Positions 1 to 64,000 of a DNA stretch of 64,000 nt are shown here, one piece after another (within the stretch, counting starts at the first letter, position 1; every line of letters begins with the position of its first letter). The position numbers and the translations under genes were made by a program. The notes beneath the pieces are model-generated. The model worked only from the letters and a program-made list of their open reading frames with translations, did not search any database and was not told where the DNA came from. The DNA comes from an uncultured Siphonobacter sp. (GTDB lineage: Bacteria > Bacteroidota > Bacteroidia > Cytophagales > Spirosomataceae). The stretch is from assembly GCA_913775095.1 (NCBI GenBank), contig CAJYIW010000018.1:124001-188000 (forward strand). Direction: 5' to 3'.

Positions 1-1944
1 GGCCTCCAGCACCCGATCCGTTTTATCCAGCCAGGGATACTGAAAATAGTTGGGTACGAGCCGCCAGGCATTTCCCTCACCCAGAAAAGTCGTTAAATCA
101 TAGACGCCACGCTGGGAGAAAGCGGCCTTGAACCGATGGTCGTGCCCCACGATCCAGGCCGTCAGGTAACCGGCATAACTACCGCCCGTAATCACCTGAC
201 GCGAAGTATCAGCCCAGGACTCTTTCGCGGCTTCGCTGGCCGCCCGCAGTACGTCAGAAGCCGGTCCGGTTCCCCAGTCTTTGATGTTTCCCCGTTGGAA
301 ATCAATGCCGTAACCGCCCGAACCCCGAGGATTGGCGTAAACGACTCCGTATCCTTGGGAGCAAAAGAACTGAAACTCGTGCCACATACTGGCTTCGCCG
401 GGACCCCACATGGCCGTGGGTCCCCCGTGCATGTTCAGTAATAAAGGATATTTTTTTCCGGCCTGAAGATTGGCGGGTTTCATGATCCAGTACTCTACGG
501 TCTGACCTTTTTCATTCTGAAACGTGCGTTTTTCGGGAATACTGAGGGTCTTCTTTGAAACCCATTCATTCAGATTCGTTAACTTCTGAGCGGATTGCAC
601 GGCTTTCTTCAACTCGGCTGTTGACAATTCCGCAGCCTTTCCTTTTTTAGCGGTTCCGGCTACTGAAGTCCAGTAGACTTCGTTAGGTGCCGTCACCTGC
701 GTTTTCACGAAGATGAGCTTATCGCCTTTCAGGTCAAAATCCAGAATACCGGAGTTAAAATCTGATAAGGTTTCCACTTGATTACTGCTGGCGTTGATGC
801 GGTACAGAGGTTCTCCCCCGTTCGAAGCGGCCGTGAAATACACGTATTTCGAATCCCCTGACCAGACGAAGCCCGAGGCAGCCCGATCAAAGGCAATGGG
901 CGTTGGTTTGGCTTCTCCCGTGGTATTCATGAGGTGCACCTGAGCCATATTCACGCCTTCAGCGGGCGAGGTCAGAACGACCATCTTCTTTCCGTCTTTT
1001 GAAATCGACGAAGCCATGGCCCGCTGATTCTGGGGGACGAAGAAATCTTTCTGCTCACCCGTTTCCGCTGAAATCTGAATAATCTTGCTGGTCTGCTCGC
1101 GATCCGGGTGAATCGTCGATTGCTGACCCGTGGTTGCAAACAGTATTTTCCCATCCGTACTCCAGCCCGCGGGCTGTACGGATTTAAAACCCGTGGTTAG
1201 TACTTTGGGCTGGGCTCCTTCCGCCAGGTCAACCACGCAAATGTGGCTAAACGTTAACTCGGGTTGCGTGGTGGCTTCGCCCTGAAAATTCAGGCGGTTG
1301 ATCACCTTCGCTTTTTTATCCGTTACATCCTGATCCAGAAACGCCCGGATTTCGGCTATGGACCCGTCGGGGTTCGGCTTTACTTTTGGATCAGTCTTCA
1401 GGAAGTTGTTATCCCTGAAACCGGGTTTTTCGTACGCCCACTGAGGCACCGCTTTGGCAGGATTAAACAAGCTGTCTTTCAATAGCTCGTTCATCCCCAA
1501 CCCTACGGAAAAGGCAACTTTTGACCGATCCGGCGACAGGTACGCAGCTCCGATGCCGTATTTCCAGTTGGTCAGCTGTTTCGGTTCGCCGCCTTCGAGG
1601 GATAATTGAAACAACTGTAGTTTGCCTTTCACGGGTCGCATGAACAGCAGTGTTTTTTCATCCTTCCAGATTCCGCGGCTGACGCTTTCTTCGCCCTGCG
1701 TCAACTGCCGGGCGGGGTTTTTGAAATCTGTAATCCACAAATGCGTGCGGTAGGTATATTCCCATTTTTTTTCGTCATCCGGCTGAGTAGTCTGCACGGC
1801 ATAAATGGCCTGAGAACCATTGGGCGAAAGCGAAACCCCGGAAGCGGATTTCAGACGGGTAAGGTCCGTAACAGTAATTTTTTCATTCTGGCTCCAGCCC
1901 AGATACGGCAGAACCGTAAGGATCAATAAAAATCTAAACTTCAT
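1..1944 (-). CDS. S9 family prolyl oligopeptidase-like peptidase, C-terminus cut by window edge
   Basis: Reading on the minus strand from the ATG at 1942-1944, the frame stays open for 648 codons and leaves the window. It begins with a short hydrophobic signal peptide ending near the residues GWSQ, so the enzyme is probably periplasmic. The bulk is a beta-propeller-like region with repeated SPDG/SPNG-type motifs. The nucleophile motif GGSYAG lies near residue 589 (about bases 169-186), matching family S9 acylaminoacyl/oligopeptidases. The Asp and His of the triad should lie beyond base 1. It is divergent from the sensor kinase. The substrate (peptides with an unknown preference) cannot be told from the sequence. 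Confidence 0.9.
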   Translation of the reverse strand, partial: MKFRFLLILTVLPYLGWSQNEKITVTDLTRLKSASGVSLSPNGSQAIYAVQTTQPDDEKKWEYTYRTHLWITDFKNPARQLTQGEESVSRGIWKDEKTLLFMRPVKGKLQLFQLSLEGGEPKQLTNWKYGIGAAYLSPDRSKVAFSVGLGMNELLKDSLFNPAKAVPQWAYEKPGFRDNNFLKTDPKVKPNPDGSIAEIRAFLDQDVTDKKAKVINRLNFQGEATTQPELTFSHICVVDLAEGAQPKVLTTGFKSVQPAGWSTDGKILFATTGQQSTIHPDREQTSKIIQISAETGEQKDFFVPQNQRAMASSISKDGKKMVVLTSPAEGVNMAQVHLMNTTGEAKPTPIAFDRAASGFVWSGDSKYVYFTAASNGGEPLYRINASSNQVETLSDFNSGILDFDLKGDKLIFVKTQVTAPNEVYWTSVAGTAKKGKAAELSTAELKKAVQSAQKLTNLNEWVSKKTLSIPEKRTFQNEKGQTVEYWIMKPANLQAGKKYPLLLNMHGGPTAMWGPGEASMWHEFQFFCSQGYGVVYANPRGSGGYGIDFQRGNIKDWGTGPASDVLRAASEAAKESWADTSRQVITGGSYAGYLTAWIVGHDHRFKAAFSQRGVYDLTTFLGEGNAWRLVPNYFQYPWLDKTDRVLEA

Positions 1945-2312
1945 AGGAAAGAAGAAGAGTTTACGGGTTAGGTTAGGTCCCTGATGGGTTTCTGAATAAA
2001 CCTGATGGCTAAACATACGCAGGAAAAGTGGCTTTCGGGGCGTCCGTAGATCAGATGAGAAGGGAAGACTTCGAATGAGAAGATTTTGGCTACCATTCCT
2101 GACTTTTAAGTCTTACTTTTGATAGTCGCTTAAAAACTAAAAAACAGCTCCGCAAGACAGAACTGTTTTTTCCCTTAACCAAAACTTTGTAAAAATTCTA
2201 CGGGCCAAAATTAAACCATTTCTTTCAGCCGTGCTATCCCACAGTTAGGGGGATATCTGGTAAAAAATGGGTCATTTCTCCTGATTAATGCGGGTGAATG
2301 ATCCTCCCGTGC
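1945..2312. promoter_or_regulatory. Divergent intergenic region with promoter box and leader hairpin
   Basis: This gap separates the S9 peptidase (minus) from the sensor kinase (plus). A TAnnTTTG box (TACTTTTG, 2114-2121) points toward the kinase. About 18 bases downstream an imperfect hairpin pairs AAAAAACAG (2139-2147) with CTGTTTTTT (2163-2171), ending in a T-run like an intrinsic terminator. It could be an attenuator in the kinase leader or a terminator for stray transcription. No small gene is evident. Confidence 0.4.
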
Positions 2313-5300
2313 ATGCAAAAATTACTACAATGCTTATGCTTACTCTGGCTCTGCGGAACCGGGCTTGCCCAGCCTAAACCCGTTTTGCTGGATCAATATT
2401 CGGTGAATGATGGACTTTCGCAGAGCGAGGTAACCTGCCTGTTAAAAGACCACCGGGGTTACGTCTGGATGGGTACTCAAAATGGCCTGAATCGCTTCGA
2501 CGGCCATCAGTTCTTGCATTACCACCATCAGCCTTTTCAGGCTCATAGCCTCACCAATGATTACATTCTTTCTCTGGCGGAAGACCGTCGGCACCAGCTC
2601 TGGGTGGGCACCCGGCAGGGACTGAACCGATTGGATCTGGTTACCGGACTGTTTACCCGCATCGGGGAAAGCGTGGATTCCTATAAAATTACAGCGAAGG
2701 CTCTTACGGTTGATGCCCAGGGATTCATCTGGGTAGGTACCACCAACGGGCTTTTTCGGGTCTCTCCCGGGATTGGTCAGGAGTTTGACTTTAGCCAGCT
2801 CATTCATACATCTGATTATTTTCTACCGGACCGTTCCATTCAGGCCCTGCACGTAGACCCGAACGGCTATATTTGGGTGGCTACGAATCAGGGACTGTTT
2901 CGCATCTCACCGGTAATGGATCGGAAACGCACCGTCACGCCCTGGAAAGCGTTGGGAAGTCAGGTCTACGCCATTGCTCAGGACCACCGCCACCAACTCT
3001 GGATTGGTACCGAAAAAGGCCTCAATCGGGTCGATAGTAATCTACCGAATCGCACCACACTGGAGTGGGCTTCCAGCCAGCCCGTATTGGCCCTGCTCGC
3101 CAGCCATCGGCAACAGCTTTGGGTAACGGTGGCGAATGATGGCGTATATCGCTTTGACCTGCATCAACCCGGGCAGTTCCCCATTCTGTCGCAGTGGGTG
3201 GCGGATAACCGGACCCGCAAAGGTCTTAAAAGTAACCGGGTTACCTGCCTTTTTGAAGGAGCGGATCCGAAAGAAGATGTGGTATGGATTGGCACCCGGG
3301 ATGCGGGTGCACAGGCCTTCAGCCAATCCAAAAACAATTTCCAGCACTGGGAGTCCTTCATGGGTCCTGCCTCCACCAATCAGTTGTTCCTTTCCATCTA
3401 TACCAATCGACAACAGGAATTATGGATCGGCAGTTACCACGGCCTTTACCGGATTAACCGCAATACTCTACAGGTAAAGCATTACCCCAACGCCGCCGCG
3501 GGCGAGGCCGTCAATGCGTTCCATGAGGATCATCAGGGTAACCTTTGGGTGGGAGGTGAAGAAGGTTTGTTCCGGTATAATCGTTCAGCAGACCGCTTCG
3601 AAGCCGTACCGCTGCATAAGGAAAATCTGCAGATTAAATGTTTTTTTGAAGATCGTCAGCATCAGCTCTGGATCGGAACCGATAAAGGACTCCTGAGGAG
3701 AAGTGCCAATGGAGTACTCAATCGTTTTCATTTCCACTACGACGGACCCGTTTCAACGGTTGAGTCCATCCACGAACAACCCGACGGTTCGATCTGGGTA
3801 GGCACCCTGGGCGGTCTCTTTAAAATTGACCCCCGGGGAACGGTCAGTTCGTTTTATAACCAGACCGACGATGCTCATTCGCTGCTGAGTAACGAGATTT
3901 ACGACCTGCATACGTCCCGGAATGGGCAATTCTGGATTGCCAGCAGCAAGGGCCTCAGCCGGCTGTATTTCGAAGGAGACCGGGCCCGCTTTGAGCACTT
4001 TACCGAAGAGCAGGGGCTGCCCAATAACGTCGTGTACGGATTACTCGAAGACCCGCAGGGCCGTCTGTGGATGAGTACCAATAAAGGTATTTCCCGCTTT
4101 GATCCCCGGACCAAAACGTTTCGAAATTATTCGGGTTCTGACGGTCTGTTGTCTAATGAATTTAATGTGGGGGCTTTTCACCAAAGCCAGGACGGAGAGT
4201 TTTTCTTTGGTGGCATCGGTACGCTGGTCAGCTTTCACCCCTGGCAATTAACCGAGAGCCAGTTTCTGCCTCCAATTGTACTTACCAGTTTCCGAAAATT
4301 TGAGAAGTCCTTCGCCTTTGATAGTCTGCTAGCCACCGAGAAGCGGCTGAACATCCAGTACAACGAAAACTTCATCTCCTTTGTCTATACCGCACTGGAT
4401 TTCAAGGACCCTCAGAAGAACCAGTACGCGTATAAACTGGAAGGGTTTCAGGACGACTGGAACTACGGCGGCCAGCGACGTTACCTGAGCTTTTCCAATT
4501 TAAGCCCCGGTGATTACGTGCTGAAAGTGAAGGCATCGAATGCGGATGGCATCTGGAATGAACAGAAATTACTGGAAATTCCGATTACCATCATTCCGCC
4601 CTTCTGGCAACGCTGGTGGTTTTACCTGTCCTGTGCCCTTCTGGCGGCGATTATTGCCCGCCTGTTTTATACCTACCGCCTGAGAAATCAGGTGGCTCGC
4701 CTGCTGGAGATTGAAAAAGTAAAACTGGCTGAAAACGAACGCGTACGAAAACTAGCCGCTCAGGACCTCCACGATGAATTCGGGAATACCATTACCCGCA
4801 TCTCGATGCTAACGGAAATCATCAAAACCAAACTTCCGGAAGATTCGGGCACCGTCTTACCACTGCTCACGAAAATCAGTGATAACGCCAACCGGATGTA
4901 TCAGGGAACCAAGGATTTCATCTGGGCTATTAACCCCGATCATGATAACTTATACGAAATCGCCATTCGTTTAAAAGATTTCGGAGACGACGTGCTCGAT
5001 AAAACGGACATCCGGTTTGACATTGAAGGATTATCCGAAACCCTGAAAGATTTTTCCTTACCGATGGGAGTTAGTCGCCACGTCATTTTTCTTTTTAAAG
5101 AAGCCATCAGTAATACGCTTAAACACGCTCAGGCTACGCAAACCCGCCTGATTTTTATTCACGAAAAATCCATAGCTGAAATTCAGTGGATTGACAATGG
5201 AAAAGGATTTGAATCTACTAAACGGATGACGGGAAACGGGCTGCTGAATATGGAAAGCAGGGCTCGTAAATTCAGTGGAACGGTCCAGATCATTACTCAG

Positions 5301-5354
5301 CCCGAAGGAGGAACTATTATTTCTCTGAAACTTCCGAAGCCATCCAGAAGTTAA
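2313..5354 (+). CDS. Sensor histidine kinase with two-component-regulator propellers and Y_Y_Y domain
   Basis: About 1013 residues. A signal peptide (start MQKLLQ, chosen over the in-frame ATG at 2298 because it gives a normal signal sequence) is followed by many WVGT-type propeller repeats typical of periplasmic ligand-sensing two-component propellers. A Y_Y_Y domain follows, then one membrane segment near residues 768-790. The cytoplasmic kinase is the HisKA_3/HATPase type: phospho-acceptor His near residue 820 in LHDEFGN, N box KEAISNTLKHA near 929, G1 box DNGKGF near 961, then GNGLLNM. There is no fused receiver or AraC domain, so it should signal to the LuxR-type regulator that starts about 100 bp downstream. 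The ligand is unknown. Confidence 0.93.
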   Translation: MQKLLQCLCLLWLCGTGLAQPKPVLLDQYSVNDGLSQSEVTCLLKDHRGYVWMGTQNGLNRFDGHQFLHYHHQPFQAHSLTNDYILSLAEDRRHQLWVGTRQGLNRLDLVTGLFTRIGESVDSYKITAKALTVDAQGFIWVGTTNGLFRVSPGIGQEFDFSQLIHTSDYFLPDRSIQALHVDPNGYIWVATNQGLFRISPVMDRKRTVTPWKALGSQVYAIAQDHRHQLWIGTEKGLNRVDSNLPNRTTLEWASSQPVLALLASHRQQLWVTVANDGVYRFDLHQPGQFPILSQWVADNRTRKGLKSNRVTCLFEGADPKEDVVWIGTRDAGAQAFSQSKNNFQHWESFMGPASTNQLFLSIYTNRQQELWIGSYHGLYRINRNTLQVKHYPNAAAGEAVNAFHEDHQGNLWVGGEEGLFRYNRSADRFEAVPLHKENLQIKCFFEDRQHQLWIGTDKGLLRRSANGVLNRFHFHYDGPVSTVESIHEQPDGSIWVGTLGGLFKIDPRGTVSSFYNQTDDAHSLLSNEIYDLHTSRNGQFWIASSKGLSRLYFEGDRARFEHFTEEQGLPNNVVYGLLEDPQGRLWMSTNKGISRFDPRTKTFRNYSGSDGLLSNEFNVGAFHQSQDGEFFFGGIGTLVSFHPWQLTESQFLPPIVLTSFRKFEKSFAFDSLLATEKRLNIQYNENFISFVYTALDFKDPQKNQYAYKLEGFQDDWNYGGQRRYLSFSNLSPGDYVLKVKASNADGIWNEQKLLEIPITIIPPFWQRWWFYLSCALLAAIIARLFYTYRLRNQVARLLEIEKVKLAENERVRKLAAQDLHDEFGNTITRISMLTEIIKTKLPEDSGTVLPLLTKISDNANRMYQGTKDFIWAINPDHDNLYEIAIRLKDFGDDVLDKTDIRFDIEGLSETLKDFSLPMGVSRHVIFLFKEAISNTLKHAQATQTRLIFIHEKSIAEIQWIDNGKGFESTKRMTGNGLLNMESRARKFSGTVQIITQPEGGTIISLKLPKPSRS

Positions 5355-5451
5355 TTCTTTTCCGCTTAATAAGTCATTTCTCCGATCATCCAATTTTATA
5401 GTAAAATCCCTGCCAAGTGTTCTTTATCTTTAGGGATTCTTATACAAAGCC

Positions 5452-6096
5452 ATGAATAGTACCGTATCTGCTCCTCGAACCATTAATGTATGCATTGTTG
5501 AAGATGATTCCGTCATACGTGAAGGATTTGCTCTGCTCATCAATAGTACCGCCGGTTTCCGAACCATCCACACCTATTCCAATTGCGAAGAAGCCCTTCA
5601 GCACCTCCTGGATGATGATCCGGATGTAATTCTCATGGACATTGAACTTCCGGGGATGAATGGGATTGAAGGCATTACCAAGATTAAAAAAATCAGACCT
5701 CAGACCAATATCATCGTTATTACGGTTTACGAAAATGACGATCTGGTTTTCAAGGCTTTGTGTGCGGGTGCGGGGGGTTACCTCACGAAAAACATGCCGC
5801 CAAGCCGTTTACTCGAAGCTATTCAGGAAATTCAGAACGGCGGGGCTCCCATGAGTACCAATGTGGCCCGCATGGTGGTTCAGTCCTTCCAGAAAAATCG
5901 TAACTCTCCCCTAACCTCCCGCGAAACGGAAGTGCTGGAATTACTGGCAAAAGGTAAGAGTTATTCCACCATTGCGGACGAATTATTTGTTGATAAAGAA
6001 ACCATTCGTACGCACATTAAGAATATTTACTGGAAGCTGGAAGTACATTCAAAAGCAGAGGCTATTGAAAAAGCTACCAAAGAACGTCTGATTTGA
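5452..6096 (+). CDS. LuxR/NarL-family response regulator
   Basis: 214 residues. The N-terminal receiver has acidic pair D18-D19, phospho-acceptor D63 in LMDIELPGMNG and conserved K113 in YLTK. The C-terminal LuxR-type helix-turn-helix (about residues 150-207, LTSRETEVLELL) binds DNA. It lies about 100 bp after the propeller sensor kinase on the same strand, which makes it the likely cognate partner. A bidirectional terminator follows at once. Target genes are not visible, although the divergent peptidase is an obvious candidate. Confidence 0.95.
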   Translation: MNSTVSAPRTINVCIVEDDSVIREGFALLINSTAGFRTIHTYSNCEEALQHLLDDDPDVILMDIELPGMNGIEGITKIKKIRPQTNIIVITVYENDDLVFKALCAGAGGYLTKNMPPSRLLEAIQEIQNGGAPMSTNVARMVVQSFQKNRNSPLTSRETEVLELLAKGKSYSTIADELFVDKETIRTHIKNIYWKLEVHSKAEAIEKATKERLI

Positions 6097-6105
6097 CGAT
6101 ACCCT

Positions 6106-6144
6106 AAAAAAGCCGTATAATTCTGTTCGTTATACGGCTTTTTT
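6106..6144. terminator. Bidirectional intrinsic terminator
   Basis: A perfect 15-bp stem (6106-6120 with 6130-6144, core GCCGTATAA) has an A-run on one side and a T-run on the other. It sits between two convergent genes and can serve both strands. Confidence 0.9.
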
Positions 6145-6154
6145 ATGAAAGTAG

Positions 6155-6730
6155 TCAGGATCCTATTCGTCGCTGAATCAGGCGATTTACTCCTTCAAAA
6201 AACAGCTTTGGCTTCAGGGTTCTCCAGTTAGGAATTTCTTCCAGCGTTCCACCGTAATTGATGTAATAATCCAGGTGATACTTGGTGAATTCTTCCTGAA
6301 CAAAATCCCGGAAATTGAGGGCGACTATCCAGCCATCTTCCACGTCTTCAAACCATTCGGCGTAATAATCATCGTCCGTACTTCCGTGAAAATTGAAGAC
6401 ATTTTCACCAATTAAAATGAATTTATTGATCCCTTCCGCAAGCTGTGGATCAATGACATTACGCTTAAAATGCATGATGTCATTATGCAGGGTGTCATTC
6501 CACTCCCCAAGCAATTCAATCACCGTGAAGTTTGACTCATAATCGGTGAAAAGAATCTTGCAATAAAGCGTTTCTGAACCGATTTCATCCCAATTGGGGT
6601 GAATGTAGTAATCATAAACGGTGTTTTCGTATTGCTGGTAGTTGTACTCCCGGTTATGAAAAGGCGACTGCGGATCCTCAGAGGCTATGTAATATTTCTC
6701 CCATCCGTAAAAAGGCTCGATGTCCTGCAT
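6155..6730 (-). CDS. Uncharacterized protein
   Basis: 191 residues, rich in Tyr, Asp, Glu and Trp, with no signal peptide or membrane segment, so probably cytosolic. I recognise no catalytic motif. It looks like a conserved Bacteroidota hypothetical. It is the last gene of a minus-strand run (GNAT, ChaN-like, this gene) with spacers of about 34 bp, so co-transcription is likely. The stop codon lies just beyond the shared terminator. No function is proposed. Confidence 0.75.
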   Translation of the reverse strand: MQDIEPFYGWEKYYIASEDPQSPFHNREYNYQQYENTVYDYYIHPNWDEIGSETLYCKILFTDYESNFTVIELLGEWNDTLHNDIMHFKRNVIDPQLAEGINKFILIGENVFNFHGSTDDDYYAEWFEDVEDGWIVALNFRDFVQEEFTKYHLDYYINYGGTLEEIPNWRTLKPKLFFEGVNRLIQRRIGS

Positions 6731-6763
6731 AATTCAAATCATTTATTGTTAGGCATTTATGGC

Positions 6764-7633
6764 TCAATGCGTTTTCGTCATGCTTTGTGGAACTGTAATA
6801 ATAAAATGTGCCAGGTCAGGCCTGGCTTCCTTAGGCTCCTGGACATTGGCCTCTTCCGTGGTGGCAATCGTCACAATCTTTAAAGCTGGATTCGCTTTCT
6901 TCAGGTACCAGTAAATGCCTTCGAAATTCTGACTGTGGTACGAGCCATTGATATGTAAAAAGGTTTGCCCTTTTTTCCAGTTTTTCAGAATGAAGTGACT
7001 CATGGTTGCATCCTTGATGGCCTGAGCTTTGGCCATATTTTCGGCACTGATGGAGCTTCCACTGCTGTGCATGCCACCCATTTTAGTTAATTCCGCATAA
7101 CCCGGCAGCGTTAAATCAAACGCAACGGGTAAAGGAGCTATGTTTTTCCGGGCCTCCGGACTTAGCAGCGATAACTCCTCCACGCCTTTCTTAGCAACCA
7201 GGCTCGCATATCGCCGGGGAATGTTAGTAGCAATGAAAGGAATCTGGTGAGCCTGGGCAAAATCAACGAGTGGCTTGTAATCCGTCTGGTAATTGTTCCA
7301 GACTTTCGCTTCCGCAATGAGTTGCTGTGAGGTAATCCGGTTCTGAAGGTATTCATCCAGAACAATCTGATTGTCAGATTCAAACATTTCAGCTCCCAAT
7401 ACCAGACTCGCGTTTTTGCGTTGAAACAGGTCTTTGGTCAATTCCAGTTGCAGCCAATGATCTACGGGGTTATTATGAATTTCTCCAAACAGAATAATGT
7501 CAGCTTCCGAAGCCTTTTTCAATACCTCTTCGTAACTCGAAGCCTTGAGCTGTTGATTATAAACGAGGTAGGCGGGCTTGTCGGTAAAGGCTAAACCGAT
7601 CAGAGCGGCCATTGCAAGCAGGAGACTTCTCAT
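6764..7633 (-). CDS. ChaN/Tiki-superfamily (DUF399) protein
   Basis: 289 residues with an N-terminal hydrophobic signal peptide. The motif LFGEIHNNPVDHWLQ (E51, H53) and the later HINGSYHS are the conserved metal/heme-contact signatures of the ChaN/DUF399 (haem-binding uptake, Tiki-like) family. I see no lipobox cysteine at the signal peptide end, so it may be a soluble periplasmic form. It is flanked by a GNAT and an unknown gene in a tight run. Proposed roles for this family are heme/iron handling or metalloprotease-like activity; neither can be settled here. Confidence 0.8.
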   Translation of the reverse strand: MRSLLLAMAALIGLAFTDKPAYLVYNQQLKASSYEEVLKKASEADIILFGEIHNNPVDHWLQLELTKDLFQRKNASLVLGAEMFESDNQIVLDEYLQNRITSQQLIAEAKVWNNYQTDYKPLVDFAQAHQIPFIATNIPRRYASLVAKKGVEELSLLSPEARKNIAPLPVAFDLTLPGYAELTKMGGMHSSGSSISAENMAKAQAIKDATMSHFILKNWKKGQTFLHINGSYHSQNFEGIYWYLKKANPALKIVTIATTEEANVQEPKEARPDLAHFIITVPQSMTKTH

Positions 7634-7667
7634 AACTGGAAAAGGGTATTTTAAGGAAGCGATCAGA

Positions 7668-8069
7668 TTAGCGATTACGCTCTTTTAGGTAACAAACTTC
7701 GCTGCGTTTCATTCCGATCTTCGGATAATAATCTACCGCTTTAGGGGCTGCCAGCAGAATCAGATTCGTATGCAGACCAGCTACTTCATGGGTGAGTTCC
7801 AGCAGTGTTTTTCCAATGCCCTGTTGCTGATATCGCTCATCTACGGCCAGATCTGCCAGATAGGTACAGAAACTGAAATCACTCAGGGCTCTGGAAACGC
7901 CTACTAACGTATCACCGTCCCAGGCGGTGATTAACACATCTGCCGAAACCAGCATTTGCTGCATACGTTCATCATCCTCCACGGGTCTTCGTTCGCCCAG
8001 GGTGGAACGATTTAGTACATCTATGAATTCTTCTGGCGTAATTTTTCGCTTCGTCTTGTAGTGAATCAT
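7668..8069 (-). CDS. GNAT-family N-acetyltransferase
   Basis: 133 residues from the ATG at 8067-8069 (MIHYKTKRK). An in-frame upstream ATG at 8102 would add 11 residues that do not look like family sequence. The acetyl-CoA binding motif A is seen as [17 protein letters not shown], and the C-terminal region resembles small single-domain GNATs. The substrate is unknown. It is first in a minus-strand run with the ChaN-like gene 34 bp downstream, and is divergent from the thioredoxin-like gene. Confidence 0.85.
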
Positions 8070-8153
8070 CTGTTTTGGTCTTATTTGTGCCTTGCCAATC
8101 AATCATTCGGTTAAGGAACAGGTTCGTCAGCTTTTAAGCAAATTTTCAAGTTC

Positions 8154-8771
8154 ATGGAAACCCCATTCTCTCTTTCTTCTGCCCGTATTGAGTCAGCGTA
8201 TAGCTATCAATCGTATCGCCAGCTCATCACCGACCTGTTAGCTTCCGGAAAAACGACCGGCCCGAAACAGTCTGAAATGCTGACTCAATACACGCAGCTC
8301 AATGTACAACGGATGCAGCGACTGGACAAAACGACCGTTCTCATGCCGGAGTTACGGGCCGCCGTTCAGGAAAACCCCAAATCCTATTACTGGCTCATCA
8401 TTACGGAAGGCTGGTGCGGCGATGCGGCCCAGATTGTGCCGGTTCTGGAACGAGTTGCTGATGCTTCCGAGGGTAAAATCCAGACGCGTTATTTTCTTCG
8501 GGATACGAATCCTGATTTTATCGACGCACACTTAACGAACGGAGGCCGGGCCATTCCCAAACTGATTATTCTGGAAAAAGAAACCCTGACTGAAGTAGCT
8601 GAATGGGGCCCCCGCCCCCAGCCTGCCCAGCAATTATACGGGTCTTTGAAAGAAGCTCAAATTCCTTTTGAAGAATTAAGTACGCAGTTACATACCTGGT
8701 ACGCGAAAGACAAAACGCTTACGTTACAGGCTGAACTTCAGCATTTACTAAAAAATCTGATGACGCTCTGA
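8154..8771 (+). CDS. Thioredoxin-family protein with a single active-site cysteine
   Basis: 205 residues, no signal peptide. The thioredoxin-like core contains TEGWCGDAAQIVP (C88) where a normal thioredoxin has WCxxC; the second cysteine is Ala. The later cis-Pro region is RAIPKLIIL. Such WCGDA proteins are a recognised bacterial thioredoxin-like family, often in Bacteroidota and Firmicutes. With one cysteine it cannot be a normal dithiol reductase; a monothiol or binding role is possible. It stands alone between divergent and codirectional neighbours. Confidence 0.85.
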   Translation: METPFSLSSARIESAYSYQSYRQLITDLLASGKTTGPKQSEMLTQYTQLNVQRMQRLDKTTVLMPELRAAVQENPKSYYWLIITEGWCGDAAQIVPVLERVADASEGKIQTRYFLRDTNPDFIDAHLTNGGRAIPKLIILEKETLTEVAEWGPRPQPAQQLYGSLKEAQIPFEELSTQLHTWYAKDKTLTLQAELQHLLKNLMTL

Positions 8772-8948
8772 AGGTGATTAACCGAAGAAGTACAATTTTC
8801 GTAGGTATCCATTTCATGGACTGGATTTCAGTTACTTGTCCGGTCAATTTTGAGCAAAAAGATTAATTCATGATGGTAATCCGGGTGTCTCGTTTTATTT
8901 TTGAAAAAAACGCCAGCCCGGCTACCTTCTTTAGGGCGAGGTTCTACT

Positions 8949-9761
8949 ATGATACGTTGGAGCGGTAAGCGACTGATTGTCAATATTTTATTATTTGGTT
9001 TATTTTTACTGGCAGCTTATTACCTGTGGTTTCCGCCCATTTGGGCCTGTCAGACGGTTCGTTTTCGAGGATTCTCTAAAATTGCTCCTTCTGTTCTGGT
9101 TAGCGACCAAACCAGCAAAGCCCGTCAGGATTCTCTGTTACAATTTGTAACTCAGGCCAATAACCGTATTCGTTCTTTCTGGGGCAATCGTCAGGGAGAA
9201 GCCACAATTATTTTCTGCTCCAATCGCGAGGAATATCAGAAATTCTGTCTCATTTACGAAGGAGCTGGCTGCAGCCTGGGAACACCCACGGGCTCCTGGA
9301 TTGTTCTGAATCCCGACGGTCTGAATGTAGACGTCATCGCTCATGAGATGTGCCACGATGAATTGTTTTCCCGTTTAGGCTGGATGAAAGCCAAGTCTTC
9401 GCTGCCCCAGTGGTTTGATGAAGGCATGGCCTTAATGGTAGATTACCGCTATTCCGACCCGGACCCTTCCCGTCGCTACATTGGGTATGTACAGGAATGG
9501 GATATTCTCACCAATCACGGCAAAACGGCTCCCCATCTTCAGGATATTGTTACCTTGAACGGCTTTTTTGGTACGCAACGTGGTCAGGCCGATCCTACCC
9601 GAACGGCTCAGTCGTACGTAACCAGTGGAAAAGAAGTTTCCCGCTGGTTAGGACTAGTCGGGCAGGATGGTTTACTTCGAATCGTTCAACAACTCAGAGA
9701 CGGGTATGACTTCGAAGATGCCTACAGCGAAATCGAACAATATCATCGTCCAAAACTTTAG
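8949..9761 (+). CDS. Membrane-anchored metallopeptidase-like protein (HExxH)
   Basis: 270 residues from ATG 8949; an upstream TTG at 8901 would only add a tail before the membrane segment. One N-terminal transmembrane helix (about residues 9-30) is followed by an extracytoplasmic domain. HEMCH at residues 132-136 plus WFDEG with E158 fit a gluzincin-type zinc site (HExxH followed by a downstream Glu), as in peptidase MA-like proteins. Family-level function is unknown, and the protease activity is inferred from the motif alone. It is followed 57 bp later by nadK. Confidence 0.7.
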   Translation: MIRWSGKRLIVNILLFGLFLLAAYYLWFPPIWACQTVRFRGFSKIAPSVLVSDQTSKARQDSLLQFVTQANNRIRSFWGNRQGEATIIFCSNREEYQKFCLIYEGAGCSLGTPTGSWIVLNPDGLNVDVIAHEMCHDELFSRLGWMKAKSSLPQWFDEGMALMVDYRYSDPDPSRRYIGYVQEWDILTNHGKTAPHLQDIVTLNGFFGTQRGQADPTRTAQSYVTSGKEVSRWLGLVGQDGLLRIVQQLRDGYDFEDAYSEIEQYHRPKL

Positions 9762-9818
9762 TGCGAAGGTAAGGTTACTGGTAGCAGTACCAAGGCTTTC
9801 AGCCCAAAGCAAGACTCC

Positions 9819-10694
9819 ATGAAAATTGCCCTTAATGGTCGTCCCTTAACTGAACAAACCAAACCTGCCATTCAGGCCCTGCTGGGAGAATTGGCCCGGA
9901 GAGGTGCAGAGGTTCAGATTCACGAAAACTATCGCCAGAACATCCAGGAAAACGGCGTTAATCACCCTTTTACAGCCACCTATACTTCGCGTCAGGATTT
10001 ATTTGAGGCTGACTTCGTCTTCAGCATTGGTGGCGACGGGACTTTACTGGAAACAGTTACTCACGTAGGCGAGCGTACTTTGCCCATCGTTGGGGTGAAC
10101 ACGGGTCGCCTCGGTTTTCTGGCAACGATTAACCCCGATGAAATCACGCAGACGCTGGACTGGCTGGAGCATGGCAAATATTCCATCGACGAACGTGTAC
10201 TGCTGCACGTTGAAAATGATCGTGATGTCTTTGAAGGCACCAACTTTGGTCTGAATGATTTCGTCGTTACCAAGACGGATCGATCTTCCATGATTGTCGT
10301 TCATACCTGGCTCGATGGCGAATTTCTTAATTCCTACTGGGCAGACGGGGTTGTTGTCTCTACCCCGACGGGGTCAACCGGCTATTGTCTTAGTGTGGGA
10401 GGGCCGGTAGTTTTACCAAGAACGAACAATTTTATTGTCGCTCCCATCAGCCCGCATAACCTCAATGTTCGACCGATTGTCGTGAATGACAGCAGCAGAA
10501 TTGAGGTTTCGGTGGAAAGCCGAAGCAAAAACTGTTTAATTTCTCTGGATTCGAGATCGAAAGTAGTAGAAGATTCCGTACGTTTTTGCGTACGACGCGA
10601 ACGCTTCAGTGCTCATCTGGTAAAAGTGAAGGGAGATACGTTTCTGGAAACCTTACGCCATAAACTCAATTGGGGTCTGGATATCAGAAATTAA
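9819..10694 (+). CDS. nadK: NAD kinase
   Basis: 291 residues, the normal length. It phosphorylates NAD to NADP with ATP or polyphosphate in the cytosol. The signature GGDGT lies at residues 71-75 (catalytic D73), followed by GVNTGRLGFLA, a FGLNDFVV stretch and the glycine-rich TPTGSTGYCLSVGGP. It heads the conserved Bacteroidota block nadK-DUF6089-uppS-bamA-skp. Confidence 0.97.
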   Translation: MKIALNGRPLTEQTKPAIQALLGELARRGAEVQIHENYRQNIQENGVNHPFTATYTSRQDLFEADFVFSIGGDGTLLETVTHVGERTLPIVGVNTGRLGFLATINPDEITQTLDWLEHGKYSIDERVLLHVENDRDVFEGTNFGLNDFVVTKTDRSSMIVVHTWLDGEFLNSYWADGVVVSTPTGSTGYCLSVGGPVVLPRTNNFIVAPISPHNLNVRPIVVNDSSRIEVSVESRSKNCLISLDSRSKVVEDSVRFCVRRERFSAHLVKVKGDTFLETLRHKLNWGLDIRN

Positions 10695-10834
10695 CATTCT
10701 CACTTTTTTTTAGTTATAGATTACTAGTTTACCTTTCAGAAAGGATTCTGGTGGTCACCCATACCATTTTGAAAGCTATAACGTTAGTAACAGTACATTC
10801 AACTGCTGTCTAGAACTGAAATCTACGCTCTCAA

Positions 10835-11860
10835 ATGCGAAAAAGAATTTTACTGATCAGTACCTTATACTTGCTTGGCATAGGTTATTCACAGGCTCAG
10901 CTCTTTTCGAGCAAGAAAAACTATAATAAGCCTTATAAAGCTAAATTTGAGCCTTACTCAAGCGTAGGCTTCGGGCTGGGTACGGCCAGTTATTACGGAG
11001 AGCTATCTCCCATAAATGACCCCATCAACGCCACCTTTAAAATGATGCGATGGAATGTAACGGCCAATTATACCCGTCATTTCACGCCCCGGTTTAGCGG
11101 AAGGGCTGCCTTAACCTGGGCTCGCCTGGCGGGTGATGATTACACGTTTTCGAACGGAAGAACGAATTTTGACGGAAATTTTGTTCGAAATCTTCATTTT
11201 AGGAATGATGTAAAGGAGCTTTCTGCGGTGGCTATCCTTAATATCTTACCCGAAGGTCGTAATGCATTCGATCGCCCCTTCTTCCTGCCTTATATTTTTG
11301 GGGGTTTGGCAGTATTTGCTCATAATCCCAAAGCCAGAACTCCTGAAAGTTTTGGCAATAACTGGGTTAGTTTGCAGCCCCTCGGCACCGAAGGTCAGGG
11401 ACAGCCCGGTGGCCTTCAGCCTTATTCGCTGGTTTCAGCTTCGATCCCCATTGGTATTGGCTTCCGCTTTCGTTACAAACGTAATTGGGATATTTCTGCG
11501 GAGGCAGGTATTCGCTTTGCTATAACCGATTACCTGGACGATGTAGGGGGCGGATATGCAGAGCCCAGCTCTTTTGCTCAAGCAGACGGTTTGGGTGTTG
11601 CGATGAGTGACCGTTCCCGTGAACAAATTGCTGCCCGCAAGGGGGGCGATCGTACTCAGGAGCTGCGAAGAATTATTGCTTCTCAACCGGAGAATGCAGG
11701 GTTGCCCCCCAATTTCAATCCCTTTGATCGGACCATCACTATTGAAGGCTCTGGACCAGGCTATCCCCGCGGTGGTGGAAACAAAGACATTTATCTATTG
11801 ACGGCCATTCACGTTAATTATATCATTGCTCCTAAAATTAAATGTCCTCCTCTGCGTTAA
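10835..11860 (+). CDS. DUF6089-family outer-membrane beta-barrel protein
   Basis: 341 residues with a signal peptide ending near YSQAQ. The opening strand motif VGFGLGTASYYGELSP and alternating hydrophobic/polar strands fit the DUF6089 barrel family. These genes typically sit beside uppS and bamA in this phylum. The role is unknown, but the context suggests outer-membrane biogenesis. A second, shorter relative follows at 11921. Confidence 0.88.
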   Translation: MRKRILLISTLYLLGIGYSQAQLFSSKKNYNKPYKAKFEPYSSVGFGLGTASYYGELSPINDPINATFKMMRWNVTANYTRHFTPRFSGRAALTWARLAGDDYTFSNGRTNFDGNFVRNLHFRNDVKELSAVAILNILPEGRNAFDRPFFLPYIFGGLAVFAHNPKARTPESFGNNWVSLQPLGTEGQGQPGGLQPYSLVSASIPIGIGFRFRYKRNWDISAEAGIRFAITDYLDDVGGGYAEPSSFAQADGLGVAMSDRSREQIAARKGGDRTQELRRIIASQPENAGLPPNFNPFDRTITIEGSGPGYPRGGGNKDIYLLTAIHVNYIIAPKIKCPPLR

Positions 11861-11920
11861 TTAGCACAGGTATTGCTTTAGAAACAGGTTCGTGCTTTAC
11901 ACACGAACCTTATTTATAAT

Positions 11921-12592
11921 ATGCAGAAACAACTATTACTGCCTGGCTTCTTTTTCATCCTTACCTGTCTAACGGTTCAGGCCCAAAAGATTGAATTTGG
12001 TGGTGGACTGGGGTTCATGCATTACAAAGGTGACATCACCCCAAACTTGCAACTGAAATCAGGCCGTCCGGCGGGAAATTTATTTTTTCGCTACAATGCC
12101 TCTAAAGCCCTGTCTGGTCGCTTTTCTGTTGGGGCTGGGCGACTTTATGGGAGTGACTTTCGTAGCAAGGATGCCTTGCAGCGGGAAAGAGGGTATATCT
12201 TTGGCACTAGGATGCTCGAAGCCGGGGCTGATGTAGAGTATAATTTTCTGGATTTTGATTATACCAAACGCCGTCCCCGTAACTGGTCTCCCTATGTTTT
12301 TGCAGGATTGGCTTTTTACAATTTCAAACCCGATCAGGAACCAACTGAATCCTACCGAAAATCGGGTCTGGCCATTCCGTTTGGAGCAGGGATCAAGTGG
12401 CAGATCAAAGGCCCCTGGAGCCTGGGTTTTGAGTTCGGAACCCGGAAAACCTGGTCGGATTACCTGGACGGACACAATGAACAAGTACCTAGTTATCCAA
12501 GAGATAAACAAACCGATCCGACCCGAAAAGATATGTATTATTACACGTCTGTTTCAGTGAGTTACACAATACTTCGGGTGATCTGCCCTTAA
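11921..12592 (+). CDS. Second, shorter DUF6089-like outer-membrane barrel protein
   Basis: 223 residues with a signal peptide (ending near TVQAQ). The motif GGGLGFMHYKGDITP resembles the DUF6089 opening strand. SPYVFAGLAFYNFKP and GAGIKWQIKGPWSLGFEFG are further barrel strands. It ends in a Tyr/Ser-rich strand before a terminal Cys-Pro, as does its larger neighbour (both end in a Cys-Pro-containing tail). It lies 60 bp after that gene, suggesting a duplication that diverged. Function unknown. Confidence 0.82.
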   Translation: MQKQLLLPGFFFILTCLTVQAQKIEFGGGLGFMHYKGDITPNLQLKSGRPAGNLFFRYNASKALSGRFSVGAGRLYGSDFRSKDALQRERGYIFGTRMLEAGADVEYNFLDFDYTKRRPRNWSPYVFAGLAFYNFKPDQEPTESYRKSGLAIPFGAGIKWQIKGPWSLGFEFGTRKTWSDYLDGHNEQVPSYPRDKQTDPTRKDMYYYTSVSVSYTILRVICP

Positions 12593-12628
12593 TAAAACCC
12601 ATGAAGACGAAAACTGCCGCAAAATCCT

Positions 12629-12680
12629 TACTTTTGCAGCATCGTTCAGGGCCGGCAGGTTTGGAGCCTGTCGGTTTTTT
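12629..12680 (+). promoter_or_regulatory. uppS promoter box followed by terminator-like leader hairpin
   Basis: TACTTTTG at 12629-12636 fits the Bacteroidota TAnnTTTG box. About 15 bases later CCGGCAGG (12652-12659) pairs with CCTGTCGG (12667-12674; one G-T pair) and is followed by six T. The T-run ends 10 bp before the uppS ATG. It is either the terminator of the preceding barrel genes or, if the box is used, an attenuator in the uppS leader. Confidence 0.6.
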
Positions 12681-12690
12681 GTATTAGAGG

Positions 12691-13431
12691 ATGAAGGAAA
12701 CCATTATTCGAGGCAATCTACCCCGTCATATTGCCGTTATTATGGACGGAAATGGCCGTTGGGCCAAGCAAAAAGGGATGTTGAGCCGAATATTCGGACA
12801 TCGTCATGCTATCAAAGCAGTGGAGGATACAGTGGAAGGATGTGCTGAACTGGGCATCAACTACTTAACCCTGTATACATTTTCTACTGAGAACTGGAAT
12901 CGTCCTCAGGAAGAAGTGGATGCGTTGATGGAATTGCTGGTTCAGGCTATCGCCGACCAAACCCCCAAATTGTTGAAAAATAATATTCGCTTGTTAACGA
13001 TTGGTGATACGGAAAGTCTGCCGCCCCGCTGTCAGGCCGATCTGTGGCAGGCCATGCAGCGTACCGAACACAATACAGGTCTTTCGCTGGTTCTGGCTCT
13101 TAGTTATAGTGGGAAATGGGACATCATGCAGGGGGTAAAAAAATTAATCCATGCAACCCAAACGGGAGAAGTAGCATCTGATGCTTTAACAGAGCAGCAT
13201 TTGTCAAATGCCCTGGCCACTTCGCACATTCCAGACGTTGATTTAATGATCCGGACGGGTGGAGAGCACCGCATCAGTAACTTTTTACTATGGCAACTTG
13301 CGTATGCTGAGCTGCATTTTACAGAAACCTTTTGGCCTGACTTTCGTCGGGAGCATCTGTACGAAGCGATTCTTGATTTTCAGAATCGGGAACGGCGTTT
13401 CGGTAAAACCAGCGAACAATTAAAAGCCTAA
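12691..13431 (+). CDS. uppS: Isoprenyl transferase (undecaprenyl diphosphate synthase)
   Basis: 246 residues. It condenses isopentenyl diphosphate onto farnesyl diphosphate to make the C55 lipid carrier for peptidoglycan and glycan export. The cis-prenyltransferase signature AVIMDGNGRWAK includes catalytic D19. TLYTFSTENWNRP and the C-terminal DLMIRTGGEHRISNFLLWQ complete the family pattern. It precedes bamA by 92 bp, the usual arrangement in this phylum. Confidence 0.97.
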   Translation: MKETIIRGNLPRHIAVIMDGNGRWAKQKGMLSRIFGHRHAIKAVEDTVEGCAELGINYLTLYTFSTENWNRPQEEVDALMELLVQAIADQTPKLLKNNIRLLTIGDTESLPPRCQADLWQAMQRTEHNTGLSLVLALSYSGKWDIMQGVKKLIHATQTGEVASDALTEQHLSNALATSHIPDVDLMIRTGGEHRISNFLLWQLAYAELHFTETFWPDFRREHLYEAILDFQNRERRFGKTSEQLKA

Positions 13432-13523
13432 CTACCATCATTGAAATTTCTGAAGGTTCGAGTATTGACTAGTAACGAACTGAGTTTTCAGGCTTTCGAT
13501 CCTCAGAAATGCATTCTTAACCC

Positions 13524-16163
13524 ATGAGAAAGGTTTTCCCTCTCCTTCTAATTTTCCTGCCTTTTCTTTCTTTCAGCCAGGCCCGCGTAGGTCTGGGAGG
13601 GCAACAACCGTCTTCTACTCAGGCTCCGGCGAGTAATGACATTGACTTTACTCAACCCAAAGAGTACGTCATCAAAGGCATTACCACCAGTGGTACCAAG
13701 TTTTATGACGCCTCCTCCCTGATTTCCATTTCCGGACTTCGGGTGGGTGACAAAGTCCAGATTCCGGGTATTTCCATTTCCGGAGCCATTCGTAAACTGA
13801 TGGATCAGGGAATTCTGGAAGACGTAGAAGTCACCGCCACTAAAATTGAAGGTGAGAACATCTGGCTGGATATATTCATGCGGGAACGGTCTCGTCTGTA
13901 TAAGATCTCTTTCACTGGCGTTCGTAAGGGGGAAAGAGATGCCCTCAACGATAAAGTGAAGCTCATTAAAGGGAAGATTATCAATGAAGCCCTGATTAAA
14001 AACACACAGGCTACCATCAAAAAACATTACGTTGAAAAAGGTTTTCTAAACGTAGATGTAAAGGTTCGTCAGGTATCGGATACTACCTTGGGCAATAACG
14101 CGGCTTTAACCGTAGCTATTGACAAAGGTCCCAAGATCAAGATTCATGACATTGAATTTGATGGTCGGGAACAATTGCCCGAAGCCACTGTACGGAATAA
14201 AATGAAGGGAACCAAACAAATGCGTTTTGGTCGTGTATTTACTCCTTCGAAATACATTCCTAAGAAATTTGAAGAAGATAAGGGTAAACTCATTGAGTTC
14301 TACAATAAGAAAGGTTTTCGCGATGCCCGCATCGTGACGGACTCCGTTTACTCGCACGATCATAAAACCGTTGACGTTTATTTAGGGCTTGAAGAGGGTA
14401 AAAAATATTACTTCCGCAACATCAACTGGCAGGGCAACTATCTACACTCGGATTCTGTCCTGACGGAACTGTTAGGAATCAAGAAAGGGGATGTTTATAA
14501 CCCTGAGGAACTACAGAAACGCTTGCAGGGAAGTCCGGGTTATGACGTGTCTTCGCTTTACATGGATGCCGGTTACCTGTACTTCAGTGCCAACCCCGAA
14601 GAAACAGCAATTGAAGGCGATTCGATCGATATTAATTTCAACATTTTCGAAGGCAAGCAATTTACCATTAACAAGATTATTCTGAATGGTAATACGAAAA
14701 CTTCCGATCACGTAGTTCTTCGCGAAATCCTTACCCTGCCTGGTCAGAAGTTCTCTAAAACGGCTGTCGTAAGCACGCAACAGGAATTGGGTCGTCTGGG
14801 ATACTTCGATGCGGAAAAAATTGGTATTAACCCCATTCCACGTAATGATTACACGGTTGATATTGAATACACCGTTGAAGAAAAAGCCTCTGACCAGATC
14901 GAGCTTTCCGGTGGTTGGGGTGGTTACATTGGCTTCGTAGGTACACTCGGGGTGGTATTCAATAACTTCTCCGCTCGTAACATCACTAATTTGAAAGCCT
15001 GGCGTCCGCTTCCGGCTGGAGATGGTCAGAAACTGGCCGTTCGTTTCCAGGCTAACGGTCGTCAGTTCCAGAACTACTCGCTGTCATTCACGGAGCCCTG
15101 GTTAGGCGGTAAAAAACCTAATGCCTTCTCCTTCAACGTCAACCGTCAGATTTACCGGATTTTCGATTATAATGGTAACATGTACGGAGGTGCGGGTTAC
15201 GGCGGCGGCTATGGCTATGGTGGCTATGGAGGTGGGTACGGCGGCTACGGAAGTGGCGTTCCTACCTCGCTCGGTACTGAAAAAGGATACTTTAACACTA
15301 CGGGTGCTTCGATCAGTTTAGGAAAGCGTTTACGCCGCCCGGACAACCGTTTTGGTTTGAACATGGCACTTTCGTACATGCGGTATGAGTTCAAAAATTA
15401 TCCGATCCTGATTCGCGATTTCAGCTCGGGTAATGCGAATAACGTTTCGCTCATTACGACTCTGACCCGTTACGATCTGGATAACCCTCAGTACACGAGA
15501 AAGGGATCTTCCCTGTCCATTTCAGCGACGCTGACTCCCCCCTACTCGCTGTTCCGTCCCGATAACTGGAACCCTACGGAAGCTCAGGAGAAGTATAAAT
15601 TCCTGGAGTACCACAAGTGGATGTTTGATATGTCCTGGTTCGTGCCCATCACCGGAAAACTGGTCTTCCATACCCGGGCTCACATGGGTTTCCTGGGTAA
15701 CTATAACAAACGCCTGGGCATTATACCCATGGAACGCTTCGTGTTAGGAGGCTCCGGTTTGTCAGGACAGGGTCAGTTTGCCATTGCTCAGGACATCATT
15801 GGTTTGCGTGGGTACGATGATCGTAACGTTCGGACGGACCCTACGCGTCAGTACGTAGGAAATGGTGGCGTCGTGTACAATAAATACGTGATGGAACTTC
15901 GTTATCCCATCTCTCTGAACCCTTCCGCAACGGTCTTTGTCTTAGGCTTTATGGAAGCGGGTAACAACTGGGATAGTTATAAATATTTCAATCCGTTCGA
16001 ATTAAAACGCTCCGCTGGTATTGGTGCCCGTATCTTTATGCCCGCTTTCGGTATGATTGGTATCGATTACGGCTACGGATTTGACCGCAACGTTGGACCT
16101 AACGGTACGCAGCAGGCAGGTAAAGGCCAGTTCCACTTTACCATCGGTCAGCAAATCCGATAA
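13524..16163 (+). CDS. bamA: Outer membrane protein assembly factor BamA
   Basis: 879 residues, the normal size. A signal peptide (to about residue 19) is followed by POTRA repeats (about 45-460) and a C-terminal 16-stranded Omp85 barrel. It folds and inserts outer-membrane proteins. The lid-lock motif region VLGGSGLSGQGQ lies near residue 742, and the protein ends in FHFTIGQQIR. An unusual Gly/Tyr-rich insert (about residues 552-577) sits in the barrel half. It is followed by two skp-like chaperone genes, consistent with one outer-membrane assembly operon. Confidence 0.96.
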   Translation: MRKVFPLLLIFLPFLSFSQARVGLGGQQPSSTQAPASNDIDFTQPKEYVIKGITTSGTKFYDASSLISISGLRVGDKVQIPGISISGAIRKLMDQGILEDVEVTATKIEGENIWLDIFMRERSRLYKISFTGVRKGERDALNDKVKLIKGKIINEALIKNTQATIKKHYVEKGFLNVDVKVRQVSDTTLGNNAALTVAIDKGPKIKIHDIEFDGREQLPEATVRNKMKGTKQMRFGRVFTPSKYIPKKFEEDKGKLIEFYNKKGFRDARIVTDSVYSHDHKTVDVYLGLEEGKKYYFRNINWQGNYLHSDSVLTELLGIKKGDVYNPEELQKRLQGSPGYDVSSLYMDAGYLYFSANPEETAIEGDSIDINFNIFEGKQFTINKIILNGNTKTSDHVVLREILTLPGQKFSKTAVVSTQQELGRLGYFDAEKIGINPIPRNDYTVDIEYTVEEKASDQIELSGGWGGYIGFVGTLGVVFNNFSARNITNLKAWRPLPAGDGQKLAVRFQANGRQFQNYSLSFTEPWLGGKKPNAFSFNVNRQIYRIFDYNGNMYGGAGYGGGYGYGGYGGGYGGYGSGVPTSLGTEKGYFNTTGASISLGKRLRRPDNRFGLNMALSYMRYEFKNYPILIRDFSSGNANNVSLITTLTRYDLDNPQYTRKGSSLSISATLTPPYSLFRPDNWNPTEAQEKYKFLEYHKWMFDMSWFVPITGKLVFHTRAHMGFLGNYNKRLGIIPMERFVLGGSGLSGQGQFAIAQDIIGLRGYDDRNVRTDPTRQYVGNGGVVYNKYVMELRYPISLNPSATVFVLGFMEAGNNWDSYKYFNPFELKRSAGIGARIFMPAFGMIGIDYGYGFDRNVGPNGTQQAGKGQFHFTIGQQIR

Positions 16164-16227
16164 GGTCTCATTAAGTTTTTTTAATAGGTACAGCCCGAAC
16201 TATAATCTTTATAAGATCCTTTAACTC

Positions 16228-16803
16228 GTGAGAAACAGCGTATTTTTCCTATTTTTGGCGTTCATTTCGCAGGTAAGCCCTGCCATGGCCCAGCGATTTG
16301 GATACATTGACTCCGAGTATATTGTCAGTAAAATGCCTGAATTTCAGAAAGTGAACGGCGAAATGGATCGCTGGACTCAGCTTCGAACCAAGGAAATTTC
16401 TGACAAATACGCCGAAATTGAAAAGCTCGAACGGGCTCTCAAGGCGGAGGAACCCCTGCTGACCGACGGCATGAAGCAGCAACGTCGTCAGGAAATTACG
16501 AAGCGGGAAAATGAAGTCAAGGAATTAAATAACAGGATATTTGGCTATAACGGGCAATACCATCAGAGACGTAAAGATGTGTTAAAACCCGTTATGGATG
16601 AATTAAGCCGGGCCGTTGAGAAAGTAGCCCGTCAAAAACAGCTTCGCATGATTCTGGATAAATCCTCGGAAGGGATCGCCATGATTTATACGGACCCGCG
16701 GGATGACTATTCGGATTACATTCTTGAAGAATTAGGTATTGATCCTAAGGCGAACCCCAATCAAACAAACACACCAACGCAAAACACAAAGACTAAGCAG
16801 TAA
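16228..16803 (+). CDS. OmpH/Skp-family periplasmic chaperone (first copy)
   Basis: 191 residues, starting at GTG 16228 since no better start precedes the signal peptide (cleavage near AMAQ). FGYIDSEYIVSKMPEF is the OmpH/Skp N-terminal motif. A long charged helical hairpin follows (about residues 45-130), then a Gln/Thr/Asn-rich tail. Skp binds unfolded outer-membrane proteins on their way to BamA. It lies between bamA and the second copy, 5 bp before the latter. Confidence 0.92.
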   Translation: MRNSVFFLFLAFISQVSPAMAQRFGYIDSEYIVSKMPEFQKVNGEMDRWTQLRTKEISDKYAEIEKLERALKAEEPLLTDGMKQQRRQEITKRENEVKELNNRIFGYNGQYHQRRKDVLKPVMDELSRAVEKVARQKQLRMILDKSSEGIAMIYTDPRDDYSDYILEELGIDPKANPNQTNTPTQNTKTKQ

Positions 16804-16808
16804 ATCCA

Positions 16809-17450
16809 ATGAAAAAACAAATTTTCGCCGTTCTGACCGCCGCTGCCCTTGCCTTCGTAGGATTAAACGCGAACGCCCAGTCGGCCCCCAAAATTGGTTA
16901 TACGGATATCGATGTATTATTAGCAGGCCACCCCAAATCGAAAGCTGTAGAAGCTGAATTGCAAACCCGTAGCAGTCAATACCAAAACCAGATGCAGAGT
17001 CTTCAGAAAGACCTGCAGGATAAATACACCGCTTATCAGAAAGCAGAGCCTACGATGTCGGACGTCATCAAAGCTGATAAGCAAAAAGAATTACAGGGCA
17101 TTCAGGAGCGTCTGCAAACGCTTCAGCAAAATGCTCAAACCGAGTTGGGTCAAAAACAACAGCAGTTATTACAACCCCTGCTGACGGATATTGACAATGC
17201 GATTAAAGCAGTTGCGAAAGAAAACAATTACACGTTTATCTTAAGTAGCTCTATCAGCACGCAGTTGAATCCAGTTGTTCTGTACGCGGATCCTTCTACG
17301 GAAGTAACGGATCTGATCTTTAAGAAAATGGGTGTTGATCCGGAAGCGGTTAAGAAAGCGGCTGCCGCTGCTCAACAACCAGCTGCAACTCCAGCGGCTG
17401 GCGGTGCTAAACCGGCTACTACTCCTGCCAAGAAACCAGGCAACAAGTAA
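16809..17450 (+). CDS. OmpH/Skp-family periplasmic chaperone (second copy)
   Basis: 213 residues with a signal peptide ending near NANAQ. KIGYTDIDVLLAGHPKSK is the family N-terminal strand. A Gln/Leu-rich coiled hairpin (about 45-120) follows. The C-terminal 35 residues are an Ala/Pro/Lys-rich low-complexity tail, unlike the first copy. The start lies 5 bp after the first skp gene, so translation is probably coupled. A strong terminator closes the operon. Confidence 0.93.
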   Translation: MKKQIFAVLTAAALAFVGLNANAQSAPKIGYTDIDVLLAGHPKSKAVEAELQTRSSQYQNQMQSLQKDLQDKYTAYQKAEPTMSDVIKADKQKELQGIQERLQTLQQNAQTELGQKQQQLLQPLLTDIDNAIKAVAKENNYTFILSSSISTQLNPVVLYADPSTEVTDLIFKKMGVDPEAVKKAAAAAQQPAATPAAGGAKPATTPAKKPGNK

Positions 17451-17472
17451 GCATTAACTTTTGATTTTTCTG

Positions 17473-17502
17473 AAGGGCAGACTTATAAAGTCTGCCCTTT
17501 TT
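17473..17502 (+). terminator. Intrinsic terminator of the bamA-skp operon
   Basis: Perfect 11-bp stem (17473-17483 with 17489-17499, core AAGGGCAGACT), 5-nt loop, followed by T-run. Confidence 0.92.
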
Positions 17503-17623
17503 GTTTCCTCTGTTTGTCCTCACTGATGTGTTGTAGCCCGGGATAAAGCAGCTATAAGGAATGACCATTCATTTAGCTATTCGCAATCGATAGACGTCAT
17601 CTGATAGCTTCGCAGAACCCTAT

Positions 17624-17659
17624 AAAAAAATCCGGCAGAGGTGTCTGCCGGATTTTTTT
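17624..17659 (-). terminator. Intrinsic terminator downstream of lspA
   Basis: A 16-bp stem (17624-17639 with 17644-17659; core ATCCGGCAGA) and GGTG loop, with A-run and T-run flanks. It is symmetric and can act on both strands; it lies just past the lspA stop. Confidence 0.92.
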
Positions 17660-17680
17660 TAGGGTTCCTGAGTCTTTAAC

Positions 17681-18322
17681 TTACTGCTCCGAAGAATCAC
17701 TGATGGGAGTCGTGTTGTCTTTCACCGGAGACTCTTCTTTCGGTCTATCATCTTCATTGAAAAAAGAAGACTGGAAAATCAGGATGAAAACCACTCCGAG
17801 AAAAATAGCCGAATCCGCAATGTTAAAAACAGGACTGGTGTAATAAGAGCCGCCCCAAACCGGAACCCATTCGGGAATATAGCCTTCCCAGGGATTCAGT
17901 AAAACCATGTCGATGACCTGACCGTGAAACCAGGCTGAAGGAGCATCGTATGGAGCATTTCCCAGAAAAACGCCGTAGAACGTCGAGTCGATGACATTTC
18001 CAATGGCTCCTCCTAAAATGGCAGCGATGCACCACAGTAACCCGTCAGGAGCATTTTTACGAGCCAGTCGGGTAAGATACCAGCCAATGACGCCCATCGC
18101 TACCAGCCGGAACAACGTCAGGATCAGCTTTCCATACGGATGGTCCAGTTGCATTCCAAAAGCCATTCCGGGATTTAATACATAATGAATGCTTAGCCAA
18201 TCGCCAATCAGGGGGATGTCTTCCCCTAAATACATATTCTTGAAAACCAGCAATTTTACTACCTGATCAACAACGATGACAAAAAGGGTCAGTAAAAAAA
18301 ACTTCAGAGGGTTCTTCTTCAT
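17681..18322 (-). CDS. lspA: Lipoprotein signal peptidase (signal peptidase II)
   Basis: 213 residues, longer than the usual 160-170 because of an insertion after the GNVID motif and an acidic cytoplasmic tail. Four membrane segments are visible. The catalytic aspartates are D138 in GQVIDM and D170 in FNIADSAIFLG; LNPGMAFGM is the conserved substrate-side loop. It cleaves prolipoprotein signal peptides at the diacylated cysteine. The long form is common in Bacteroidota. It stands as a single gene with its own terminator. Confidence 0.96.
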   Translation of the reverse strand: MKKNPLKFFLLTLFVIVVDQVVKLLVFKNMYLGEDIPLIGDWLSIHYVLNPGMAFGMQLDHPYGKLILTLFRLVAMGVIGWYLTRLARKNAPDGLLWCIAAILGGAIGNVIDSTFYGVFLGNAPYDAPSAWFHGQVIDMVLLNPWEGYIPEWVPVWGGSYYTSPVFNIADSAIFLGVVFILIFQSSFFNEDDRPKEESPVKDNTTPISDSSEQ

Positions 18323-18434
18323 TTAATCTGTAATTATCAACCTACAAATAAATAGGTTAATCGAGTAACTCATTGAATAAAGTACAAAAATCGTTAAGAT
18401 CTGAGCAAAAAAGCTAAATGACGACATTAATAAA

Positions 18435-18460
18435 AAACCCCATTCTCTCGAACGGGGTTT
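18435..18460 (-). terminator. Intrinsic terminator downstream of proline dehydrogenase
   Basis: Stem AAACCCC (18435-18441) with GGGGTTT (18454-18460); the A-run on the plus strand gives a U-run in the minus-strand transcript. Confidence 0.85.
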
Positions 18461-18464
18461 CCTG

Positions 18465-19718
18465 TTAGGCTTGCTGAGCAGCTTTTCTACTCTTGCAGGC
18501 ATTTTGCCGAATGGCTCTTTTTCGACGGCGAACCTCTTTTTTCAGTAACGTAAATTCCCGGCTGGCTTGTCCGGCCACCGAAGTGTTCTCTTCAGCCCGA
18601 CGGAACAAGTAAGGCATAACAGCTTCGATTGGTCCGTAAGGAACGTACTTGGCCACGTTGTATCCCGCATGCGACAGGTTAAAACTAATGTTATCACTCA
18701 TGCCCAGTAGCTGAGCAAACCAGAAGTGTTGATCATTGGCCGTGATACCCAGTTCTTTCATTTTCTGAACCATCAGCAGACACGAATATTCATTGTGCGT
18801 ACCCAGACAGATCGACAGGATATCGTGATTGTCCAGGAAGTATTGCAATGCCTTATTATAGGCCTGATCCGTATCTTCTTTGGTCTCATGAATAGGATCA
18901 GAATATTCCATTTCGTGAGCTCGCTGACGTTCCCGTTCCATATACGCCCCACGGACCAGCTTAATGCCTAATTCATACCCTTTGGTACGAGCCGTCTCTG
19001 TAGCTTTTACCAGATTAGAATAACTTTCCGTACGATACATTTGATACGTATTCCAGACGATGCATTCCTGATGGTTATATAAATCCATCATTTCATAAGT
19101 CAGAGTATCAATGGTATCCTGAATCCAGGTTTCCTCAGCATCGATAAAGATCCGAACGTGGAGGTCGTGGGCGGCCTTGCATAAGGTATTCATGCGGGCT
19201 TTTACCCGACTGAAAGCTGCTTTTTCTTCCGTCGATAAATCTTTCCCAGATTGTACTTTTTCCAGTAACTCAACCGTAGCAATACCCGTTACCTTGAACA
19301 CGGAAAAAGGCACGGCGGGCGATTCCGCCGCTTTTCTGATCGTCAGAAGAATCTCTTCCACGGTATGGTTAAAACTTTCTTCCGACTCCTCTCCTTCTAC
19401 CGAATAATCCAGGATGGTGCCAATGTGAGCATTGTCCAGTTGCCGGATGGTATCATTGCAACCTTCGATGGTTTCACCACCGCAGAAATGCTCAAAAATG
19501 GTGTTTTTAATGGCTCCTTTGATAGGAAATTTGAGCATTAAAAACAATTTGATGAAAAAGGTGCCTATCTTTACAAGCCAATTTCGATTCATGGCAGCGA
19601 AGATGAAAAAGGTCTTCTTGAGTTGCCAGTCGGATTGGTTAGCAAAAGCTACCGAAGTGTCGTCAAATGAAATAGTTTTTTCCTGTTGTTGATGACTCGG
19701 AGCTTTCAAAATGTCCAT
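18465..19718 (-). CDS. Proline dehydrogenase family protein
   Basis: 417 residues from the ATG at 19716-19718 (MDILKAPS). It is a FAD enzyme oxidising proline to pyrroline-5-carboxylate. Family motifs seen in order are RIFIDAEETWIQ, YQMYRTESY, LVRGAYMERER, GTHNEYS, QLLGMSDN and YVPYGPIEAVMPYLFRRAEEN. It is monofunctional: no P5C dehydrogenase domain is fused. The N-terminal 90 residues form an extra helical region. Proline synthesis genes (proBA) are 18 kb away in the same window. Confidence 0.93.
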   Translation of the reverse strand: MDILKAPSHQQQEKTISFDDTSVAFANQSDWQLKKTFFIFAAMNRNWLVKIGTFFIKLFLMLKFPIKGAIKNTIFEHFCGGETIEGCNDTIRQLDNAHIGTILDYSVEGEESEESFNHTVEEILLTIRKAAESPAVPFSVFKVTGIATVELLEKVQSGKDLSTEEKAAFSRVKARMNTLCKAAHDLHVRIFIDAEETWIQDTIDTLTYEMMDLYNHQECIVWNTYQMYRTESYSNLVKATETARTKGYELGIKLVRGAYMERERQRAHEMEYSDPIHETKEDTDQAYNKALQYFLDNHDILSICLGTHNEYSCLLMVQKMKELGITANDQHFWFAQLLGMSDNISFNLSHAGYNVAKYVPYGPIEAVMPYLFRRAEENTSVAGQASREFTLLKKEVRRRKRAIRQNACKSRKAAQQA

Positions 19719-19843
19719 TTTGGGCATGGGAAGTGAACCGTGTTAGTGTGAAAGTGAATATAGCGGTCAGGTTCAGGTTAGAGCGTCCTATGAATACTCT
19801 TGACGAAAACTTTTCAGAATTTTTATTTTCCGAAAAGCGATTA

Positions 19844-19877
19844 CAAAGGTAAGACGAAACGCTCTGCATTTTTACAA
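19844..19877 (-). promoter_or_regulatory. Promoter candidate for proline dehydrogenase
   Basis: On the minus strand a TACCTTTG box (plus strand CAAAGGTA, 19844-19851) has a TTG 23 bases upstream (CAA at 19875-19877), fitting the Bacteroidota TTG-N17-23-TAnnTTTG pattern. The leader to the start at 19718 would be about 120 nt. Confidence 0.5.
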
Positions 19878-19907
19878 GTCAGTACTGATTTTTTTAATAA
19901 AAAAGCC

Positions 19908-19915
19908 TACCTTTG
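19908..19915 (+). promoter_or_regulatory. Promoter box upstream of DAHP synthase-chorismate mutase
   Basis: TACCTTTG fits TAnnTTTG. The start codon is at 20055, so the leader would be about 130 nt. No clear TTG is at the usual distance. The 19719-20054 gap holds this and the divergent box but no visible gene. Confidence 0.45.
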
Positions 19916-20054
19916 AAAGGTTAATTAACTGATTTTAAGTTTGTTAATATCAGGATAACCATAAAAGATTTGGCTTAGACGTTACACTTCATCATAATAA
20001 ACTGCCCCCAGGCTTTTTGAACAAATAAACGCTTACTAATTAACGATTTACAAG

Positions 20055-21155
20055 ATGAGTGCGACGCTGGATATTGTGCCTTTACAGGATTGGATCAACA
20101 CCAACGGTAAGCCCTTGATGATTGCGGGTCCCTGTAGTGCAGAAACTGAAGAACAAGTTTGGGATACGGTTACCCAAATTGCAAAAGAGGGGTATGCCCA
20201 CGTGATTCGTGCGGGTGTATGGAAACCCCGTACCCGTCCCGGAAGTTTTGAAGGAATGGGAGAAGCAGCTTTACCCTGGTTAGCAGCTGCCAAAAAAGAA
20301 ACAGGTCTTCCCCTGGCTATCGAAGTAGCAAGTCCTGATCATATTGAACTGGCTCTTAAATACGGCGTTGATATCTTGTGGATCGGGGCCCGTACAACGG
20401 TGAACCCCTTTAACGTTCAGGACATTGCTGACGCTTTAAAAGGAGTTGATATTCCGGTACTGGTTAAAAACCCTGTTAACCCTGATTTAGCTCTGTGGAT
20501 TGGAGCTCTGGAACGTCTTCAAAATTCCGGCCTGAAGAAATTGGCGGCTATTCACCGCGGTTTCTCGAACATGCAGGAAACGAAATACCGTAACTCTCCC
20601 ATGTGGCAGGTAGCGATTGAACTGAAACGTCAGTTACCTAACCTACCCATCATCGGTGATCCTAGCCACATGGCTGGAAAACGTCAGTACCTGGGTGAAT
20701 TGACTCAGCGTTTCTTCGATCTGAATTACGATGGTCTGATCATTGAATCACACCGTAATCCAGATGAGGCCTGGTCTGATGCCTCTCAACAATTAACGCC
20801 TGCGGCTTTGGGCGACCTGCTTCGCAGCATGCAGGTGCGTGAGTCAGATTCTTCTGATTCCGTGTACCACAGCCACATGGATGAACTCCGGGCGAAAGTA
20901 GATAACATCGACCGCGAACTGCTGGAAGTGTTAGCTACCCGGATGGCCATCGTTGAGAAAATGGGTGAATACAAACGTGACAACGGTGTAACCATTTTCC
21001 AGATCGATCGCTGGAAACAAGTGCACGCATCACGGGCAGAAATGGCTCAGAAACTAGGTCTCTACTCTGATCTAGTAGAAGATTTATATCGCCTGATCCA
21101 CGAAGCATCGATCCGCAAACAAACGGAAGTAATGAATTCAGTTTCTCAGTCTTAA
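20055..21155 (+). CDS. Bifunctional DAHP synthase / chorismate mutase
   Basis: 366 residues. Residues 1-260 are a KDO8P-synthase-like (type I beta) DAHP synthase: IAGPCSAET, KPRTRPGSF, WIGARTTVNPF, IHRGFSN and DPSHMAGKR are visible. Residues 275-355 are an AroQ-type chorismate mutase (ELRAKVDNIDRELLEVL, KMGEYKRDNG). The fusion feeds erythrose-4-phosphate and PEP into the shikimate pathway and turns chorismate into prephenate. This domain order is known in Bacteroidota, where the mutase domain can confer prephenate feedback. It is a single gene with its own terminator. Confidence 0.95.
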   Translation: MSATLDIVPLQDWINTNGKPLMIAGPCSAETEEQVWDTVTQIAKEGYAHVIRAGVWKPRTRPGSFEGMGEAALPWLAAAKKETGLPLAIEVASPDHIELALKYGVDILWIGARTTVNPFNVQDIADALKGVDIPVLVKNPVNPDLALWIGALERLQNSGLKKLAAIHRGFSNMQETKYRNSPMWQVAIELKRQLPNLPIIGDPSHMAGKRQYLGELTQRFFDLNYDGLIIESHRNPDEAWSDASQQLTPAALGDLLRSMQVRESDSSDSVYHSHMDELRAKVDNIDRELLEVLATRMAIVEKMGEYKRDNGVTIFQIDRWKQVHASRAEMAQKLGLYSDLVEDLYRLIHEASIRKQTEVMNSVSQS

Positions 21156-21171
21156 TCTGAGATTGATTATA

Positions 21172-21205
21172 AAAAATGAGGTCGCTATCCAGTGACCTCA
21201 TTTTT
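21172..21205 (+). terminator. Intrinsic terminator
   Basis: A 12-bp perfect stem (21172-21183 with 21194-21205, core ATGAGGTC), A-run and T-run on either side, just after the DAHP synthase gene. Confidence 0.9.
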
Positions 21206-21284
21206 ATTTTAAGGCTATTTTCATGTAAAGCACCGGGCATTTTTGCTTTTTTACGACCTCATTTGATATACGTCATTTCCATCC

Positions 21285-22532
21285 ATGAAAACCCCTCCCA
21301 CCGATCCATTTGCGGCCCTGCGATACAAAGAGTTTACCTTTTATGGTCTCGGAAGTTTCTTCTTCACCACCGCTATTCTGATTCAGGAGGTCGTGCTGGG
21401 GTACCAGATTTACCGCATCACTCGCGATCCGCTGGCCTTGGGTTTGGTGGGCCTCGCTGAAGCGATTCCTTACATTTCTCTGGCTTTATTAGGCGGCCAT
21501 TTAGCGGATAAATACGACAAGAAAACGATCATTCTCTTAAGTTTATCCGTCATTCTTGCGGGCTCGTTTATTTTGCATTGGGCTACCTTACCCGAAACAC
21601 GGGCCGTTCATGATGATGGCTTCCTGTTGATGATTATTTACTCAGTGGTAGCATTAATCGGTTTTGCCCGTGGCTTTTACAGCCCCGCTACGGCTTCTTT
21701 AAAAGCCTTTCTGACGCCCCGTGAAGTGTATGCGAATGCGGCCTCCTGGTACAGTTCCTTCTGGCAAACCGGAGCCATTCTTGGACCGGGCATCGCAGGC
21801 TTCCTGTACAGCTGGGTAGGCATGTCAGGCACCATGTGGCTGGTGATCGCCAGTATTGGAATCGTTTTTATACTCTTTTCCTTTATTAAAAAGAAACCCA
21901 TTCCCGAACCTACGCACGAGGAAACCAGTGTCTGGCAGAGCATTAAAGAAGGAATTGGTTTTGTCTTTGGCAGTAAAATTCTTCTGTACTCCATTTCGCT
22001 GGATTTGGTAGCCGTACTTTTTGGAGGAGTAGTCGCCATCTTACCTGTTTTTGCGGAAGATGTACTGAAGGTGGGAGCCGAAGGGCTCGGTATCCTTCGG
22101 GCCGCACCGTCCGTTGGAGCGGTTCTTACCCTTGTTGGCACTGCCGTGTATTCTCCCGTGCGAAAAGCCTGGCTCAACATGATGATCGCCGTCGCCGGAT
22201 TTGGCGTCGCTACCATCATCTTTGCCCTCTCCACTCACTTCTGGCTGTCCGTCCTGATGTTGTTCCTTACGGGTGCCTTTGACAGCATCAGCGTCGTGAT
22301 TCGTCAGGCTATTTTACAATTGGTTCCACCCGATGAAATTCGGGGGCGGGTACTGTCCGTTAACAGTATCTTTGTCAGTACTTCCAATGAAATTGGAGCC
22401 TTTGAATCCGGTCTGTTAGCGAAAGCGTTTGGCACCGTTCCCTCCGTTCTCATTGGGGGAAGTTTGACCCTGGTCATTGTCGGACTCATCTGGATAAAAA
22501 CGAAAGAATTGCTGCACGTAAAGTTGATATAA
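21285..22532 (+). CDS. MFS transporter (EntS-like)
   Basis: 415 residues with about 12 hydrophobic segments. The MFS loop motif appears as GGHLADKYDKKTI after segment 2, and the C-terminal half has the matching DEIRGRVLSVNSIF. This matches the MFS_3/enterobactin-exporter-like group, whose members export small molecules or are uncharacterised. No siderophore or drug gene lies nearby, so the substrate is open. A 20-bp terminator follows. Confidence 0.9.
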   Translation: MKTPPTDPFAALRYKEFTFYGLGSFFFTTAILIQEVVLGYQIYRITRDPLALGLVGLAEAIPYISLALLGGHLADKYDKKTIILLSLSVILAGSFILHWATLPETRAVHDDGFLLMIIYSVVALIGFARGFYSPATASLKAFLTPREVYANAASWYSSFWQTGAILGPGIAGFLYSWVGMSGTMWLVIASIGIVFILFSFIKKKPIPEPTHEETSVWQSIKEGIGFVFGSKILLYSISLDLVAVLFGGVVAILPVFAEDVLKVGAEGLGILRAAPSVGAVLTLVGTAVYSPVRKAWLNMMIAVAGFGVATIIFALSTHFWLSVLMLFLTGAFDSISVVIRQAILQLVPPDEIRGRVLSVNSIFVSTSNEIGAFESGLLAKAFGTVPSVLIGGSLTLVIVGLIWIKTKELLHVKLI

Positions 22533-22560
22533 AGAGATCCAATAACTAACATCAACCCAT

Positions 22561-22604
22561 TCAATGAAAAAGGCTAACCTTCACAGGTTAGCCTTTTTCA
22601 TTGA
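22561..22604. terminator. Bidirectional terminator with 20-bp perfect stem
   Basis: 22561-22580 pairs exactly with 22585-22604 around a TCAC loop (core AAAAAGGCTAACCT). It separates the plus-strand MFS gene from the small minus-strand gene. Confidence 0.93.
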
Positions 22605-22609
22605 AATTA

Positions 22610-22744
22610 TTACTCGAAAATCTTTAGTCCGAAATAACCGAGGGCGAGCCAGAGTAAGCCTTTAATCAGAAAGAAAAAAAAGCCCGCCCAGCCTAACCGC
22701 TTAATCCAGCCTTTCCAGCCAGAAGTTGGTGCTTTTTGTTCCAT
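22610..22744 (-). CDS. Small single-pass membrane protein, 44 residues
   Basis: Minus strand from ATG (22742-22744) to TAA (22610-22612). It opens MEQKAPTSGWKGWIKRLGWA, then has a strongly hydrophobic segment of about 22 residues rich in Phe, Leu and Gly, and ends GYFGLKIFE. Basic residues before the helix suggest the N-terminus stays in the cytoplasm. The reading frame ends exactly at the terminator and begins 74 bp after the M20 stop, so it could be the last gene of the arg-side transcript. Small proteins of this kind are commonly missed. Function unknown. Confidence 0.65.
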   Translation of the reverse strand: MEQKAPTSGWKGWIKRLGWAGFFFFLIKGLLWLALGYFGLKIFE

Positions 22745-22818
22745 AATGTTTAGAATGATTCTACAGAAATCAAAACTCGGAAAAAAGATTCGGTTCTCCC
22801 AGCTATTCGGAAAATTTA

Positions 22819-23922
22819 TCAGGCTACGTCCTTCGCTAAAACGACATATTTCAGCATTTCAATGTATAACTGAATCCCTTCTTCAATTTCATGCAGGTAA
22901 ATAAACTCATCGGCCTGATGCGAGCGGGCCGAATCCCCCGGTCCCATTTTGAGCGAATGACAGCCAATCACGGCCTGATCAGAAGTGGTGGGAGAACCAT
23001 AAGTATTACGTCCTAAGGCAATACCCGCCTGTACGATCGGGTGTTCCGTTGGAATGCTGGAAGGATGCAACCGCACCGAACGGGCCTGAACTTCCGACTT
23101 CAGGTGAGCCTGAATGATGTCACAGGTTTCTTCCAGCGTATATTGATCGGTTACCCGAACGTCCAGCGTAAAATGACAGCTGGCCGGAACGACGTTATGC
23201 TGCTTATTTTCGGTCTGAATCACCGTCGCCGACATTTTCATGTTCCCCAGCGTAGGAGATACTTTAGGGAACTGAAACGAACGAACCCAGGCAATGTCAT
23301 CCAGGGCTTTATAAAGGGCATTTTCGCCTTCTTCCCGGGCGGCATGACCGGCTTTACCCTGAGCCATACAATCCAGCACCAGTAATCCTTTTTCAGCAAT
23401 AGCCAGGTGCATTTGCGTGGGTTCACCCACAATGGCAAACTCTACTTCCCCCAGTTTACCGGAATTCCAGAGTAACTCCATGCCGTTTTTACCGGATATT
23501 TCTTCTTCGGAAGAAGCCGCAAAAACGACGTTATATTTTAAATCAGTACGATGATAGAAGTAACAGAACGTTGCCAGTAAGGAAACCAGACATCCTCCGG
23601 CATCATTCGAACCCAGGCCAAAAAGTTTTCCTTCCTCATCCACCAGCGGGTTAAAAGGATCTAACGTCCATTTGGGATTAGGCTTTACGGTATCGTGGTG
23701 CGAATTAAGTAATACCGTTGGAAGTTCTGAATTGTAGTATTTATTCTTCGACCAGAGATTATTATGCAGACGGGAGAAGGGAATGTTCCGTTCCCGAAAA
23801 AATTCTTCAATCAAATACGCAGTCTGGTCTTCTTCTCGACTAAACGAAGGCGTAGCAATGAGTCGTTTTAATAATTCAATGGAGTCGCTGGTTAGGCTTT
23901 CAATTAAGTTTGCAATGGCCAT
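22819..23922 (-). CDS. argE: M20-family metallopeptidase, N-acylornithine/N-acylcitrulline deacylase
   Basis: 367 residues from the ATG at 23920-23922 (MAIANLIESL). A longer frame back to 24051 would overlap the upstream gene and is not family-like. Zinc-site motifs are LNSHHDTVKP, GSNDAGGC and SSEEEISG, with a bacterial-exopeptidase dimerisation domain in the middle. Because the cluster encodes an acylornithine carbamoyltransferase, the in vivo substrate is probably an N-acylcitrulline rather than acetylornithine. It is the last enzyme gene of the arginine run; a hairpin lies in the 53-bp spacer upstream. Confidence 0.88.
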   Translation of the reverse strand: MAIANLIESLTSDSIELLKRLIATPSFSREEDQTAYLIEEFFRERNIPFSRLHNNLWSKNKYYNSELPTVLLNSHHDTVKPNPKWTLDPFNPLVDEEGKLFGLGSNDAGGCLVSLLATFCYFYHRTDLKYNVVFAASSEEEISGKNGMELLWNSGKLGEVEFAIVGEPTQMHLAIAEKGLLVLDCMAQGKAGHAAREEGENALYKALDDIAWVRSFQFPKVSPTLGNMKMSATVIQTENKQHNVVPASCHFTLDVRVTDQYTLEETCDIIQAHLKSEVQARSVRLHPSSIPTEHPIVQAGIALGRNTYGSPTTSDQAVIGCHSLKMGPGDSARSHQADEFIYLHEIEEGIQLYIEMLKYVVLAKDVA

Positions 23923-23936
23923 ACGTAAAAAGTTAA

Positions 23937-23966
23937 AATGGATCAAACCCGAAGACCTGATCCATT
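23937..23966 (-). terminator. Hairpin between ADP-ribosylglycohydrolase and M20 deacylase
   Basis: AATGGATCA (23937-23945) pairs with TGATCCATT (23958-23966). In the minus-strand transcript it is followed by a short U-rich stretch, so it may partially terminate before the deacylase gene. Confidence 0.5.
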
Positions 23967-23975
23967 TCTGGGGTG

Positions 23976-24932
23976 TTAAACAGAGAGTGACTGAGTAAAT
24001 CGCTCCGCTAAATTTTCGATATCCTGCCTCCGGGCTATGTCCTGAAGCCATTCCGCTGGTAAGGCCTGAAATCCATAATATACGCCAGATAACCCACCGG
24101 TTAAGGAGCCCGTAGTATCGGTATTATCACCCAGGTTGACCGCTTTCAGGACGGCTTCTGAAAAGGACTGAGACGTAAGGAAACACCATAAAGCTGCTTC
24201 CAGCGAATGCACGACGTAACCGGAGGAGAAAATTTCGGATTCGGGAATCCGGGTCAGGTCTTCTTTGAGAATTCTGGCAAACAGCTCGCATTCATCCGCG
24301 GGCCCGGTTTCTTCAAAAAACGGACACATGGTTTGCTGGATGCTGTAATAAGCCTCAATTTTATCTTTTCCGGAAAGTAGTTCCTGAATATAACTCACCA
24401 GCAGAAAGCAGGCATGAGCCGAACGGATGTGTCCATGGGTAATAGCCGACGTTTTCCGAACCAGTTCAAAACGCTCTCCCATACTCAGATGGGGCTTGCG
24501 GTACTGCAGGTAAAACGCTAAGGGAGGAATCCGCATGAGTGAGCCATTGCCATTACACAGTTCGCTTACTTCACCGGCTTCGGTAGGTTCTGCTCCGTTC
24601 TCCAGCCGGTCCAGCGAGTTACGGGTGGCAAAACCAATGTCAAAAACAACGCCATTGGCCGTCCATTCGCCCTGATGATACCAGCTTAAAAAACGATTGG
24701 CCAGGTCCCGGTAATTCAGGCCATGGATCAGCGTTTCTACGGTCTGATAGGTCAGAGCACTATCATCCGACCAGGTACCGGCGGGCTGATAATGCGTCCC
24801 GAATGCTCTCAGGCCATTGACGGGTTTTTCCTTTAAAAACTTACGGTTTGAAAATTCCACCGGAACGCCCATTGCATCTCCAATGGCAGTGCCTAAAAGA
24901 TAGCCTTTTACTTGGGAGTCGAGGTGATTCAT
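23976..24932 (-). CDS. ADP-ribosylglycohydrolase family protein
   Basis: 318 residues, the normal length. GYLLGTAIGDAMGVPVEF and TWSDDSALT give the first Mg-binding cluster, and GDNTDTTGSLTGGLSG the second; both ADP-ribosylhydrolase (DraG/ARH) metal sites look intact. Family members remove ADP-ribose from arginine (ARH1, DraG), serine or small molecules. It sits inside the arginine cluster, 28 bp after argB and 53 bp before the deacylase, on the same strand. Its role there is not known. No ADP-ribosyltransferase gene is in the window. Confidence 0.93.
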   Translation of the reverse strand: MNHLDSQVKGYLLGTAIGDAMGVPVEFSNRKFLKEKPVNGLRAFGTHYQPAGTWSDDSALTYQTVETLIHGLNYRDLANRFLSWYHQGEWTANGVVFDIGFATRNSLDRLENGAEPTEAGEVSELCNGNGSLMRIPPLAFYLQYRKPHLSMGERFELVRKTSAITHGHIRSAHACFLLVSYIQELLSGKDKIEAYYSIQQTMCPFFEETGPADECELFARILKEDLTRIPESEIFSSGYVVHSLEAALWCFLTSQSFSEAVLKAVNLGDNTDTTGSLTGGLSGVYYGFQALPAEWLQDIARRQDIENLAERFTQSLSV

Positions 24933-24960
24933 AAGGTGTTGCGTATAATAATAGAGTCGG

Positions 24961-25746
24961 TTACTTCAGCCGGATGCGAGTACCGGCAGAACCTTCGGAA
25001 ACGGCCTGACGTAAATCAGCCGCGTGGCAAATGGTTACCTGCTTTACGCCATCCGCTAAGGCTTTGAAGGCATTATCCAGCTTGGGAACCATTCCGGCGT
25101 AAATGGCACCGGAAGCTTTATGTTCGGCGTACGTTTCGGGTAACAGTTCTGGAATGACACTGGAATCGTCGTCGGGATTAGTCAGTACGCCCTTTTTTTC
25201 GAAACAATATACCAAATTTACTTCAAAATGCTTCGCCAACGCTACCGAGATGGCCTGAGCCTGCGTATCCGCATTGGTATTCAGCATGGAAGCCAGGGAG
25301 GCGTCGAAAGTCAGGGGAGCGAAAACGGGAACCAGTCCTACTTCCAGAAAACGCTTGATTTGCTCATCGTTCACGGATTCAATATCTCCGACAAACCCGT
25401 AATCAACGCTCCAGCCCGTCCGTTTTCTGGAACGGATAATACCTCCATCGGCTCCGGTAAGTCCAAGAGCATTACAGTCCAACGATTGTAACTGAGCAAC
25501 GAGTTGTTTATTCACCAGTCCGCCGTACACCATCGTAACGACATCGAGCATGGCCGCATCGGTTACCCGGCGACCTTCTACCATGACCGTTTCTACGTCG
25601 AGCTTGACGGCTACCTGCGTAGCAATTTTGCCCCCACCATGAACCAGAATTTTAGGTAAGGATAATTCAGCGAAATCGTTGAGGAACTGTTGCCGTAACG
25701 TAGGATTATCGACGACATTCCCGCCTATTTTAATGACAGTAAGCAT
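24961..25746 (-). CDS. argB: N-acylglutamate kinase (acetylglutamate kinase family)
   Basis: 261 residues. It phosphorylates N-acylglutamate with ATP, the second step of arginine synthesis. KIGGNVVDN at the N-terminus and ILVHGGGKIATQ (about residues 34-45) are the phosphate-binding loops, and ALGLTGADGG is also family-typical. The N-terminal arginine-sensing helix of feedback-inhibited forms is absent, as in other short argB proteins. It lies 42 bp after the carbamoyltransferase gene. Confidence 0.95.
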   Translation of the reverse strand: MLTVIKIGGNVVDNPTLRQQFLNDFAELSLPKILVHGGGKIATQVAVKLDVETVMVEGRRVTDAAMLDVVTMVYGGLVNKQLVAQLQSLDCNALGLTGADGGIIRSRKRTGWSVDYGFVGDIESVNDEQIKRFLEVGLVPVFAPLTFDASLASMLNTNADTQAQAISVALAKHFEVNLVYCFEKKGVLTNPDDDSSVIPELLPETYAEHKASGAIYAGMVPKLDNAFKALADGVKQVTICHAADLRQAVSEGSAGTRIRLK

Positions 25747-25788
25747 GTTATTTGTTCTTTAATCTGGAAATCTCCAGAGATTCCAAAC

Positions 25789-26736
25789 TTACAGATTCAA
25801 CAACATTTGCTTGATGACCGCCTGAGCTGCCCAAACCCGATTTCCCGCTTCGTGAATCACAATGGATGAGGGAGAATCCAGCACAGCGTCGTCTACCACA
25901 ATATTCCGGCGAACGGGGAGACAGTGCATGAATTTGGCATCGTTGGTCAAAGCCATTTTCTCCTGCGTGATCTTCCAGGCGGGATCACTATTCAGGATTT
26001 TACCGTAATCTTCGTAAGAAGACCAGTTTTTGGCATAAATAAAGTCAGCCCCTTCAAACGCTTCGCGTTGGTTCTGAGTGACCCGGGCATTGCCGGAAAA
26101 CTCAGGAGCCAGAGCGTAACCTTCGGGATGGGTAATCACAAAATCCACATCCGCCGCGTTCATCCACTCTGCAAAAGAGTTTGGAACGGCCTGAGGCAAG
26201 GCTTTCACGTGCGGAGCCCAGGTTAGTACCACCTTCGGACGAGTTACTTTCTTGTATTCTTCAATGGTAATCAGGTCCGTTAGTGACTGCAACGGGTGAC
26301 GCGTGGCCGACTCCAGACTCAGGATAGGCACTCCTGCATATTTCACAAACTGCTTAATGACCTCTTCGCCGTAATCCTTCGCCCGATCCGTTAAAGACGG
26401 GAAACTCCGAACCCCAATGATGTCGCAATACTGAGCCACGACGGCCGCTGCTTCTTTGATGTGTTCGGCTTTATTTCCGTTCATGATGGCTCCATCCTCA
26501 AACTCCAGCCCCCAGGAATCCGACGTCACATTCATCACCATCACTTTCATGCCCAGGTTCTCAGCCGCTTTCTGCGTGCTAAGACGGGTGCGAAGACTGG
26601 CATTAAAGAACAGTAATCCAATGGTTTTGTGGTGCCCTAACTGTTCATCCGCAAAGGGATTTTGTTTCAGACGAAGAGCTTCCTGCACCAATCCCGGCAG
26701 GTCAGGAACATCATGTACGGAAAGAAATTGTTTCAT
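25789..26736 (-). CDS. argF': N-acylornithine carbamoyltransferase
   Basis: 315 residues. It transfers the carbamoyl group to N-acetyl- or N-succinylornithine rather than free ornithine. FFNASLRTRLSTQKAA (carbamoyl-phosphate site), DIIGVRSF, ATRHPLQSLTDL, TWAPHVKALPQAVPNSF and MHCLPVRRN match the acylornithine group from Bacteroides and Xanthomonas. At residue 90, where the succinyl enzyme has Pro and the acetyl enzyme Glu, this protein has Ala (GNKAEHIKEA). Acyl specificity therefore cannot be assigned with confidence. Confidence 0.94.
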   Translation of the reverse strand: MKQFLSVHDVPDLPGLVQEALRLKQNPFADEQLGHHKTIGLLFFNASLRTRLSTQKAAENLGMKVMVMNVTSDSWGLEFEDGAIMNGNKAEHIKEAAAVVAQYCDIIGVRSFPSLTDRAKDYGEEVIKQFVKYAGVPILSLESATRHPLQSLTDLITIEEYKKVTRPKVVLTWAPHVKALPQAVPNSFAEWMNAADVDFVITHPEGYALAPEFSGNARVTQNQREAFEGADFIYAKNWSSYEDYGKILNSDPAWKITQEKMALTNDAKFMHCLPVRRNIVVDDAVLDSPSSIVIHEAGNRVWAAQAVIKQMLLNL

Positions 26737-26750
26737 TAGTTGAGTTTTGT

Positions 26751-26836
26751 GTTTAGAGTTCAGAGTTTTGTGTTTGGGGTTTAGAGTTATTCAGTACCAG
26801 TCATAACTCACTAACTCTAAACCCTAAACTCCAAAC
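26751..26836. repeat. Low-complexity G/T-arm : A/C-arm intergenic hairpin (argD / carbamoyltransferase spacer)
   Basis: The spacer consists of degenerate GTTTAGAGTT-type units on the left arm and their complements on the right. The core GGGTTTAGAGTTA (26777-26789) pairs exactly with TAACTCTAAACCC (26812-26824), and weaker pairing extends outward to 26836, just 4 bp from the argD stop. It is one of five such elements. Confidence 0.8.
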
Positions 26837-26839
26837 TTG

Positions 26840-27970
26840 CTACGCTGTTACCGCGATTACCTGCTCTAACGCTTCCAGGAAGCGGTCGCTTTCGGTCTGA
26901 CCGATGGCCAGACTGGGTAATAAACGTAAGGTATGTTTGCCCGCGTAACCGCAGAAAATTTTATGATCGAATAATAAGGTATCGCGAATCTTGTCGACGG
27001 GCTGTTCAAACTCAATACCAATCATGAGCCCGCGACCACGAAGTTCCTTGATCCCGCTGATGCCTTTGAGTTGCTCAAACAGATAATCCCCCTGCTTGGC
27101 GGCATTTTCGATCAGGTTCTCATTTTTCATAATATCCAGAACCGCTACTGCCGCTGCACAGGCCAGATGGTTTCCACCAAACGTCGTTCCTAACAGGCCG
27201 AATTTTGCATGGAACTTGGGAGAAATCAGAACGCTGCCAATTGGGAAACCGTTACCCATGCCTTTGGCCGTCGTAATCAGGTCGGGTTCAACGCCCGTGA
27301 ACTGGTGCGAGAAAAACTTACCACTGCGACCGTATCCACACTGAACGGAATCCAGAATTAATACCGAGCCAAACTGATCGCAAAGCTGACGAGCCGCCTG
27401 AAGGAATTCAGCCGAAGTCACTTTGATCCCTCCTACGCCCTGAATGCCTTCCACGATTACCGCACAGATTTCTTCGCTCATGGCCGCTTTCAAAGCGTCT
27501 ACGTCGTTGAAAGGAATGAAGGTAACGTGTGAGTTATCATTGATGGGAGCAACAATAGAGGGGTTGTCCGTAACGGCTACCGCCGCTGACGTACGTCCGT
27601 GGAAAGCTCCTTTAAAGGCAATTACTTTTTTACGTCCGTTATGAAAAGACGCCAGTTTCAGGGCGTTTTCATTGGCTTCGGCTCCTGAGTTAACCAGAAA
27701 AACGGAGTAATCGGAATACCCTGAAAGCTCCCCTAGTTTCTGACCCAGTTCTTTTTGAATGGGAATCTGAACCGAGTTTGAATAGAACCCGATTTGTGAA
27801 AGCTGACGCGTAATTGCTTCCACGTAATAAGGATGGGAATGGCCCACGGAAATAACCGCGTGACCACCGTATAAGTCCAGGTATTGATCGCCTTTCTTAT
27901 CCCAGAGGTAACTCCCCTGAGCTTTCACAGGCTCAATATCATAGAGCGGATAGACGTTGAATGGATTCAT
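26840..27970 (-). CDS. argD: N-acylornithine aminotransferase
   Basis: 376 residues, class III PLP aminotransferase. It converts N-acylglutamate semialdehyde to N-acylornithine with glutamate as amino donor. NSGAEANENALKLA, AFHGRT and ITTAKGMGNGFPIGS with the Schiff-base lysine K236 are visible. The usual D-E-V/I-Q motif at the pyridine-nitrogen site reads D208-S-V-Q (ILDSVQCGYGRSG), keeping the Asp but replacing Glu with Ser. Hairpin elements flank the gene on both sides. Confidence 0.95.
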   Translation of the reverse strand: MNPFNVYPLYDIEPVKAQGSYLWDKKGDQYLDLYGGHAVISVGHSHPYYVEAITRQLSQIGFYSNSVQIPIQKELGQKLGELSGYSDYSVFLVNSGAEANENALKLASFHNGRKKVIAFKGAFHGRTSAAVAVTDNPSIVAPINDNSHVTFIPFNDVDALKAAMSEEICAVIVEGIQGVGGIKVTSAEFLQAARQLCDQFGSVLILDSVQCGYGRSGKFFSHQFTGVEPDLITTAKGMGNGFPIGSVLISPKFHAKFGLLGTTFGGNHLACAAAVAVLDIMKNENLIENAAKQGDYLFEQLKGISGIKELRGRGLMIGIEFEQPVDKIRDTLLFDHKIFCGYAGKHTLRLLPSLAIGQTESDRFLEALEQVIAVTA

Positions 27971-27993
27971 TGAATGCTATGTTTGGGGGTTGA

Positions 27994-28081
27994 TCGGGTT
28001 TGAGAGTTGATTTAGTTTGAGCGGTTTGAAAAGTTTGAGTTCCTTGAATCTTCCTCAAACTAAATCAAACGCTCAAACCGA
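27994..28081. repeat. Low-complexity G/T-arm : A/C-arm intergenic hairpin (argC / argD spacer)
   Basis: Built of TTTGAG/TTTGAT units. GATTTAGTTTGAG (28009-28021) pairs exactly with CTCAAACTAAATC (28054-28066), and the stem extends imperfectly to about 27994 and 28081. The unit sequence differs from the neighbouring spacers although the architecture is the same. Confidence 0.82.
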
Positions 28082-28115
28082 ATCAAACTTTATTGAACCT
28101 GATCAAACGCTTCAT

Positions 28116-29072
28116 TTAAAAACCGACTGACTTCAGATTCAGACCGGTTTTCTCGTCCAGTCCGAATAATAAGTTCATGTTCTGAACCGCCTGACCGGAA
28201 GCTCCTTTCGTGAGGTTATCGATAATACTGGTGATCAACAGATTACCTTCTGCCACTTCCAGATGCACAATGCCTTTATTGGTATTTACCACCTGCTTCA
28301 CATCAATGCTGGCCTCACTTACGTGCGTGAAGGGATGCGGGGCATAATAGGATCGGTAAAGCTCCCTGGCGTCTTCCAGCGTTCCGGCGTAAGGTGTGTA
28401 CACGTTAGCCATAATGCCCCGCGTGAAGTTACCCCGGTAGGGAATGAAGTTAATGGCCTGTGAAAAATCCGGTTGACCTTTTCGCAGTACCATTCCGATT
28501 TCGGTCAGGTGCTGGTGATTAAAAGCCTTATAAATGCTGATGTTGTTATTCCGCCAGCTAAAATGGCTCGTGGCACTCAGCGATTGCCCCGCCCCGGTGC
28601 TACCCGTCACGGCCGAAATATGAACATCATTCGTTAATAAACCCGACTGAGCGAGGGGTAATAAAGCCAGCTCAATGCTCGTAGCGAAACATCCAGGATT
28701 AGCAATTTTCTGAGCCTGACGGATGGCATCTCGCTGTAATTCAGGCAATCCATATACGAACCCATTGGACTCATCCCGAAAATCCGTACTCAAATCAATG
28801 ACTTTCAGATTTTCAAAAGCCGGATTGGCCGCCAGAAATTTCCTGGATTCGCCGTGTCCGGAACACAGGAAAACCACGTCTATATCCGTATGAAATTCCT
28901 CTGAAAAGGTAAGGTCCGTATCTCCGAATAAGTCTGTGTGCGTCGAAGCGACGGGTTTGCCCGCCTGACTCTTCGAGTGAGCATACACGATTTCTGCTTC
29001 GGGGTGATGGATTAAAATACGAAGCAACTCACCACCCGTGTAGCCCGCCGCTCCAATGATACCAACTTTCAT
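28116..29072 (-). CDS. argC: N-acyl-gamma-glutamyl-phosphate reductase
   Basis: 318 residues. It reduces N-acylglutamyl phosphate to the semialdehyde with NADPH. GIIGAAGYTGGELLRIL is the Rossmann loop and ANPGCFATS holds the active-site C128. HxxHLTEI (NHQHLTEIG) is the conserved basic region. It lies third in the transcribed run after the GNAT and argG. It carries hairpin spacers on both sides. Confidence 0.96.
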   Translation of the reverse strand: MKVGIIGAAGYTGGELLRILIHHPEAEIVYAHSKSQAGKPVASTHTDLFGDTDLTFSEEFHTDIDVVFLCSGHGESRKFLAANPAFENLKVIDLSTDFRDESNGFVYGLPELQRDAIRQAQKIANPGCFATSIELALLPLAQSGLLTNDVHISAVTGSTGAGQSLSATSHFSWRNNNISIYKAFNHQHLTEIGMVLRKGQPDFSQAINFIPYRGNFTRGIMANVYTPYAGTLEDARELYRSYYAPHPFTHVSEASIDVKQVVNTNKGIVHLEVAEGNLLITSIIDNLTKGASGQAVQNMNLLFGLDEKTGLNLKSVGF

Positions 29073-29079
29073 TGTATTG

Positions 29080-29150
29080 TTGTTGGTTGTTGGTTGTCAG
29101 TTATTAGTAGTTAGAACAATTCCCATCAACTAACAACCAGCAACCAACAA
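29080..29150. repeat. Low-complexity G/T-arm : A/C-arm intergenic hairpin (argG / argC spacer)
   Basis: Arm 29080-29100 (TTGTTGGTTG units) pairs with 29130-29150 at 19 of 21 positions. The element nearly fills the spacer: 7 bp from the argC start and 6 bp from the argG stop. Confidence 0.85.
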
Positions 29151-29156
29151 CTCATT

Positions 29157-30356
29157 TTAGTCGTTCAACTCAGTGATTTTACGGTGAATCATGGTCTGAT
29201 TCGAAGCAATTTTCGAGAAGCCGCGAACGTCATCTCCCGACCAGGCATTGTTCATTTCACCGTAGCTGCCGAAGACATTACTCATCAGATCAAACGGCGA
29301 GTGAATACCCGTTACAAAGAAACGGTAGGGCTGTAACTGCACCTGTACCTGACCCGTTACGTGTTGCTGCGTGCTTTCGAGGAACGTCTCCACATCCCGC
29401 ATGGCGGGCTCCAGGAACTGACCTTTGTGCAACAGGCTACCGTACTGACCCGACAGTTGTTCCTTGAAGAAAATCTGCTGTTCGGTTAATACGTGTTTTT
29501 CGAGTAAGTGGTGAGCTTTAATAATGATCAGCGGAGCGGCGGCTTCAAAACCTACCCGTCCTTTAATCCCAATGATGGTATCCCCCACGTGAATGTCACG
29601 ACCTACGGCAAACGGAGCCGCTACGTCCTGTAATTTACGGATCGCGTCCACGGGGTTTTCGAAGCTTTCGCCATTTACCCCTTTCAGTTCACCGGCCACG
29701 AAATCAAGCGTTACGGTTTCTGTATCCTGACGCTGTAATTGCGTAGGCCAGGCTTCTTCGGGTAAAAATCCATCGGAGGTTAAGGTTTCTTTCCCGCCTA
29801 CTGACGTACCCCATAACCCTTTGTTGATGGAATACGTAGTCTTGGTCCAGTCACGAACCACGCCTTTGCCTTTCAGGTATTCAATTTCTGCTTCCCGGCT
29901 CAGACGTAAGTCACGAATCGGAGTAATGATTTCTACTTCAGGAACCACAATCCGGAACACCATATCGAAACGAACCTGATCGTTACCCGCACCCGTACTG
30001 CCGTGAGCGACGGCCGTTGCTCCAATTTGTTTGGCATACTCCGCTACGGCCAGGGCCTGAAATACCCGTTCGGCACTTACCGACAGCGGATACGTATTGT
30101 TTTTCAGTACGTTTCCAAAAACGAGATACTTCAGACAGTTTTCGTAGTAGTCATTCACGACGTCAAGCGTGGCGTGGCTGGCTACCCCCAATTCATAGGC
30201 ATTGCGTTCTACCTGCTGTAAATCCGCCTGGGTAAATCCGCCAGTATCCACTAATACGGAATGAACTTCATAGCCCTGATCGTCCGACAGGTATTTCACA
30301 CAAAAAGAGGTGTCAAGACCACCACTGTACGCCAATACAACTTTGGGTTTACTCAT
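29157..30356 (-). CDS. argG: Argininosuccinate synthase
   Basis: 399 residues from the ATG at 30354-30356 (MSKPKVVLAYSGGLDTS). The longer frame to 30434 adds a non-family extension. AYSGGLDTSFC is the ATP pyrophosphatase loop, AHGSTGAGNDQVRFD the substrate loop. It joins citrulline and aspartate. In this pathway citrulline comes from deacylation of N-acylcitrulline. argH, the next step, is not in the window. Confidence 0.96.
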   Translation of the reverse strand: MSKPKVVLAYSGGLDTSFCVKYLSDDQGYEVHSVLVDTGGFTQADLQQVERNAYELGVASHATLDVVNDYYENCLKYLVFGNVLKNNTYPLSVSAERVFQALAVAEYAKQIGATAVAHGSTGAGNDQVRFDMVFRIVVPEVEIITPIRDLRLSREAEIEYLKGKGVVRDWTKTTYSINKGLWGTSVGGKETLTSDGFLPEEAWPTQLQRQDTETVTLDFVAGELKGVNGESFENPVDAIRKLQDVAAPFAVGRDIHVGDTIIGIKGRVGFEAAAPLIIIKAHHLLEKHVLTEQQIFFKEQLSGQYGSLLHKGQFLEPAMRDVETFLESTQQHVTGQVQVQLQPYRFFVTGIHSPFDLMSNVFGSYGEMNNAWSGDDVRGFSKIASNQTMIHRKITELND

Positions 30357-30539
30357 GGAATTTGGTTGAGTGCGGATTCGGAAATGCGGTTTCTGGAGGT
30401 TATGCCTATAATTTCCGGTCCTGGTTATGTTCAATCAATAAATACTTATAAAAAAGCGGGAAGGAATCGCTCCCACCCGCCAAAATTATACGAAAACGTA
30501 TAACCATTAACTATGCAACAGTTAACGATTCGTGAATAA

Positions 30540-31208
30540 CTAATGAACGGGTTCTTCGATTTCTTCTTTTTCGTGATGCCTTAATAAAAGCCGTTGCTTG
30601 ATTTTGTTCCAACGCTCATAAATCTTGGCGTTTTTCAGGAAATTCCACTTCGGCTTTTTTTCCTTTTCCTTCTCCCAGGAAGGATCAAACATCATTCCCG
30701 TGCAAAGGCAATGCTTCCGACCCGTACGGCTCAGAACATCAAAGTTTACGCAGGAAGAACAGCCTTTCCAGAAGGCATCATCCACGGGCAACTCACTAAA
30801 CGTGGTAGGCTTATACCCCAGTTCGGAGTTAATTTTCATCACCGCCAGACTCGTGGTAATACCAATAATCCGGGCGTTGGGATATTTATGACGGGAAAGT
30901 TCAAAAGCTTTTTCCTTGATCATCTTGGCCAGACCACTTTTACGATGATCCGGATGGACAATCAGACCCGAGTTGGCCACGAATTTACCGTGATCCCAGG
31001 TTTCGATGTAACAAAAGCCCACCCATTCTCCTCGACGAGTCATCGCAACAATGGCTTTTCCTTCTTCCATTTTACGACGGAGGTATTCAGGCGAGCGTTT
31101 GGCAATGCCTGTGCCGCGTTGCTTGGCACTTTCTTCCATGTGCCAGCAAATCTCTTCGGCAAGGTACAGATGCTCTTTCGAGGCAATCTGGACTTTATAT
31201 TCGTTCAT
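30540..31208 (-). CDS. GNAT-family protein, candidate N-acylglutamate synthase
   Basis: 222 residues from the ATG at 31206-31208 (MNEYKVQIAS). The acyl-CoA motif HPDHRKSGLAKMI lies near residues 85-97. A distinctive C-terminal tail has GCSSC (C150, C153) and HCLC (C167, C169), which could bind a metal, followed by a basic region. It heads the arginine run, where the pathway needs a first enzyme and no classical argA or argJ is present. A Bacteroides GNAT in the same genomic place has been linked by fitness data to N-acylglutamate synthesis (from memory). Acetyl versus succinyl donor is not decided. Confidence 0.75.
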   Translation of the reverse strand: MNEYKVQIASKEHLYLAEEICWHMEESAKQRGTGIAKRSPEYLRRKMEEGKAIVAMTRRGEWVGFCYIETWDHGKFVANSGLIVHPDHRKSGLAKMIKEKAFELSRHKYPNARIIGITTSLAVMKINSELGYKPTTFSELPVDDAFWKGCSSCVNFDVLSRTGRKHCLCTGMMFDPSWEKEKEKKPKWNFLKNAKIYERWNKIKQRLLLRHHEKEEIEEPVH

Positions 31209-31586
31209 TTGATTACTTAAAACAGGAACTTGTGTTGAATGAAAGTACACTGGCTCATGGTCAGGTAGCCTTGCTTAACGACTCATACAACCCTAAAAGG
31301 AAGAAAATAGTGTGCCGGAATGGCCAGAAATCACAGGCGTACCGGCCTCCGTCGTTCAGGCCTGAAGAGCGGCCTACGCGGGGGCAGGATACTAAAGAAA
31401 GGCTCGATAATGGCCCGTGAATTCATTTTCTTTTGGAGATATTTTTGAAAACGACGCAAAGTTTAGAAAAACGAAAGCGTTCTTGCAAACATTGCACGTT
31501 TTTTTTCTTTACATTAGTTTTACTTGTCAGACGCTGAGGTCTTGTATCTATATAAACGACCCTGGTGAATTTTTTGTTCCGAATTT
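31209..31586. promoter_or_regulatory. Divergent region between the arginine run and aat
   Basis: A possible minus-strand promoter AAACTTTGCG lies near 31452-31461, giving a leader of about 240 nt for the arg run. The leader would contain a nested structure: GCGTACCGGCC (31337-31347) with GGCCTACGC (31371-31379), enclosing the perfect palindrome TTCAGGCCTGAA (31355-31366). The 31490-31586 part is T-rich and probably carries the aat promoter. No gene is supported. Confidence 0.4.
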
Positions 31587-32231
31587 ATGACTAATCTTAC
31601 AGCAGACGATCTGCTCTATGGCTATATGAGTGGGATTTTTCCCATGGCGGATTCGGATGGTACCCTGTACTGGTACTCTCCCGAACCCCGGGCCATCATT
31701 CCCATTGATACCTATAAACCAGCCAAATCCTTACGCCCCATCCTGAATAAGAACACGTTTGAGATTCGTATCAATCATGACTTTGAGGGAGTCATGCGGG
31801 GCTGTGCCCGCATCCGGGTGGGTGAAGACAGCACCTGGATTTCCGAAGAAATTATTACGGCTTACACGGAGTTATTTGAAATGGGATATGCTCATTCCGT
31901 AGAAGCTTACGTGAACAACACCCTGGCCGGAGGTCTGTATGGCGTGGCCATTGGCGGGGCCTTTTATGGGGAATCTATGTTCTATAATATCCCCAATGCG
32001 TCCAAAGTGGCGTTTCATTATTTAATCGAAAGGTTACGGGAACGTCAGTATTACCTGCTCGATACGCAGTTCATCAACGATAATGTGAAACGCTACGGGG
32101 CGATTGAAATTCCAAGGGCCGAATACATGTTCCGACTACGGATTGCCCTTCAGCAACGGTGCCAGTTTGCGGATACCTCCCCCCATCCACTGCCTTATCC
32201 TTTTCCTGCTATTATTAAGCACAAGAGCTAG
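31587..32231 (+). CDS. aat: Leucyl/phenylalanyl-tRNA-protein transferase
   Basis: 214 residues. It adds Leu or Phe from aminoacyl-tRNA to proteins with N-terminal Arg or Lys, marking them for ClpS/ClpAP degradation. YGYMSGIFPMADSDG, YWYSPEPRAIIP, HSVEAYVNN, GVAIGGAFYGESMF and LLDTQFIND are family motifs. It is a single gene, divergent from the arginine run; it is followed by a cluster of CCAGC hairpins. Confidence 0.96.
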   Translation: MTNLTADDLLYGYMSGIFPMADSDGTLYWYSPEPRAIIPIDTYKPAKSLRPILNKNTFEIRINHDFEGVMRGCARIRVGEDSTWISEEIITAYTELFEMGYAHSVEAYVNNTLAGGLYGVAIGGAFYGESMFYNIPNASKVAFHYLIERLRERQYYLLDTQFINDNVKRYGAIEIPRAEYMFRLRIALQQRCQFADTSPHPLPYPFPAIIKHKS

Positions 32232-32237
32232 CGTAAA

Positions 32238-32438
32238 CCAGCTTTTTCGCTGGCAGCCCTTCCTCAATCCAGCAATTCAATAACAATGAAAAGCCAGCGG
32301 CAATAAAAAGCTACCAGCAAAAAAGCTGGTAGCACGTATTAAACAACAAAAATGCCGCTGGTAGCCTAAGACCTGAGCGAAAATCCCTTTCAATAAAAAA
32401 GCTGCCAGCGGAAAAGCTCGCTGGACCACACTGGCAGC
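32238..32438. repeat. Cluster of CCAGC/GCTGG hairpins at a convergent junction
   Basis: About 200 bp holds several inverted CCAGC-containing units. GCTACCAGC (32310-32318) pairs with GCTGGTAGC (32325-32333) around six A. GCCAGCGGCA (32292-32301) can pair with TGCCGCTGG (32353-32361). GCTGCCAG (32401-32408) pairs with CTGGCAGC (32431-32438), with CCAGCG/CGCTGG nested inside. They probably terminate aat and the GIN gene, but more copies are present than one terminator needs. Confidence 0.75.
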
Positions 32439-32457
32439 ATGCATTTGAATTCCTGAA

Positions 32458-33159
32458 TTAATTCCGTCGGTTCACATCACTGCCACCCGATTTCCGACCC
32501 CCTACTTCTTTGGCATTCCCGGAATAGTTGATATCGCTGCCTCCGCTGGCTTCTGCTGTAATCTCATCTTCTGCGTACACATGAGCATCGGAACCTCCCG
32601 AAGCTTTTACCCGCACGATGCCCGCTCTAAATCCGGAAGCCTTGATATCTGAACCTCCACTGGCTACGGCATCAAACACGCCAGCACTACCTTTCAGATA
32701 CGCATCCGAACCCCCTCCCGCAGTTAATACCAGATGTTCGGCTTTCAGTTCAACTTTTGCGTCAGAGCCACCGCCCAAATCCATGGTCAGATTTTTGACG
32801 TTCCACTGGTTCTGGGAATAAATATCAGAACCGCCGCCAGCTCTGAGTTTTTCCAGCGTTTTAAAAGAAATATAAGCTTTCGCCGAACGCCCGGCTCCCC
32901 AATTGCCGAAAGGTCCGTTTCGATCAATTTTCAGAATGAGTGTACCGTCCCTGATTTCAGTAATTACTTCTTTTTCTTCGTATCCTTTTACTTCCAGTTT
33001 CAGCGAGTTGCTGTTACCCTGAGTCAGATACACGTCAATGCCGCTATTGGCCTGAATTGCGGTAAAATTCCCTACCGAGCGAGCCTGTTGCCAGTTTTGG
33101 GCCTGAGCAGCGAGCGATAGAGTGATGATTCCGGAAAGGGTTAATAAGGTTGATTTCAT
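32458..33159 (-). CDS. Exported GIN-domain (DUF2807) protein with GGSD repeats
   Basis: 233 residues with a signal peptide ending near AAQAQ. The head GIN domain pattern (FTAIQANSGIDVYLTQG) is followed by a C-terminal series of at least six (S/G)GGSD(A/I/V) repeats spaced about 17-20 residues apart, suggesting a beta-helix with a ring of Gly-Ser-Asp turns. Aspartates at regular spacing could bind cations. It is likely periplasmic or surface exposed. The function of DUF2807 proteins is not established. Confidence 0.9.
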   Translation of the reverse strand: MKSTLLTLSGIITLSLAAQAQNWQQARSVGNFTAIQANSGIDVYLTQGNSNSLKLEVKGYEEKEVITEIRDGTLILKIDRNGPFGNWGAGRSAKAYISFKTLEKLRAGGGSDIYSQNQWNVKNLTMDLGGGSDAKVELKAEHLVLTAGGGSDAYLKGSAGVFDAVASGGSDIKASGFRAGIVRVKASGGSDAHVYAEDEITAEASGGSDINYSGNAKEVGGRKSGGSDVNRRN

Positions 33160-33252
33160 GATGGTAAAGACAGTTATGGTTGGCAGTCACGAATGTCATG
33201 GTACGATACAGATGGATTACCGCGGCAAGACGTTGCACGGAAGAAATAAATA

Positions 33253-33276
33253 GCCCCCACTACAGGTAGTGAGGGC
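33253..33276. terminator. Hairpin in the Hint / GIN gene spacer
   Basis: GCCCCCACTA (33253-33262) pairs with TAGTGAGGGC (33267-33276) with one mismatch. No strong T-run follows in either direction, so terminator activity is uncertain. It lies between two codirectional minus-strand genes. Confidence 0.45.
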
Positions 33277-33441
33277 ATGTTCGAGTTTTGGTTAAAAGAA
33301 AGCCGCAATAACTTAAAAGAGAGTAGTTCTGGCAGTAATCTTACTTGACTTTTAAGTTTCGGGAAGGGGTAAAATCCTTACTGAGTTCTTCCCGAAATTT
33401 AATTTATGAAACTAGTTTGGATGGACAAAATCAGCAATGAA

Positions 33442-34398
33442 TTACTTGGCCATTACGACCGTCCCGTTCACCAGGTATGTAGCTTTGTCGGTGTTCAGGT
33501 TATACACTTTACTGACCGAACGAGCCGCAGACTGCGTTGTAAAGACGTCGTATTTTTTTAGTGTATTCGTTTCGGAATCCCGGTAATACATGACATCTCC
33601 TACTCGCACCTCACTCATGGGTTTCACGCCACTTTCCGTTAAAACGGGATGGTTAGCGGTGGCTTCCAGCGTAACGCTTTCCCAGCCGGGCTTTGCAGAG
33701 GCAGTTACCTTGGAGCCTGCTTCCACCAGCGTTACTCGGGTTAAATCAAACCTTTGATCGTCGTGAACCGTCAGCCCTGCTACGGTTGCGATTTCTGAAA
33801 CCTGGGTTAATGCCTGATAGCTCTGAATCTGATCTCCGGCGGCTATTTCCGAAATGATTCGGGTCGTGCCATCCGCCAAGGTTACCAGAGCATCAGCGGG
33901 AAAGCAATATTCGATTTTCTCGCCTTCCTCAGCGGCTGCCGGAGCTCCGCCAACGCCCGATTTGGTCAATACAAAGGCCATACAGGAAGACATTCCTTTC
34001 ATGGCTTCTTCACCGTACTTTAACTCGTCGATGTATTTGCCCCAAACGTCACCGGGAGCGTCTGGACTGGGCAGAGGAAACTGTCGAAGTTTGCCATCCT
34101 TGGGCGTTGTATAGATGGCATACATCCCCAGTTCGGCCATTTTCTCGGTTTCAAACAACTTGTATAGATAGACCCGACGTTCCGTACCATCTGAAAACTT
34201 GAATACAAAAGGATCTCCTATGCGATCCAGAATGAAATTTCCGGCCTTTACGTAACTATCTTTATCCAGATTTTTTACGGCAATTTTCTTGGCCGCATCA
34301 AATTCAGCGGAAGTGATGGGACGTTTTTCAGAATCTTGAGCCCAACTGTTCAGTGAAACCAAAGCAGCGACTCCCAGTGTCAGGAAAATTTTCTTCAT
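33442..34398 (-). CDS. Exported protein with C-terminal Hint (hedgehog/intein-like) domain
   Basis: 318 residues with a signal peptide ending near NSWA. Residues 22-160 form an unrecognised domain. From C165 the sequence follows the Hint pattern: CFPADALVTLADGT (block A with catalytic Cys), ATANHPVL (block B, H250), GDVMYYRD, then VYNLNTDKATYLVNG (block F) at the very C-terminus. There is no extein after block F and no terminal His-Asn block G. This matches bacterial stand-alone Hint proteins that may self-process. The product and target are unknown. Confidence 0.82.
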   Translation of the reverse strand: MKKIFLTLGVAALVSLNSWAQDSEKRPITSAEFDAAKKIAVKNLDKDSYVKAGNFILDRIGDPFVFKFSDGTERRVYLYKLFETEKMAELGMYAIYTTPKDGKLRQFPLPSPDAPGDVWGKYIDELKYGEEAMKGMSSCMAFVLTKSGVGGAPAAAEEGEKIEYCFPADALVTLADGTTRIISEIAAGDQIQSYQALTQVSEIATVAGLTVHDDQRFDLTRVTLVEAGSKVTASAKPGWESVTLEATANHPVLTESGVKPMSEVRVGDVMYYRDSETNTLKKYDVFTTQSAARSVSKVYNLNTDKATYLVNGTVVMAK

Positions 34399-34477
34399 AA
34401 AACTACGGTTGCAGAGTTAGTTAGTAGGTCATGTATCCGTTACTCCTTAGTAAATCAGAAGAGTAATGCTCAATCGG

Positions 34478-36031
34478 TCATCCCGCTGAGACGCGTTTAT
34501 GTAAGGAATCCACCGCAAAACGGGCTGATTCAAACGCTCCGGCCATCCAGGCGGGCAGGTTGCTGGCGTGTTCACCGGCAAAATAAATATCGTCGTCGTT
34601 TTTCGTCATCGTGGCGTACAACCGCTGCCGATTAGCCTCGGAATAAATCCCCCAGCCGCCCTGCGAATACGGGATTTTGTGCCAGGCTAAGGAGAAGGCA
34701 TTTTCAAATTCTTCTTTATACTGCGGATGAATTTTTGAGCCCTGTTCAAAGGCTAGTTTCTGACGTTCGGCAATGGATAATTCTCCTACTTTCTTAGCCA
34801 GACCGTGGAAGTTATACATTCCTTTCAGCACACCTTTTTCGCCCAGCATGCCATGAGCCGGATAGAAAATCTGGGTAATGTCCATATTGGTTTTCGTAAT
34901 ACCCCCGAAAATTTTATCATCTTCCTCCCAGAAACGACGCTTGAACTGCATGCCGATTTTGCAGGTTTCCATGTAGGGTACGAAGTCGGCTACCCGCTGC
35001 ACTTCGCCGGAAAGATCGGATGGAATTTTTCGGAGGATGGGTAAAGGCAAGGTGCAAATGCAGTAATCGCCCTTCATTTCCAGTTTCTGCCCACTTTTTT
35101 TATCCTGATACACAATGCGTACCCCCGGATTGGTTTTGCGGATCTCCAGAATTTCGCAGGAACGTTTAATCTTATCCCCCAGCACCTTTTCAAACGCTTT
35201 GGGAATCATGTCCATGCCCCCCACGGGCTGTAGCAACACGGGTTGCTGATTAAAGGTGTACTCACCCACATTCGCGAAAGCCGGATGCGTTAATCCTGAT
35301 TCCACGATGTCTTTCAGGGCATAAGGCTGAGCAATTTTACCACTCTGCAGGCCCGCTCCCGGAGCCATTTCGTAGCCATGACGCTCGGAGCCCTTGTATT
35401 TCTTATTAATATCCAAATCGCCCTCTTCGCGTAACCAGGCTACGTACCGATCCATATCTTCTTTGGACATTTCCAGATCGAGAGCATTCTGATCAATCGC
35501 TTTGGCGACTAATTCGGTCAGGTAACCCCGCATGTCGGCGTGGATTTCACGAGCCCTTACCCGCTTGTTAGCCAACGCTCCGCGGTTACTTTCTGAATAT
35601 TGATAGCCCGCTTCATTGAGATTCCCAAAAATCTCAACGGGCACTTTTAATTCTCTGCAATACTGAACCGTCAGCTGATGATGATGCGGAATCCGGGCCG
35701 CCCCGGCATTGAGGTAATTTCCTTCGTCAAACTGGCAAACCTGTTTTTCTCCTCCGATCTCCGTTTCTGTCGTCCCTTTCCGGATGGTCCAGATCCGACC
35801 ACCCGCCCGTTCGCGGGCTTCCAGCAACACACATTCATACCCCAGTTTGCCTAACTCATAGGCCGCCGACATACCCGCCAGCCCGGCACCGAGAATGATT
35901 ACCCTTTTGCCATTGGGTTTTTCGTTACGGGGTAAGTTAAATGCCTGGGCAGGAGAACCTGAAAGAAAGCCCAAAGCAACCATGGCCAGGTAACTGTTAC
36001 CCGACTTTTCAATAAAATCTCTTCTGGTCAT
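34478..36031 (-). CDS. Tat-exported FAD-dependent amine oxidase (L-amino-acid oxidase-like)
   Basis: 517 residues. MTRRDFIEKSG followed by a hydrophobic stretch to PAQAF is a twin-arginine signal. The dinucleotide fold VIILGAGLAGMSAAYELG, the ERAGGRIWT loop and the C-terminal FAGEHASNLPAWMAGAFESA identify the flavin amine oxidase family. It oxidises amines or amino acids, producing ammonia and peroxide outside the cytoplasm. It follows an exported aminotransferase with about 130 bp between them, so the pair may act on the same periplasmic substrate. Confidence 0.9.
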   Translation of the reverse strand: MTRRDFIEKSGNSYLAMVALGFLSGSPAQAFNLPRNEKPNGKRVIILGAGLAGMSAAYELGKLGYECVLLEARERAGGRIWTIRKGTTETEIGGEKQVCQFDEGNYLNAGAARIPHHHQLTVQYCRELKVPVEIFGNLNEAGYQYSESNRGALANKRVRAREIHADMRGYLTELVAKAIDQNALDLEMSKEDMDRYVAWLREEGDLDINKKYKGSERHGYEMAPGAGLQSGKIAQPYALKDIVESGLTHPAFANVGEYTFNQQPVLLQPVGGMDMIPKAFEKVLGDKIKRSCEILEIRKTNPGVRIVYQDKKSGQKLEMKGDYCICTLPLPILRKIPSDLSGEVQRVADFVPYMETCKIGMQFKRRFWEEDDKIFGGITKTNMDITQIFYPAHGMLGEKGVLKGMYNFHGLAKKVGELSIAERQKLAFEQGSKIHPQYKEEFENAFSLAWHKIPYSQGGWGIYSEANRQRLYATMTKNDDDIYFAGEHASNLPAWMAGAFESARFAVDSLHKRVSAG

Positions 36032-36070
36032 ATGGGGAAAGAAAGCAAATGGTTAGAGCATTCCGATAAA

Positions 36071-36147
36071 GCTCGCCTGGTATGCTGTTCCCATCGGTTA
36101 ACCAATCAGCTGATTATCCATAGGATTACTTTCATACCAGGCGAAGC
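36071..36147. repeat. Inverted repeat in amine oxidase / aminotransferase spacer
   Basis: GCCTGGTATG (36075-36084) pairs with CATACCAGGC (36133-36142), with outer GCTC and GAAGC extensions almost pairing. The loop holds the perfect palindrome AATCAGCTGATT (36104-36115). It fills much of the 132-bp spacer. Confidence 0.7.
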
Positions 36148-36163
36148 TATCCAGCCAACCGGA

Positions 36164-37369
36164 TTAGGAAACCACCTTCGTGAAAGCGTCCGTGAAGGCT
36201 TTCATTTCATCCATGGTTCCAATGGAGACCCGGCACCAGTGTTGGCCATCGAAGAACCAGTTCCGTACCATAACGCCTTCCTGCATTAGCTTAGCCGTTA
36301 ATTCCGTGCCTTTCATGTTCACGGGAAACAGCATAAAGTTAGCGTACGAAGGGATAACCTTATAACCCGCTTTCTTCAGGAAATCAGCCGTATATTTTCT
36401 CGATTCAGTCGTCTTGGTTAATACCATTTTAGAATTTTCCGTATCCGCGAAAGCGGCCTGAGCCGCCATAATCGTCGGGAGCGATACACCAAAACCATTC
36501 ATGGTGTATTTTGAAATATCCTGTAAGAGTTCAGGCTTACCAATGGCATATCCCAGACGCATGCCCGCGAAGGCGTACAGCTTAGACATCGTACGAAGCA
36601 CAATCACATTTTTGCCTTCTTTTACTTTGTCCACCATGCAATCTGTTTTAGGATCGTTGGCGTAGTCAATATAGGCTTCGTCTACCAATACCGGAACCTT
36701 CGGCGAAACTTCATCAATGAATTTCCGCAGTTGATCGGCAGGTAACAGATTACCCGTAGGGTTATTTGGGTTACAGATATAGATCAGACTGTGCTTAGCC
36801 GGATCTATTTTCCTGGCCATCGCATCCAGATCGTACTGATACTCAGGCGTCAGTTTGACCTTATCTATCGGAAACTTCTCGTCATTCCCCGAGATATAGC
36901 AGGGATCCCCTACCATGATGGTTCCTTTCGTAGCAAAATGCATCAGGCTGGCGTTCAGCAACTCCGTTGAGCCACAACCTAATTTGATGTAACTTTTGGA
37001 AGGACCACCCCAACCGCCGCCCCCCGAAGGGTTCTGTGGCATCGGGATTCCATCTTTTTCCGAAATAACTTTATACAAATCCATAGAAGCACGGCCCGCG
37101 TAACGGTTGGCTTCCATCAGAGAGCTATGAACAGCCTCTTTCGTTTTTACTGAAAGTCCCCAGGGGTTTTCATTCGCACTTAAACGGGCTTTAACGGCTG
37201 CAGGAGGCATGGCATCTGCCAGCATGGCCGCCCGAAACTCGTGGGATAAATCCAGGTAAAGTTCCTGGCGAGCGGTAGGGTCTGCATAAGCTTTTTGCAG
37301 AAGAGCAGGCAGAGCGGTCGCCCCTACAGTCAGAGCCGCTGAATTTTTAAGCCAATTACGACGATTCAT
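36164..37369 (-). CDS. Tat-exported class I/II PLP aminotransferase (HisC-like)
   Basis: 401 residues. MNRRNWLKNSAA with a hydrophobic stretch to KAYA is a twin-arginine signal. The fold-type I core shows KLGCGSTELLNASL, ICNPNNPTGNLL, VDEAYIDYA and TMSKLYAFAGMRLGYA with the PLP lysine. It resembles histidinol-phosphate/aromatic aminotransferases but is exported, so it is probably not a biosynthetic HisC. Export of a PLP-loaded protein fits Tat. It leads the transcript that includes the amine oxidase. Confidence 0.9.
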   Translation of the reverse strand: MNRRNWLKNSAALTVGATALPALLQKAYADPTARQELYLDLSHEFRAAMLADAMPPAAVKARLSANENPWGLSVKTKEAVHSSLMEANRYAGRASMDLYKVISEKDGIPMPQNPSGGGGWGGPSKSYIKLGCGSTELLNASLMHFATKGTIMVGDPCYISGNDEKFPIDKVKLTPEYQYDLDAMARKIDPAKHSLIYICNPNNPTGNLLPADQLRKFIDEVSPKVPVLVDEAYIDYANDPKTDCMVDKVKEGKNVIVLRTMSKLYAFAGMRLGYAIGKPELLQDISKYTMNGFGVSLPTIMAAQAAFADTENSKMVLTKTTESRKYTADFLKKAGYKVIPSYANFMLFPVNMKGTELTAKLMQEGVMVRNWFFDGQHWCRVSIGTMDEMKAFTDAFTKVVS

Positions 37370-37714
37370 CTTTTCGTAAGAGTTTGATGGTTTGTGGTAT
37401 GCGTGCGACCTAAAATGGGACTTTAAGAAAGAGGAAGTAGAAAATTTTAGTATAAGTAATTTTTAATTAAAAAATATTTTCCTTTCCGAGCATAAAAATA
37501 AGAATTATTTGGTCTTCCACCAAATACGAATTCACATCTATTTATTAATGTTTTGCAATTATATGTCCAATAATGGCCTTTTATCAAACCTATTTTTTAT
37601 CATTTACCATTTTACAAGACAAAAATTATCATTTTTTAAACCTGTAATTAACTAATTCTCAATATCTCCCTAAGCTATCTGGATTGCCGCCCAATTATTT
37701 ACCTTTGTGGCAGT
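37370..37714. promoter_or_regulatory. AT-rich divergent promoter region (aminotransferase / proB)
   Basis: Markedly AT-rich. Minus-strand box TAGGTTTG (plus strand CAAACCTA, 37585-37592) has a TTG 22 bases upstream (CAA at 37615-37617). Plus-strand box TACCTTTG lies at 37700-37707, only 7 bases before the proB ATG. No gene is seen. Confidence 0.55.
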
Positions 37715-38746
37715 ATGAAGCCTATCCTTGTTATTAAATTCGGCACAGCCAGCATTACCAAAGCCAATGGAGAGATCAATGAAGCAACGATTCTTGAAAT
37801 TGCCCGGCAGGCTGCTCAGTTACATGATCAGTACCGCATTGTTCTCGTATCATCGGGGGCCGTCGGGGCTGGTAAAGCTTATCTGAAAGAATACCGCGGC
37901 GAACTAACGCAACGCAAAGCCGCCGCTGCTATTGGCAATCCCCTCCTGTTAGGTTTGTACGCCAAGTACTTTGGTGCCTTCGGAATTCCGGTGGCTCAGA
38001 ACCTGTGCGAGCGTAGTCACTTCGCCAATCGACCGCAGTTTCTGCAATTGAAAGAAACCTACGAAACGCTTTGGGAAAACGGCGTCATTCCGATTGCCAA
38101 CGAAAATGATGTGGTATCAGATCTGGAGCTGAAGTTTTCTGATAACGATGAACTGGCCACCCTGCTGGCCGCTGGCCTGGGAGCTGATACGTTATTATTC
38201 AGTACGTCCGTTGGCGGATTGCTGGATAAAGAACATAGCATCGTCCCTCGGGTCGATCGGATTGATGAAAATATTCTTGGTATGGCTGATACTTCCAAGT
38301 CAGCCGTGGGTTTGGGTGGAATGGTTTCGAAGTTAAGCTTCGCCAAGCGAGCCGTTCGGATGGGCATCCGGGTTGTCATCTTCGGAATTCATACACCGGA
38401 AGGCATTTTAAATGCCCTGAAAGAAGAAACCGGAACCGTGTTCACACCCGACAAAGTTTCACTGAAAGCCCGTCAGAAATGGCTCGGAACGGCCAGTCTG
38501 GTTACGGGCCAGTTAAAAGTGGACGATGGAGCCGTGAAAGCTTTATTGTCCCGACGCAGCTTACTGGCCGTGGGCATTGCAGAAGTCATGGGAGAATTCG
38601 ACCGGGGCGAGGTCATTGAAATCACGGATGAAGACGGCCAGATTATTGCCGTAGCCAAAGCCCGTGAATCTTCGATTACCGTTTCACAAAATCTGAAAAC
38701 CCAAAACTTCGCCGTTGCTCACGCCGACGATATTGTCTTATTGTAG
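37715..38746 (+). CDS. proB: Glutamate 5-kinase
   Basis: 343 residues: kinase domain to about residue 250 (VIKFGTASITKANG, VLVSSGAVGAGKAYL, NENDVVSDLELKFSDND, GLGGMVSKL) and a PUA-like C-terminal domain. It makes gamma-glutamyl phosphate, the first step to proline. The promoter box ends 7 bases before the ATG, so the message may begin at or next to the start codon. proA follows after a 103-bp spacer filled by a hairpin element. Confidence 0.96.
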   Translation: MKPILVIKFGTASITKANGEINEATILEIARQAAQLHDQYRIVLVSSGAVGAGKAYLKEYRGELTQRKAAAAIGNPLLLGLYAKYFGAFGIPVAQNLCERSHFANRPQFLQLKETYETLWENGVIPIANENDVVSDLELKFSDNDELATLLAAGLGADTLLFSTSVGGLLDKEHSIVPRVDRIDENILGMADTSKSAVGLGGMVSKLSFAKRAVRMGIRVVIFGIHTPEGILNALKEETGTVFTPDKVSLKARQKWLGTASLVTGQLKVDDGAVKALLSRRSLLAVGIAEVMGEFDRGEVIEITDEDGQIIAVAKARESSITVSQNLKTQNFAVAHADDIVLL

Positions 38747-38832
38747 TTTTCCGTTTGCTGTTTACAGTTTTTAATTGAGCTAGCTTCGGGTGTACTCATT
38801 CGTACAAAACTGTAAACCGTAAACTGAAAACT
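38745..38832. repeat. Low-complexity G/T-arm : A/C-arm intergenic hairpin (proB / proA spacer)
   Basis: Arm 38745-38771 (AGTTTTC/GTTTAC units) pairs with 38806-38832 at 24 of 27 positions. It begins at the proB stop codon and ends 17 bp before proA. It is the only plus-strand operon member of the five-element set. Confidence 0.85.
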
Positions 38833-38849
38833 GAAAACTCATCCATCCC

Positions 38850-40109
38850 ATGCAGGAAACCTTGAGTATTCTTCCCCAACTCGAAGCTACCCACGCCGCA
38901 GCTCCGGCGGTTCGGCGACTGAGCGATGCACAAAAAGCAGCCATTCTGAATCGACTGGCGGACCTGTTGCAGGAAAGCTCGGCCCAGATTCAGACTGAAA
39001 ATCAGAAAGACCTCGAGCGAATGCCACAAAGTGATCCTAAATGGGATCGCTTGTTATTAAACGCTGAACGGATTCAGGGCTTAGCTCAGAGTGTTCGGGA
39101 CATTGCTCAGTTACCCGATCCCAGCGGGCAAATGCTGCTGGAACGGGAGTTACCCAATGGCTTGCAGCTGAAAAAAATAGCGGTGCCTCTGGGTGTGGTG
39201 GGAGTTATCTACGAATCACGGCCCAATGTCACAATTGATGTCACGGCCCTTTGCCTGCGGTCGGGCAACGCGGTGGTCTTACGCGGCGGCAGTGACGCCT
39301 GGTTTACCAATCAGTACCTCGTTTCGCTCATCCATCAGGTATTGACCGAGTTCGGCGTTCCTTCCGCCGTGATCACGCTTCTGCCTACGAACCGCGAATT
39401 GATGAAAGAGCTGTTAACCGCTACGCGTTACGTGGACATCATCATTCCCCGGGGTTCCAGTGCCCTGATTCAGTTTGTCCGGCAACATTCCCTGATTCCA
39501 ACCATCGAAACCGGAGCGGGCGTTGTTCATACCTACGTTCAGGAAGAAGCCGATCTGGAAAAGGCCCGTGACATTGTAGTGAATGCCCGGGTGTCCCGAC
39601 CTTCGGTCTGTAACTCGCTCGATTGCATTCTGGTCGATCAGGGCGTCGCATCTGCGTTCCTGCCCATGCTTTGTGCGGATTTTGAACAGTGGAATGTGGA
39701 AGTGTACGCAGATTCTGCCGCGTATTACGTGCTTGAAAAAACGGGTTATCCCTTCTTACGCCACGCTCAAACCGAAGATTTCGGAAAAGAATGGCTGGAT
39801 TATAAAATCACTATTAAAGTAGTAACCGGACTCGACGAAGCTCTGGAACACATCCGGACGTATTCTTCCCGGCATTCGGAAGCCATTGTTTCTGAGAACG
39901 CACAGGTATGTCAGCGTTTTCTGGAAGAAGTGGACGCGGCAGCCGTTTACGCCAATGCCTCGACTCGTTTTACGGATGGTGGTGAATTTGGCCTAGGGGC
40001 CGAAATTGGCATCAGCACGCAGAAATTACACGCTCGCGGGCCTTTTGCTCTGGAAAAACTGCTTACCGAGAAATGGGTTATCCAGGGGAACGGGCAGGTT
40101 CGCTGGTAA
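38850..40109 (+). CDS. proA: Gamma-glutamyl phosphate reductase
   Basis: 419 residues. It reduces gamma-glutamyl phosphate to glutamate semialdehyde with NADPH in proline synthesis. PLGVVGVIYESRPNVTIDV, CLRSGNAVVLRGGSDA and VSRPSVCNSLDCILVD (active-site Cys) identify the family; FGLGAEIGISTQKLHARGP is near the C-terminus. It is cotranscribed with proB and closed by a 20-bp terminator. Confidence 0.97.
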   Translation: MQETLSILPQLEATHAAAPAVRRLSDAQKAAILNRLADLLQESSAQIQTENQKDLERMPQSDPKWDRLLLNAERIQGLAQSVRDIAQLPDPSGQMLLERELPNGLQLKKIAVPLGVVGVIYESRPNVTIDVTALCLRSGNAVVLRGGSDAWFTNQYLVSLIHQVLTEFGVPSAVITLLPTNRELMKELLTATRYVDIIIPRGSSALIQFVRQHSLIPTIETGAGVVHTYVQEEADLEKARDIVVNARVSRPSVCNSLDCILVDQGVASAFLPMLCADFEQWNVEVYADSAAYYVLEKTGYPFLRHAQTEDFGKEWLDYKITIKVVTGLDEALEHIRTYSSRHSEAIVSENAQVCQRFLEEVDAAAVYANASTRFTDGGEFGLGAEIGISTQKLHARGPFALEKLLTEKWVIQGNGQVRW

Positions 40110-40130
40110 TCTTCTTATCTGAAAATATTC

Positions 40131-40176
40131 ATTAAAAAGGGAGGGCTGGTGTTGCTACCAGCCCTCCCTTTTTAAT
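40131..40176. terminator. Bidirectional terminator with 20-bp perfect stem
   Basis: 40131-40150 pairs exactly with 40157-40176 around GTTGCT (core GGGAGGGCTGGT). It lies between convergent proA and the iron permease-like gene. Confidence 0.93.
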
Positions 40177-40213
40177 GAAATAACGCTTCTGATTTCATCC
40201 TCCACATTTGCCA

Positions 40214-40711
40214 TTAGATCGCTTCGGGGGTGGCTCCCTCTTCTTCCTGGAGCTTATCTTTCGCGTCTTTATAAGCCTCCTCAATAGAGTGTGATTTTCG
40301 TAAATCGCTGGCCTTGCGGGTTAGTTCGGCCAACGTTTCGTAGTGCCGGCAAAGCACATCCAGCTCATCCTGATCCAGTGTCTCTACGCCTACCAGTCGG
40401 TTACTGGCTCCTTTGGTAGCCGCAATTAACTCGTTCAGTTTTAACTGAATCGAAACGGAATCCTTATTCTGAGCTTTCTGAATGACGAATACCATTAAGA
40501 AGGTGATGATCGTGGTTCCGGTGTTGATCACCAGCTGCCAGGTTTCGGAGTAATGAAAAAAGGGACCGGAAATGGCCCAGACCAGTACCACCGCCAGAGC
40601 CGTCAGAAATGCCGCCGGACTTCCGGTGGCCCGGGTGACCCAGGATGAAAAACTTTCAAAAAGTTTGTGTTTAGGGGGCGTACTTGCGTCAGAATGAGGG
40701 GTGTTTTTCAT
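40214..40711 (-). CDS. Low-affinity iron permease family membrane protein
   Basis: 165 residues with two hydrophobic segments (about 35-55 and 60-80) and a cytoplasmic helical tail. SSWVTRATGSPAAFL and FHYSETWQLVINTGTTIITFLMVF match the small bacterial proteins of the low-affinity iron permease (Fet4-like half) family. The name comes from homology to yeast Fet4; iron transport by the bacterial half-size forms is not established. It has terminators on both sides and is probably monocistronic. Confidence 0.88.
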   Translation of the reverse strand: MKNTPHSDASTPPKHKLFESFSSWVTRATGSPAAFLTALAVVLVWAISGPFFHYSETWQLVINTGTTIITFLMVFVIQKAQNKDSVSIQLKLNELIAATKGASNRLVGVETLDQDELDVLCRHYETLAELTRKASDLRKSHSIEEAYKDAKDKLQEEEGATPEAI

Positions 40712-40768
40712 AATTGTTTAGGTAAAGTTCTTGCCCTATACTTTCTAAAAAACTATTCTCAATTCCAT

Positions 40769-40806
40769 AAAAAAGGCCTCACTTGAGCAAGTAAGGCCTT
40801 TTTTTA
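40769..40806 (-). terminator. Intrinsic terminator downstream of the CBS-ACT gene
   Basis: Stem AAAAAAGGCCT-ACTT (40769-40784, one bulge mismatch) with AAGT-AGGCCTTTTTT (from 40789), A/T runs on both sides. Confidence 0.88.
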
Positions 40807-40819
40807 AGCAAAAGTTAAT

Positions 40820-41485
40820 CTACATATTCAGATAACGAAGCAGTAAGTCCAGTCGTTCCTGATCAGTGGTATCCAGAGCTTCCGCCGTAAAAACGGATTC
40901 AATGATGTAATTGTAACGCTCGAACGTAGCGATAACCGCCTTGATGTTCCGACGGTTTAGCTTCAGGGTTAACCGCCCGGGCTGATTATTTTCGTAATTA
41001 CCCGTATTGAAATAACTGCTGATAATCTTCACATCGTTCGATTCTACCAGACGACTCACTTCGCTCATCGAGTAGTCCCGGTCGTCCATCTGGAGGACCA
41101 GTATGGCTCCTTCTTCCTGCGTCCCTAAATCCGTGGCAAAACGCTTCAGCAGCTCATTTACGGAGATACTCCCCACAAAAGTCTGATCTTCATCCACTAC
41201 GGGCAGCACATCCAGCTGATACAACTGCGTCGTTCGCAGAAGATCATACACGTGCTGATAGGGCTGCACCGAAACCGTGGGGTGTTCGGGCTGTACTTCC
41301 GTTAGAAAATCTTCCTCGTCAGCATTCATCAGACGCTCTTCTGAAAGAATTCCGGCGTAGCGTTCCTCTTCAGCCAGGACTAACTGAGTCATTCGAAATT
41401 CCTGCATCCAGTCCAGAGCCTTCCCAACGGTATCCGTGGGTCGCAACGTGGGTAATAAGGGGTCAATCAATTCTTCAGCGAGCAT
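40820..41485 (-). CDS. CBS-domain protein with C-terminal ACT-like domain
   Basis: 221 residues. Two CBS motifs (about 10-60 and 75-130, the second with YQLDVLPVVDEDQTFVGSIS) are followed by an ACT-like ferredoxin fold (ILVLQMDDRDYSMSEVSRLVES). CBS pairs sense adenosyl ligands and ACT domains often sense amino acids. It lies 91 bp downstream of an alpha/beta hydrolase on the same strand. The regulated target is not visible. Confidence 0.88.
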   Translation of the reverse strand: MLAEELIDPLLPTLRPTDTVGKALDWMQEFRMTQLVLAEEERYAGILSEERLMNADEEDFLTEVQPEHPTVSVQPYQHVYDLLRTTQLYQLDVLPVVDEDQTFVGSISVNELLKRFATDLGTQEEGAILVLQMDDRDYSMSEVSRLVESNDVKIISSYFNTGNYENNQPGRLTLKLNRRNIKAVIATFERYNYIIESVFTAEALDTTDQERLDLLLRYLNM

Positions 41486-41576
41486 AAGGCTATGGGTTAT
41501 ATGAATGCTTGTCCGGTTTTCTCGATAGTACCTTTTGTTAAAGTAAGACAGAATGTTGAAATACGCAAAAGACAGG

Positions 41577-42356
41577 TTAATTTTCGATCAGAGCCTCCTG
41601 AGTGGTTCTTTTCAGGAATTTAGCCAGAATGACATTGAATTCATCCGCGTGTTCCATCATTGGAGCATGACAGCATTTATCAATAAAAAAGAGTTCCGAA
41701 TTCGGAATAAGCCGATTAAATTCATGGGCCACCGCCGGAGGAGTAATCGTATCATTCAGTCCCCAGATCAACAGCGTAGGTACTTTGATCTGATCCAGAT
41801 CCTTGCCGACGTTGTTACGCTGAGCCGACTTGGCAATCTGAACGATGCTCATGCATTTCGGAATGCTGTTCGTGATTTCGAAGCATTCTTCAATCAGATC
41901 CGGGGTAGCGACGTTAGGATCGTAGAAAGTGTAAGATACCCGCTCGCGGATGTATTCGTAACTTCCCCGCTTGGGATAACTACCTCCCATGGCGTTTTCA
42001 AACAACCCAGAACTACCCGTCAATACCAGACGTTTTACATTCGATGGATTTTTAATCGTATACAATAACGCAATGTGGCCCCCTAAAGAGTTCCCTACCA
42101 GGGTCAGGTCCGTCAGATTACGATCAATGACAAATTTTTCAACGAACGCGGTTAAGCCTTCGACCCCTGCTTCGCGGGGAGGCATTTCATAGACTGGCAT
42201 CAGGGGAATAATCACCCGATACTGGTCTCTGAACGTATTAATGACCGAATCCCAATTCGAAAGGGCTCCGAATAAGCCATGAAGCATCATGACAATTTCG
42301 CCCTGTCCTTCGTCAATGAATTGGTAGCCGTCTTCTTGTTTAATTGAATAGTTCAT
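41577..42356 (-). CDS. Alpha/beta hydrolase
   Basis: 259 residues from the ATG at 42354-42356 (MNYSIKQEDG); a longer frame to 42395 adds a non-conserved extension. The fold shows MLHGLFGALSNWDSV (oxyanion region), nucleophile elbow GNSLGGH, then LLIWGLNDTITPP (acid) and DKCCHAPMMEH (His). It resembles esterases or haloperoxidase-like hydrolases. The substrate is unknown. Confidence 0.9.
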   Translation of the reverse strand: MNYSIKQEDGYQFIDEGQGEIVMMLHGLFGALSNWDSVINTFRDQYRVIIPLMPVYEMPPREAGVEGLTAFVEKFVIDRNLTDLTLVGNSLGGHIALLYTIKNPSNVKRLVLTGSSGLFENAMGGSYPKRGSYEYIRERVSYTFYDPNVATPDLIEECFEITNSIPKCMSIVQIAKSAQRNNVGKDLDQIKVPTLLIWGLNDTITPPAVAHEFNRLIPNSELFFIDKCCHAPMMEHADEFNVILAKFLKRTTQEALIEN

Positions 42357-42532
42357 TTCACGGATTAAGACAATCGTTGAAGCAAAATAAAGCATTTTTT
42401 CTTTGAAAGGTTCAAAAAAGAGATGCTCCTTTTTTTGATAAAGTGATGAAAATAGATAATTCTTAAGTGAAAGACAACATCTTTGAATCGTAGATTTGTT
42501 AGATTTTTGAAGAAAATACTTCAGTATTCTTT

Positions 42533-43894
42533 ATGCAACTTCCTGATTCCCTGCTTCAATCCTTACAGAACGAAAGCAGTTTTCATAAAGACGAGTTCCG
42601 GCTGGCTCACGAGCAGCCGGCTCCCGTTTCCATCAGATTAAATCCTTTTAAGGTTATTCCTCCACCGGCCGGATCGACACCAGTTCCGTGGTCGGAATAC
42701 GGATATTACCTGCCCGAGCGTCCCGTTTTCACGCTGGACCCGCTCTTTCATGCCGGCACCTATTACGTTCAGGAAGCCAGTTCGATGTTTCTGGAAACCT
42801 TTTTCAAACAGGTGGCTCCCGAAGGGCCTTTGCGGGTGCTGGACCTGTGTGCCGCCCCCGGAGGCAAGAGCACCTTACTTTCCAGTCTGCTGGATGAAGA
42901 CTCCCTGCTGGTGTCTAATGAAGTCATTCGTGCACGTTCGGGGGTGTTGGTTGACAACCTGACGAAATGGGGACGCCTCAATTCATTCGTAACCAATAAC
43001 GATCCCCGCGACTTTCAGCGGTTACCCGGCTTTTTTGATGTTCTGGTGGTTGATGCCCCCTGTTCGGGTTCGGGCTTGTTTCGGAAAGACAGTGAAGCCA
43101 TTCAGGAGTGGTCGGAAGAAAATGTGGCTCTCTGCTCGCAGCGTCAGCAACGAATTCTGGCGGATGCCTGGCCCTGCCTGAAGGAAGGTGGCGTACTGAT
43201 TTACTCCACCTGCTCTTATTCCCGCTCCGAGAACGAAGACATTCTGGACTGGTTTTCGGAATCGTTCGGTTGCACGTCGCTCTCCCTTTCAGAGGTGCCC
43301 GATGGCATTGTAGAGGTTTGCACGGAAGATAAAAATTACGGCTATCGCTTCTGGCCCGATCAGGTGAAGGGCGAGGGTTTCTTCATTGCCGCTTTTCAGA
43401 AAACCGAAGATCAGGACGAGCTTCAGTTTCGGATGAATTACTCCGGAAAAGGCAAAACCAGAAAACAGGAATCCGCCATTTTTGGCGACTGGATTGACCA
43501 CATTCAGTCGTATGAATGGGTAGAGAAAAACGGTGATTTCTTTTTGTTAAATCCCGATCATCGCGTCGATTTCGAGATCATCAGTCAGCAGTTATACCTT
43601 CGTAAAGCGGGCATTCGACTGGGCAAACTGGCCGGTAAAGACCTCATCCCGGATCATGAGCTGGCCCTGAGTACGCTGGTTTCCGAAAAGTCCGTCCCCC
43701 GACTGGAACTAAACCGGGAAAATGCGTTGCGTTACCTGAAACGCGAAGACTTTGATTACAAGTCTTCAAAAAAAGGCTGGCATCTGGTTACTTACCAGGG
43801 GCATTCGCTGGGCTGGGTGAAGGTATTACCCAATCGGGTGAATAATTACCTTCCCAAAGACTGGCGGATTCTGATGGATATTCGGGAGAATTAA
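42533..43894 (+). CDS. RNA (cytosine-5) methyltransferase, RsmF/NOL1-NOP2-sun family
   Basis: 453 residues. SAM-site VLDLCAAPGGKST (about 103-114), DAPCSGSGLFR with C177 and IYSTCSYSRSENED with nucleophile C227 give both cysteines of m5C methyltransferases. The C-terminal third is a PUA-like RsmF extension. It probably methylates 16S rRNA. The last codons lie inside a 20-bp perfect hairpin that spans the stop codon. Confidence 0.92.
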   Translation: MQLPDSLLQSLQNESSFHKDEFRLAHEQPAPVSIRLNPFKVIPPPAGSTPVPWSEYGYYLPERPVFTLDPLFHAGTYYVQEASSMFLETFFKQVAPEGPLRVLDLCAAPGGKSTLLSSLLDEDSLLVSNEVIRARSGVLVDNLTKWGRLNSFVTNNDPRDFQRLPGFFDVLVVDAPCSGSGLFRKDSEAIQEWSEENVALCSQRQQRILADAWPCLKEGGVLIYSTCSYSRSENEDILDWFSESFGCTSLSLSEVPDGIVEVCTEDKNYGYRFWPDQVKGEGFFIAAFQKTEDQDELQFRMNYSGKGKTRKQESAIFGDWIDHIQSYEWVEKNGDFFLLNPDHRVDFEIISQQLYLRKAGIRLGKLAGKDLIPDHELALSTLVSEKSVPRLELNRENALRYLKREDFDYKSSKKGWHLVTYQGHSLGWVKVLPNRVNNYLPKDWRILMDIREN

Positions 43895-43919
43895 GAGCCC
43901 TTAATTCTCCCGAATATCC
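43876..43919. repeat. 20-bp perfect inverted repeat spanning a stop codon
   Basis: 43876-43895 pairs exactly with 43900-43919 around AGCC. The TAA stop of the methyltransferase gene (43892-43894) is inside the left arm. No T-run follows, unlike the other hairpins of this size. A second hairpin GGCTGGTG/CACCAGCC follows at 43944-43963. Confidence 0.88.
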
Positions 43920-44034
43920 CTTGGTGTCCATTTCTTTACCATCGGCTGGTGAAGACACCAGCCAAGGCAGGAGTATTTTCCAGCACATAAAGACCTGGAA
44001 TTACCCCAGACCCCATCAATGGACGTCTCTACGA

Positions 44035-44070
44035 AAAAGGCCGTCATCTGCGAACAGATGACGGCCTTTT
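44035..44070. terminator. Bidirectional intrinsic terminator
   Basis: A 16-bp perfect stem (44035-44050 with 44055-44070, core GGCCGTCATCTG), CGAA loop, followed by T-rich sequence; between convergent genes. Confidence 0.92.
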
Positions 44071-44086
44071 GATTTTTAATAATCCC

Positions 44087-45262
44087 TTATTTTTTACAGT
44101 ATAAAGCCAGATGACGGTATCGTAAGAACAGGGTAATATTCAGGAATAACAGGCCATACATTCCTTTCCAGAACAGAAACTGTAACATGGTTCCGGCGAT
44201 CACGAACACCATTGCTACGATGAAGTAATACATGAGCCATTTGGGACGGCGGGAAAGCATGATGAACGCAATGACATTAAATGGGCTGGTAATGAACATG
44301 CTGTAATTCCAGTCGGTAATGCCGTGATTGGTTCCAAACCATAACAGCGTATGGATTACGCCAAAAACGCCGGTAATGAAAAGCAGCGTTCGATCAAAGC
44401 TACCGCCGGGACGAATGTTCTTTCTTCTCAGGATCAGAATCAGTAAGGGCGAAGCCGCTATTATCCAGAAAAGGCTTTTCCACAGAAGGCTGGTTTCGAC
44501 GGGCGTTGCCTCGAAAATCCGGTTGGTTTGCAGAACCAGCTTCTGAGATTTCCCATCCGCACGCACGATTCTTCCCCGATCCAGCATCCGGAGTAAGTTA
44601 TTAGGAATGTACGCTGACTGATTCGGGGTCGTGATTCGGTCAATGGGGTAACCCAGGGCCAGGTTCAATCCCAGTCGTGACCAGTAACTTTCATGCAGGT
44701 AATCATTCATCCAGTCCCGGTACGACTTTCCGATCAGGAAGGTATCTTTTTCATCCAGACGAAGGCTGTCCCCGGCGGCTTCAAAGACTTTGTCGCGTGG
44801 ACGCGTCGAGCAGTTATCGTAATAAGGTCGATACTGATACGTCTTGTTTTCGGGACGGGCGTTCGTTTCCATCAGGTCGAAAAGACGCTGCTTTTGCTGG
44901 GGCGAAAAATTAAGCACCTGTTCGGTTACGCTCCGGTTTTCACTTTTCCAGTATTCCAGCAAGCTATACTGAGGATCCGGGTAATCCAGGGGAGACGTTG
45001 TCAGCTGATAAGGCAGGTTGCCCCGCAGGAAATTCCAGTAAAAGCCGGAGGCCCGGAAATCAAACGTACCGTAATTGTACACTTTGTCGATCCCCAACCC
45101 CGGATCATAAATCCAGATGGCCGTATGCCCGAAAAAGGTATAAATCTCGTCGCCTGGCCCGACGGTAATCAGACTCACCTTCGCCATCGGACTCAACTGC
45201 TGAGCCCCCGACCAAAGCGGAAATGCCAATAAAAAGAAAAGTATAAATCGACGAAAATTCAT
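44087..45262 (-). CDS. DUF4105-domain membrane protein
   Basis: 391 residues: signal peptide, then a DUF4105 domain (about 25-180) with VGPGDEIYTFFGHTAIWI and YDNCSTRPRDKV, then about five membrane segments. DUF4105 is related to Lnb-type periplasmic domains; the conserved His and the Asn-Cys-Ser region resemble a cysteine-peptidase-like (NlpC-fold) site, but activity is unproven. It is separated from rsmI by a low-complexity hairpin. Confidence 0.88.
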   Translation of the reverse strand: MNFRRFILFFLLAFPLWSGAQQLSPMAKVSLITVGPGDEIYTFFGHTAIWIYDPGLGIDKVYNYGTFDFRASGFYWNFLRGNLPYQLTTSPLDYPDPQYSLLEYWKSENRSVTEQVLNFSPQQKQRLFDLMETNARPENKTYQYRPYYDNCSTRPRDKVFEAAGDSLRLDEKDTFLIGKSYRDWMNDYLHESYWSRLGLNLALGYPIDRITTPNQSAYIPNNLLRMLDRGRIVRADGKSQKLVLQTNRIFEATPVETSLLWKSLFWIIAASPLLILILRRKNIRPGGSFDRTLLFITGVFGVIHTLLWFGTNHGITDWNYSMFITSPFNVIAFIMLSRRPKWLMYYFIVAMVFVIAGTMLQFLFWKGMYGLLFLNITLFLRYRHLALYCKK

Positions 45263-45363
45263 GTTTCGGGTTTGAAGTTTAGAGTTTCGGGTTCAGCGGC
45301 GGCGAGTATGCTATTGGGCAGACTAGCTCCAAACAGCTTAACTCAAAACGCTAAACCCGAAAC
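45263..45363. repeat. Low-complexity G/T-arm : A/C-arm intergenic hairpin (rsmI / DUF4105 spacer)
   Basis: GTTTCGGGTTT (45263-45273) pairs exactly with AAACCCGAAAC (45353-45363). Inner GAAGTTTAGAGTT pairs partly with the right arm. The loop is longer (about 50 nt) than in the other four. The element touches the start codon of one gene and lies 4 bp from the stop of the other. Confidence 0.72.
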
Positions 45364-45367
45364 GCTT

Positions 45368-46039
45368 TTACGATCCGGCTACGACCAGCACGAACTCTCC
45401 CTTGACGCGGTCGGCATGGTCGGTATAATGCTGAATTAATTCGGTTAGGGTTCCGCGAACGGTTTCTTCGAACATTTTCGTCAATTCCCGCGAAACCGAT
45501 GCCTGACGTTCCGGGCCTAAGACTTCCACCAGCTGTTCCAGTAGCTTTACAATGCGATGCGGAGATTCGTAGAACACCATGGTTCGCTCCTCTTCTACCA
45601 GGGCTTTCAGACGGGTTTGACGGCCCTTCTTCTGAGGCAGGAATCCTTCAAAACAGAAACGATCAGTAGGCAGTCCTGAGTTTACCAAAGCCGGAACGAA
45701 GGCCGTTGGGCCGGGTAGACATTCCACGTCAAGGCCATTTTTGAGGCATTCACGCACCAGCAGAAAACCAGGATCTGAAATTCCGGGCGTTCCGGCATCT
45801 GATACCAGAGCCAGGGTCTTGCCGGATTGCAGCATTTTAATTACTCCGCCCGCCGACGCATGCTCATTGTGGGAATGATGAGCCATCAGAGGCTTCTGAA
45901 TGTTCAGATGCTTGAGCAACTGGCCCGTCGTGCGGGTATCTTCAGCCAGAATGGCATCGGCTGATTGTAATACTTTCAACGCCCGCAGCGTGATATCATC
46001 CAGATTGCCAATCGGTGTAGGCACTAAATACAGTTTCAT
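45368..46039 (-). CDS. rsmI: 16S rRNA (cytidine(1402)-2'-O)-methyltransferase
   Basis: 223 residues. LYLVPTPIGNLDDITLRAL, LAEDTRTT, ALVSDAGTPGISDPG and FYESPHRIVKLL are the tetrapyrrole-methylase-fold motifs of RsmI. It 2'-O-methylates C1402 in the decoding centre. The protein is shorter than the 280-residue E. coli form, lacking the C-terminal extension, as is usual in this phylum. It lies 70 bp after the pterin dehydratase gene. Confidence 0.95.
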   Translation of the reverse strand: MKLYLVPTPIGNLDDITLRALKVLQSADAILAEDTRTTGQLLKHLNIQKPLMAHHSHNEHASAGGVIKMLQSGKTLALVSDAGTPGISDPGFLLVRECLKNGLDVECLPGPTAFVPALVNSGLPTDRFCFEGFLPQKKGRQTRLKALVEEERTMVFYESPHRIVKLLEQLVEVLGPERQASVSRELTKMFEETVRGTLTELIQHYTDHADRVKGEFVLVVAGS

Positions 46040-46109
46040 CAGTTATGTTCAGTGGCAGGACCATGCCCCATTGAAATCAGCAGATGGCTCAGGTCCACAT
46101 TCCGGTTAC

Positions 46110-46349
46110 TTATGCGAAGGTATCAATAATTTCCGCGAGCTTGCGGTCTTTTTCTGTCACGACATGACCTGCATCGTGCGAGGTCAGGGCAATGCTTACT
46201 TTGTTGTAGGAGTTCGACCAGTCGGGATGATGATTGAGCTTTTCGGCTGCCAGGGCTACCCGAGTCATGAACGCAAAGGCTTCCGAAAAATCACTGAATT
46301 CAAAGGTTCGCTGGAGCTTATGATCGGTTTCTTTCCACATGAGTGACAT
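46110..46349 (-). CDS. 4a-hydroxytetrahydrobiopterin dehydratase family protein
   Basis: 79 residues (76 if the ATG at 46338-46340 is used), a little shorter than the usual 90-100. The family core [19 protein letters not shown] and [19 protein letters not shown] keeps the tandem His and the Pro-Asp-Trp motif. It dehydrates carbinolamine pterins for aromatic hydroxylases or acts in molybdopterin handling. No phenylalanine hydroxylase gene is in the window. A minus-strand box TATGTTTG (plus 46362-46369) lies just upstream, leaving almost no leader. Confidence 0.88.
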
Positions 46350-46498
46350 TCAATTTTAGGACAAACATACAGGCTCAACCTTTGCCTGAGGCGTATAGGT
46401 GGCCTAATTTTTTATACCATGCCTGAATGTTAAAGATGCTTGCCAACCGTCAACTGTCTTCTGCAAGACCATCTGTAAACCTTTAAACGCAAACGATC

Positions 46499-46837
46499 AT
46501 GGATGAATACACCACCGAAACCGAGGCTATTAATGATTTAGCATCCCGGGGTTACACCGAAAGCTTTAGCATTGAAAATGGGGCCCTGAATTATCAGTCT
46601 TTAGGAATGATTTTACACCCCGAGGATTTTGAAGTGGTAGAAGCCTACCGATTTGAAGGAATCACGGATCCCGGCGATATGTCAGCGGTTTACGCCATTG
46701 AATCCAAAGATGGCCACAAGGGAGTGCTGGTGATGGCCTACGGAACCTACTCAGAACCCCTGTCAGCCGAGCTGATTCAAAAACTGGACATGCGAAAGGG
46801 AGCCCTGGGCTCTACTGACGCAAAAGGTCAGGAATAG
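46499..46837 (+). CDS. Conserved Bacteroidota protein of unknown function
   Basis: 112 residues, no signal or membrane segment. The pattern TEAINDLASRGYTESF, ILHPEDFEVVEAYRFEG, DPGDMSAVYAIES and GVLVMAYGTYSEPLS is a conserved short family in this phylum, sometimes mislabelled phosphoribosylpyrophosphate synthetase although no PRPP motif is present. The function is unknown. It is a single gene with its own terminator. Confidence 0.8.
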   Translation: MDEYTTETEAINDLASRGYTESFSIENGALNYQSLGMILHPEDFEVVEAYRFEGITDPGDMSAVYAIESKDGHKGVLVMAYGTYSEPLSAELIQKLDMRKGALGSTDAKGQE

Positions 46838-46866
46838 AAAAAGGAGCCTTATGGGGCTCCTTTTTC
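46838..46866. terminator. Bidirectional intrinsic terminator
   Basis: AAAAAGGAGCC (46838-46848) pairs with GGCTCCTTTTT (46855-46865) right after the TAG stop; it serves the convergent symporter gene as well. Confidence 0.9.
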
Positions 46867-46899
46867 TGTTTTGTGGATTATCTTAGTTTAAACCGAAAT

Positions 46900-48162
46900 T
46901 TATTCCGAGGAATTCATTTTCGCGATATCCAGCTCTCCTTCCCATTTTGAAACTACTGCCGTAGCTACTGCATTTCCAATAACGGAAGTAGAGGAACGGC
47001 CCATATCCAGAATCTGGTCAATTCCCAATAACAGGGCCAGTCCTTCGATGGGTAAATCAAACATCGTCATCGTACCGGCAATGATTACCAGCGAGGCTCG
47101 CGGCACACCCGCAATGCCTTTGCTGCTTAACATGAGCGTTGCCAGCATGGTAATCTGCTGAGTCGTTGACAAATCCTTACCGTAAGCCTGAGCAATAAAA
47201 GCCGTGGCAAAGGTCATGTACATCATGGAACCGTCGAGGTTAAAGGAATACCCCAGGGGTAATACGAAACTGATGATCTTTTCGGAACAGCCGAATTTGC
47301 GAAGGGCTTCAATGGTTTGAGGCATGGACGCTTCGGAGCTGGCCGTACTGAAGGACAACAAAGCCGGATCTTTAATTAAGCCCAGTAACTTGAAGTAAGG
47401 GATTTTATTGACCAGACAGATGACCCAGAGTACGATAAAGATAAAGAAGAAAAGTCCCACGAAAAAGCTGAAGATCAGGTACGCATAGCCCACGAAAATG
47501 CCCAGACCCTCCGTCGCTACTACGGCTGCGATGGCTCCAAATACGCCAAAGGGAGCAAAACCCATGACGTAAGAAACGATTTTGAACATCACGTGCGAAA
47601 CCGCATCCAGAGCTTTAATCACCACTTTACCCGTCTCACCAATGGCCGCCGTGGCAATTCCGAAGAAAATAGAGAACACAACAATCTGGAGAATCTCATT
47701 CGCCGCCATGGATTCTACAATGCTTTGCGGGAAGATGTGGTAAAAGAAAGATTCAACCGAGAACTTCTTCGCCTCTACGCCAATGTCGGTACCCGAAGCG
47801 GGCAACGGTAACTGCATGACCTTGCCGGGTTGCAGGAGGTTTACCGTGATTAATCCAGTCAACAGCGAAAGAACGGTAGCGAAGAGGAAATATCCCAGGG
47901 TTTTTCCCCCGATGCGACCTACCAGTTTAAAGTCTCCCAGTTTGGCAATACCCACCACCAGCATGGAGAAAACCAGTGGTCCGATAATCATTTTAATCAT
48001 TCGAAGAAAAACCTTACTTAAAATCTGCAGGTTTTTACTCCACGAAGCCAGAGTTTCCTGGTCGGCAGGGCTGCCCGAATCATAAGCCGAATGGACTACA
48101 AATCCTACGACGACGCCCAACACCAATCCAATAAAAATACGCCAGGTAATAGAAAGTTTCAT
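46900..48162 (-). CDS. Dicarboxylate/amino acid:cation symporter (DAACS family)
   Basis: 420 residues with eight hydrophobic segments and two re-entrant loops. SFSTASSEASMPQTIEAL is the serine-rich HP1 loop; PLGYSFNLDGSMMYMT and the GIAGVPRASLVIIAGTM (HP2) region are typical of glutamate/aspartate or C4-dicarboxylate symporters of the GltP/DctA type. Which substrate it takes cannot be decided from sequence alone. It stands alone. Confidence 0.94.
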   Translation of the reverse strand: MKLSITWRIFIGLVLGVVVGFVVHSAYDSGSPADQETLASWSKNLQILSKVFLRMIKMIIGPLVFSMLVVGIAKLGDFKLVGRIGGKTLGYFLFATVLSLLTGLITVNLLQPGKVMQLPLPASGTDIGVEAKKFSVESFFYHIFPQSIVESMAANEILQIVVFSIFFGIATAAIGETGKVVIKALDAVSHVMFKIVSYVMGFAPFGVFGAIAAVVATEGLGIFVGYAYLIFSFFVGLFFFIFIVLWVICLVNKIPYFKLLGLIKDPALLSFSTASSEASMPQTIEALRKFGCSEKIISFVLPLGYSFNLDGSMMYMTFATAFIAQAYGKDLSTTQQITMLATLMLSSKGIAGVPRASLVIIAGTMTMFDLPIEGLALLLGIDQILDMGRSSTSVIGNAVATAVVSKWEGELDIAKMNSSE

Positions 48163-48390
48163 AAAGAAAATTCAGGTAAAATAACAATGGTATGTTGGCC
48201 CTTCCGGGTAAAGATAGTGCATCACTAACTCACATTTCACAAGCCCTTGCGTCTATTTTTCGCAAAAATTACTAAAAAAAGCCCCAATATAACGCCCTTT
48301 TTAGACGAATCCGTTTGAAAGTTACGCCCTTTCTTGTAGAATTGAGACGTGTTTGCATCCGCCATTGCCATCTCATTAACCAAACATCTT

Positions 48391-48834
48391 ATGAAATCAA
48401 AGTTACCTCTGGAGGCAGAAATGGAGCGTTTTTTCCTTCGCACCCTCCCCGCCATGCCCTTTAATGTCAAAGATGGGTTCGTCCAGGTCATGCCCTGGAT
48501 TGCTCTGATCAATGGCCTGCTGGGCATAGTCCGCCTGCTCAAAGTTTTCAGTGACTCGTATGCGATTTCCATCGGTGTAACCACAGACGCTTCCTTCTCT
48601 CTGCTGGCTACTGCCGTTACGGTTATATTTTCGTTATTAGCCTTTCAGCCCCTGCGGGCCAATCGCCGCCGCGGCTGGAATTTTCTGTACTATGCGGTGT
48701 TGATCAGTACCGTTCTGAACGTGTTATCCGGCCTGCTGGATTTTCCGTTTGGCCTGGGAGAGATTTTGTTTACCCTTCTTTTTTCTGCGTTTGAGTTATG
48801 GGTACTTTTTAACATCCGGGAACGGTACTGGTAA
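48391..48834 (+). CDS. Small polytopic membrane protein of unknown function
   Basis: 147 residues from ATG 48391 (MKSKLPLEAE); a frame from 48349 is possible but unlike a natural start. Four hydrophobic segments follow a short acidic N-terminus. I recognise no family with confidence. A terminator-like hairpin (48963-48992) lies about 130 bp downstream. Confidence 0.7.
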   Translation: MKSKLPLEAEMERFFLRTLPAMPFNVKDGFVQVMPWIALINGLLGIVRLLKVFSDSYAISIGVTTDASFSLLATAVTVIFSLLAFQPLRANRRRGWNFLYYAVLISTVLNVLSGLLDFPFGLGEILFTLLFSAFELWVLFNIRERYW

Positions 48835-48874
48835 GCTGAATAACCGCAAGGCCCTGGGAAATCCGATCCCCTTA

Positions 48875-48894
48875 GCCAACGTTTGAACGTTGGC
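48875..48894. repeat. Palindrome inside a longer hairpin
   Basis: GCCAACGTT (48875-48883) and AACGTTGGC (48886-48894) form a near-continuous palindrome; outer GATCC-CCTT and AAGGATC extend the stem. It could be a protein-binding site or hairpin. Confidence 0.55.
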
Positions 48895-48962
48895 CCAGAG
48901 AAGGATCTTCCCTGGGCTGGTTACTAATTCAGCACGCTATCCTTCCCACCGGATCTAAACGT

Positions 48963-49004
48963 CAGCTCTTCAGGATCGTGTCTGAGGAGCTGATTTGCTT
49001 TTTT
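48963..49004 (+). terminator. Intrinsic terminator before the ABC exporter genes
   Basis: CAGCTC-TCAG (48963-48973) pairs with CTGA-GAGCTG (48982-48992), followed by a T-rich run to 49004. Confidence 0.75.
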
Positions 49005-49067
49005 GGCCGCTTATCCCGTTTTTGAATAGATTAATGCAATAATAGAAACCTTCCGCCGCAGATCGTT

Positions 49068-49075
49068 TAGCTTTG
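49068..49075 (+). promoter_or_regulatory. Promoter box for the ABC exporter operon
   Basis: TAGCTTTG fits TAnnTTTG and lies 23 bp before the GTG start of the ATPase gene; the leader would be about 15-20 nt. Confidence 0.5.
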
Positions 49076-49098
49076 ATCATTCAATAAACGTTAACCTC

Positions 49099-50028
49099 GT
49101 GTCCCATCCTTTACTCGAAACCCGTCATGTCGTCAAGCGTTACTCCAGTCATACGGCTCTGGATGACGTTTCTCTGGACATCCCGCAAGGCCGCATTTTC
49201 GGATTGCTTGGCCCTAATGGAGCCGGTAAGACCTCGCTCATTCGAATCATTAACCAGATTACCGCCCCCGACGAAGGGGAAGTTCTGCTGAATGGGGAAC
49301 GTTTACAGCCGAAGCACATTGCCGACATTGGTTATCTGCCCGAAGAACGCGGTCTGTATAAAAAAATGCAGGTGGGTGATCAGCTGATTTACCTGGCCCG
49401 ACTGAAAGGACTCTCCCAACGCGAAGCGACGGAACGTCTGAAACGCTGGTTCATCAAATTTGATATCAAAGACTGGTGGGACAAAAAGGTCGAGGATCTC
49501 TCCAAAGGCATGGCTCAGAAATGCCAGTTCATTGCCACCATCGTTCACGAACCCAAGCTGGTTATTCTGGACGAACCCTTCTCGGGTTTCGACCCCATTA
49601 ATGCCAATCTGCTGAAGGACGAAATTCTGGAGTTAAAGCAAAAAGGATCCACCATCATCTTTTCGACGCACCGGATGGAGTCCGTGGAAGAACTCTGCGA
49701 CTCGATTGCTCTCATCAACCGCTCCAAAGTGGTGCTGAAAGGAGAAAAAAGGGACATCAAACGCCAGTTCATGGATAATACCTATACCCTGGAGTACGCG
49801 GGTTCTCTGATTTTACCCTACGAATACGAAGTCATTTCCCGCACCGAACTCGAACCGAATGTGTATCGCACCAACGTTCGCATTGGTTCCGAGGGAAGTG
49901 TGAATGCCCTGCTGGCTCTGGTGATTAGCCAGGTCGAACTCAAGTCGTTCAGTGAAAATGTACCTTCATTCAATGATATCTTCATTCGTGTAGTCGGCGA
50001 AACGGCTACGCAGGCATTATTACCTTAA
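49099..50028 (+). CDS. ABC transporter ATP-binding protein (NatA-like)
   Basis: 309 residues, GTG start at 49099. Walker A GPNGAGKT (38-45), signature LSKGM (134-138), Walker B LVILDEP (154-160) and a C-terminal DUF4162-like extension. With the ABC-2 permease 11 bp downstream it forms an export-type transporter resembling the sodium exporter NatAB. The actual substrate is not known. Confidence 0.95.
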   Translation: MSHPLLETRHVVKRYSSHTALDDVSLDIPQGRIFGLLGPNGAGKTSLIRIINQITAPDEGEVLLNGERLQPKHIADIGYLPEERGLYKKMQVGDQLIYLARLKGLSQREATERLKRWFIKFDIKDWWDKKVEDLSKGMAQKCQFIATIVHEPKLVILDEPFSGFDPINANLLKDEILELKQKGSTIIFSTHRMESVEELCDSIALINRSKVVLKGEKRDIKRQFMDNTYTLEYAGSLILPYEYEVISRTELEPNVYRTNVRIGSEGSVNALLALVISQVELKSFSENVPSFNDIFIRVVGETATQALLP

Positions 50029-50039
50029 CCTGACTGACC

Positions 50040-51371
50040 ATGAATAAAATTATTCTCATTCTCCAGCGGGAATACATGACGCGGGTGCGGAAACGTTCGT
50101 TCTGGATTACCACGCTGATTACCCCCCTATTAATTACGGCCATCTACGCCATTCCGGCCCTGCTGTTTTTTGCCGGGGGCGACCTGAAAACCATTGAAGT
50201 AATTGACGAATCCAATCTCTTCCGGGACAAATTCAAAAGTGGAAAGGATTATGCGTATACGTTCAAGAAAGCTTCCGTAACGCAGGCGAAAGCCGATTTG
50301 AAGAAAAATAAAGTCACGGCTCTGGTACATATTCCAGCTGACATCATTGATAACCCCAACGGACTGGAAATTTTTTCCGAGAAAAGCGTAGGCCTCAATT
50401 TACAGAATGACATTGAAAACATTGTCCAGGCGGAGGTTCGAAATCAGCGGTTAAAGCGGGCAGGCATTGATACCCAGATCATTGAAGATAACCGGGTTAA
50501 TGTCAATGCCGAGACTTATAGTTTAACCGAAGGGCAGGAAAAGTCGAGTAATACCGGCGTTTCGATGGGCCTTGGGTACGCCATCGCTCTGTTACTCTAC
50601 TTCGTCGTGTTCTTCTCGGGATCTCAGGTCATGAACGGCGTGATTGAAGAAAAGAGTAACCGCATCATTGAAGTCATCGTTTCCTCGGTTCGTCCCATTG
50701 AGTTAATGATGGGAAAAATTATTGGCGTCGGCCTCGTCGGCTTAACCCAGTTTGTGCTCTGGATTAGCTTAACCATTGCCATCTCGAGTGCGACCACGCA
50801 TTTTCTGAAAGCCAAACTCGAAGCAAAAGCCAAGACCGAACTGAGTAGTCAGGCCAGCCAGCAACAGGTCGATGCGGCCATCAAGCAAATGAGCGAAGCC
50901 GGTCCTGGTTCCAAAGTCATGGGCGTGATGGATACCATCGGTGATTTGCCCTGGGGTAAGATTCTGACCCTGTTCCTCTTTTATTACCTGGGGGGTTACC
51001 TCTTCTACAGTGCCCTGTTTGCGGCTGTTGGTTCGGCCGTAGAAAGTCCGCAGGAAGGGCAGCAATTGATCTTCCCGGTAACGATGCCGCTCATTATCAG
51101 TATTATGCTGATGAGTTTCATCATTAACGAACCAGACAGCAAAATTGCGTTCTGGGCTTCCATCATTCCATTCACATCTCCGGTGAATATGATGGCCCGA
51201 ATTCCGTTTGGGGTTGAATGGTGGGAAATTGGGTTGTCCATGGCCTTACTCGTGGTAGGTTTCATCGGCACTACCTGGCTCGCCGCCCGGATTTACCGCG
51301 TAGGAATTCTGATGTACGGCAAGAAGGTAACGCTGAAAGAACTCTCTAAATGGCTCTTTTATAAAGTGTAG
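50040..51371 (+). CDS. ABC-2 type transporter permease (NatB-like)
   Basis: 443 residues: one membrane segment near residues 20-45, a long extracytoplasmic loop (about 50-170), then five or more segments. SGSQVMNGVIEEKSNRIIEVIVSSVRP, seen in shorter form as EEKSNRIIEV, is the conserved cytoplasmic coupling motif. It pairs with the ATPase just upstream. The extracytoplasmic loop is charged and not a known domain. Confidence 0.92.
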   Translation: MNKIILILQREYMTRVRKRSFWITTLITPLLITAIYAIPALLFFAGGDLKTIEVIDESNLFRDKFKSGKDYAYTFKKASVTQAKADLKKNKVTALVHIPADIIDNPNGLEIFSEKSVGLNLQNDIENIVQAEVRNQRLKRAGIDTQIIEDNRVNVNAETYSLTEGQEKSSNTGVSMGLGYAIALLLYFVVFFSGSQVMNGVIEEKSNRIIEVIVSSVRPIELMMGKIIGVGLVGLTQFVLWISLTIAISSATTHFLKAKLEAKAKTELSSQASQQQVDAAIKQMSEAGPGSKVMGVMDTIGDLPWGKILTLFLFYYLGGYLFYSALFAAVGSAVESPQEGQQLIFPVTMPLIISIMLMSFIINEPDSKIAFWASIIPFTSPVNMMARIPFGVEWWEIGLSMALLVVGFIGTTWLAARIYRVGILMYGKKVTLKELSKWLFYKV

Positions 51372-51442
51372 TTTTCATAACTAAAATTTTCGAGAAATCA
51401 CCTTTCCGTAAGGAAGGAATAGATTACTTAACAGATTTTAAC

Positions 51443-51472
51443 GCCCCTAGCCCTATTGGTCGGGGGCTTTTT
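51443..51472 (+). terminator. Intrinsic terminator after the ABC exporter genes
   Basis: GCCCC (51443-51447) pairs with GGGGC (51463-51467), followed by five T. Confidence 0.75.
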
Positions 51473-51482
51473 GTTATTTTTG
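51455..51482 (+). promoter_or_regulatory. Promoter candidate for the GT117 gene
   Basis: TTG (51455-51457), 17 bases, then TATTTTTG (51475-51482), a good TTG-N17-TAnnTTTG fit. The -33 TTG lies in the loop of the preceding terminator, so promoter and terminator overlap. The leader is about 50 nt. Confidence 0.55.
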
Positions 51483-51540
51483 GCCGATCTATCCCTACAA
51501 CCATCATCCGTAATTAGATTATTTAGCATAAAACTACTTC

Positions 51541-54540
51541 ATGAAAAATTTTCAGCGGCTCAATAACCTTCTGGGTTGGAGTGTCTTTGCCATTGCGTTG
51601 TTCACCTATGCCTCAACCGTTGAGCAAACCGCCAGTTTCTGGGATTGTGGTGAATTTATTGCCTGTTCTTTTAAGTTACAGGTGCCTCACCCGCCCGGTG
51701 CCCCGATTTTCCTTCTGCTGGGCCGCGTCTTTGCTTTGTTTGCGGGTAGCGATTTAACCCGGGTTGCTTTCTGGATCAACATGATGTCCGTCATGGCCAG
51801 TGCCTTTACGATTCTGTTCATGTTCTGGACGCTCACCATGCTGGGCCGTAAAATTTTCGATAAAAAAGCCGATCAGCTTAGCCTGGGTGAAGGCATTGGG
51901 GTTTTAGGAGCCGGCATTGTTGGGTCATTGATCTATACTTTCAGCGATACCTTCTGGTTTTCAGCCGTTGAGGCCGAGGTATATGCCATGTCGTCGTTCT
52001 TCACCGCTCTGGTTTTCTGGGCGATGTACCGCTGGGAACTGATCGAGGATGAAGCCACGGCCAACCGCTGGATCATCCTGATTGCTTACCTGACGGGTCT
52101 TTCCATTGGTATCCACTTGCTGAACCTGGTTACTATTCCTTCACTGGCTTTGCTGTATTACTTCAGAAAGAAGGAAAAACCTTCGCTCTTCGGCGGTATT
52201 GCTGCCTTAGTAATTGGTGTTGTTATTCTGGGTATCATCAATGCCGGTATCATCCCTGGTATTCCCGGGCTGGCTTTTTTCTTTGAAAAATTCTTCGCTA
52301 ATACCTTAGGTTTACCTTATAATACGGGCGTTTTATTCTTCGTCATTCTATTTTTTGGAGCTGTTATTTACGGAGTTATCTATGCTCAGAAGAAAAACAA
52401 TCCTACGATCAGTACGGCGGTTCTGTCACTGGCTTTCATTCTGATTGGTTACATCTCCTACACGCAGGTGCTGGTTCGTGCCAACTTCAATCCTCCCATT
52501 AACGAAAACAATCCTTCCGATGCCATCAGCTACCTGAGTTACCTGAAGCGTGAACAATACGGCAGCCGTTCGTTAACGTACGGTCCTCTTTTCACCGCCC
52601 GGGTAACGGACATCAAACGTGGCGATCCGATGTACAAAATGGAAGGGGGTCAATACAAAATTTACGATTACAAACCCGAATACGTGTGGGAAAAAGATCA
52701 GCAAATGCTGTTGCCCCGTCTGTGGTCACAACAGCCCGGTCATGCCCAGTTGTATGCTTCGATTTTAGGCTTACCGAAAGATCCAAGTGATCAGTCGCGG
52801 TACCTGAAACCGACCTTCGGCCAGAATATCAGTTACATGTTCAGCCGTCAGATGGGCTTTATGTACATGCGTTATTTCATGTGGAATTTCGCCGGTCGTG
52901 AAAGTGATTACGAGTGGGCGGACTGGACTCGTCCCGGTAAATCCAATCTGCCGGAAAGCATTGCTACCAACAAAGGCCACGATAACTTTTACATGCTGCC
53001 CCTGATCCTCGGATTGTTAGGATTTGTGTTGCAGTTCTTGCGGAAGGATAAAGACTGGCTCATCGTTGCCATCAGCTTTATCATGACGGGTCTGGCTCTG
53101 GTGGTGTTCCTGAACTCTCCTCCGACCGAACCCCGCGAGCGGGATTACATCTACGTAGGTTCGTTCTACTTCTTTGCTCTCTGGGCTGGTTTGGGCGTCA
53201 TTGCTCTGCAACAGTTGCTGAGCCGGGTTTCTAAAAACATGGTCACCACGGGCGGTTTAGCTTTTGTTCTGACCATTGGTGTACCGATTATGATGGGTGC
53301 CAAAAGCTGGGATAACCACGACCGTTCCAACCGCTGGCACTCCGTTGATTTCGCGAAGAATTTATTAAGCTCCTGTGCTCCAAACGCCATCTTATTTACG
53401 GGTGGTGATAATGATACATTCCCCTTATGGTACGTTCAGGAGGTGGAAGGCTTCCGTACGGATGTGCGGGTGTGTAACCTCTCGCTGTTAGGCACCGACT
53501 GGTATATTGAGCAGATGAAACGGAAGACGTATGAGTCGCAGCCGCTGCCGATTTCACTGGAAATGGATAACTTCCGGACGGGTATCAATGATCAGATTCC
53601 TTTCTCGGAAAACCCGAATGTGAAAGATGGCATCGACCTGCAGGAGTACATTCAGCTGGTGAAGCAGAATAACCCGGCTATTCAGGTACAAACTACGCTG
53701 GGACAGATGAACGTCTTGCCTTCGTCGGTATTCTCCCTGAAACTGGATTCAACGAAAATTCGTCAGATGGGCATCGTTTCGAAAGAATTCGAACCACTTC
53801 TGAACAGTGATCGCCTGACCTGGAATTATGGACAAAGCGATATCACCAAGCCCGAATTGATTCAGCTGGATATCATCGCTCATAATAACTTCGAGCGTCC
53901 GATTTACTTCGCTTCGACCTTAGGTTCACAAAGCTTCCTGGGGCTGAAAGAGTTTTTACAACTCGAAGGTTACGCCTATCGACTGATGCCCTTTAAGGTG
54001 CCCGGTGCCCGCGATGGTTTCGTGAATTCAGACGTTATGTACGACAAGATGATGAACAAAATGGCCTGGCGTGAAATGAATAACCCGAAGGTCTACTACG
54101 ATGAAACCTACCGGGGTGCTCCAGTCGTTTCGGCCCGTATTGCCTTCTATCGTCTGGCTACGCAACTGATTCAGGAGAATAAACTGGATAAAGCGAAAGC
54201 CGCTATTAATCGCTGTCTGGACGTGATTCCGGATAAGGCGATTCCTTACGACCAGATTTCGGTAAGCTTCATCGGGCCGCTGATTTCGGTGGGCGAAAAA
54301 GCGAAAGCTCTGCAAATGGCCCAGACCATCATGAAACGTTGCGACGAAAACCTGAATTATTACATTGAGTCCAATGGCGATAGTCAGGATATTCGGGTTA
54401 ATCTCTACGAAATGAACCTCGTCGTTCAGCAATTGCACGATGCCAAGCTGGAAAATGAGGCCAATAAATACGAACAGATGTTCAACCGCCAGTACCAGCG
54501 TTTAGGCAACCGCCTGGATGATGGCAGCGGAGGAGAATAA
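51541..54540 (+). CDS. DUF2723 / GT117-family membrane protein, protein O-glycosyltransferase-like
   Basis: 999 residues: about ten hydrophobic segments in the N-terminal half and a large soluble C-terminal part with TPR-like helices. The first extracytoplasmic loop holds SFWDCGEFIA (D35, E38), the acidic motif expected of GT-C enzymes. DUF2723 (GT117) members are widespread in Bacteroidota and related to protein mannosyltransferases; a role in protein O-glycosylation is inferred. A TPR protein gene follows after a 20-bp terminator. Confidence 0.9.
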   Translation: MKNFQRLNNLLGWSVFAIALFTYASTVEQTASFWDCGEFIACSFKLQVPHPPGAPIFLLLGRVFALFAGSDLTRVAFWINMMSVMASAFTILFMFWTLTMLGRKIFDKKADQLSLGEGIGVLGAGIVGSLIYTFSDTFWFSAVEAEVYAMSSFFTALVFWAMYRWELIEDEATANRWIILIAYLTGLSIGIHLLNLVTIPSLALLYYFRKKEKPSLFGGIAALVIGVVILGIINAGIIPGIPGLAFFFEKFFANTLGLPYNTGVLFFVILFFGAVIYGVIYAQKKNNPTISTAVLSLAFILIGYISYTQVLVRANFNPPINENNPSDAISYLSYLKREQYGSRSLTYGPLFTARVTDIKRGDPMYKMEGGQYKIYDYKPEYVWEKDQQMLLPRLWSQQPGHAQLYASILGLPKDPSDQSRYLKPTFGQNISYMFSRQMGFMYMRYFMWNFAGRESDYEWADWTRPGKSNLPESIATNKGHDNFYMLPLILGLLGFVLQFLRKDKDWLIVAISFIMTGLALVVFLNSPPTEPRERDYIYVGSFYFFALWAGLGVIALQQLLSRVSKNMVTTGGLAFVLTIGVPIMMGAKSWDNHDRSNRWHSVDFAKNLLSSCAPNAILFTGGDNDTFPLWYVQEVEGFRTDVRVCNLSLLGTDWYIEQMKRKTYESQPLPISLEMDNFRTGINDQIPFSENPNVKDGIDLQEYIQLVKQNNPAIQVQTTLGQMNVLPSSVFSLKLDSTKIRQMGIVSKEFEPLLNSDRLTWNYGQSDITKPELIQLDIIAHNNFERPIYFASTLGSQSFLGLKEFLQLEGYAYRLMPFKVPGARDGFVNSDVMYDKMMNKMAWREMNNPKVYYDETYRGAPVVSARIAFYRLATQLIQENKLDKAKAAINRCLDVIPDKAIPYDQISVSFIGPLISVGEKAKALQMAQTIMKRCDENLNYYIESNGDSQDIRVNLYEMNLVVQQLHDAKLENEANKYEQMFNRQYQRLGNRLDDGSGGE

Positions 54541-54557
54541 GACGTTCCTGTTTACGC

Positions 54558-54603
54558 TTACAAAAGGAAAGACTCGCTCTCAGGCGAGTCTTTCCTTTTG
54601 TAA
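54558..54603. terminator. Terminator with 20-bp perfect stem
   Basis: 54558-54577 pairs exactly with 54584-54603 around TCTCAG (core AAAGGAAAGACTCGC), with T-rich 3' arm. Confidence 0.92.
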
Positions 54604-54990
54604 ACAATGCCGGTCTTTTTATGCTTCTGCGGTGGAGATGCCCTGCCTTTAACCCGGTTCTGAACAGGATATTAGCTCACTAGATTTCTACTGATGTTAT
54701 GATCAGGAAGAAAGGGCCGACGCAATGGCAACGGATCCGGAACCCTGAAATGTCCAAATACGTCTATATTTCATGAATAGACATTACCTGCCGCAAGCTT
54801 TCAAAACTTCGTTTTAGCAGGCCAAGTTTTTAGCTTCGACCTTAGGAAAATGGAATTTTCTATATATCTTAGAATGTTCCTTAACATGAAAACCAAAACG
54901 TGAATTAGTGTGATTGTGCTTAGCAGGTTGCTTAACAAGTAGTTACAACCGCCTTAGTTTATTCACGTTTGTCATTATACCCGTTGCCTT
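54604..54990. promoter_or_regulatory. Intergenic region upstream of the TPR gene
   Basis: No gene is seen. A 10-bp perfect inverted repeat, AAACGTGAAT (54896-54905) and ATTCACGTTT (54961-54970), encloses 55 nt and ends 20 bp before the TPR start. It may be a leader hairpin or a regulator binding site. I found no strong TAnnTTTG box. Confidence 0.4.
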
Positions 54991-56403
54991 ATGATGGAAC
55001 AACCTGAATTCGACGAACGCCCGGAAACAACCCAGGATTCTGTGAGACGATTTGAGAAGATGCTGAATAATCGGGAAGATTCATTCTTTGATCTGGACAC
55101 TTACGAACAAATCGTTGAACATTATCTGGAAGAAGGCAAGTTAGAGGACGCTCTCAAAGCCTGCGAATACGGGTTATCCCAGTATCCTTATTCTTTGGAA
55201 CTGATGCTAAATCAGGCTCAGATTATGGCCAACTTCCAACGCTATGACGAAGCTCTCGATCTGCTGGAACGGGCGGCCCTTTTCAACCCCCACGATTTAG
55301 ATATCTTTTACCTCCGCAGTACGGTTTATGGCCTGATCGGCGACTATGAGCATGCCATCGAGATGCTCAAGGAAGTGCTTGATTATGCCGAAGAAAAAGA
55401 TGAAGTACATTACCACATTGGTCTGGCTTACCAGCAATGGGGTAAATTTGAAGAAGCCATTCAACATTACCGCGAAGCCATTCACGGTGATCTGAGCAAT
55501 GAAAATGCCTTATACGAGCTGGCCAATTGCCTGGACCAACTCGGAAAGCTGGAAGAAAGCCTTCCCTACTACCTGGAATTCACGGATCGTGATCCCGCTT
55601 CGTATAATGCCTGGTACAATCTCGGTATCGCCTACTCGAAACTGGAACGTTACGATGAAGCTGCCGAAGCCTATGAGTATGCCACGTATCTGAAAAAGGA
55701 TTTTGCCTCGGCGTATTATAACCTGGGCAATACGTACATGAACCTGGAGCGTTATCAGGAAGCGGAAGAAGCTTACGAAAAGACGCTGAAATCTGAAGAG
55801 CCCACGCCCGAAACCATCTGCTGCCTGGCCGCCAGCCTGGAAAAGCAAATGAAGTACGAGGAGGCCATCAAGCAGTATAAAGATGCCATTGCTCTCGATC
55901 AGTTATGGGATGAAGGCTGGTACGGCGTAGGCGTTTGTCTGTATGAGATGAACAAGTGGTTTCAGGCTCTGCATTACCTGCGGAAAGCCCTGAACCTAAA
56001 TAAGAAAAACGCCGATTACTGGCTCGCCGTAGCCGAAACGGAACAACGGATTGGCAATGCTCTTTCTTCGGAAGAAGCGTATAAAGCGGGCGTTGAAATT
56101 GCTCCGGAAGACGTTGAAATCTGGGTTAAATGGTCCCTGTTGTATTACGAGCAGGGTGATTTTGATCAGGCCATCGATGTTATTAACCAGGCTCTGGATG
56201 AATGCCCGGATGAGGCAGAACTGTATTATCAGTTAACGGTTTATCTCATTCATAATGGCAAATTCCGGGAAGCTTTTCTATACCTGGAAACCGCTCTGAC
56301 GCTCAATTACGACATGCACGTGATGCTGTTTGAATACTTTACCAGTTTAGAGACTCAAAAAGCTCTTTACAAAATCATTGAACAGTATAAAAAAGAAGAA
56401 TAA
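54991..56403 (+). CDS. TPR-repeat protein
   Basis: 470 residues, no signal peptide. It is made almost entirely of tetratricopeptide repeats (about 12, for example NAWYNLGIAYSKLERYDEAA and SAYYNLGNTYMNLERYQEAE), after an acidic N-terminal 30 residues. Such proteins are cytosolic scaffolds. The partner is unknown. The start is MMEQ at 54991; the second Met is equally possible. A terminator closes the gene. Confidence 0.92.
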   Translation: MMEQPEFDERPETTQDSVRRFEKMLNNREDSFFDLDTYEQIVEHYLEEGKLEDALKACEYGLSQYPYSLELMLNQAQIMANFQRYDEALDLLERAALFNPHDLDIFYLRSTVYGLIGDYEHAIEMLKEVLDYAEEKDEVHYHIGLAYQQWGKFEEAIQHYREAIHGDLSNENALYELANCLDQLGKLEESLPYYLEFTDRDPASYNAWYNLGIAYSKLERYDEAAEAYEYATYLKKDFASAYYNLGNTYMNLERYQEAEEAYEKTLKSEEPTPETICCLAASLEKQMKYEEAIKQYKDAIALDQLWDEGWYGVGVCLYEMNKWFQALHYLRKALNLNKKNADYWLAVAETEQRIGNALSSEEAYKAGVEIAPEDVEIWVKWSLLYYEQGDFDQAIDVINQALDECPDEAELYYQLTVYLIHNGKFREAFLYLETALTLNYDMHVMLFEYFTSLETQKALYKIIEQYKKEE

Positions 56404-56419
56404 CGCGTTCATTACCTCT

Positions 56420-56451
56420 AAAAGACCCGGACTGTAGTCCGGGTCTTTTTT
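56420..56451 (+). terminator. Intrinsic terminator after the TPR gene
   Basis: AAAGACCCGGAC and GTCCGGGTCTTT form a perfect stem (56420-56431 with 56436-56447) with a TGTA loop and a T-run. Confidence 0.92.
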
Positions 56452-56529
56452 TGCTTTATATCCCATCCAGTCGTGAATACCTGAGCAAATCGTCTGCAAT
56501 GTTAATCGTTACCAATGCTTTGCCTAACC

Positions 56530-56940
56530 TCGACCGTGGAGAAAGAGCTGATCTCACTGCTCGTCTGTGACTATGCCGCGGACTAACTACAATAATCTTT
56601 CCTATCCCTAAAGTTATTTTCATCTCTAAGTAAGGTCCTTTGCTTCGCTCAGAATGACAGGTAAAGGATATAGAGTTGACCATCTTACCCCTGTCATCTC
56701 GACCGCAGGGAGAGATCTTACTTGGGATTGGTAACCCCTCCCATTTCCGAACGTACTTTCTTACCCCAGTAAGGTCCTTCGCTTCGCTTAGGAGGACAGA
56801 TGGTATAGGAAACAATGTCCTACCCCTGTCATCTCGACCATAGGGAGAGATCTTACCTGGGATTGGATATCGCTCTCTATTTCCGGGCGTACTTTCTTCA
56901 TTTCGCTCGCGAAGGCAGGCAGGGTTCAACGTGGTTGCTG
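56530..56940. repeat. Degenerate 135-bp tandem repeats (GCTTCGCT...GACAG type)
   Basis: Two clear units start with TACCCCTGTC at 56686 and 56821 (period 135 bp), and a more degenerate unit precedes from about 56530. Each has TCTCGACC...GGGAGAGATCTTAC, CGTACTTTC and AAGGTCCTT(C/T)GCTTCGCT. These resemble widespread Bacteroidota intergenic repeats whose translation reads HSERSKG-like. A 165-codon open frame on the minus strand across the region is translation of this repeat, not a gene. Confidence 0.85.
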
Positions 56941-57096
56941 CCCTGATTGCCAAGGAGTATTTTGAAGATTAGTCTGTCTTCTCCTGTAACTGGCAGGATC
57001 TTTTAGGTAATTTATTTACTCAATAGCCAATATTTATATCTATACAAACTCTTTTAGCTAATTTTAAGTTAATATATTTACCCAAAATTTCAGATA

Positions 57097-58359
57097 ATGA
57101 ATTTAAGCAGAGCCAGCGAAAAATTACAAATCCTTGCCGATGCGGCTAAATATGACGTATCCTGTGCTTCCAGCGGAGGTAATCGCAAGAACGAAAATAA
57201 GGGATTGGGCGATAGCAAAGCCAATGGTATTTGTCATTCCTTCACGGAGGACGGCCGTTGTGTGTCTCTGCTTAAGATTCTGTTAACCAACCATTGCATT
57301 TATGATTGTGCCTTTTGCGTTTCCCGGAAAAGTAACGATGTGCAGCGGGCGGCTTTTACCGTAGAAGAAGTCGTCGATTTAACGATCAATTTTTATCGCC
57401 GGAATTACATCGAAGGACTGTTTTTGAGTTCGGGTATATTTAAAAACGCGGATTACACCATGGAACGCCTGCTTCGAATCGTGAAAAAACTCAGGATTGA
57501 AGAACGCTTTAATGGATACATTCACCTGAAAACCATCCCCGGAGCCAGTGAAGAGCTGATTAAGGAAGCGGGCCTTTACGCGGACCGCATGAGCATCAAC
57601 CTGGAAATGCCTACGGAAGCAGGATTAAAGATGGTGGCTCCCGAAAAGAGCCATGAAGACGTAAAAAAGCCGCTACACTTCGTCAATCAGCAAATTCAGC
57701 TTTATAAGGCAGATACCAAACTCATCAAGAATACGCCGAAATTCGTTCCGGCGGGTCAAAGTACACAAATGGTAGTCGGAGCTACGCCCGAATCAGACAT
57801 GGAAGTGATGTATACCGCTGATCGCTTCTATAAGGACTATTCACTGAAACGGGTGTATTACTCAGGATATGTTCCCATTCGCAATGACGACAGCCTGTTA
57901 CCTTCCATCGGTAGTCAGCCGCCCTTGTTACGCGAAAATCGCCTGTACCAAACCGACTGGTTACTCCGTTTTTACCGATTCCAGGTAAACGAGATTTTAA
58001 ATGCGGCTCACCCCAATCTGGATCCTGAAATTGATCCCAAATTAAGCTGGGCACTACGGAATCTGCACGAATTTCCCATTGACATCAATACGGCGGAGTA
58101 TGACATGATTCTTCGTGTACCAGGCATTGGCGTGGGTTCGGCTCAGAAAATCATTGCGGCTCGCCGCTTCGGAAAACTTCGGACGTATCAGCTACAAAAG
58201 CTTGGCATTGCCTATAACCGGGCTAAATATTTCATCCGTTGTGCTGATACGCCTTTCCTGTCCAAAGACTGGCAGCCCCAGCAAATCAGAAATTTCATTC
58301 TGGGAAGTAGTCATGGAAAGTTTCAAAAAGCCGCTACCCAGCAGTTAACCCTGTTTTAA
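57097..58359 (+). CDS. Radical SAM protein of a putative DNA modification/repair pair (TIGR03916-like)
   Basis: 420 residues. The cluster motif is NHCIYDCAFC (CxxxCxxC), preceded by ICHSFTEDGRCVSLLKILLTN; the C-terminus has a helix-hairpin-helix stretch MILRVPGIGVGSAQKIIAARR that fits DNA binding. The family always travels with the DUF4130 protein encoded directly downstream (0-bp gap). The reaction is not known; repair or base modification is inferred from the DNA-binding motif. Confidence 0.92.
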   Translation: MNLSRASEKLQILADAAKYDVSCASSGGNRKNENKGLGDSKANGICHSFTEDGRCVSLLKILLTNHCIYDCAFCVSRKSNDVQRAAFTVEEVVDLTINFYRRNYIEGLFLSSGIFKNADYTMERLLRIVKKLRIEERFNGYIHLKTIPGASEELIKEAGLYADRMSINLEMPTEAGLKMVAPEKSHEDVKKPLHFVNQQIQLYKADTKLIKNTPKFVPAGQSTQMVVGATPESDMEVMYTADRFYKDYSLKRVYYSGYVPIRNDDSLLPSIGSQPPLLRENRLYQTDWLLRFYRFQVNEILNAAHPNLDPEIDPKLSWALRNLHEFPIDINTAEYDMILRVPGIGVGSAQKIIAARRFGKLRTYQLQKLGIAYNRAKYFIRCADTPFLSKDWQPQQIRNFILGSSHGKFQKAATQQLTLF

Positions 58360-59124
58360 ATGGAAATTTACGTATTTGACGATACCCTGGAAGGGCTGTT
58401 GACGTTGATTTTCGATTGGTATCATCGGAAGCCAGGACCTATTCTGGTTCATTCTGAAAAGCACCATCACCCTAGTGCCTTTCATCCGGCCTTTGAAGTA
58501 GTTACGGAGGCAGAAAAAGCCAGCCGCGTGGCCAGGGGATTACAGCAGAAATTAACTCAGGCGGGCTGGCGAAATTTTTACTGCACCTTTTTATCCGAAC
58601 AACCCGAAGCTTTTCAGCATCTTTTTCAGTTTGCTGTGTATGTTTTTAGTGGGGTAGAAAATCCGGAAGATAATTACGGGCATGATTCGGTACTGTATGT
58701 ATCACAGATGGCCCGAAAAGTAGAGCGGGAGAAACACCATCTGGAAGCTTTCATTCGGTTTCAACACACCCGCGATGGCATGTATTACGCTCCCGTAGAG
58801 CCTAAATACAACGTCTTACCGCTCATTGCCAGGCACTTCAAAGATCGTTACGCAGATCAGCCCTGGGTCATTTATGACCATCTCCGCCGGTACGGCTTAT
58901 ACTACGATTTGCAGAAGCTGGATTTGATCAATATTGATTTTCAGAAGAATAACTCCACTACTCTTCCCGTTTCCATTTCTGAAGAGACCCACGAAGAAAT
59001 GTATCAGTTCCTGTGGAAAGATTATTTCAAGAGTACCAATATCGAATCCCGTCGTAATATCAAATTACAGGTTCGCAGCATGCCCCGCCGGTTCTGGCGA
59101 TATTTGACAGAAAAGCAAATCTAA
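58360..59124 (+). CDS. DUF4130-family putative DNA repair protein (TIGR03915-like)
   Basis: 254 residues, ATG abutting the TAA of the radical SAM gene. The N-terminus MEIYVFDDTLEGLLTLIFDW and motifs HDSVLYVSQMARKVEREKHH, RFQHTRDGMYYAPVEPKYNVLPL and RRFWRYLTEKQI are family-typical. Some relatives carry a fused uracil-DNA-glycosylase domain; this one does not. It is presumed to work with the radical SAM enzyme on DNA. Confidence 0.92.
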   Translation: MEIYVFDDTLEGLLTLIFDWYHRKPGPILVHSEKHHHPSAFHPAFEVVTEAEKASRVARGLQQKLTQAGWRNFYCTFLSEQPEAFQHLFQFAVYVFSGVENPEDNYGHDSVLYVSQMARKVEREKHHLEAFIRFQHTRDGMYYAPVEPKYNVLPLIARHFKDRYADQPWVIYDHLRRYGLYYDLQKLDLINIDFQKNNSTTLPVSISEETHEEMYQFLWKDYFKSTNIESRRNIKLQVRSMPRRFWRYLTEKQI

Positions 59125-59496
59125 CCCACTTTTCTTGAGGTTTTCTCCCTAAATGCAGGTTACTTAATCCGGTAGCTCCAGCTCTTTACGTGGCCTCCAC
59201 TATTTTGTTAAAAACATAAGAACCTACAACAAATAGTATTCACAACTAGTTAATAAGGTAGATTTGTTACCCCATTTCAAGTGATTCTTAACAAACTATT
59301 GGTTGTAGTGCTGAGGTCATTCTTTCATTTCTAAGGTTAACAAGCTCATCTATTCATTTACTTCGTATCTTGCTGAACCAATAAGAATTGAGCTTTTATT
59401 GACCATTTCTGATTAGTTCATATGCATTTGATGCATAGGCCGTCATACTAGTTGATCCTTATTGTTTTCCCTTCGAAACCTTAGATTTACTAAAAA
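59125..59496. other. AT-rich intergenic region
   Basis: No gene, terminator or clear promoter box seen. Composition becomes visibly AT-rich here and stays so through the next gene, which suggests the edge of a horizontally acquired segment. Confidence 0.4.
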
Positions 59497-61233
59497 ATGT
59501 CGTTGAATTTAAATCTTCAATCTAAATCAGTAAAAAAAAGAATAATATATATTGTTTGTTCTGTTTTATTAGTAAACTATTTAATTTTCCAGTATTACTT
59601 TATTTCACCGCTTCCTTTTGGAGATGATCTTCCCTCCATCTATCAGTTCCTTTTAAAATTAAATAGTACTGATTCTTACCTGGAGAAAATAGATCTTATT
59701 CTTAACAACAAGTTTGTAGAACATAAATTATTATTCTTCACATTTATTATTTCCACTATTTTCAGTATTACCGGTAAAATATATTTGCCCTTAATTGCCT
59801 TGATTGCCGGCATAACCTGGGTTTCTATTTTTTTCTTTTATCGCAGCTGGGGAAAAACTATTTCTGCCAGCTGGTTATTAATCATTACCTTCATCTTAGT
59901 ATCTGCCGCCCCCTACCAGACCATCTATTGGACCATGGCGGGTCTCCAGCATTTCACCGTTACTTTTCTTTGTTTTGTTACCATTTATTTTCTGTGTAAA
60001 TCCGATAAAATAACGATTTACACGTTTATAGGAGCCAGCCTTGCTGGTCTATTTTGCACTTTTTCTTCCGGAAACGGTATGGCTATCTGGCCCGCCGGAT
60101 TATTGGCCTTGTTGCTTAGAAAAAATTATAAGTTATCGCTGGTATGGACGGTGAATACCATTATAGCTATTAGCCTGTACCTGCAAAGTGTAGCCTTACA
60201 GGGCACTCCTTCAGGAAGCAGAATTTCCAATGTCTTTGATCACCTGCCGATTAAGATCATTAATTACATCACGGGCCTGGCCGGAGCTTTCTATTTTGAC
60301 AGGGGAGTCATGGATCTCTCTGACTCTGAACCACCTATCTCCTTCACTTACCCCTCTACCTATATTGGGTTACTAATCATTATTTTCTTTATTATTTTAC
60401 TTGTCAAAGCCTTTCAGACGGCCAATCGGTCGGTGATAGCGGTTACCGCTGTTTCTGTATTTATTTTCATAACGTTCGGCTTTATCGCCTTTGGCCGATC
60501 GTCAGAAGCTGAGCTATTTGTAATCTTTAAAAGTCGATATTATCCGTATTCTATTATTGCTATAGCTAATCTATTATTTGGAATTGGCTATGTAATGAAT
60601 CATTTTCGTTACCGTCAATTACTTACCTATATTTTTGCTGGAGGGAGTTTAATCTTCTGGGGAATCTGGCAGTTTGGCACCTACGCTAATGTTCTGAATC
60701 AGCGAAATCTGCTGGATACCGGGTATCTTAATTTCAAGTTAAATAAACAGTGGATTTTCTACCAGCCTACCTATTTTTTCGAACGGTATTATAATGATTT
60801 TTTTACGGTTAATGAATCAAATCCCACCGTTGAACTGCCGCATCGAAAAATTCTAACGGCGTTTCAGAATAAAAAAATAACTACCCAGGGATTTCATCCG
60901 TATGAAATCATCTATAAGCAGGAAATTTCCGGAGATATTTACACCATGGTCAATGCTTATAACGGAAATACGCCCTCCATCTATCAAAAGGATGAAGGAT
61001 ATACCCTGCTGATGGCTTCCAGACAAGATACTTTCTTTTTACAGTCTACGTTCTTCAGAAATTCGGTGAAACAGTTTTTATTAACCGGAAACCCTATTCG
61101 GCGTGGGCATCAGGTAAGTGTAATTTTAAAGAAGCACGATTTTCCGAAAGGTACGTATCAGTTACATCAGTTTTATTTCAAGAAAGAACTAGGTAAACTC
61201 AATCCAAAAAGTGAGGGGACGATCACCTTTTAG
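59497..61233 (+). CDS. Polytopic membrane protein, possible GT-C glycosyltransferase
   Basis: 578 residues with about eleven hydrophobic segments to residue 400, then a soluble C-terminal domain. The first extracytoplasmic loop has FGDD (D39, D40), an acidic pair in the place expected of GT-C glycosyltransferases. I do not recognise the family, so this is inference. Codons are A/T-rich (many AAA, TTT, ATT), unlike neighbours. The 3' end overlaps the convergent GT9 gene by 11 bp. It may add a sugar to a lipid-linked glycan. Confidence 0.75.
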   Translation: MSLNLNLQSKSVKKRIIYIVCSVLLVNYLIFQYYFISPLPFGDDLPSIYQFLLKLNSTDSYLEKIDLILNNKFVEHKLLFFTFIISTIFSITGKIYLPLIALIAGITWVSIFFFYRSWGKTISASWLLIITFILVSAAPYQTIYWTMAGLQHFTVTFLCFVTIYFLCKSDKITIYTFIGASLAGLFCTFSSGNGMAIWPAGLLALLLRKNYKLSLVWTVNTIIAISLYLQSVALQGTPSGSRISNVFDHLPIKIINYITGLAGAFYFDRGVMDLSDSEPPISFTYPSTYIGLLIIIFFIILLVKAFQTANRSVIAVTAVSVFIFITFGFIAFGRSSEAELFVIFKSRYYPYSIIAIANLLFGIGYVMNHFRYRQLLTYIFAGGSLIFWGIWQFGTYANVLNQRNLLDTGYLNFKLNKQWIFYQPTYFFERYYNDFFTVNESNPTVELPHRKILTAFQNKKITTQGFHPYEIIYKQEISGDIYTMVNAYNGNTPSIYQKDEGYTLLMASRQDTFFLQSTFFRNSVKQFLLTGNPIRRGHQVSVILKKHDFPKGTYQLHQFYFKKELGKLNPKSEGTITF

Positions 61234-62212
61234 CTCCTTCTGATCCGGCAGCTAACGTATTCAGTAACTGTTCCGTTTTAATTTCTCTGCCGCATTTAAA
61301 ATGCCCTTCGGGGCATTCTTTATACCCATGAATACCGCAGGGACGGCAAGATAAGGCTTCCTGAATTTCTACGATGTGAGATCGTACGGATAAAGGACCA
61401 AAACCGAATGTAGGCACGGTAGAACAGAAAATGGCCGTTGTGGGAGCGTTCACCGCCGAGCACAGGTGCATAGGTCCGGAATCGTTCACATAGTTCATCA
61501 AAGCTCCTTTCATGAGGGCTGCGGATTCCAGCAGGCTTAATTTTCCGGCCAATGACGCTACGTTTGCCCGGGCCGCAGTTTGCTGGATTCGCTCTACTAG
61601 TTCCTGATCACCGGGGCCTCCCAACAAATACACACGTACCTGAGTCGGTAAGGCCCGGATCAGATCAATCCATTTTTCTTCAGGATATTGCTTGGTGAAC
61701 CAGACCGAGGAAGGAGCCAGACACACGTATGGCGGTTCGGGCTTTATTGTTAACTCAAAGGGATACAGCTGTGGCGGAAATACCTGGCTGTCCGTAAACC
61801 AGGAAATCAAATCGGTATTACGCTCAATTTCATGGGGACCATCGAAACGGTGTACTATCTTTTTCGTGAAGAAAAGACTAAGCGGATTTTTGTCAAAACC
61901 AACGGTAACCTCAGCCCCCGAAAGAGCCGTGAGAAACCCGGTCGTTGCAAACCGCTGGACATTAATGACGTATTGATACCTCCGCGATCGTATGGTTTTC
62001 AGGAGTTGCCACAGACTGGCGTATTTCCCCTGTTTTTTATCCCAGACCAGCGTTTCGTGTACGTAAGGGTGGTTTTTCATCAGGCTTTCGTTCCCCTTTC
62101 GAACCAGAAAATCAATTTCAGCTTCGGGGTAATGATGATGAAGTTTCTCCAGCAAGGACGTTGCTAAAATTACATCACCAATAAAAGCTGTTTGGATAAC
62201 CAGAATTTTCAT
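61223..62212 (-). CDS. Glycosyltransferase family 9 (heptosyltransferase-like)
   Basis: 329 residues. It starts MKILVIQTAFIGDVILATSLL, then LAPSSVWFTKQYPEEKW and VNDSGPMHLCSAVNAPT are the two GT9 halves (acceptor side and ADP-sugar side). It transfers heptose from ADP-heptose to LPS core acceptors or a related sugar. It has normal composition compared with the AT-rich gene it meets tail to tail, and is the better-supported glycan gene of the pair. Confidence 0.93.
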   Translation of the reverse strand: MKILVIQTAFIGDVILATSLLEKLHHHYPEAEIDFLVRKGNESLMKNHPYVHETLVWDKKQGKYASLWQLLKTIRSRRYQYVINVQRFATTGFLTALSGAEVTVGFDKNPLSLFFTKKIVHRFDGPHEIERNTDLISWFTDSQVFPPQLYPFELTIKPEPPYVCLAPSSVWFTKQYPEEKWIDLIRALPTQVRVYLLGGPGDQELVERIQQTAARANVASLAGKLSLLESAALMKGALMNYVNDSGPMHLCSAVNAPTTAIFCSTVPTFGFGPLSVRSHIVEIQEALSCRPCGIHGYKECPEGHFKCGREIKTEQLLNTLAAGSEGAKR

Positions 62213-62588
62213 ACGGCAAATTTCGTTAAGAAAAATACAATCTTGTCGACGATTTTACGCTTCCGCGGTAATCAGCAATAGTTATGATGGAATTGGAAAG
62301 GTTTATTAATTGATTTCCAATCACTTATTTATACATATATTATATTTGCACTCCCCGTTATTTTTTCCGGGAGAGTGTATGAATTCATTCTTGTGATTCC
62401 TGAGATCTATTTTTTTTATTCATCCACCCATCGTACCCATAAATACATTAAATGTGTCAACATTTTGCGAACTAGTGCGTTAACTTTGAATGTAGAAATA
62501 CGCTTGACTCTTCTTTAGCGAACCAAGTATTCTCTCATGAAAGAGGTGAAAAGGATTCTTTTCACGGCGAAATGTGCACTGATTATCA
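62213..62588. promoter_or_regulatory. Divergent promoter region upstream of the M16 peptidase
   Basis: Two TAnnTTTG boxes: TATATTTG (62341-62348) and TAACTTTG (62481-62488). CTCCC-CG/CG-GGGAG-type pairing follows the first box (about 62351-62374), and GTGAAAAG/CTTTTCAC (62546-62553 with 62558-62565) forms a hairpin 23 bp before the start codon. No gene is supported. Confidence 0.45.
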
Positions 62589-63824
62589 ATGGAAGAATAC
62601 CAATTACACACCTTACCCAACGGGATAAGAGTCGTACACAAACAACTTACTCATACGCAGATTGCCCACGTAGGCATCATGCTTGATATTGGATCCCGCG
62701 ATGAACAACCCCATCAGCAGGGGCTGGCTCACTTCTGGGAGCATATGGCTTTCAAAGGCACGGAACGTCGCAGTAATTTACAGATTATCAATCGGTTGGA
62801 AAATGTGGGTGGTGAGTTAAATGCCTACACTACAAAAGAAAAGATCTGTTTTCACGCCTCTGTCCTGACCGAGCATTTTGACAAAGCCCTGGATCTGATT
62901 ACTGACATCAGTTTTCGGTCCACGTTTCCTGAAAAGCAAATTGACCGCGAGCGAAACGTAATTCTGGAAGAAATTTCCATGTACTACGATTCTCCGGAAG
63001 ATGCCATTCAGGATGATTTCGACGGCCTTGTTTTTGCTCAGCACCAGCTGGGAGCTAACATTCTGGGGGATGCTGAAAGTTTGAAGCGGTATAAACGCGA
63101 AGATTTTCAGGAGTTTATTGCTCAAAACATCGATACGGAGAAAATCATTGTTTCCTCCGTCAGCAAGTTACCATTCAAGAAAGTGGTGGCTCTGGCGGAA
63201 CGGCTGCTGAAAGACATTCCGGCCCGGAAGACCCAGCGGGTCCGTCAGGCACCAACGATGTATACCCCTCAAACCCAGACGGTCCGGCGAAACATTACCC
63301 AGGCTCAGGTCGCTATGGGTCGTCAGTCCTACGCCCTGCCTGATGCAAAGCGTTTACCCTTTTTCTTTCTGGTGAACTTATTGGGAGGACCGGGAATGAA
63401 CTCAAGGCTGAATCTTTCCATTCGTGAAAAATACGGCCTGGTCTATGGAATCGACGCCCAGTACACGCCTTTCACCGATACGGGATACTTTGGCATTTAC
63501 TTCGGCACGGAGGCTCGTCAACTCAATAAAACGCACGCCCTCATTCAGAAGGAATTAAAAACCTTACGGGAAAAACCACTAACGGCCAATCAATTACACG
63601 TCACCAAGCAGCAGCTGATGGGGCAGCTGGCCATGTCCGAAGAAGGAAACATGAGTTATATGCTGATGATGGCCAAAAGTCTGCTGGACACCAACCGCAT
63701 TGAATCCCTTGAAAATCTCTTCGGTCATATCAAAGCAATTACGGCCCAGGAATTACAGGATTTGGCGAATGAGATGTTTCTTGAAGATCAGTTCTGTAGC
63801 CTTACTTTTTTACCCGAACAGTAG
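62589..63824 (+). CDS. M16-family zinc peptidase
   Basis: 411 residues, no signal peptide. The inverted zinc motif HFWEH (H48, E51, H52) is followed by GGELNAYTTKEKICFHA. The second half has MNSRLNLSIREKYGLVYGI with the Arg/Tyr pair that usually completes the active site, so a single chain looks complete. Family members degrade peptides or process proteins. Cytosolic location is inferred. It is about 70 bp upstream of an O-methyltransferase gene. Confidence 0.93.
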   Translation: MEEYQLHTLPNGIRVVHKQLTHTQIAHVGIMLDIGSRDEQPHQQGLAHFWEHMAFKGTERRSNLQIINRLENVGGELNAYTTKEKICFHASVLTEHFDKALDLITDISFRSTFPEKQIDRERNVILEEISMYYDSPEDAIQDDFDGLVFAQHQLGANILGDAESLKRYKREDFQEFIAQNIDTEKIIVSSVSKLPFKKVVALAERLLKDIPARKTQRVRQAPTMYTPQTQTVRRNITQAQVAMGRQSYALPDAKRLPFFFLVNLLGGPGMNSRLNLSIREKYGLVYGIDAQYTPFTDTGYFGIYFGTEARQLNKTHALIQKELKTLREKPLTANQLHVTKQQLMGQLAMSEEGNMSYMLMMAKSLLDTNRIESLENLFGHIKAITAQELQDLANEMFLEDQFCSLTFLPEQ

Positions 63825-63895
63825 CCAACGTTGAGTAAACGGTACCCTGAACCCGGCAAGTCTTGTTAACTTGTCGAACGTTTACCCTCATTTTA

Positions 63896-64000
63896 ATGAC
63901 AGTAATGCATTTTATTAATCAGGAAATAGAAGCGTATGCGGAAGCTCATACCAGTCCGGAAAGTGATCTTCTCAAGCGTCTCAACCGACAGACTCACGTA
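63896..64000 (+). CDS. O-methyltransferase (class I SAM), N-terminus only
   Basis: Only 35 codons before the window edge, from ATG 63896 (a second in-frame ATG at 63905 is equally likely). FINQEIEAYAEAHTSPESDL and LKRLNRQTHV match the N-terminus of Bacteroidota caffeoyl-CoA-type O-methyltransferases. The SAM-binding part lies outside the window. Confidence 0.7.
   Translation, partial: MTVMHFINQEIEAYAEAHTSPESDLLKRLNRQTHV

Follow-up and report, generated by a model that had tools for sequence, protein, structure and literature searches.

Some gene edges in this Siphonobacter genome bear arrays of a degenerate heptamer, GTT-x-N-z-N, whose GTT strand points outward from the gene. Where a GTT array and then an AAC array lie within one spacer (an arrangement called FR here), both edges nearly always carry the same class of unit; therefore, each array is an imperfect inverted copy of the other, and RNA from the spacer is predicted to fold into a stem. 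This stem starts a few nucleotides after the stop codon. The positions of the arrays are conserved between species, with their letters rewritten. Judged from the sequence, the most likely role of these elements would be that of an RNA stem at the boundaries of operon genes.

Five elements in the window

The window, that is, the whole stretch of 64,000 nucleotides analysed, contains five elements (no strand is assigned to them), all located in stop-to-start gaps of co-directional genes. In all five, the first arm is G/T-rich and the second A/C-rich, in agreement with the shared architecture described in the first-pass annotation. Element 1 (26744..26836), in the spacer between the N-acetylornithine carbamoyltransferase gene and argD, belongs to class G (GTTTnGn) and consists of seven GTT heptamers (26744-26792), a loop, and four AAC heptamers (26809-26836). 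Element 3 (29079..29151), between argC and argG, is of class T (GTTGnTn) with four GTT heptamers, a loop, and four AAC heptamers. Element 4 (38746..38838), between proB and proA, is of class C (GTTTnCn), and its loop separates four GTT from five AAC heptamers. Element 5 (45263..45363), between the genes of an RsmI-like methyltransferase and an Lnb-like acyltransferase, is again of class G, with five GTT heptamers, a loop, and four AAC heptamers. These four elements obey one degenerate heptamer, GTTNNNN; the units had been thought to differ between elements, and this view gives way to a single grammar of period 7. Element 2 (about 27990..28108), between argD and argC, stands apart as a minor type, a long imperfect hairpin of GTTTGA-based units spaced by 8-10 nt, and was unseen by the heptamer-array detector.

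The five hairpins claimed at first pass are real: each outfolded all 200 of its dinucleotide shuffles, with RNA folding z-scores ranging from −4.7 to −8.3 (−4.82, −5.96, −8.26, −4.71, and −6.20 for elements 1 to 5, respectively). An Rfam search of window positions 20000-50000 gave no matches at the gathering score.

The corresponding spacers were compared among six genomes of the genus (G000, the present one, and G001 to G005). An FR hairpin was found at the locus of element 1 in 6/6 genomes, with differing heptamers. At the locus of element 2, G002-G005 have a hairpin-bearing spacer of 145-170 nt and G001 a spacer of 12 nt. At that of element 3, FR was present in G003, G004, and G005, a GTT array only in G002, and neither in G001. 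At that of element 4, G005 has FR and G003 an AAC array, and the short spacers of G001, G002, and G004 have none. At that of element 5, G003 has FR, and the 40-41 nt spacers of G002 and G004 lack it. The proB-proA spacers of G000, G002, and G004 have TTCCGTTTGCTG in common, and those of G002 and G004 form no hairpin; growth of the element from a seed was considered, but decay fits this sharing equally well. Among 80 argC loci of named relatives (966 kb), the detector found no FR pair.

Arrangement and heptamer grammar in the genome

Genes, starts, and spacers were called by our own script in 2.108 of the 5.648 Mb of the genome. In these 2.1 Mb, GTT-then-AAC arrays were found in 59 spacers and the reverse order in none. 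Among spacers of at least 40 nt, FR occurred in 47/876 between co-directional genes, 9/229 between convergent genes, and 3/270 between divergent genes; thus, the co-directional placement reported earlier holds for all five elements but not genome-wide. Co-directional spacers also contained single arrays (12 GTT-only and 31 AAC-only). In spacers of at least 80 nt, 118 of 191 arrays were located within 20 nt of a gene edge, and the GTT strand pointed outward in 118/118. Within this distance, 70 GTT arrays adjoined a left edge and none a right edge, and 48 AAC arrays adjoined a right edge and none a left edge. Divergent starts were rarely flanked (4 arrays within 20 nt among 265 spacers). In the 47 co-directional elements, the first GTT was situated within 10 nt of the stop codon in 39 (median 4 nt) and the distance from the last AAC to the called start was 15 nt or less in 21 (median 22 nt). 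The genes adjoining the elements are of ordinary metabolism and housekeeping. The Bacteroidota promoter motif with its TTTG repeats was dismissed by reasoning only, namely that classes T and C lack TTTG and that arrays are rare at divergent starts. Inverted repeats scoring at least 14 were above chance genome-wide, in line with the first-pass annotation: 55 of 405 co-directional spacers had them, compared with 0.0 expected from five shuffles of each. This count takes in classical terminators, which are distinct in composition.

An unbiased array scan of 1.26 Mb of the genome, using 64 anchors and periods of 4-14, ranked GTT and AAC at period 7 at the top, with 94 and 79 hits in spacers and 1 and 0 hits in coding sequences, respectively. 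Summed over the 64 anchors, spacer hits numbered 425 at period 7, 184 at 14, 43 at 10, and at most 12 at any other period. GTTTTGA, GTTTAGA, and GTTTAGG were the commonest units in the list from the arrays. Positions 4 and 6 are common to both arms and uniform within an element, and positions 5 and 7 vary freely, their homogeneity being at the shuffled level even within a single arm. With classes defined by positions 4 and 6 picked by eye, the two arms agreed in class, as read at position 6, in 33 of 36 elements (permutation mean 0.50, p = 0.0005) and in 45 of 47 in a second count. Neighbouring elements did not share their class (match 0.35-0.43 versus 0.50 when shuffled), which rules out a regional class.

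Adjacent heptamers were identical in 20 of 271 pairs in FR arms and in 45 of 163 in other arrays. In paired arms, the likeness of adjacent units was 0.252 compared with 0.335 when permuted (0/1000 permutations as low), and that of units two apart was 0.434 compared with 0.332 (0/1000). At the free positions, own-partner pairing was hardly stronger than pairing with arms of the same class taken from other elements (percentile 0.58, p = 0.14; 0.60, p = 0.056). The idea that one arm was copied exactly, in inverted form, from its partner is unsupported at these positions, and so is register locking by alternation, since own arms pair no better at positions 5 and 7. This weak pairing also indicates that selection for pairing alone fails to explain the pattern.

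FR spacers folded with a median z of −5.1, and z was below −3 in 72% of 36 of them versus 33% of 120 array-free spacers; single-array spacers without a detected partner folded no better than array-free ones. Canonical hairpins were rarer in FR co-directional spacers than in array-free ones (2/42 versus 120/667, p = 0.03), as expected inside operons. In convergent spacers, 3 of 7 FR pairs bracketed a canonical terminator, and the arms therefore need not form a compact hairpin. These enclosed terminators count against a stem, as does the commonness of single arrays.

Conservation and possible roles

In the sister species G003, whose DNA is about 80% identical and of which two contigs were compared over 400 kb and 80 kb, respectively, array positions fell in the same spacers in 13/13 cases versus 4/174. 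Identity was 0.93-0.98 at positions 1-3, a figure inflated because aligning two GTT arrays forces GTT onto GTT, 0.64-0.77 at positions 4-7, and 0.81 in array-free co-directional spacers. In orthologues with conserved class, identity was 0.95-0.99 at positions 1-3, 0.80-0.84 at positions 4 and 6, 0.77-0.79 at position 7, and 0.66-0.69 at position 5. Class and letters change in place between species, and the spacer at C19:634295 showed a 7-nt gap in both arms. Among 52 elements of up to 200 nt, none had a near-identical copy at 90% identity over 80% of the length, and three had another match at 80% identity over 80% of the length. The elements had been proposed to be independently grown rather than copied; the absence of copies bears this out, but the conserved positions indicate that most elements are old and rewritten in place or maintained, not newly grown.

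The mirrored pattern was found in 113 of 395 sampled Bacteroidota genomes, and a model organism may therefore well carry the rule. A backwards-read control (CAA-then-TTG), which is not a clean null, gave no hits in the present genome but matched or exceeded FR elsewhere (35 versus 35 in G038, 12 versus 0 in G276, and 12 versus 4 in G168), indicating that other heptamer phases exist in some genomes of the phylum. The reverse order, AAC-then-GTT, was seen at 34 places in 9 of 148 genomes, 30 of them in one family (f24). FR in the same 148 genomes amounted to 550 places in 40 genomes, a hand sum in which overlapping registers are counted repeatedly.

We tentatively favour, with a confidence somewhat short of even, the explanation that edge arrays make an RNA stem of the spacer in cotranscribed operons, shielding the gap and linking the ribosome to the next start. 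The spacer would be transcribed within the operon, cotranscription being assumed. The stem would close off the untranslated gap, protecting it against nucleases or Rho, and may couple the terminating ribosome to the start that follows. Translation initiation in Bacteroidota depends little on Shine-Dalgarno sequences. Arrays would grow and shrink by 7 or 14 nt at a time. Either selection or local copying would preserve the GTT/AAC anchors and keep both arms in one class. Such a rule would help clarify how Bacteroidota deal with long untranslated stretches within operons.

A mutational by-product, in which 7- or 14-nt polymerase slippage and copying of the opposite strand leave arrays that persist where harmless, would give the hairpin no role. 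Long perfect single arrays do exist (15 units of the GTTGTTG type at C5:50414 and 10 of GTTTGCA at C19:15006), damage to promoters would account for the depletion at divergent starts, and the available portions of two reports describe heptamers as over-represented in many bacteria and propose slippage (PMC4679880, PMC4692102). However, a gene-blind process predicts neither the edge polarity of 118 to 0 nor the use of the same spacers in two species, and adjacent units less alike than permuted are the opposite of single 7-nt slippage, so that only 14-nt copying would fit. An origin of this kind is rather unlikely. We regard as unlikely an array of binding sites, in which an RNA- or DNA-binding factor reads GTT-x-N-z-N through contacts at positions 1-4 and 6 but not 5 and 7, the classes differ in the factor that binds them or in how strongly they are bound, and the hairpin merely follows from mirrored edges. 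The three tiers of constraint (1-3 universal, 4 and 6 uniform per element, 5 and 7 free), the fall in orthologue identity from positions 1-3 to position 5, and the weak pairing of own arms at free positions are consistent with it. On the other hand, positions 4 and 6 were chosen by eye and could partly reflect pairing, and the candidate RRM-domain proteins are absent from the present genome (0 RRM_1 matches, whereas 113 of 148 Bacteroidota genomes have one), which rules out an RRM-protein platform here. Quite unlikely is a three-tier code marking transcribed gene boundaries, in which a candidate factor or RNA-RNA pairing of edges would join adjacent operon genes. GTT would be universal, positions 4 and 6 would set a class that both edges have in common and that can change wholesale from one species to another, and positions 5 and 7 would vary freely, alternating along the array; pairing might also occur in trans between messages of the same class, and the mirrored order would hold in other Bacteroidota too.

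Terminators or attenuators lacking a strong T-run would suit the long stems that closely adjoin stop codons. Nevertheless, none of the 47 elements had at least 5 T in 8 nt after the AAC arm, which upholds the earlier remark that a strong T-run is lacking, and none of 33 terminator-like sites detected fell inside the five elements. The genome has a separate canonical class of bidirectional terminators (136 of 168 array-free convergent spacers), which accompanies the arrays in the convergent FR spacers mentioned above. A terminating function is thus very improbable. A mobile or dispersed palindromic element (REP, MITE) would be dispersed, intergenic, and palindromic, as the present elements are, and patchy, as they are in the spacers of five of the six genomes; it is scarcely credible given the lack of near-identical copies (0/52), the same spacers in the sister species, and the change of class and letters in place.

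Comparison with known heptamer and palindrome systems

Jackman and Mulligan 1995 is reportedly the paper cited for the short tandemly repeated repetitive (STRR) sequences of cyanobacteria. According to the available part of a later report, these are intergenic, hairpin-capable, and usually of 7-bp units, e.g., between hupS and hupL, and transcript stability or translational coupling was suggested for them (PMC2670836). The present elements likewise have an intergenic 7-nt unit and hairpins between co-directional genes. Compared by description with that part, they differ in that their units are degenerate, contain a constant GTT, and include a position that sets the class, and in that their arms are mirrored in absolute order. 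FR arms are not tandem copies of one nearly exact unit, an STRR trait (20/271 adjacent pairs identical). In the accessible text on Xanthomonas and Nostoc, GGGAATC and GGGGA(C/T)T heptamers are scarce between divergent genes, keep their neighbours between two species as their length and sequence change, and direct their G-rich strand outward from the gene edge, as in the present case (118 versus 0) (PMC4692102). Their unit is fixed, G-quadruplex-forming, and mostly in single arrays, whereas the present unit is G/T-rich, degenerate, and often paired at both spacer edges; GTTNNNN arrays do not provide the G-tracts of a quadruplex unit. TAACTGA direct repeats of Beggiatoaceae, some cyanobacteria, and five Bacteroidetes resemble the present arrays, as far as the consulted sections go, in being intergenic heptamers, in the AAC phase just upstream of starts, and in 7-nt indels between close strains (PMC4679880). 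They consist of one exact unit in direct repeats not predicted to fold alone, in contrast to many units with a mirrored partner here. In the GTT phase (GTTATCA), TAACTGA was not among the 40 commonest present units.

REP/BIME-type extragenic palindromes and intrinsic terminators are palindromic, extragenic, and often located between operon genes. Unlike these (REP sequences also feature in PMC3733652), the present elements have no common sequence, near-identical copies, or T-run. The earlier heptamer repeats, from distant bacteria, are each one exact motif with no function assigned; the degenerate version here obeys a strict rule: the arrays have a set polarity to gene edges, their order is mirrored, the two arms agree in class, and location stays fixed as the letters change. 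The literature searched yielded no account of such a mirrored, degenerate form from Bacteroidota. FR elements may be the Bacteroidota counterpart of the cyanobacterial operon heptamer hairpins. The statement of the first-pass annotation that no formal description was known does not extend to the wider kind: the present elements are a variant of the heptamer repeats already published from cyanobacteria, Xanthomonas, and Beggiatoaceae.

Anatomy of the heptamer arrays

The studied genome (G000; 5.65 Mb, 27 contigs; window at C18:124001-188000) carries an argC whose nearest named relatives in the genome collection are those of Dyadobacter psychrotolerans and Larkinella soli (72% identity), which places the organism in the Cytophagales. 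The five hairpins that the first-pass annotation had assigned to spacers between co-directional genes were confirmed; they are delimited here as elements 1 to 5 (26744-26836, 27990-28108, 29079-29151, 38746-38838 and 45263-45363 of the window), and the folding of each surpassed that of 200 out of 200 shuffles. Two classes of hairpin were distinguished across the genome: classical bidirectional terminators, built from an A-run, a G/C core, a short loop and a T-run, and the low-complexity G/T-to-A/C hairpin. A canonical strong bidirectional terminator was present in 136 of the 168 array-free convergent spacers of 400 nt or less in the sampled genome.

In a plus-strand scan of 64 anchors at periods 4 to 14, GTT ranked first and AAC second, both at period 7. 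Runs of four successive GTT at period 7 in 1.264 Mb, counted on both strands with overlapping matches included, gave 102, 44 and 20 matches in co-directional, convergent and divergent spacers, respectively, compared with 8 in coding sequence. Element 2 does not follow this heptamer grammar and represents a minor type, consisting of GTTTGA plus 3-4 nt with a period of about 10 nt; period 10 itself showed a small genome-wide excess (43 spacer matches versus at most 12 at periods other than 7 and 14). Long, near-perfect single heptamer arrays, unlike the diverse paired arms, were seen beside genes at C5:50414 (15 units) and C19:15006 (10 units).

The unit, GTTNNNN, was analyzed by position in 36 paired elements (342 units). 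The modal base was equal in both arms at position 6 in 33 elements and at position 4 in 32, and the class defined by position 6 was G in both arms of 23 elements, T in 6 and C in 4. Arm agreement did not exceed the permuted level at position 5 (0.44 versus 0.44) or at position 7 (0.61 versus 0.50, p = 0.07); neither position was homogeneous inside an element in this set. An A at position 4 occurred in 28 of 72 loop-proximal units (one per arm), compared with 16 of 270 other units. Adjacent units were less alike than permuted units, and units two apart were more alike.

Position and orientation at gene edges

Arrays paired in the order GTT then AAC (FR pairs) were found in 2.108 Mb in spacers of all three kinds: 47 between co-directional, 9 between convergent and 3 between divergent genes. 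No spacer in this sample had only the reverse order, and none combined the two; one reverse-order place lies elsewhere in the genome, on contig C24. Spacers 80 nt or longer contained 191 arrays, of which 118 were no more than 20 nt from a gene edge, and the GTT strand read outward in all 118. In co-directional pairs, the median distance from the stop codon to the first GTT was 4 nt (10 nt or less in 39 of 47), and that from the last AAC to the called start was 22 nt (15 nt or less in 21 of 47). Because a canonical terminator is bracketed by mirrored arrays in 3 of 7 convergent pairs, such arrays need not form a compact hairpin.

Other features of the genome were noted. REP-like palindromes (CAGC-AAAAA-GCTGG), several per spacer, occur in a convergent spacer at window 32232-32457 (G000:C18:156238 and 156315); the pattern matched 18 times in 2.108 Mb, with 10 of the matches between co-directional genes, 8 between convergent genes and none in coding sequence. 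One promoter-like match (10/12; window 29071-29100, minus strand) overlaps element 3, and it is likely due to chance, since the surrounding region contains fewer such matches than its shuffles (10 versus 22.4). An RRM_1 protein, present in 113 of 148 sampled Bacteroidota genomes, was not found in the whole genome of G000.

Conservation and rewriting among genomes

G003, a genome of the same genus, shares about 80% DNA identity with G000 in a 9.5-kb test stretch. Among 191 orthologous co-directional spacers, 13 have FR pairs in G000, and their G003 counterparts contain 9 FR pairs, 1 GTT array and 3 AAC arrays; only 4 of 174 orthologous spacers that are array-free in G000 have an array in G003. 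Position is kept while the units are rewritten: with no condition set on the partner sequence, conservation was 0.93-0.98 at positions 1-3 and 0.64-0.77 at positions 4-7, compared with a mean of 0.81 in array-free co-directional spacers. In spacers with arrays in both genomes, the class was kept in 14 of 18 and changed from G to C in 4. The spacer at C19:633309 (89 versus 90 nt) changed class with no internal alignment gap, and that at C19:634295 has a 7-nt gap in each arm. Across G000 and five further genomes of the genus, the window's first spacer has an FR hairpin in 6 of 6, with differing heptamers, and array presence in the remaining window spacers is patchy. Elements 2, 3 and 4 are missing in G001, and elements 4 and 5 are missing from short spacers of G002 and G004, element 5 being compared across G000, G002, G003 and G004. 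The spacer that separates argB from the carbamoyltransferase gene contains a long hairpin in G001, and the other genomes have different, shorter spacers there.

A pattern of three GTT heptamers, 8-38 nt and three AAC heptamers gave 159 overlapping matches in G000 and was present in 113 of 395 Bacteroidota genomes. The reverse-order pattern occurred in 9 of 148 genomes, the reversed control was nonzero in some genomes, and none of 80 named argC loci had an FR pair. G082, G148 and others of family f24 show mixed order, with many AAC-then-GTT hairpins of GAAC/GTTC units.

Candidate explanations and known repeats

No near-identical copies were found among the 52 elements sampled. An arm paired better with its own partner than with arms drawn at random from other elements (percentile 0.78, p = 4e-8), but its advantage over arms of the same class was marginal (0.60, p = 0.056; 0.58, p = 0.14 in another test); therefore, pairing arises mainly from shared grammar and class. 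This weak pairing at the free positions 5 and 7 speaks most strongly against a model of pairing alone, and on its account a binding array for a putative factor is kept as a candidate, a serious rival that we nevertheless consider rather improbable. That the arrays are a by-product of slippage is another serious rival, unlikely but placed ahead of the binding array. The data show the anatomy, polarity and class sharing of the arrays, together with their conserved position and their rewriting. An RNA stem at the operon boundary is tentatively favored as the most likely explanation. The spacer would then be transcribed across, the stem may have a role at the boundary, and a mode of array growth is presumed.

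No account of the mirrored degenerate heptamer form was found in the literature searched, and the excerpted text of a Flavobacterium transcriptome study (PMC9723704) does not mention such repeats. Heptamer repeats of this broad kind are already known, since three papers describe heptamer repeats with hairpins between operon genes in cyanobacteria (PMC2670836), edge-polar GGGAATC heptamers (PMC4692102) and TAACTGA repeats (PMC4679880). Stem-loops at nif processing sites are described, from a citation and unpublished data, as accompanying a longer transcript half-life (PMC4284476, in excerpt); they are not stated in that excerpt to be heptamer repeats.
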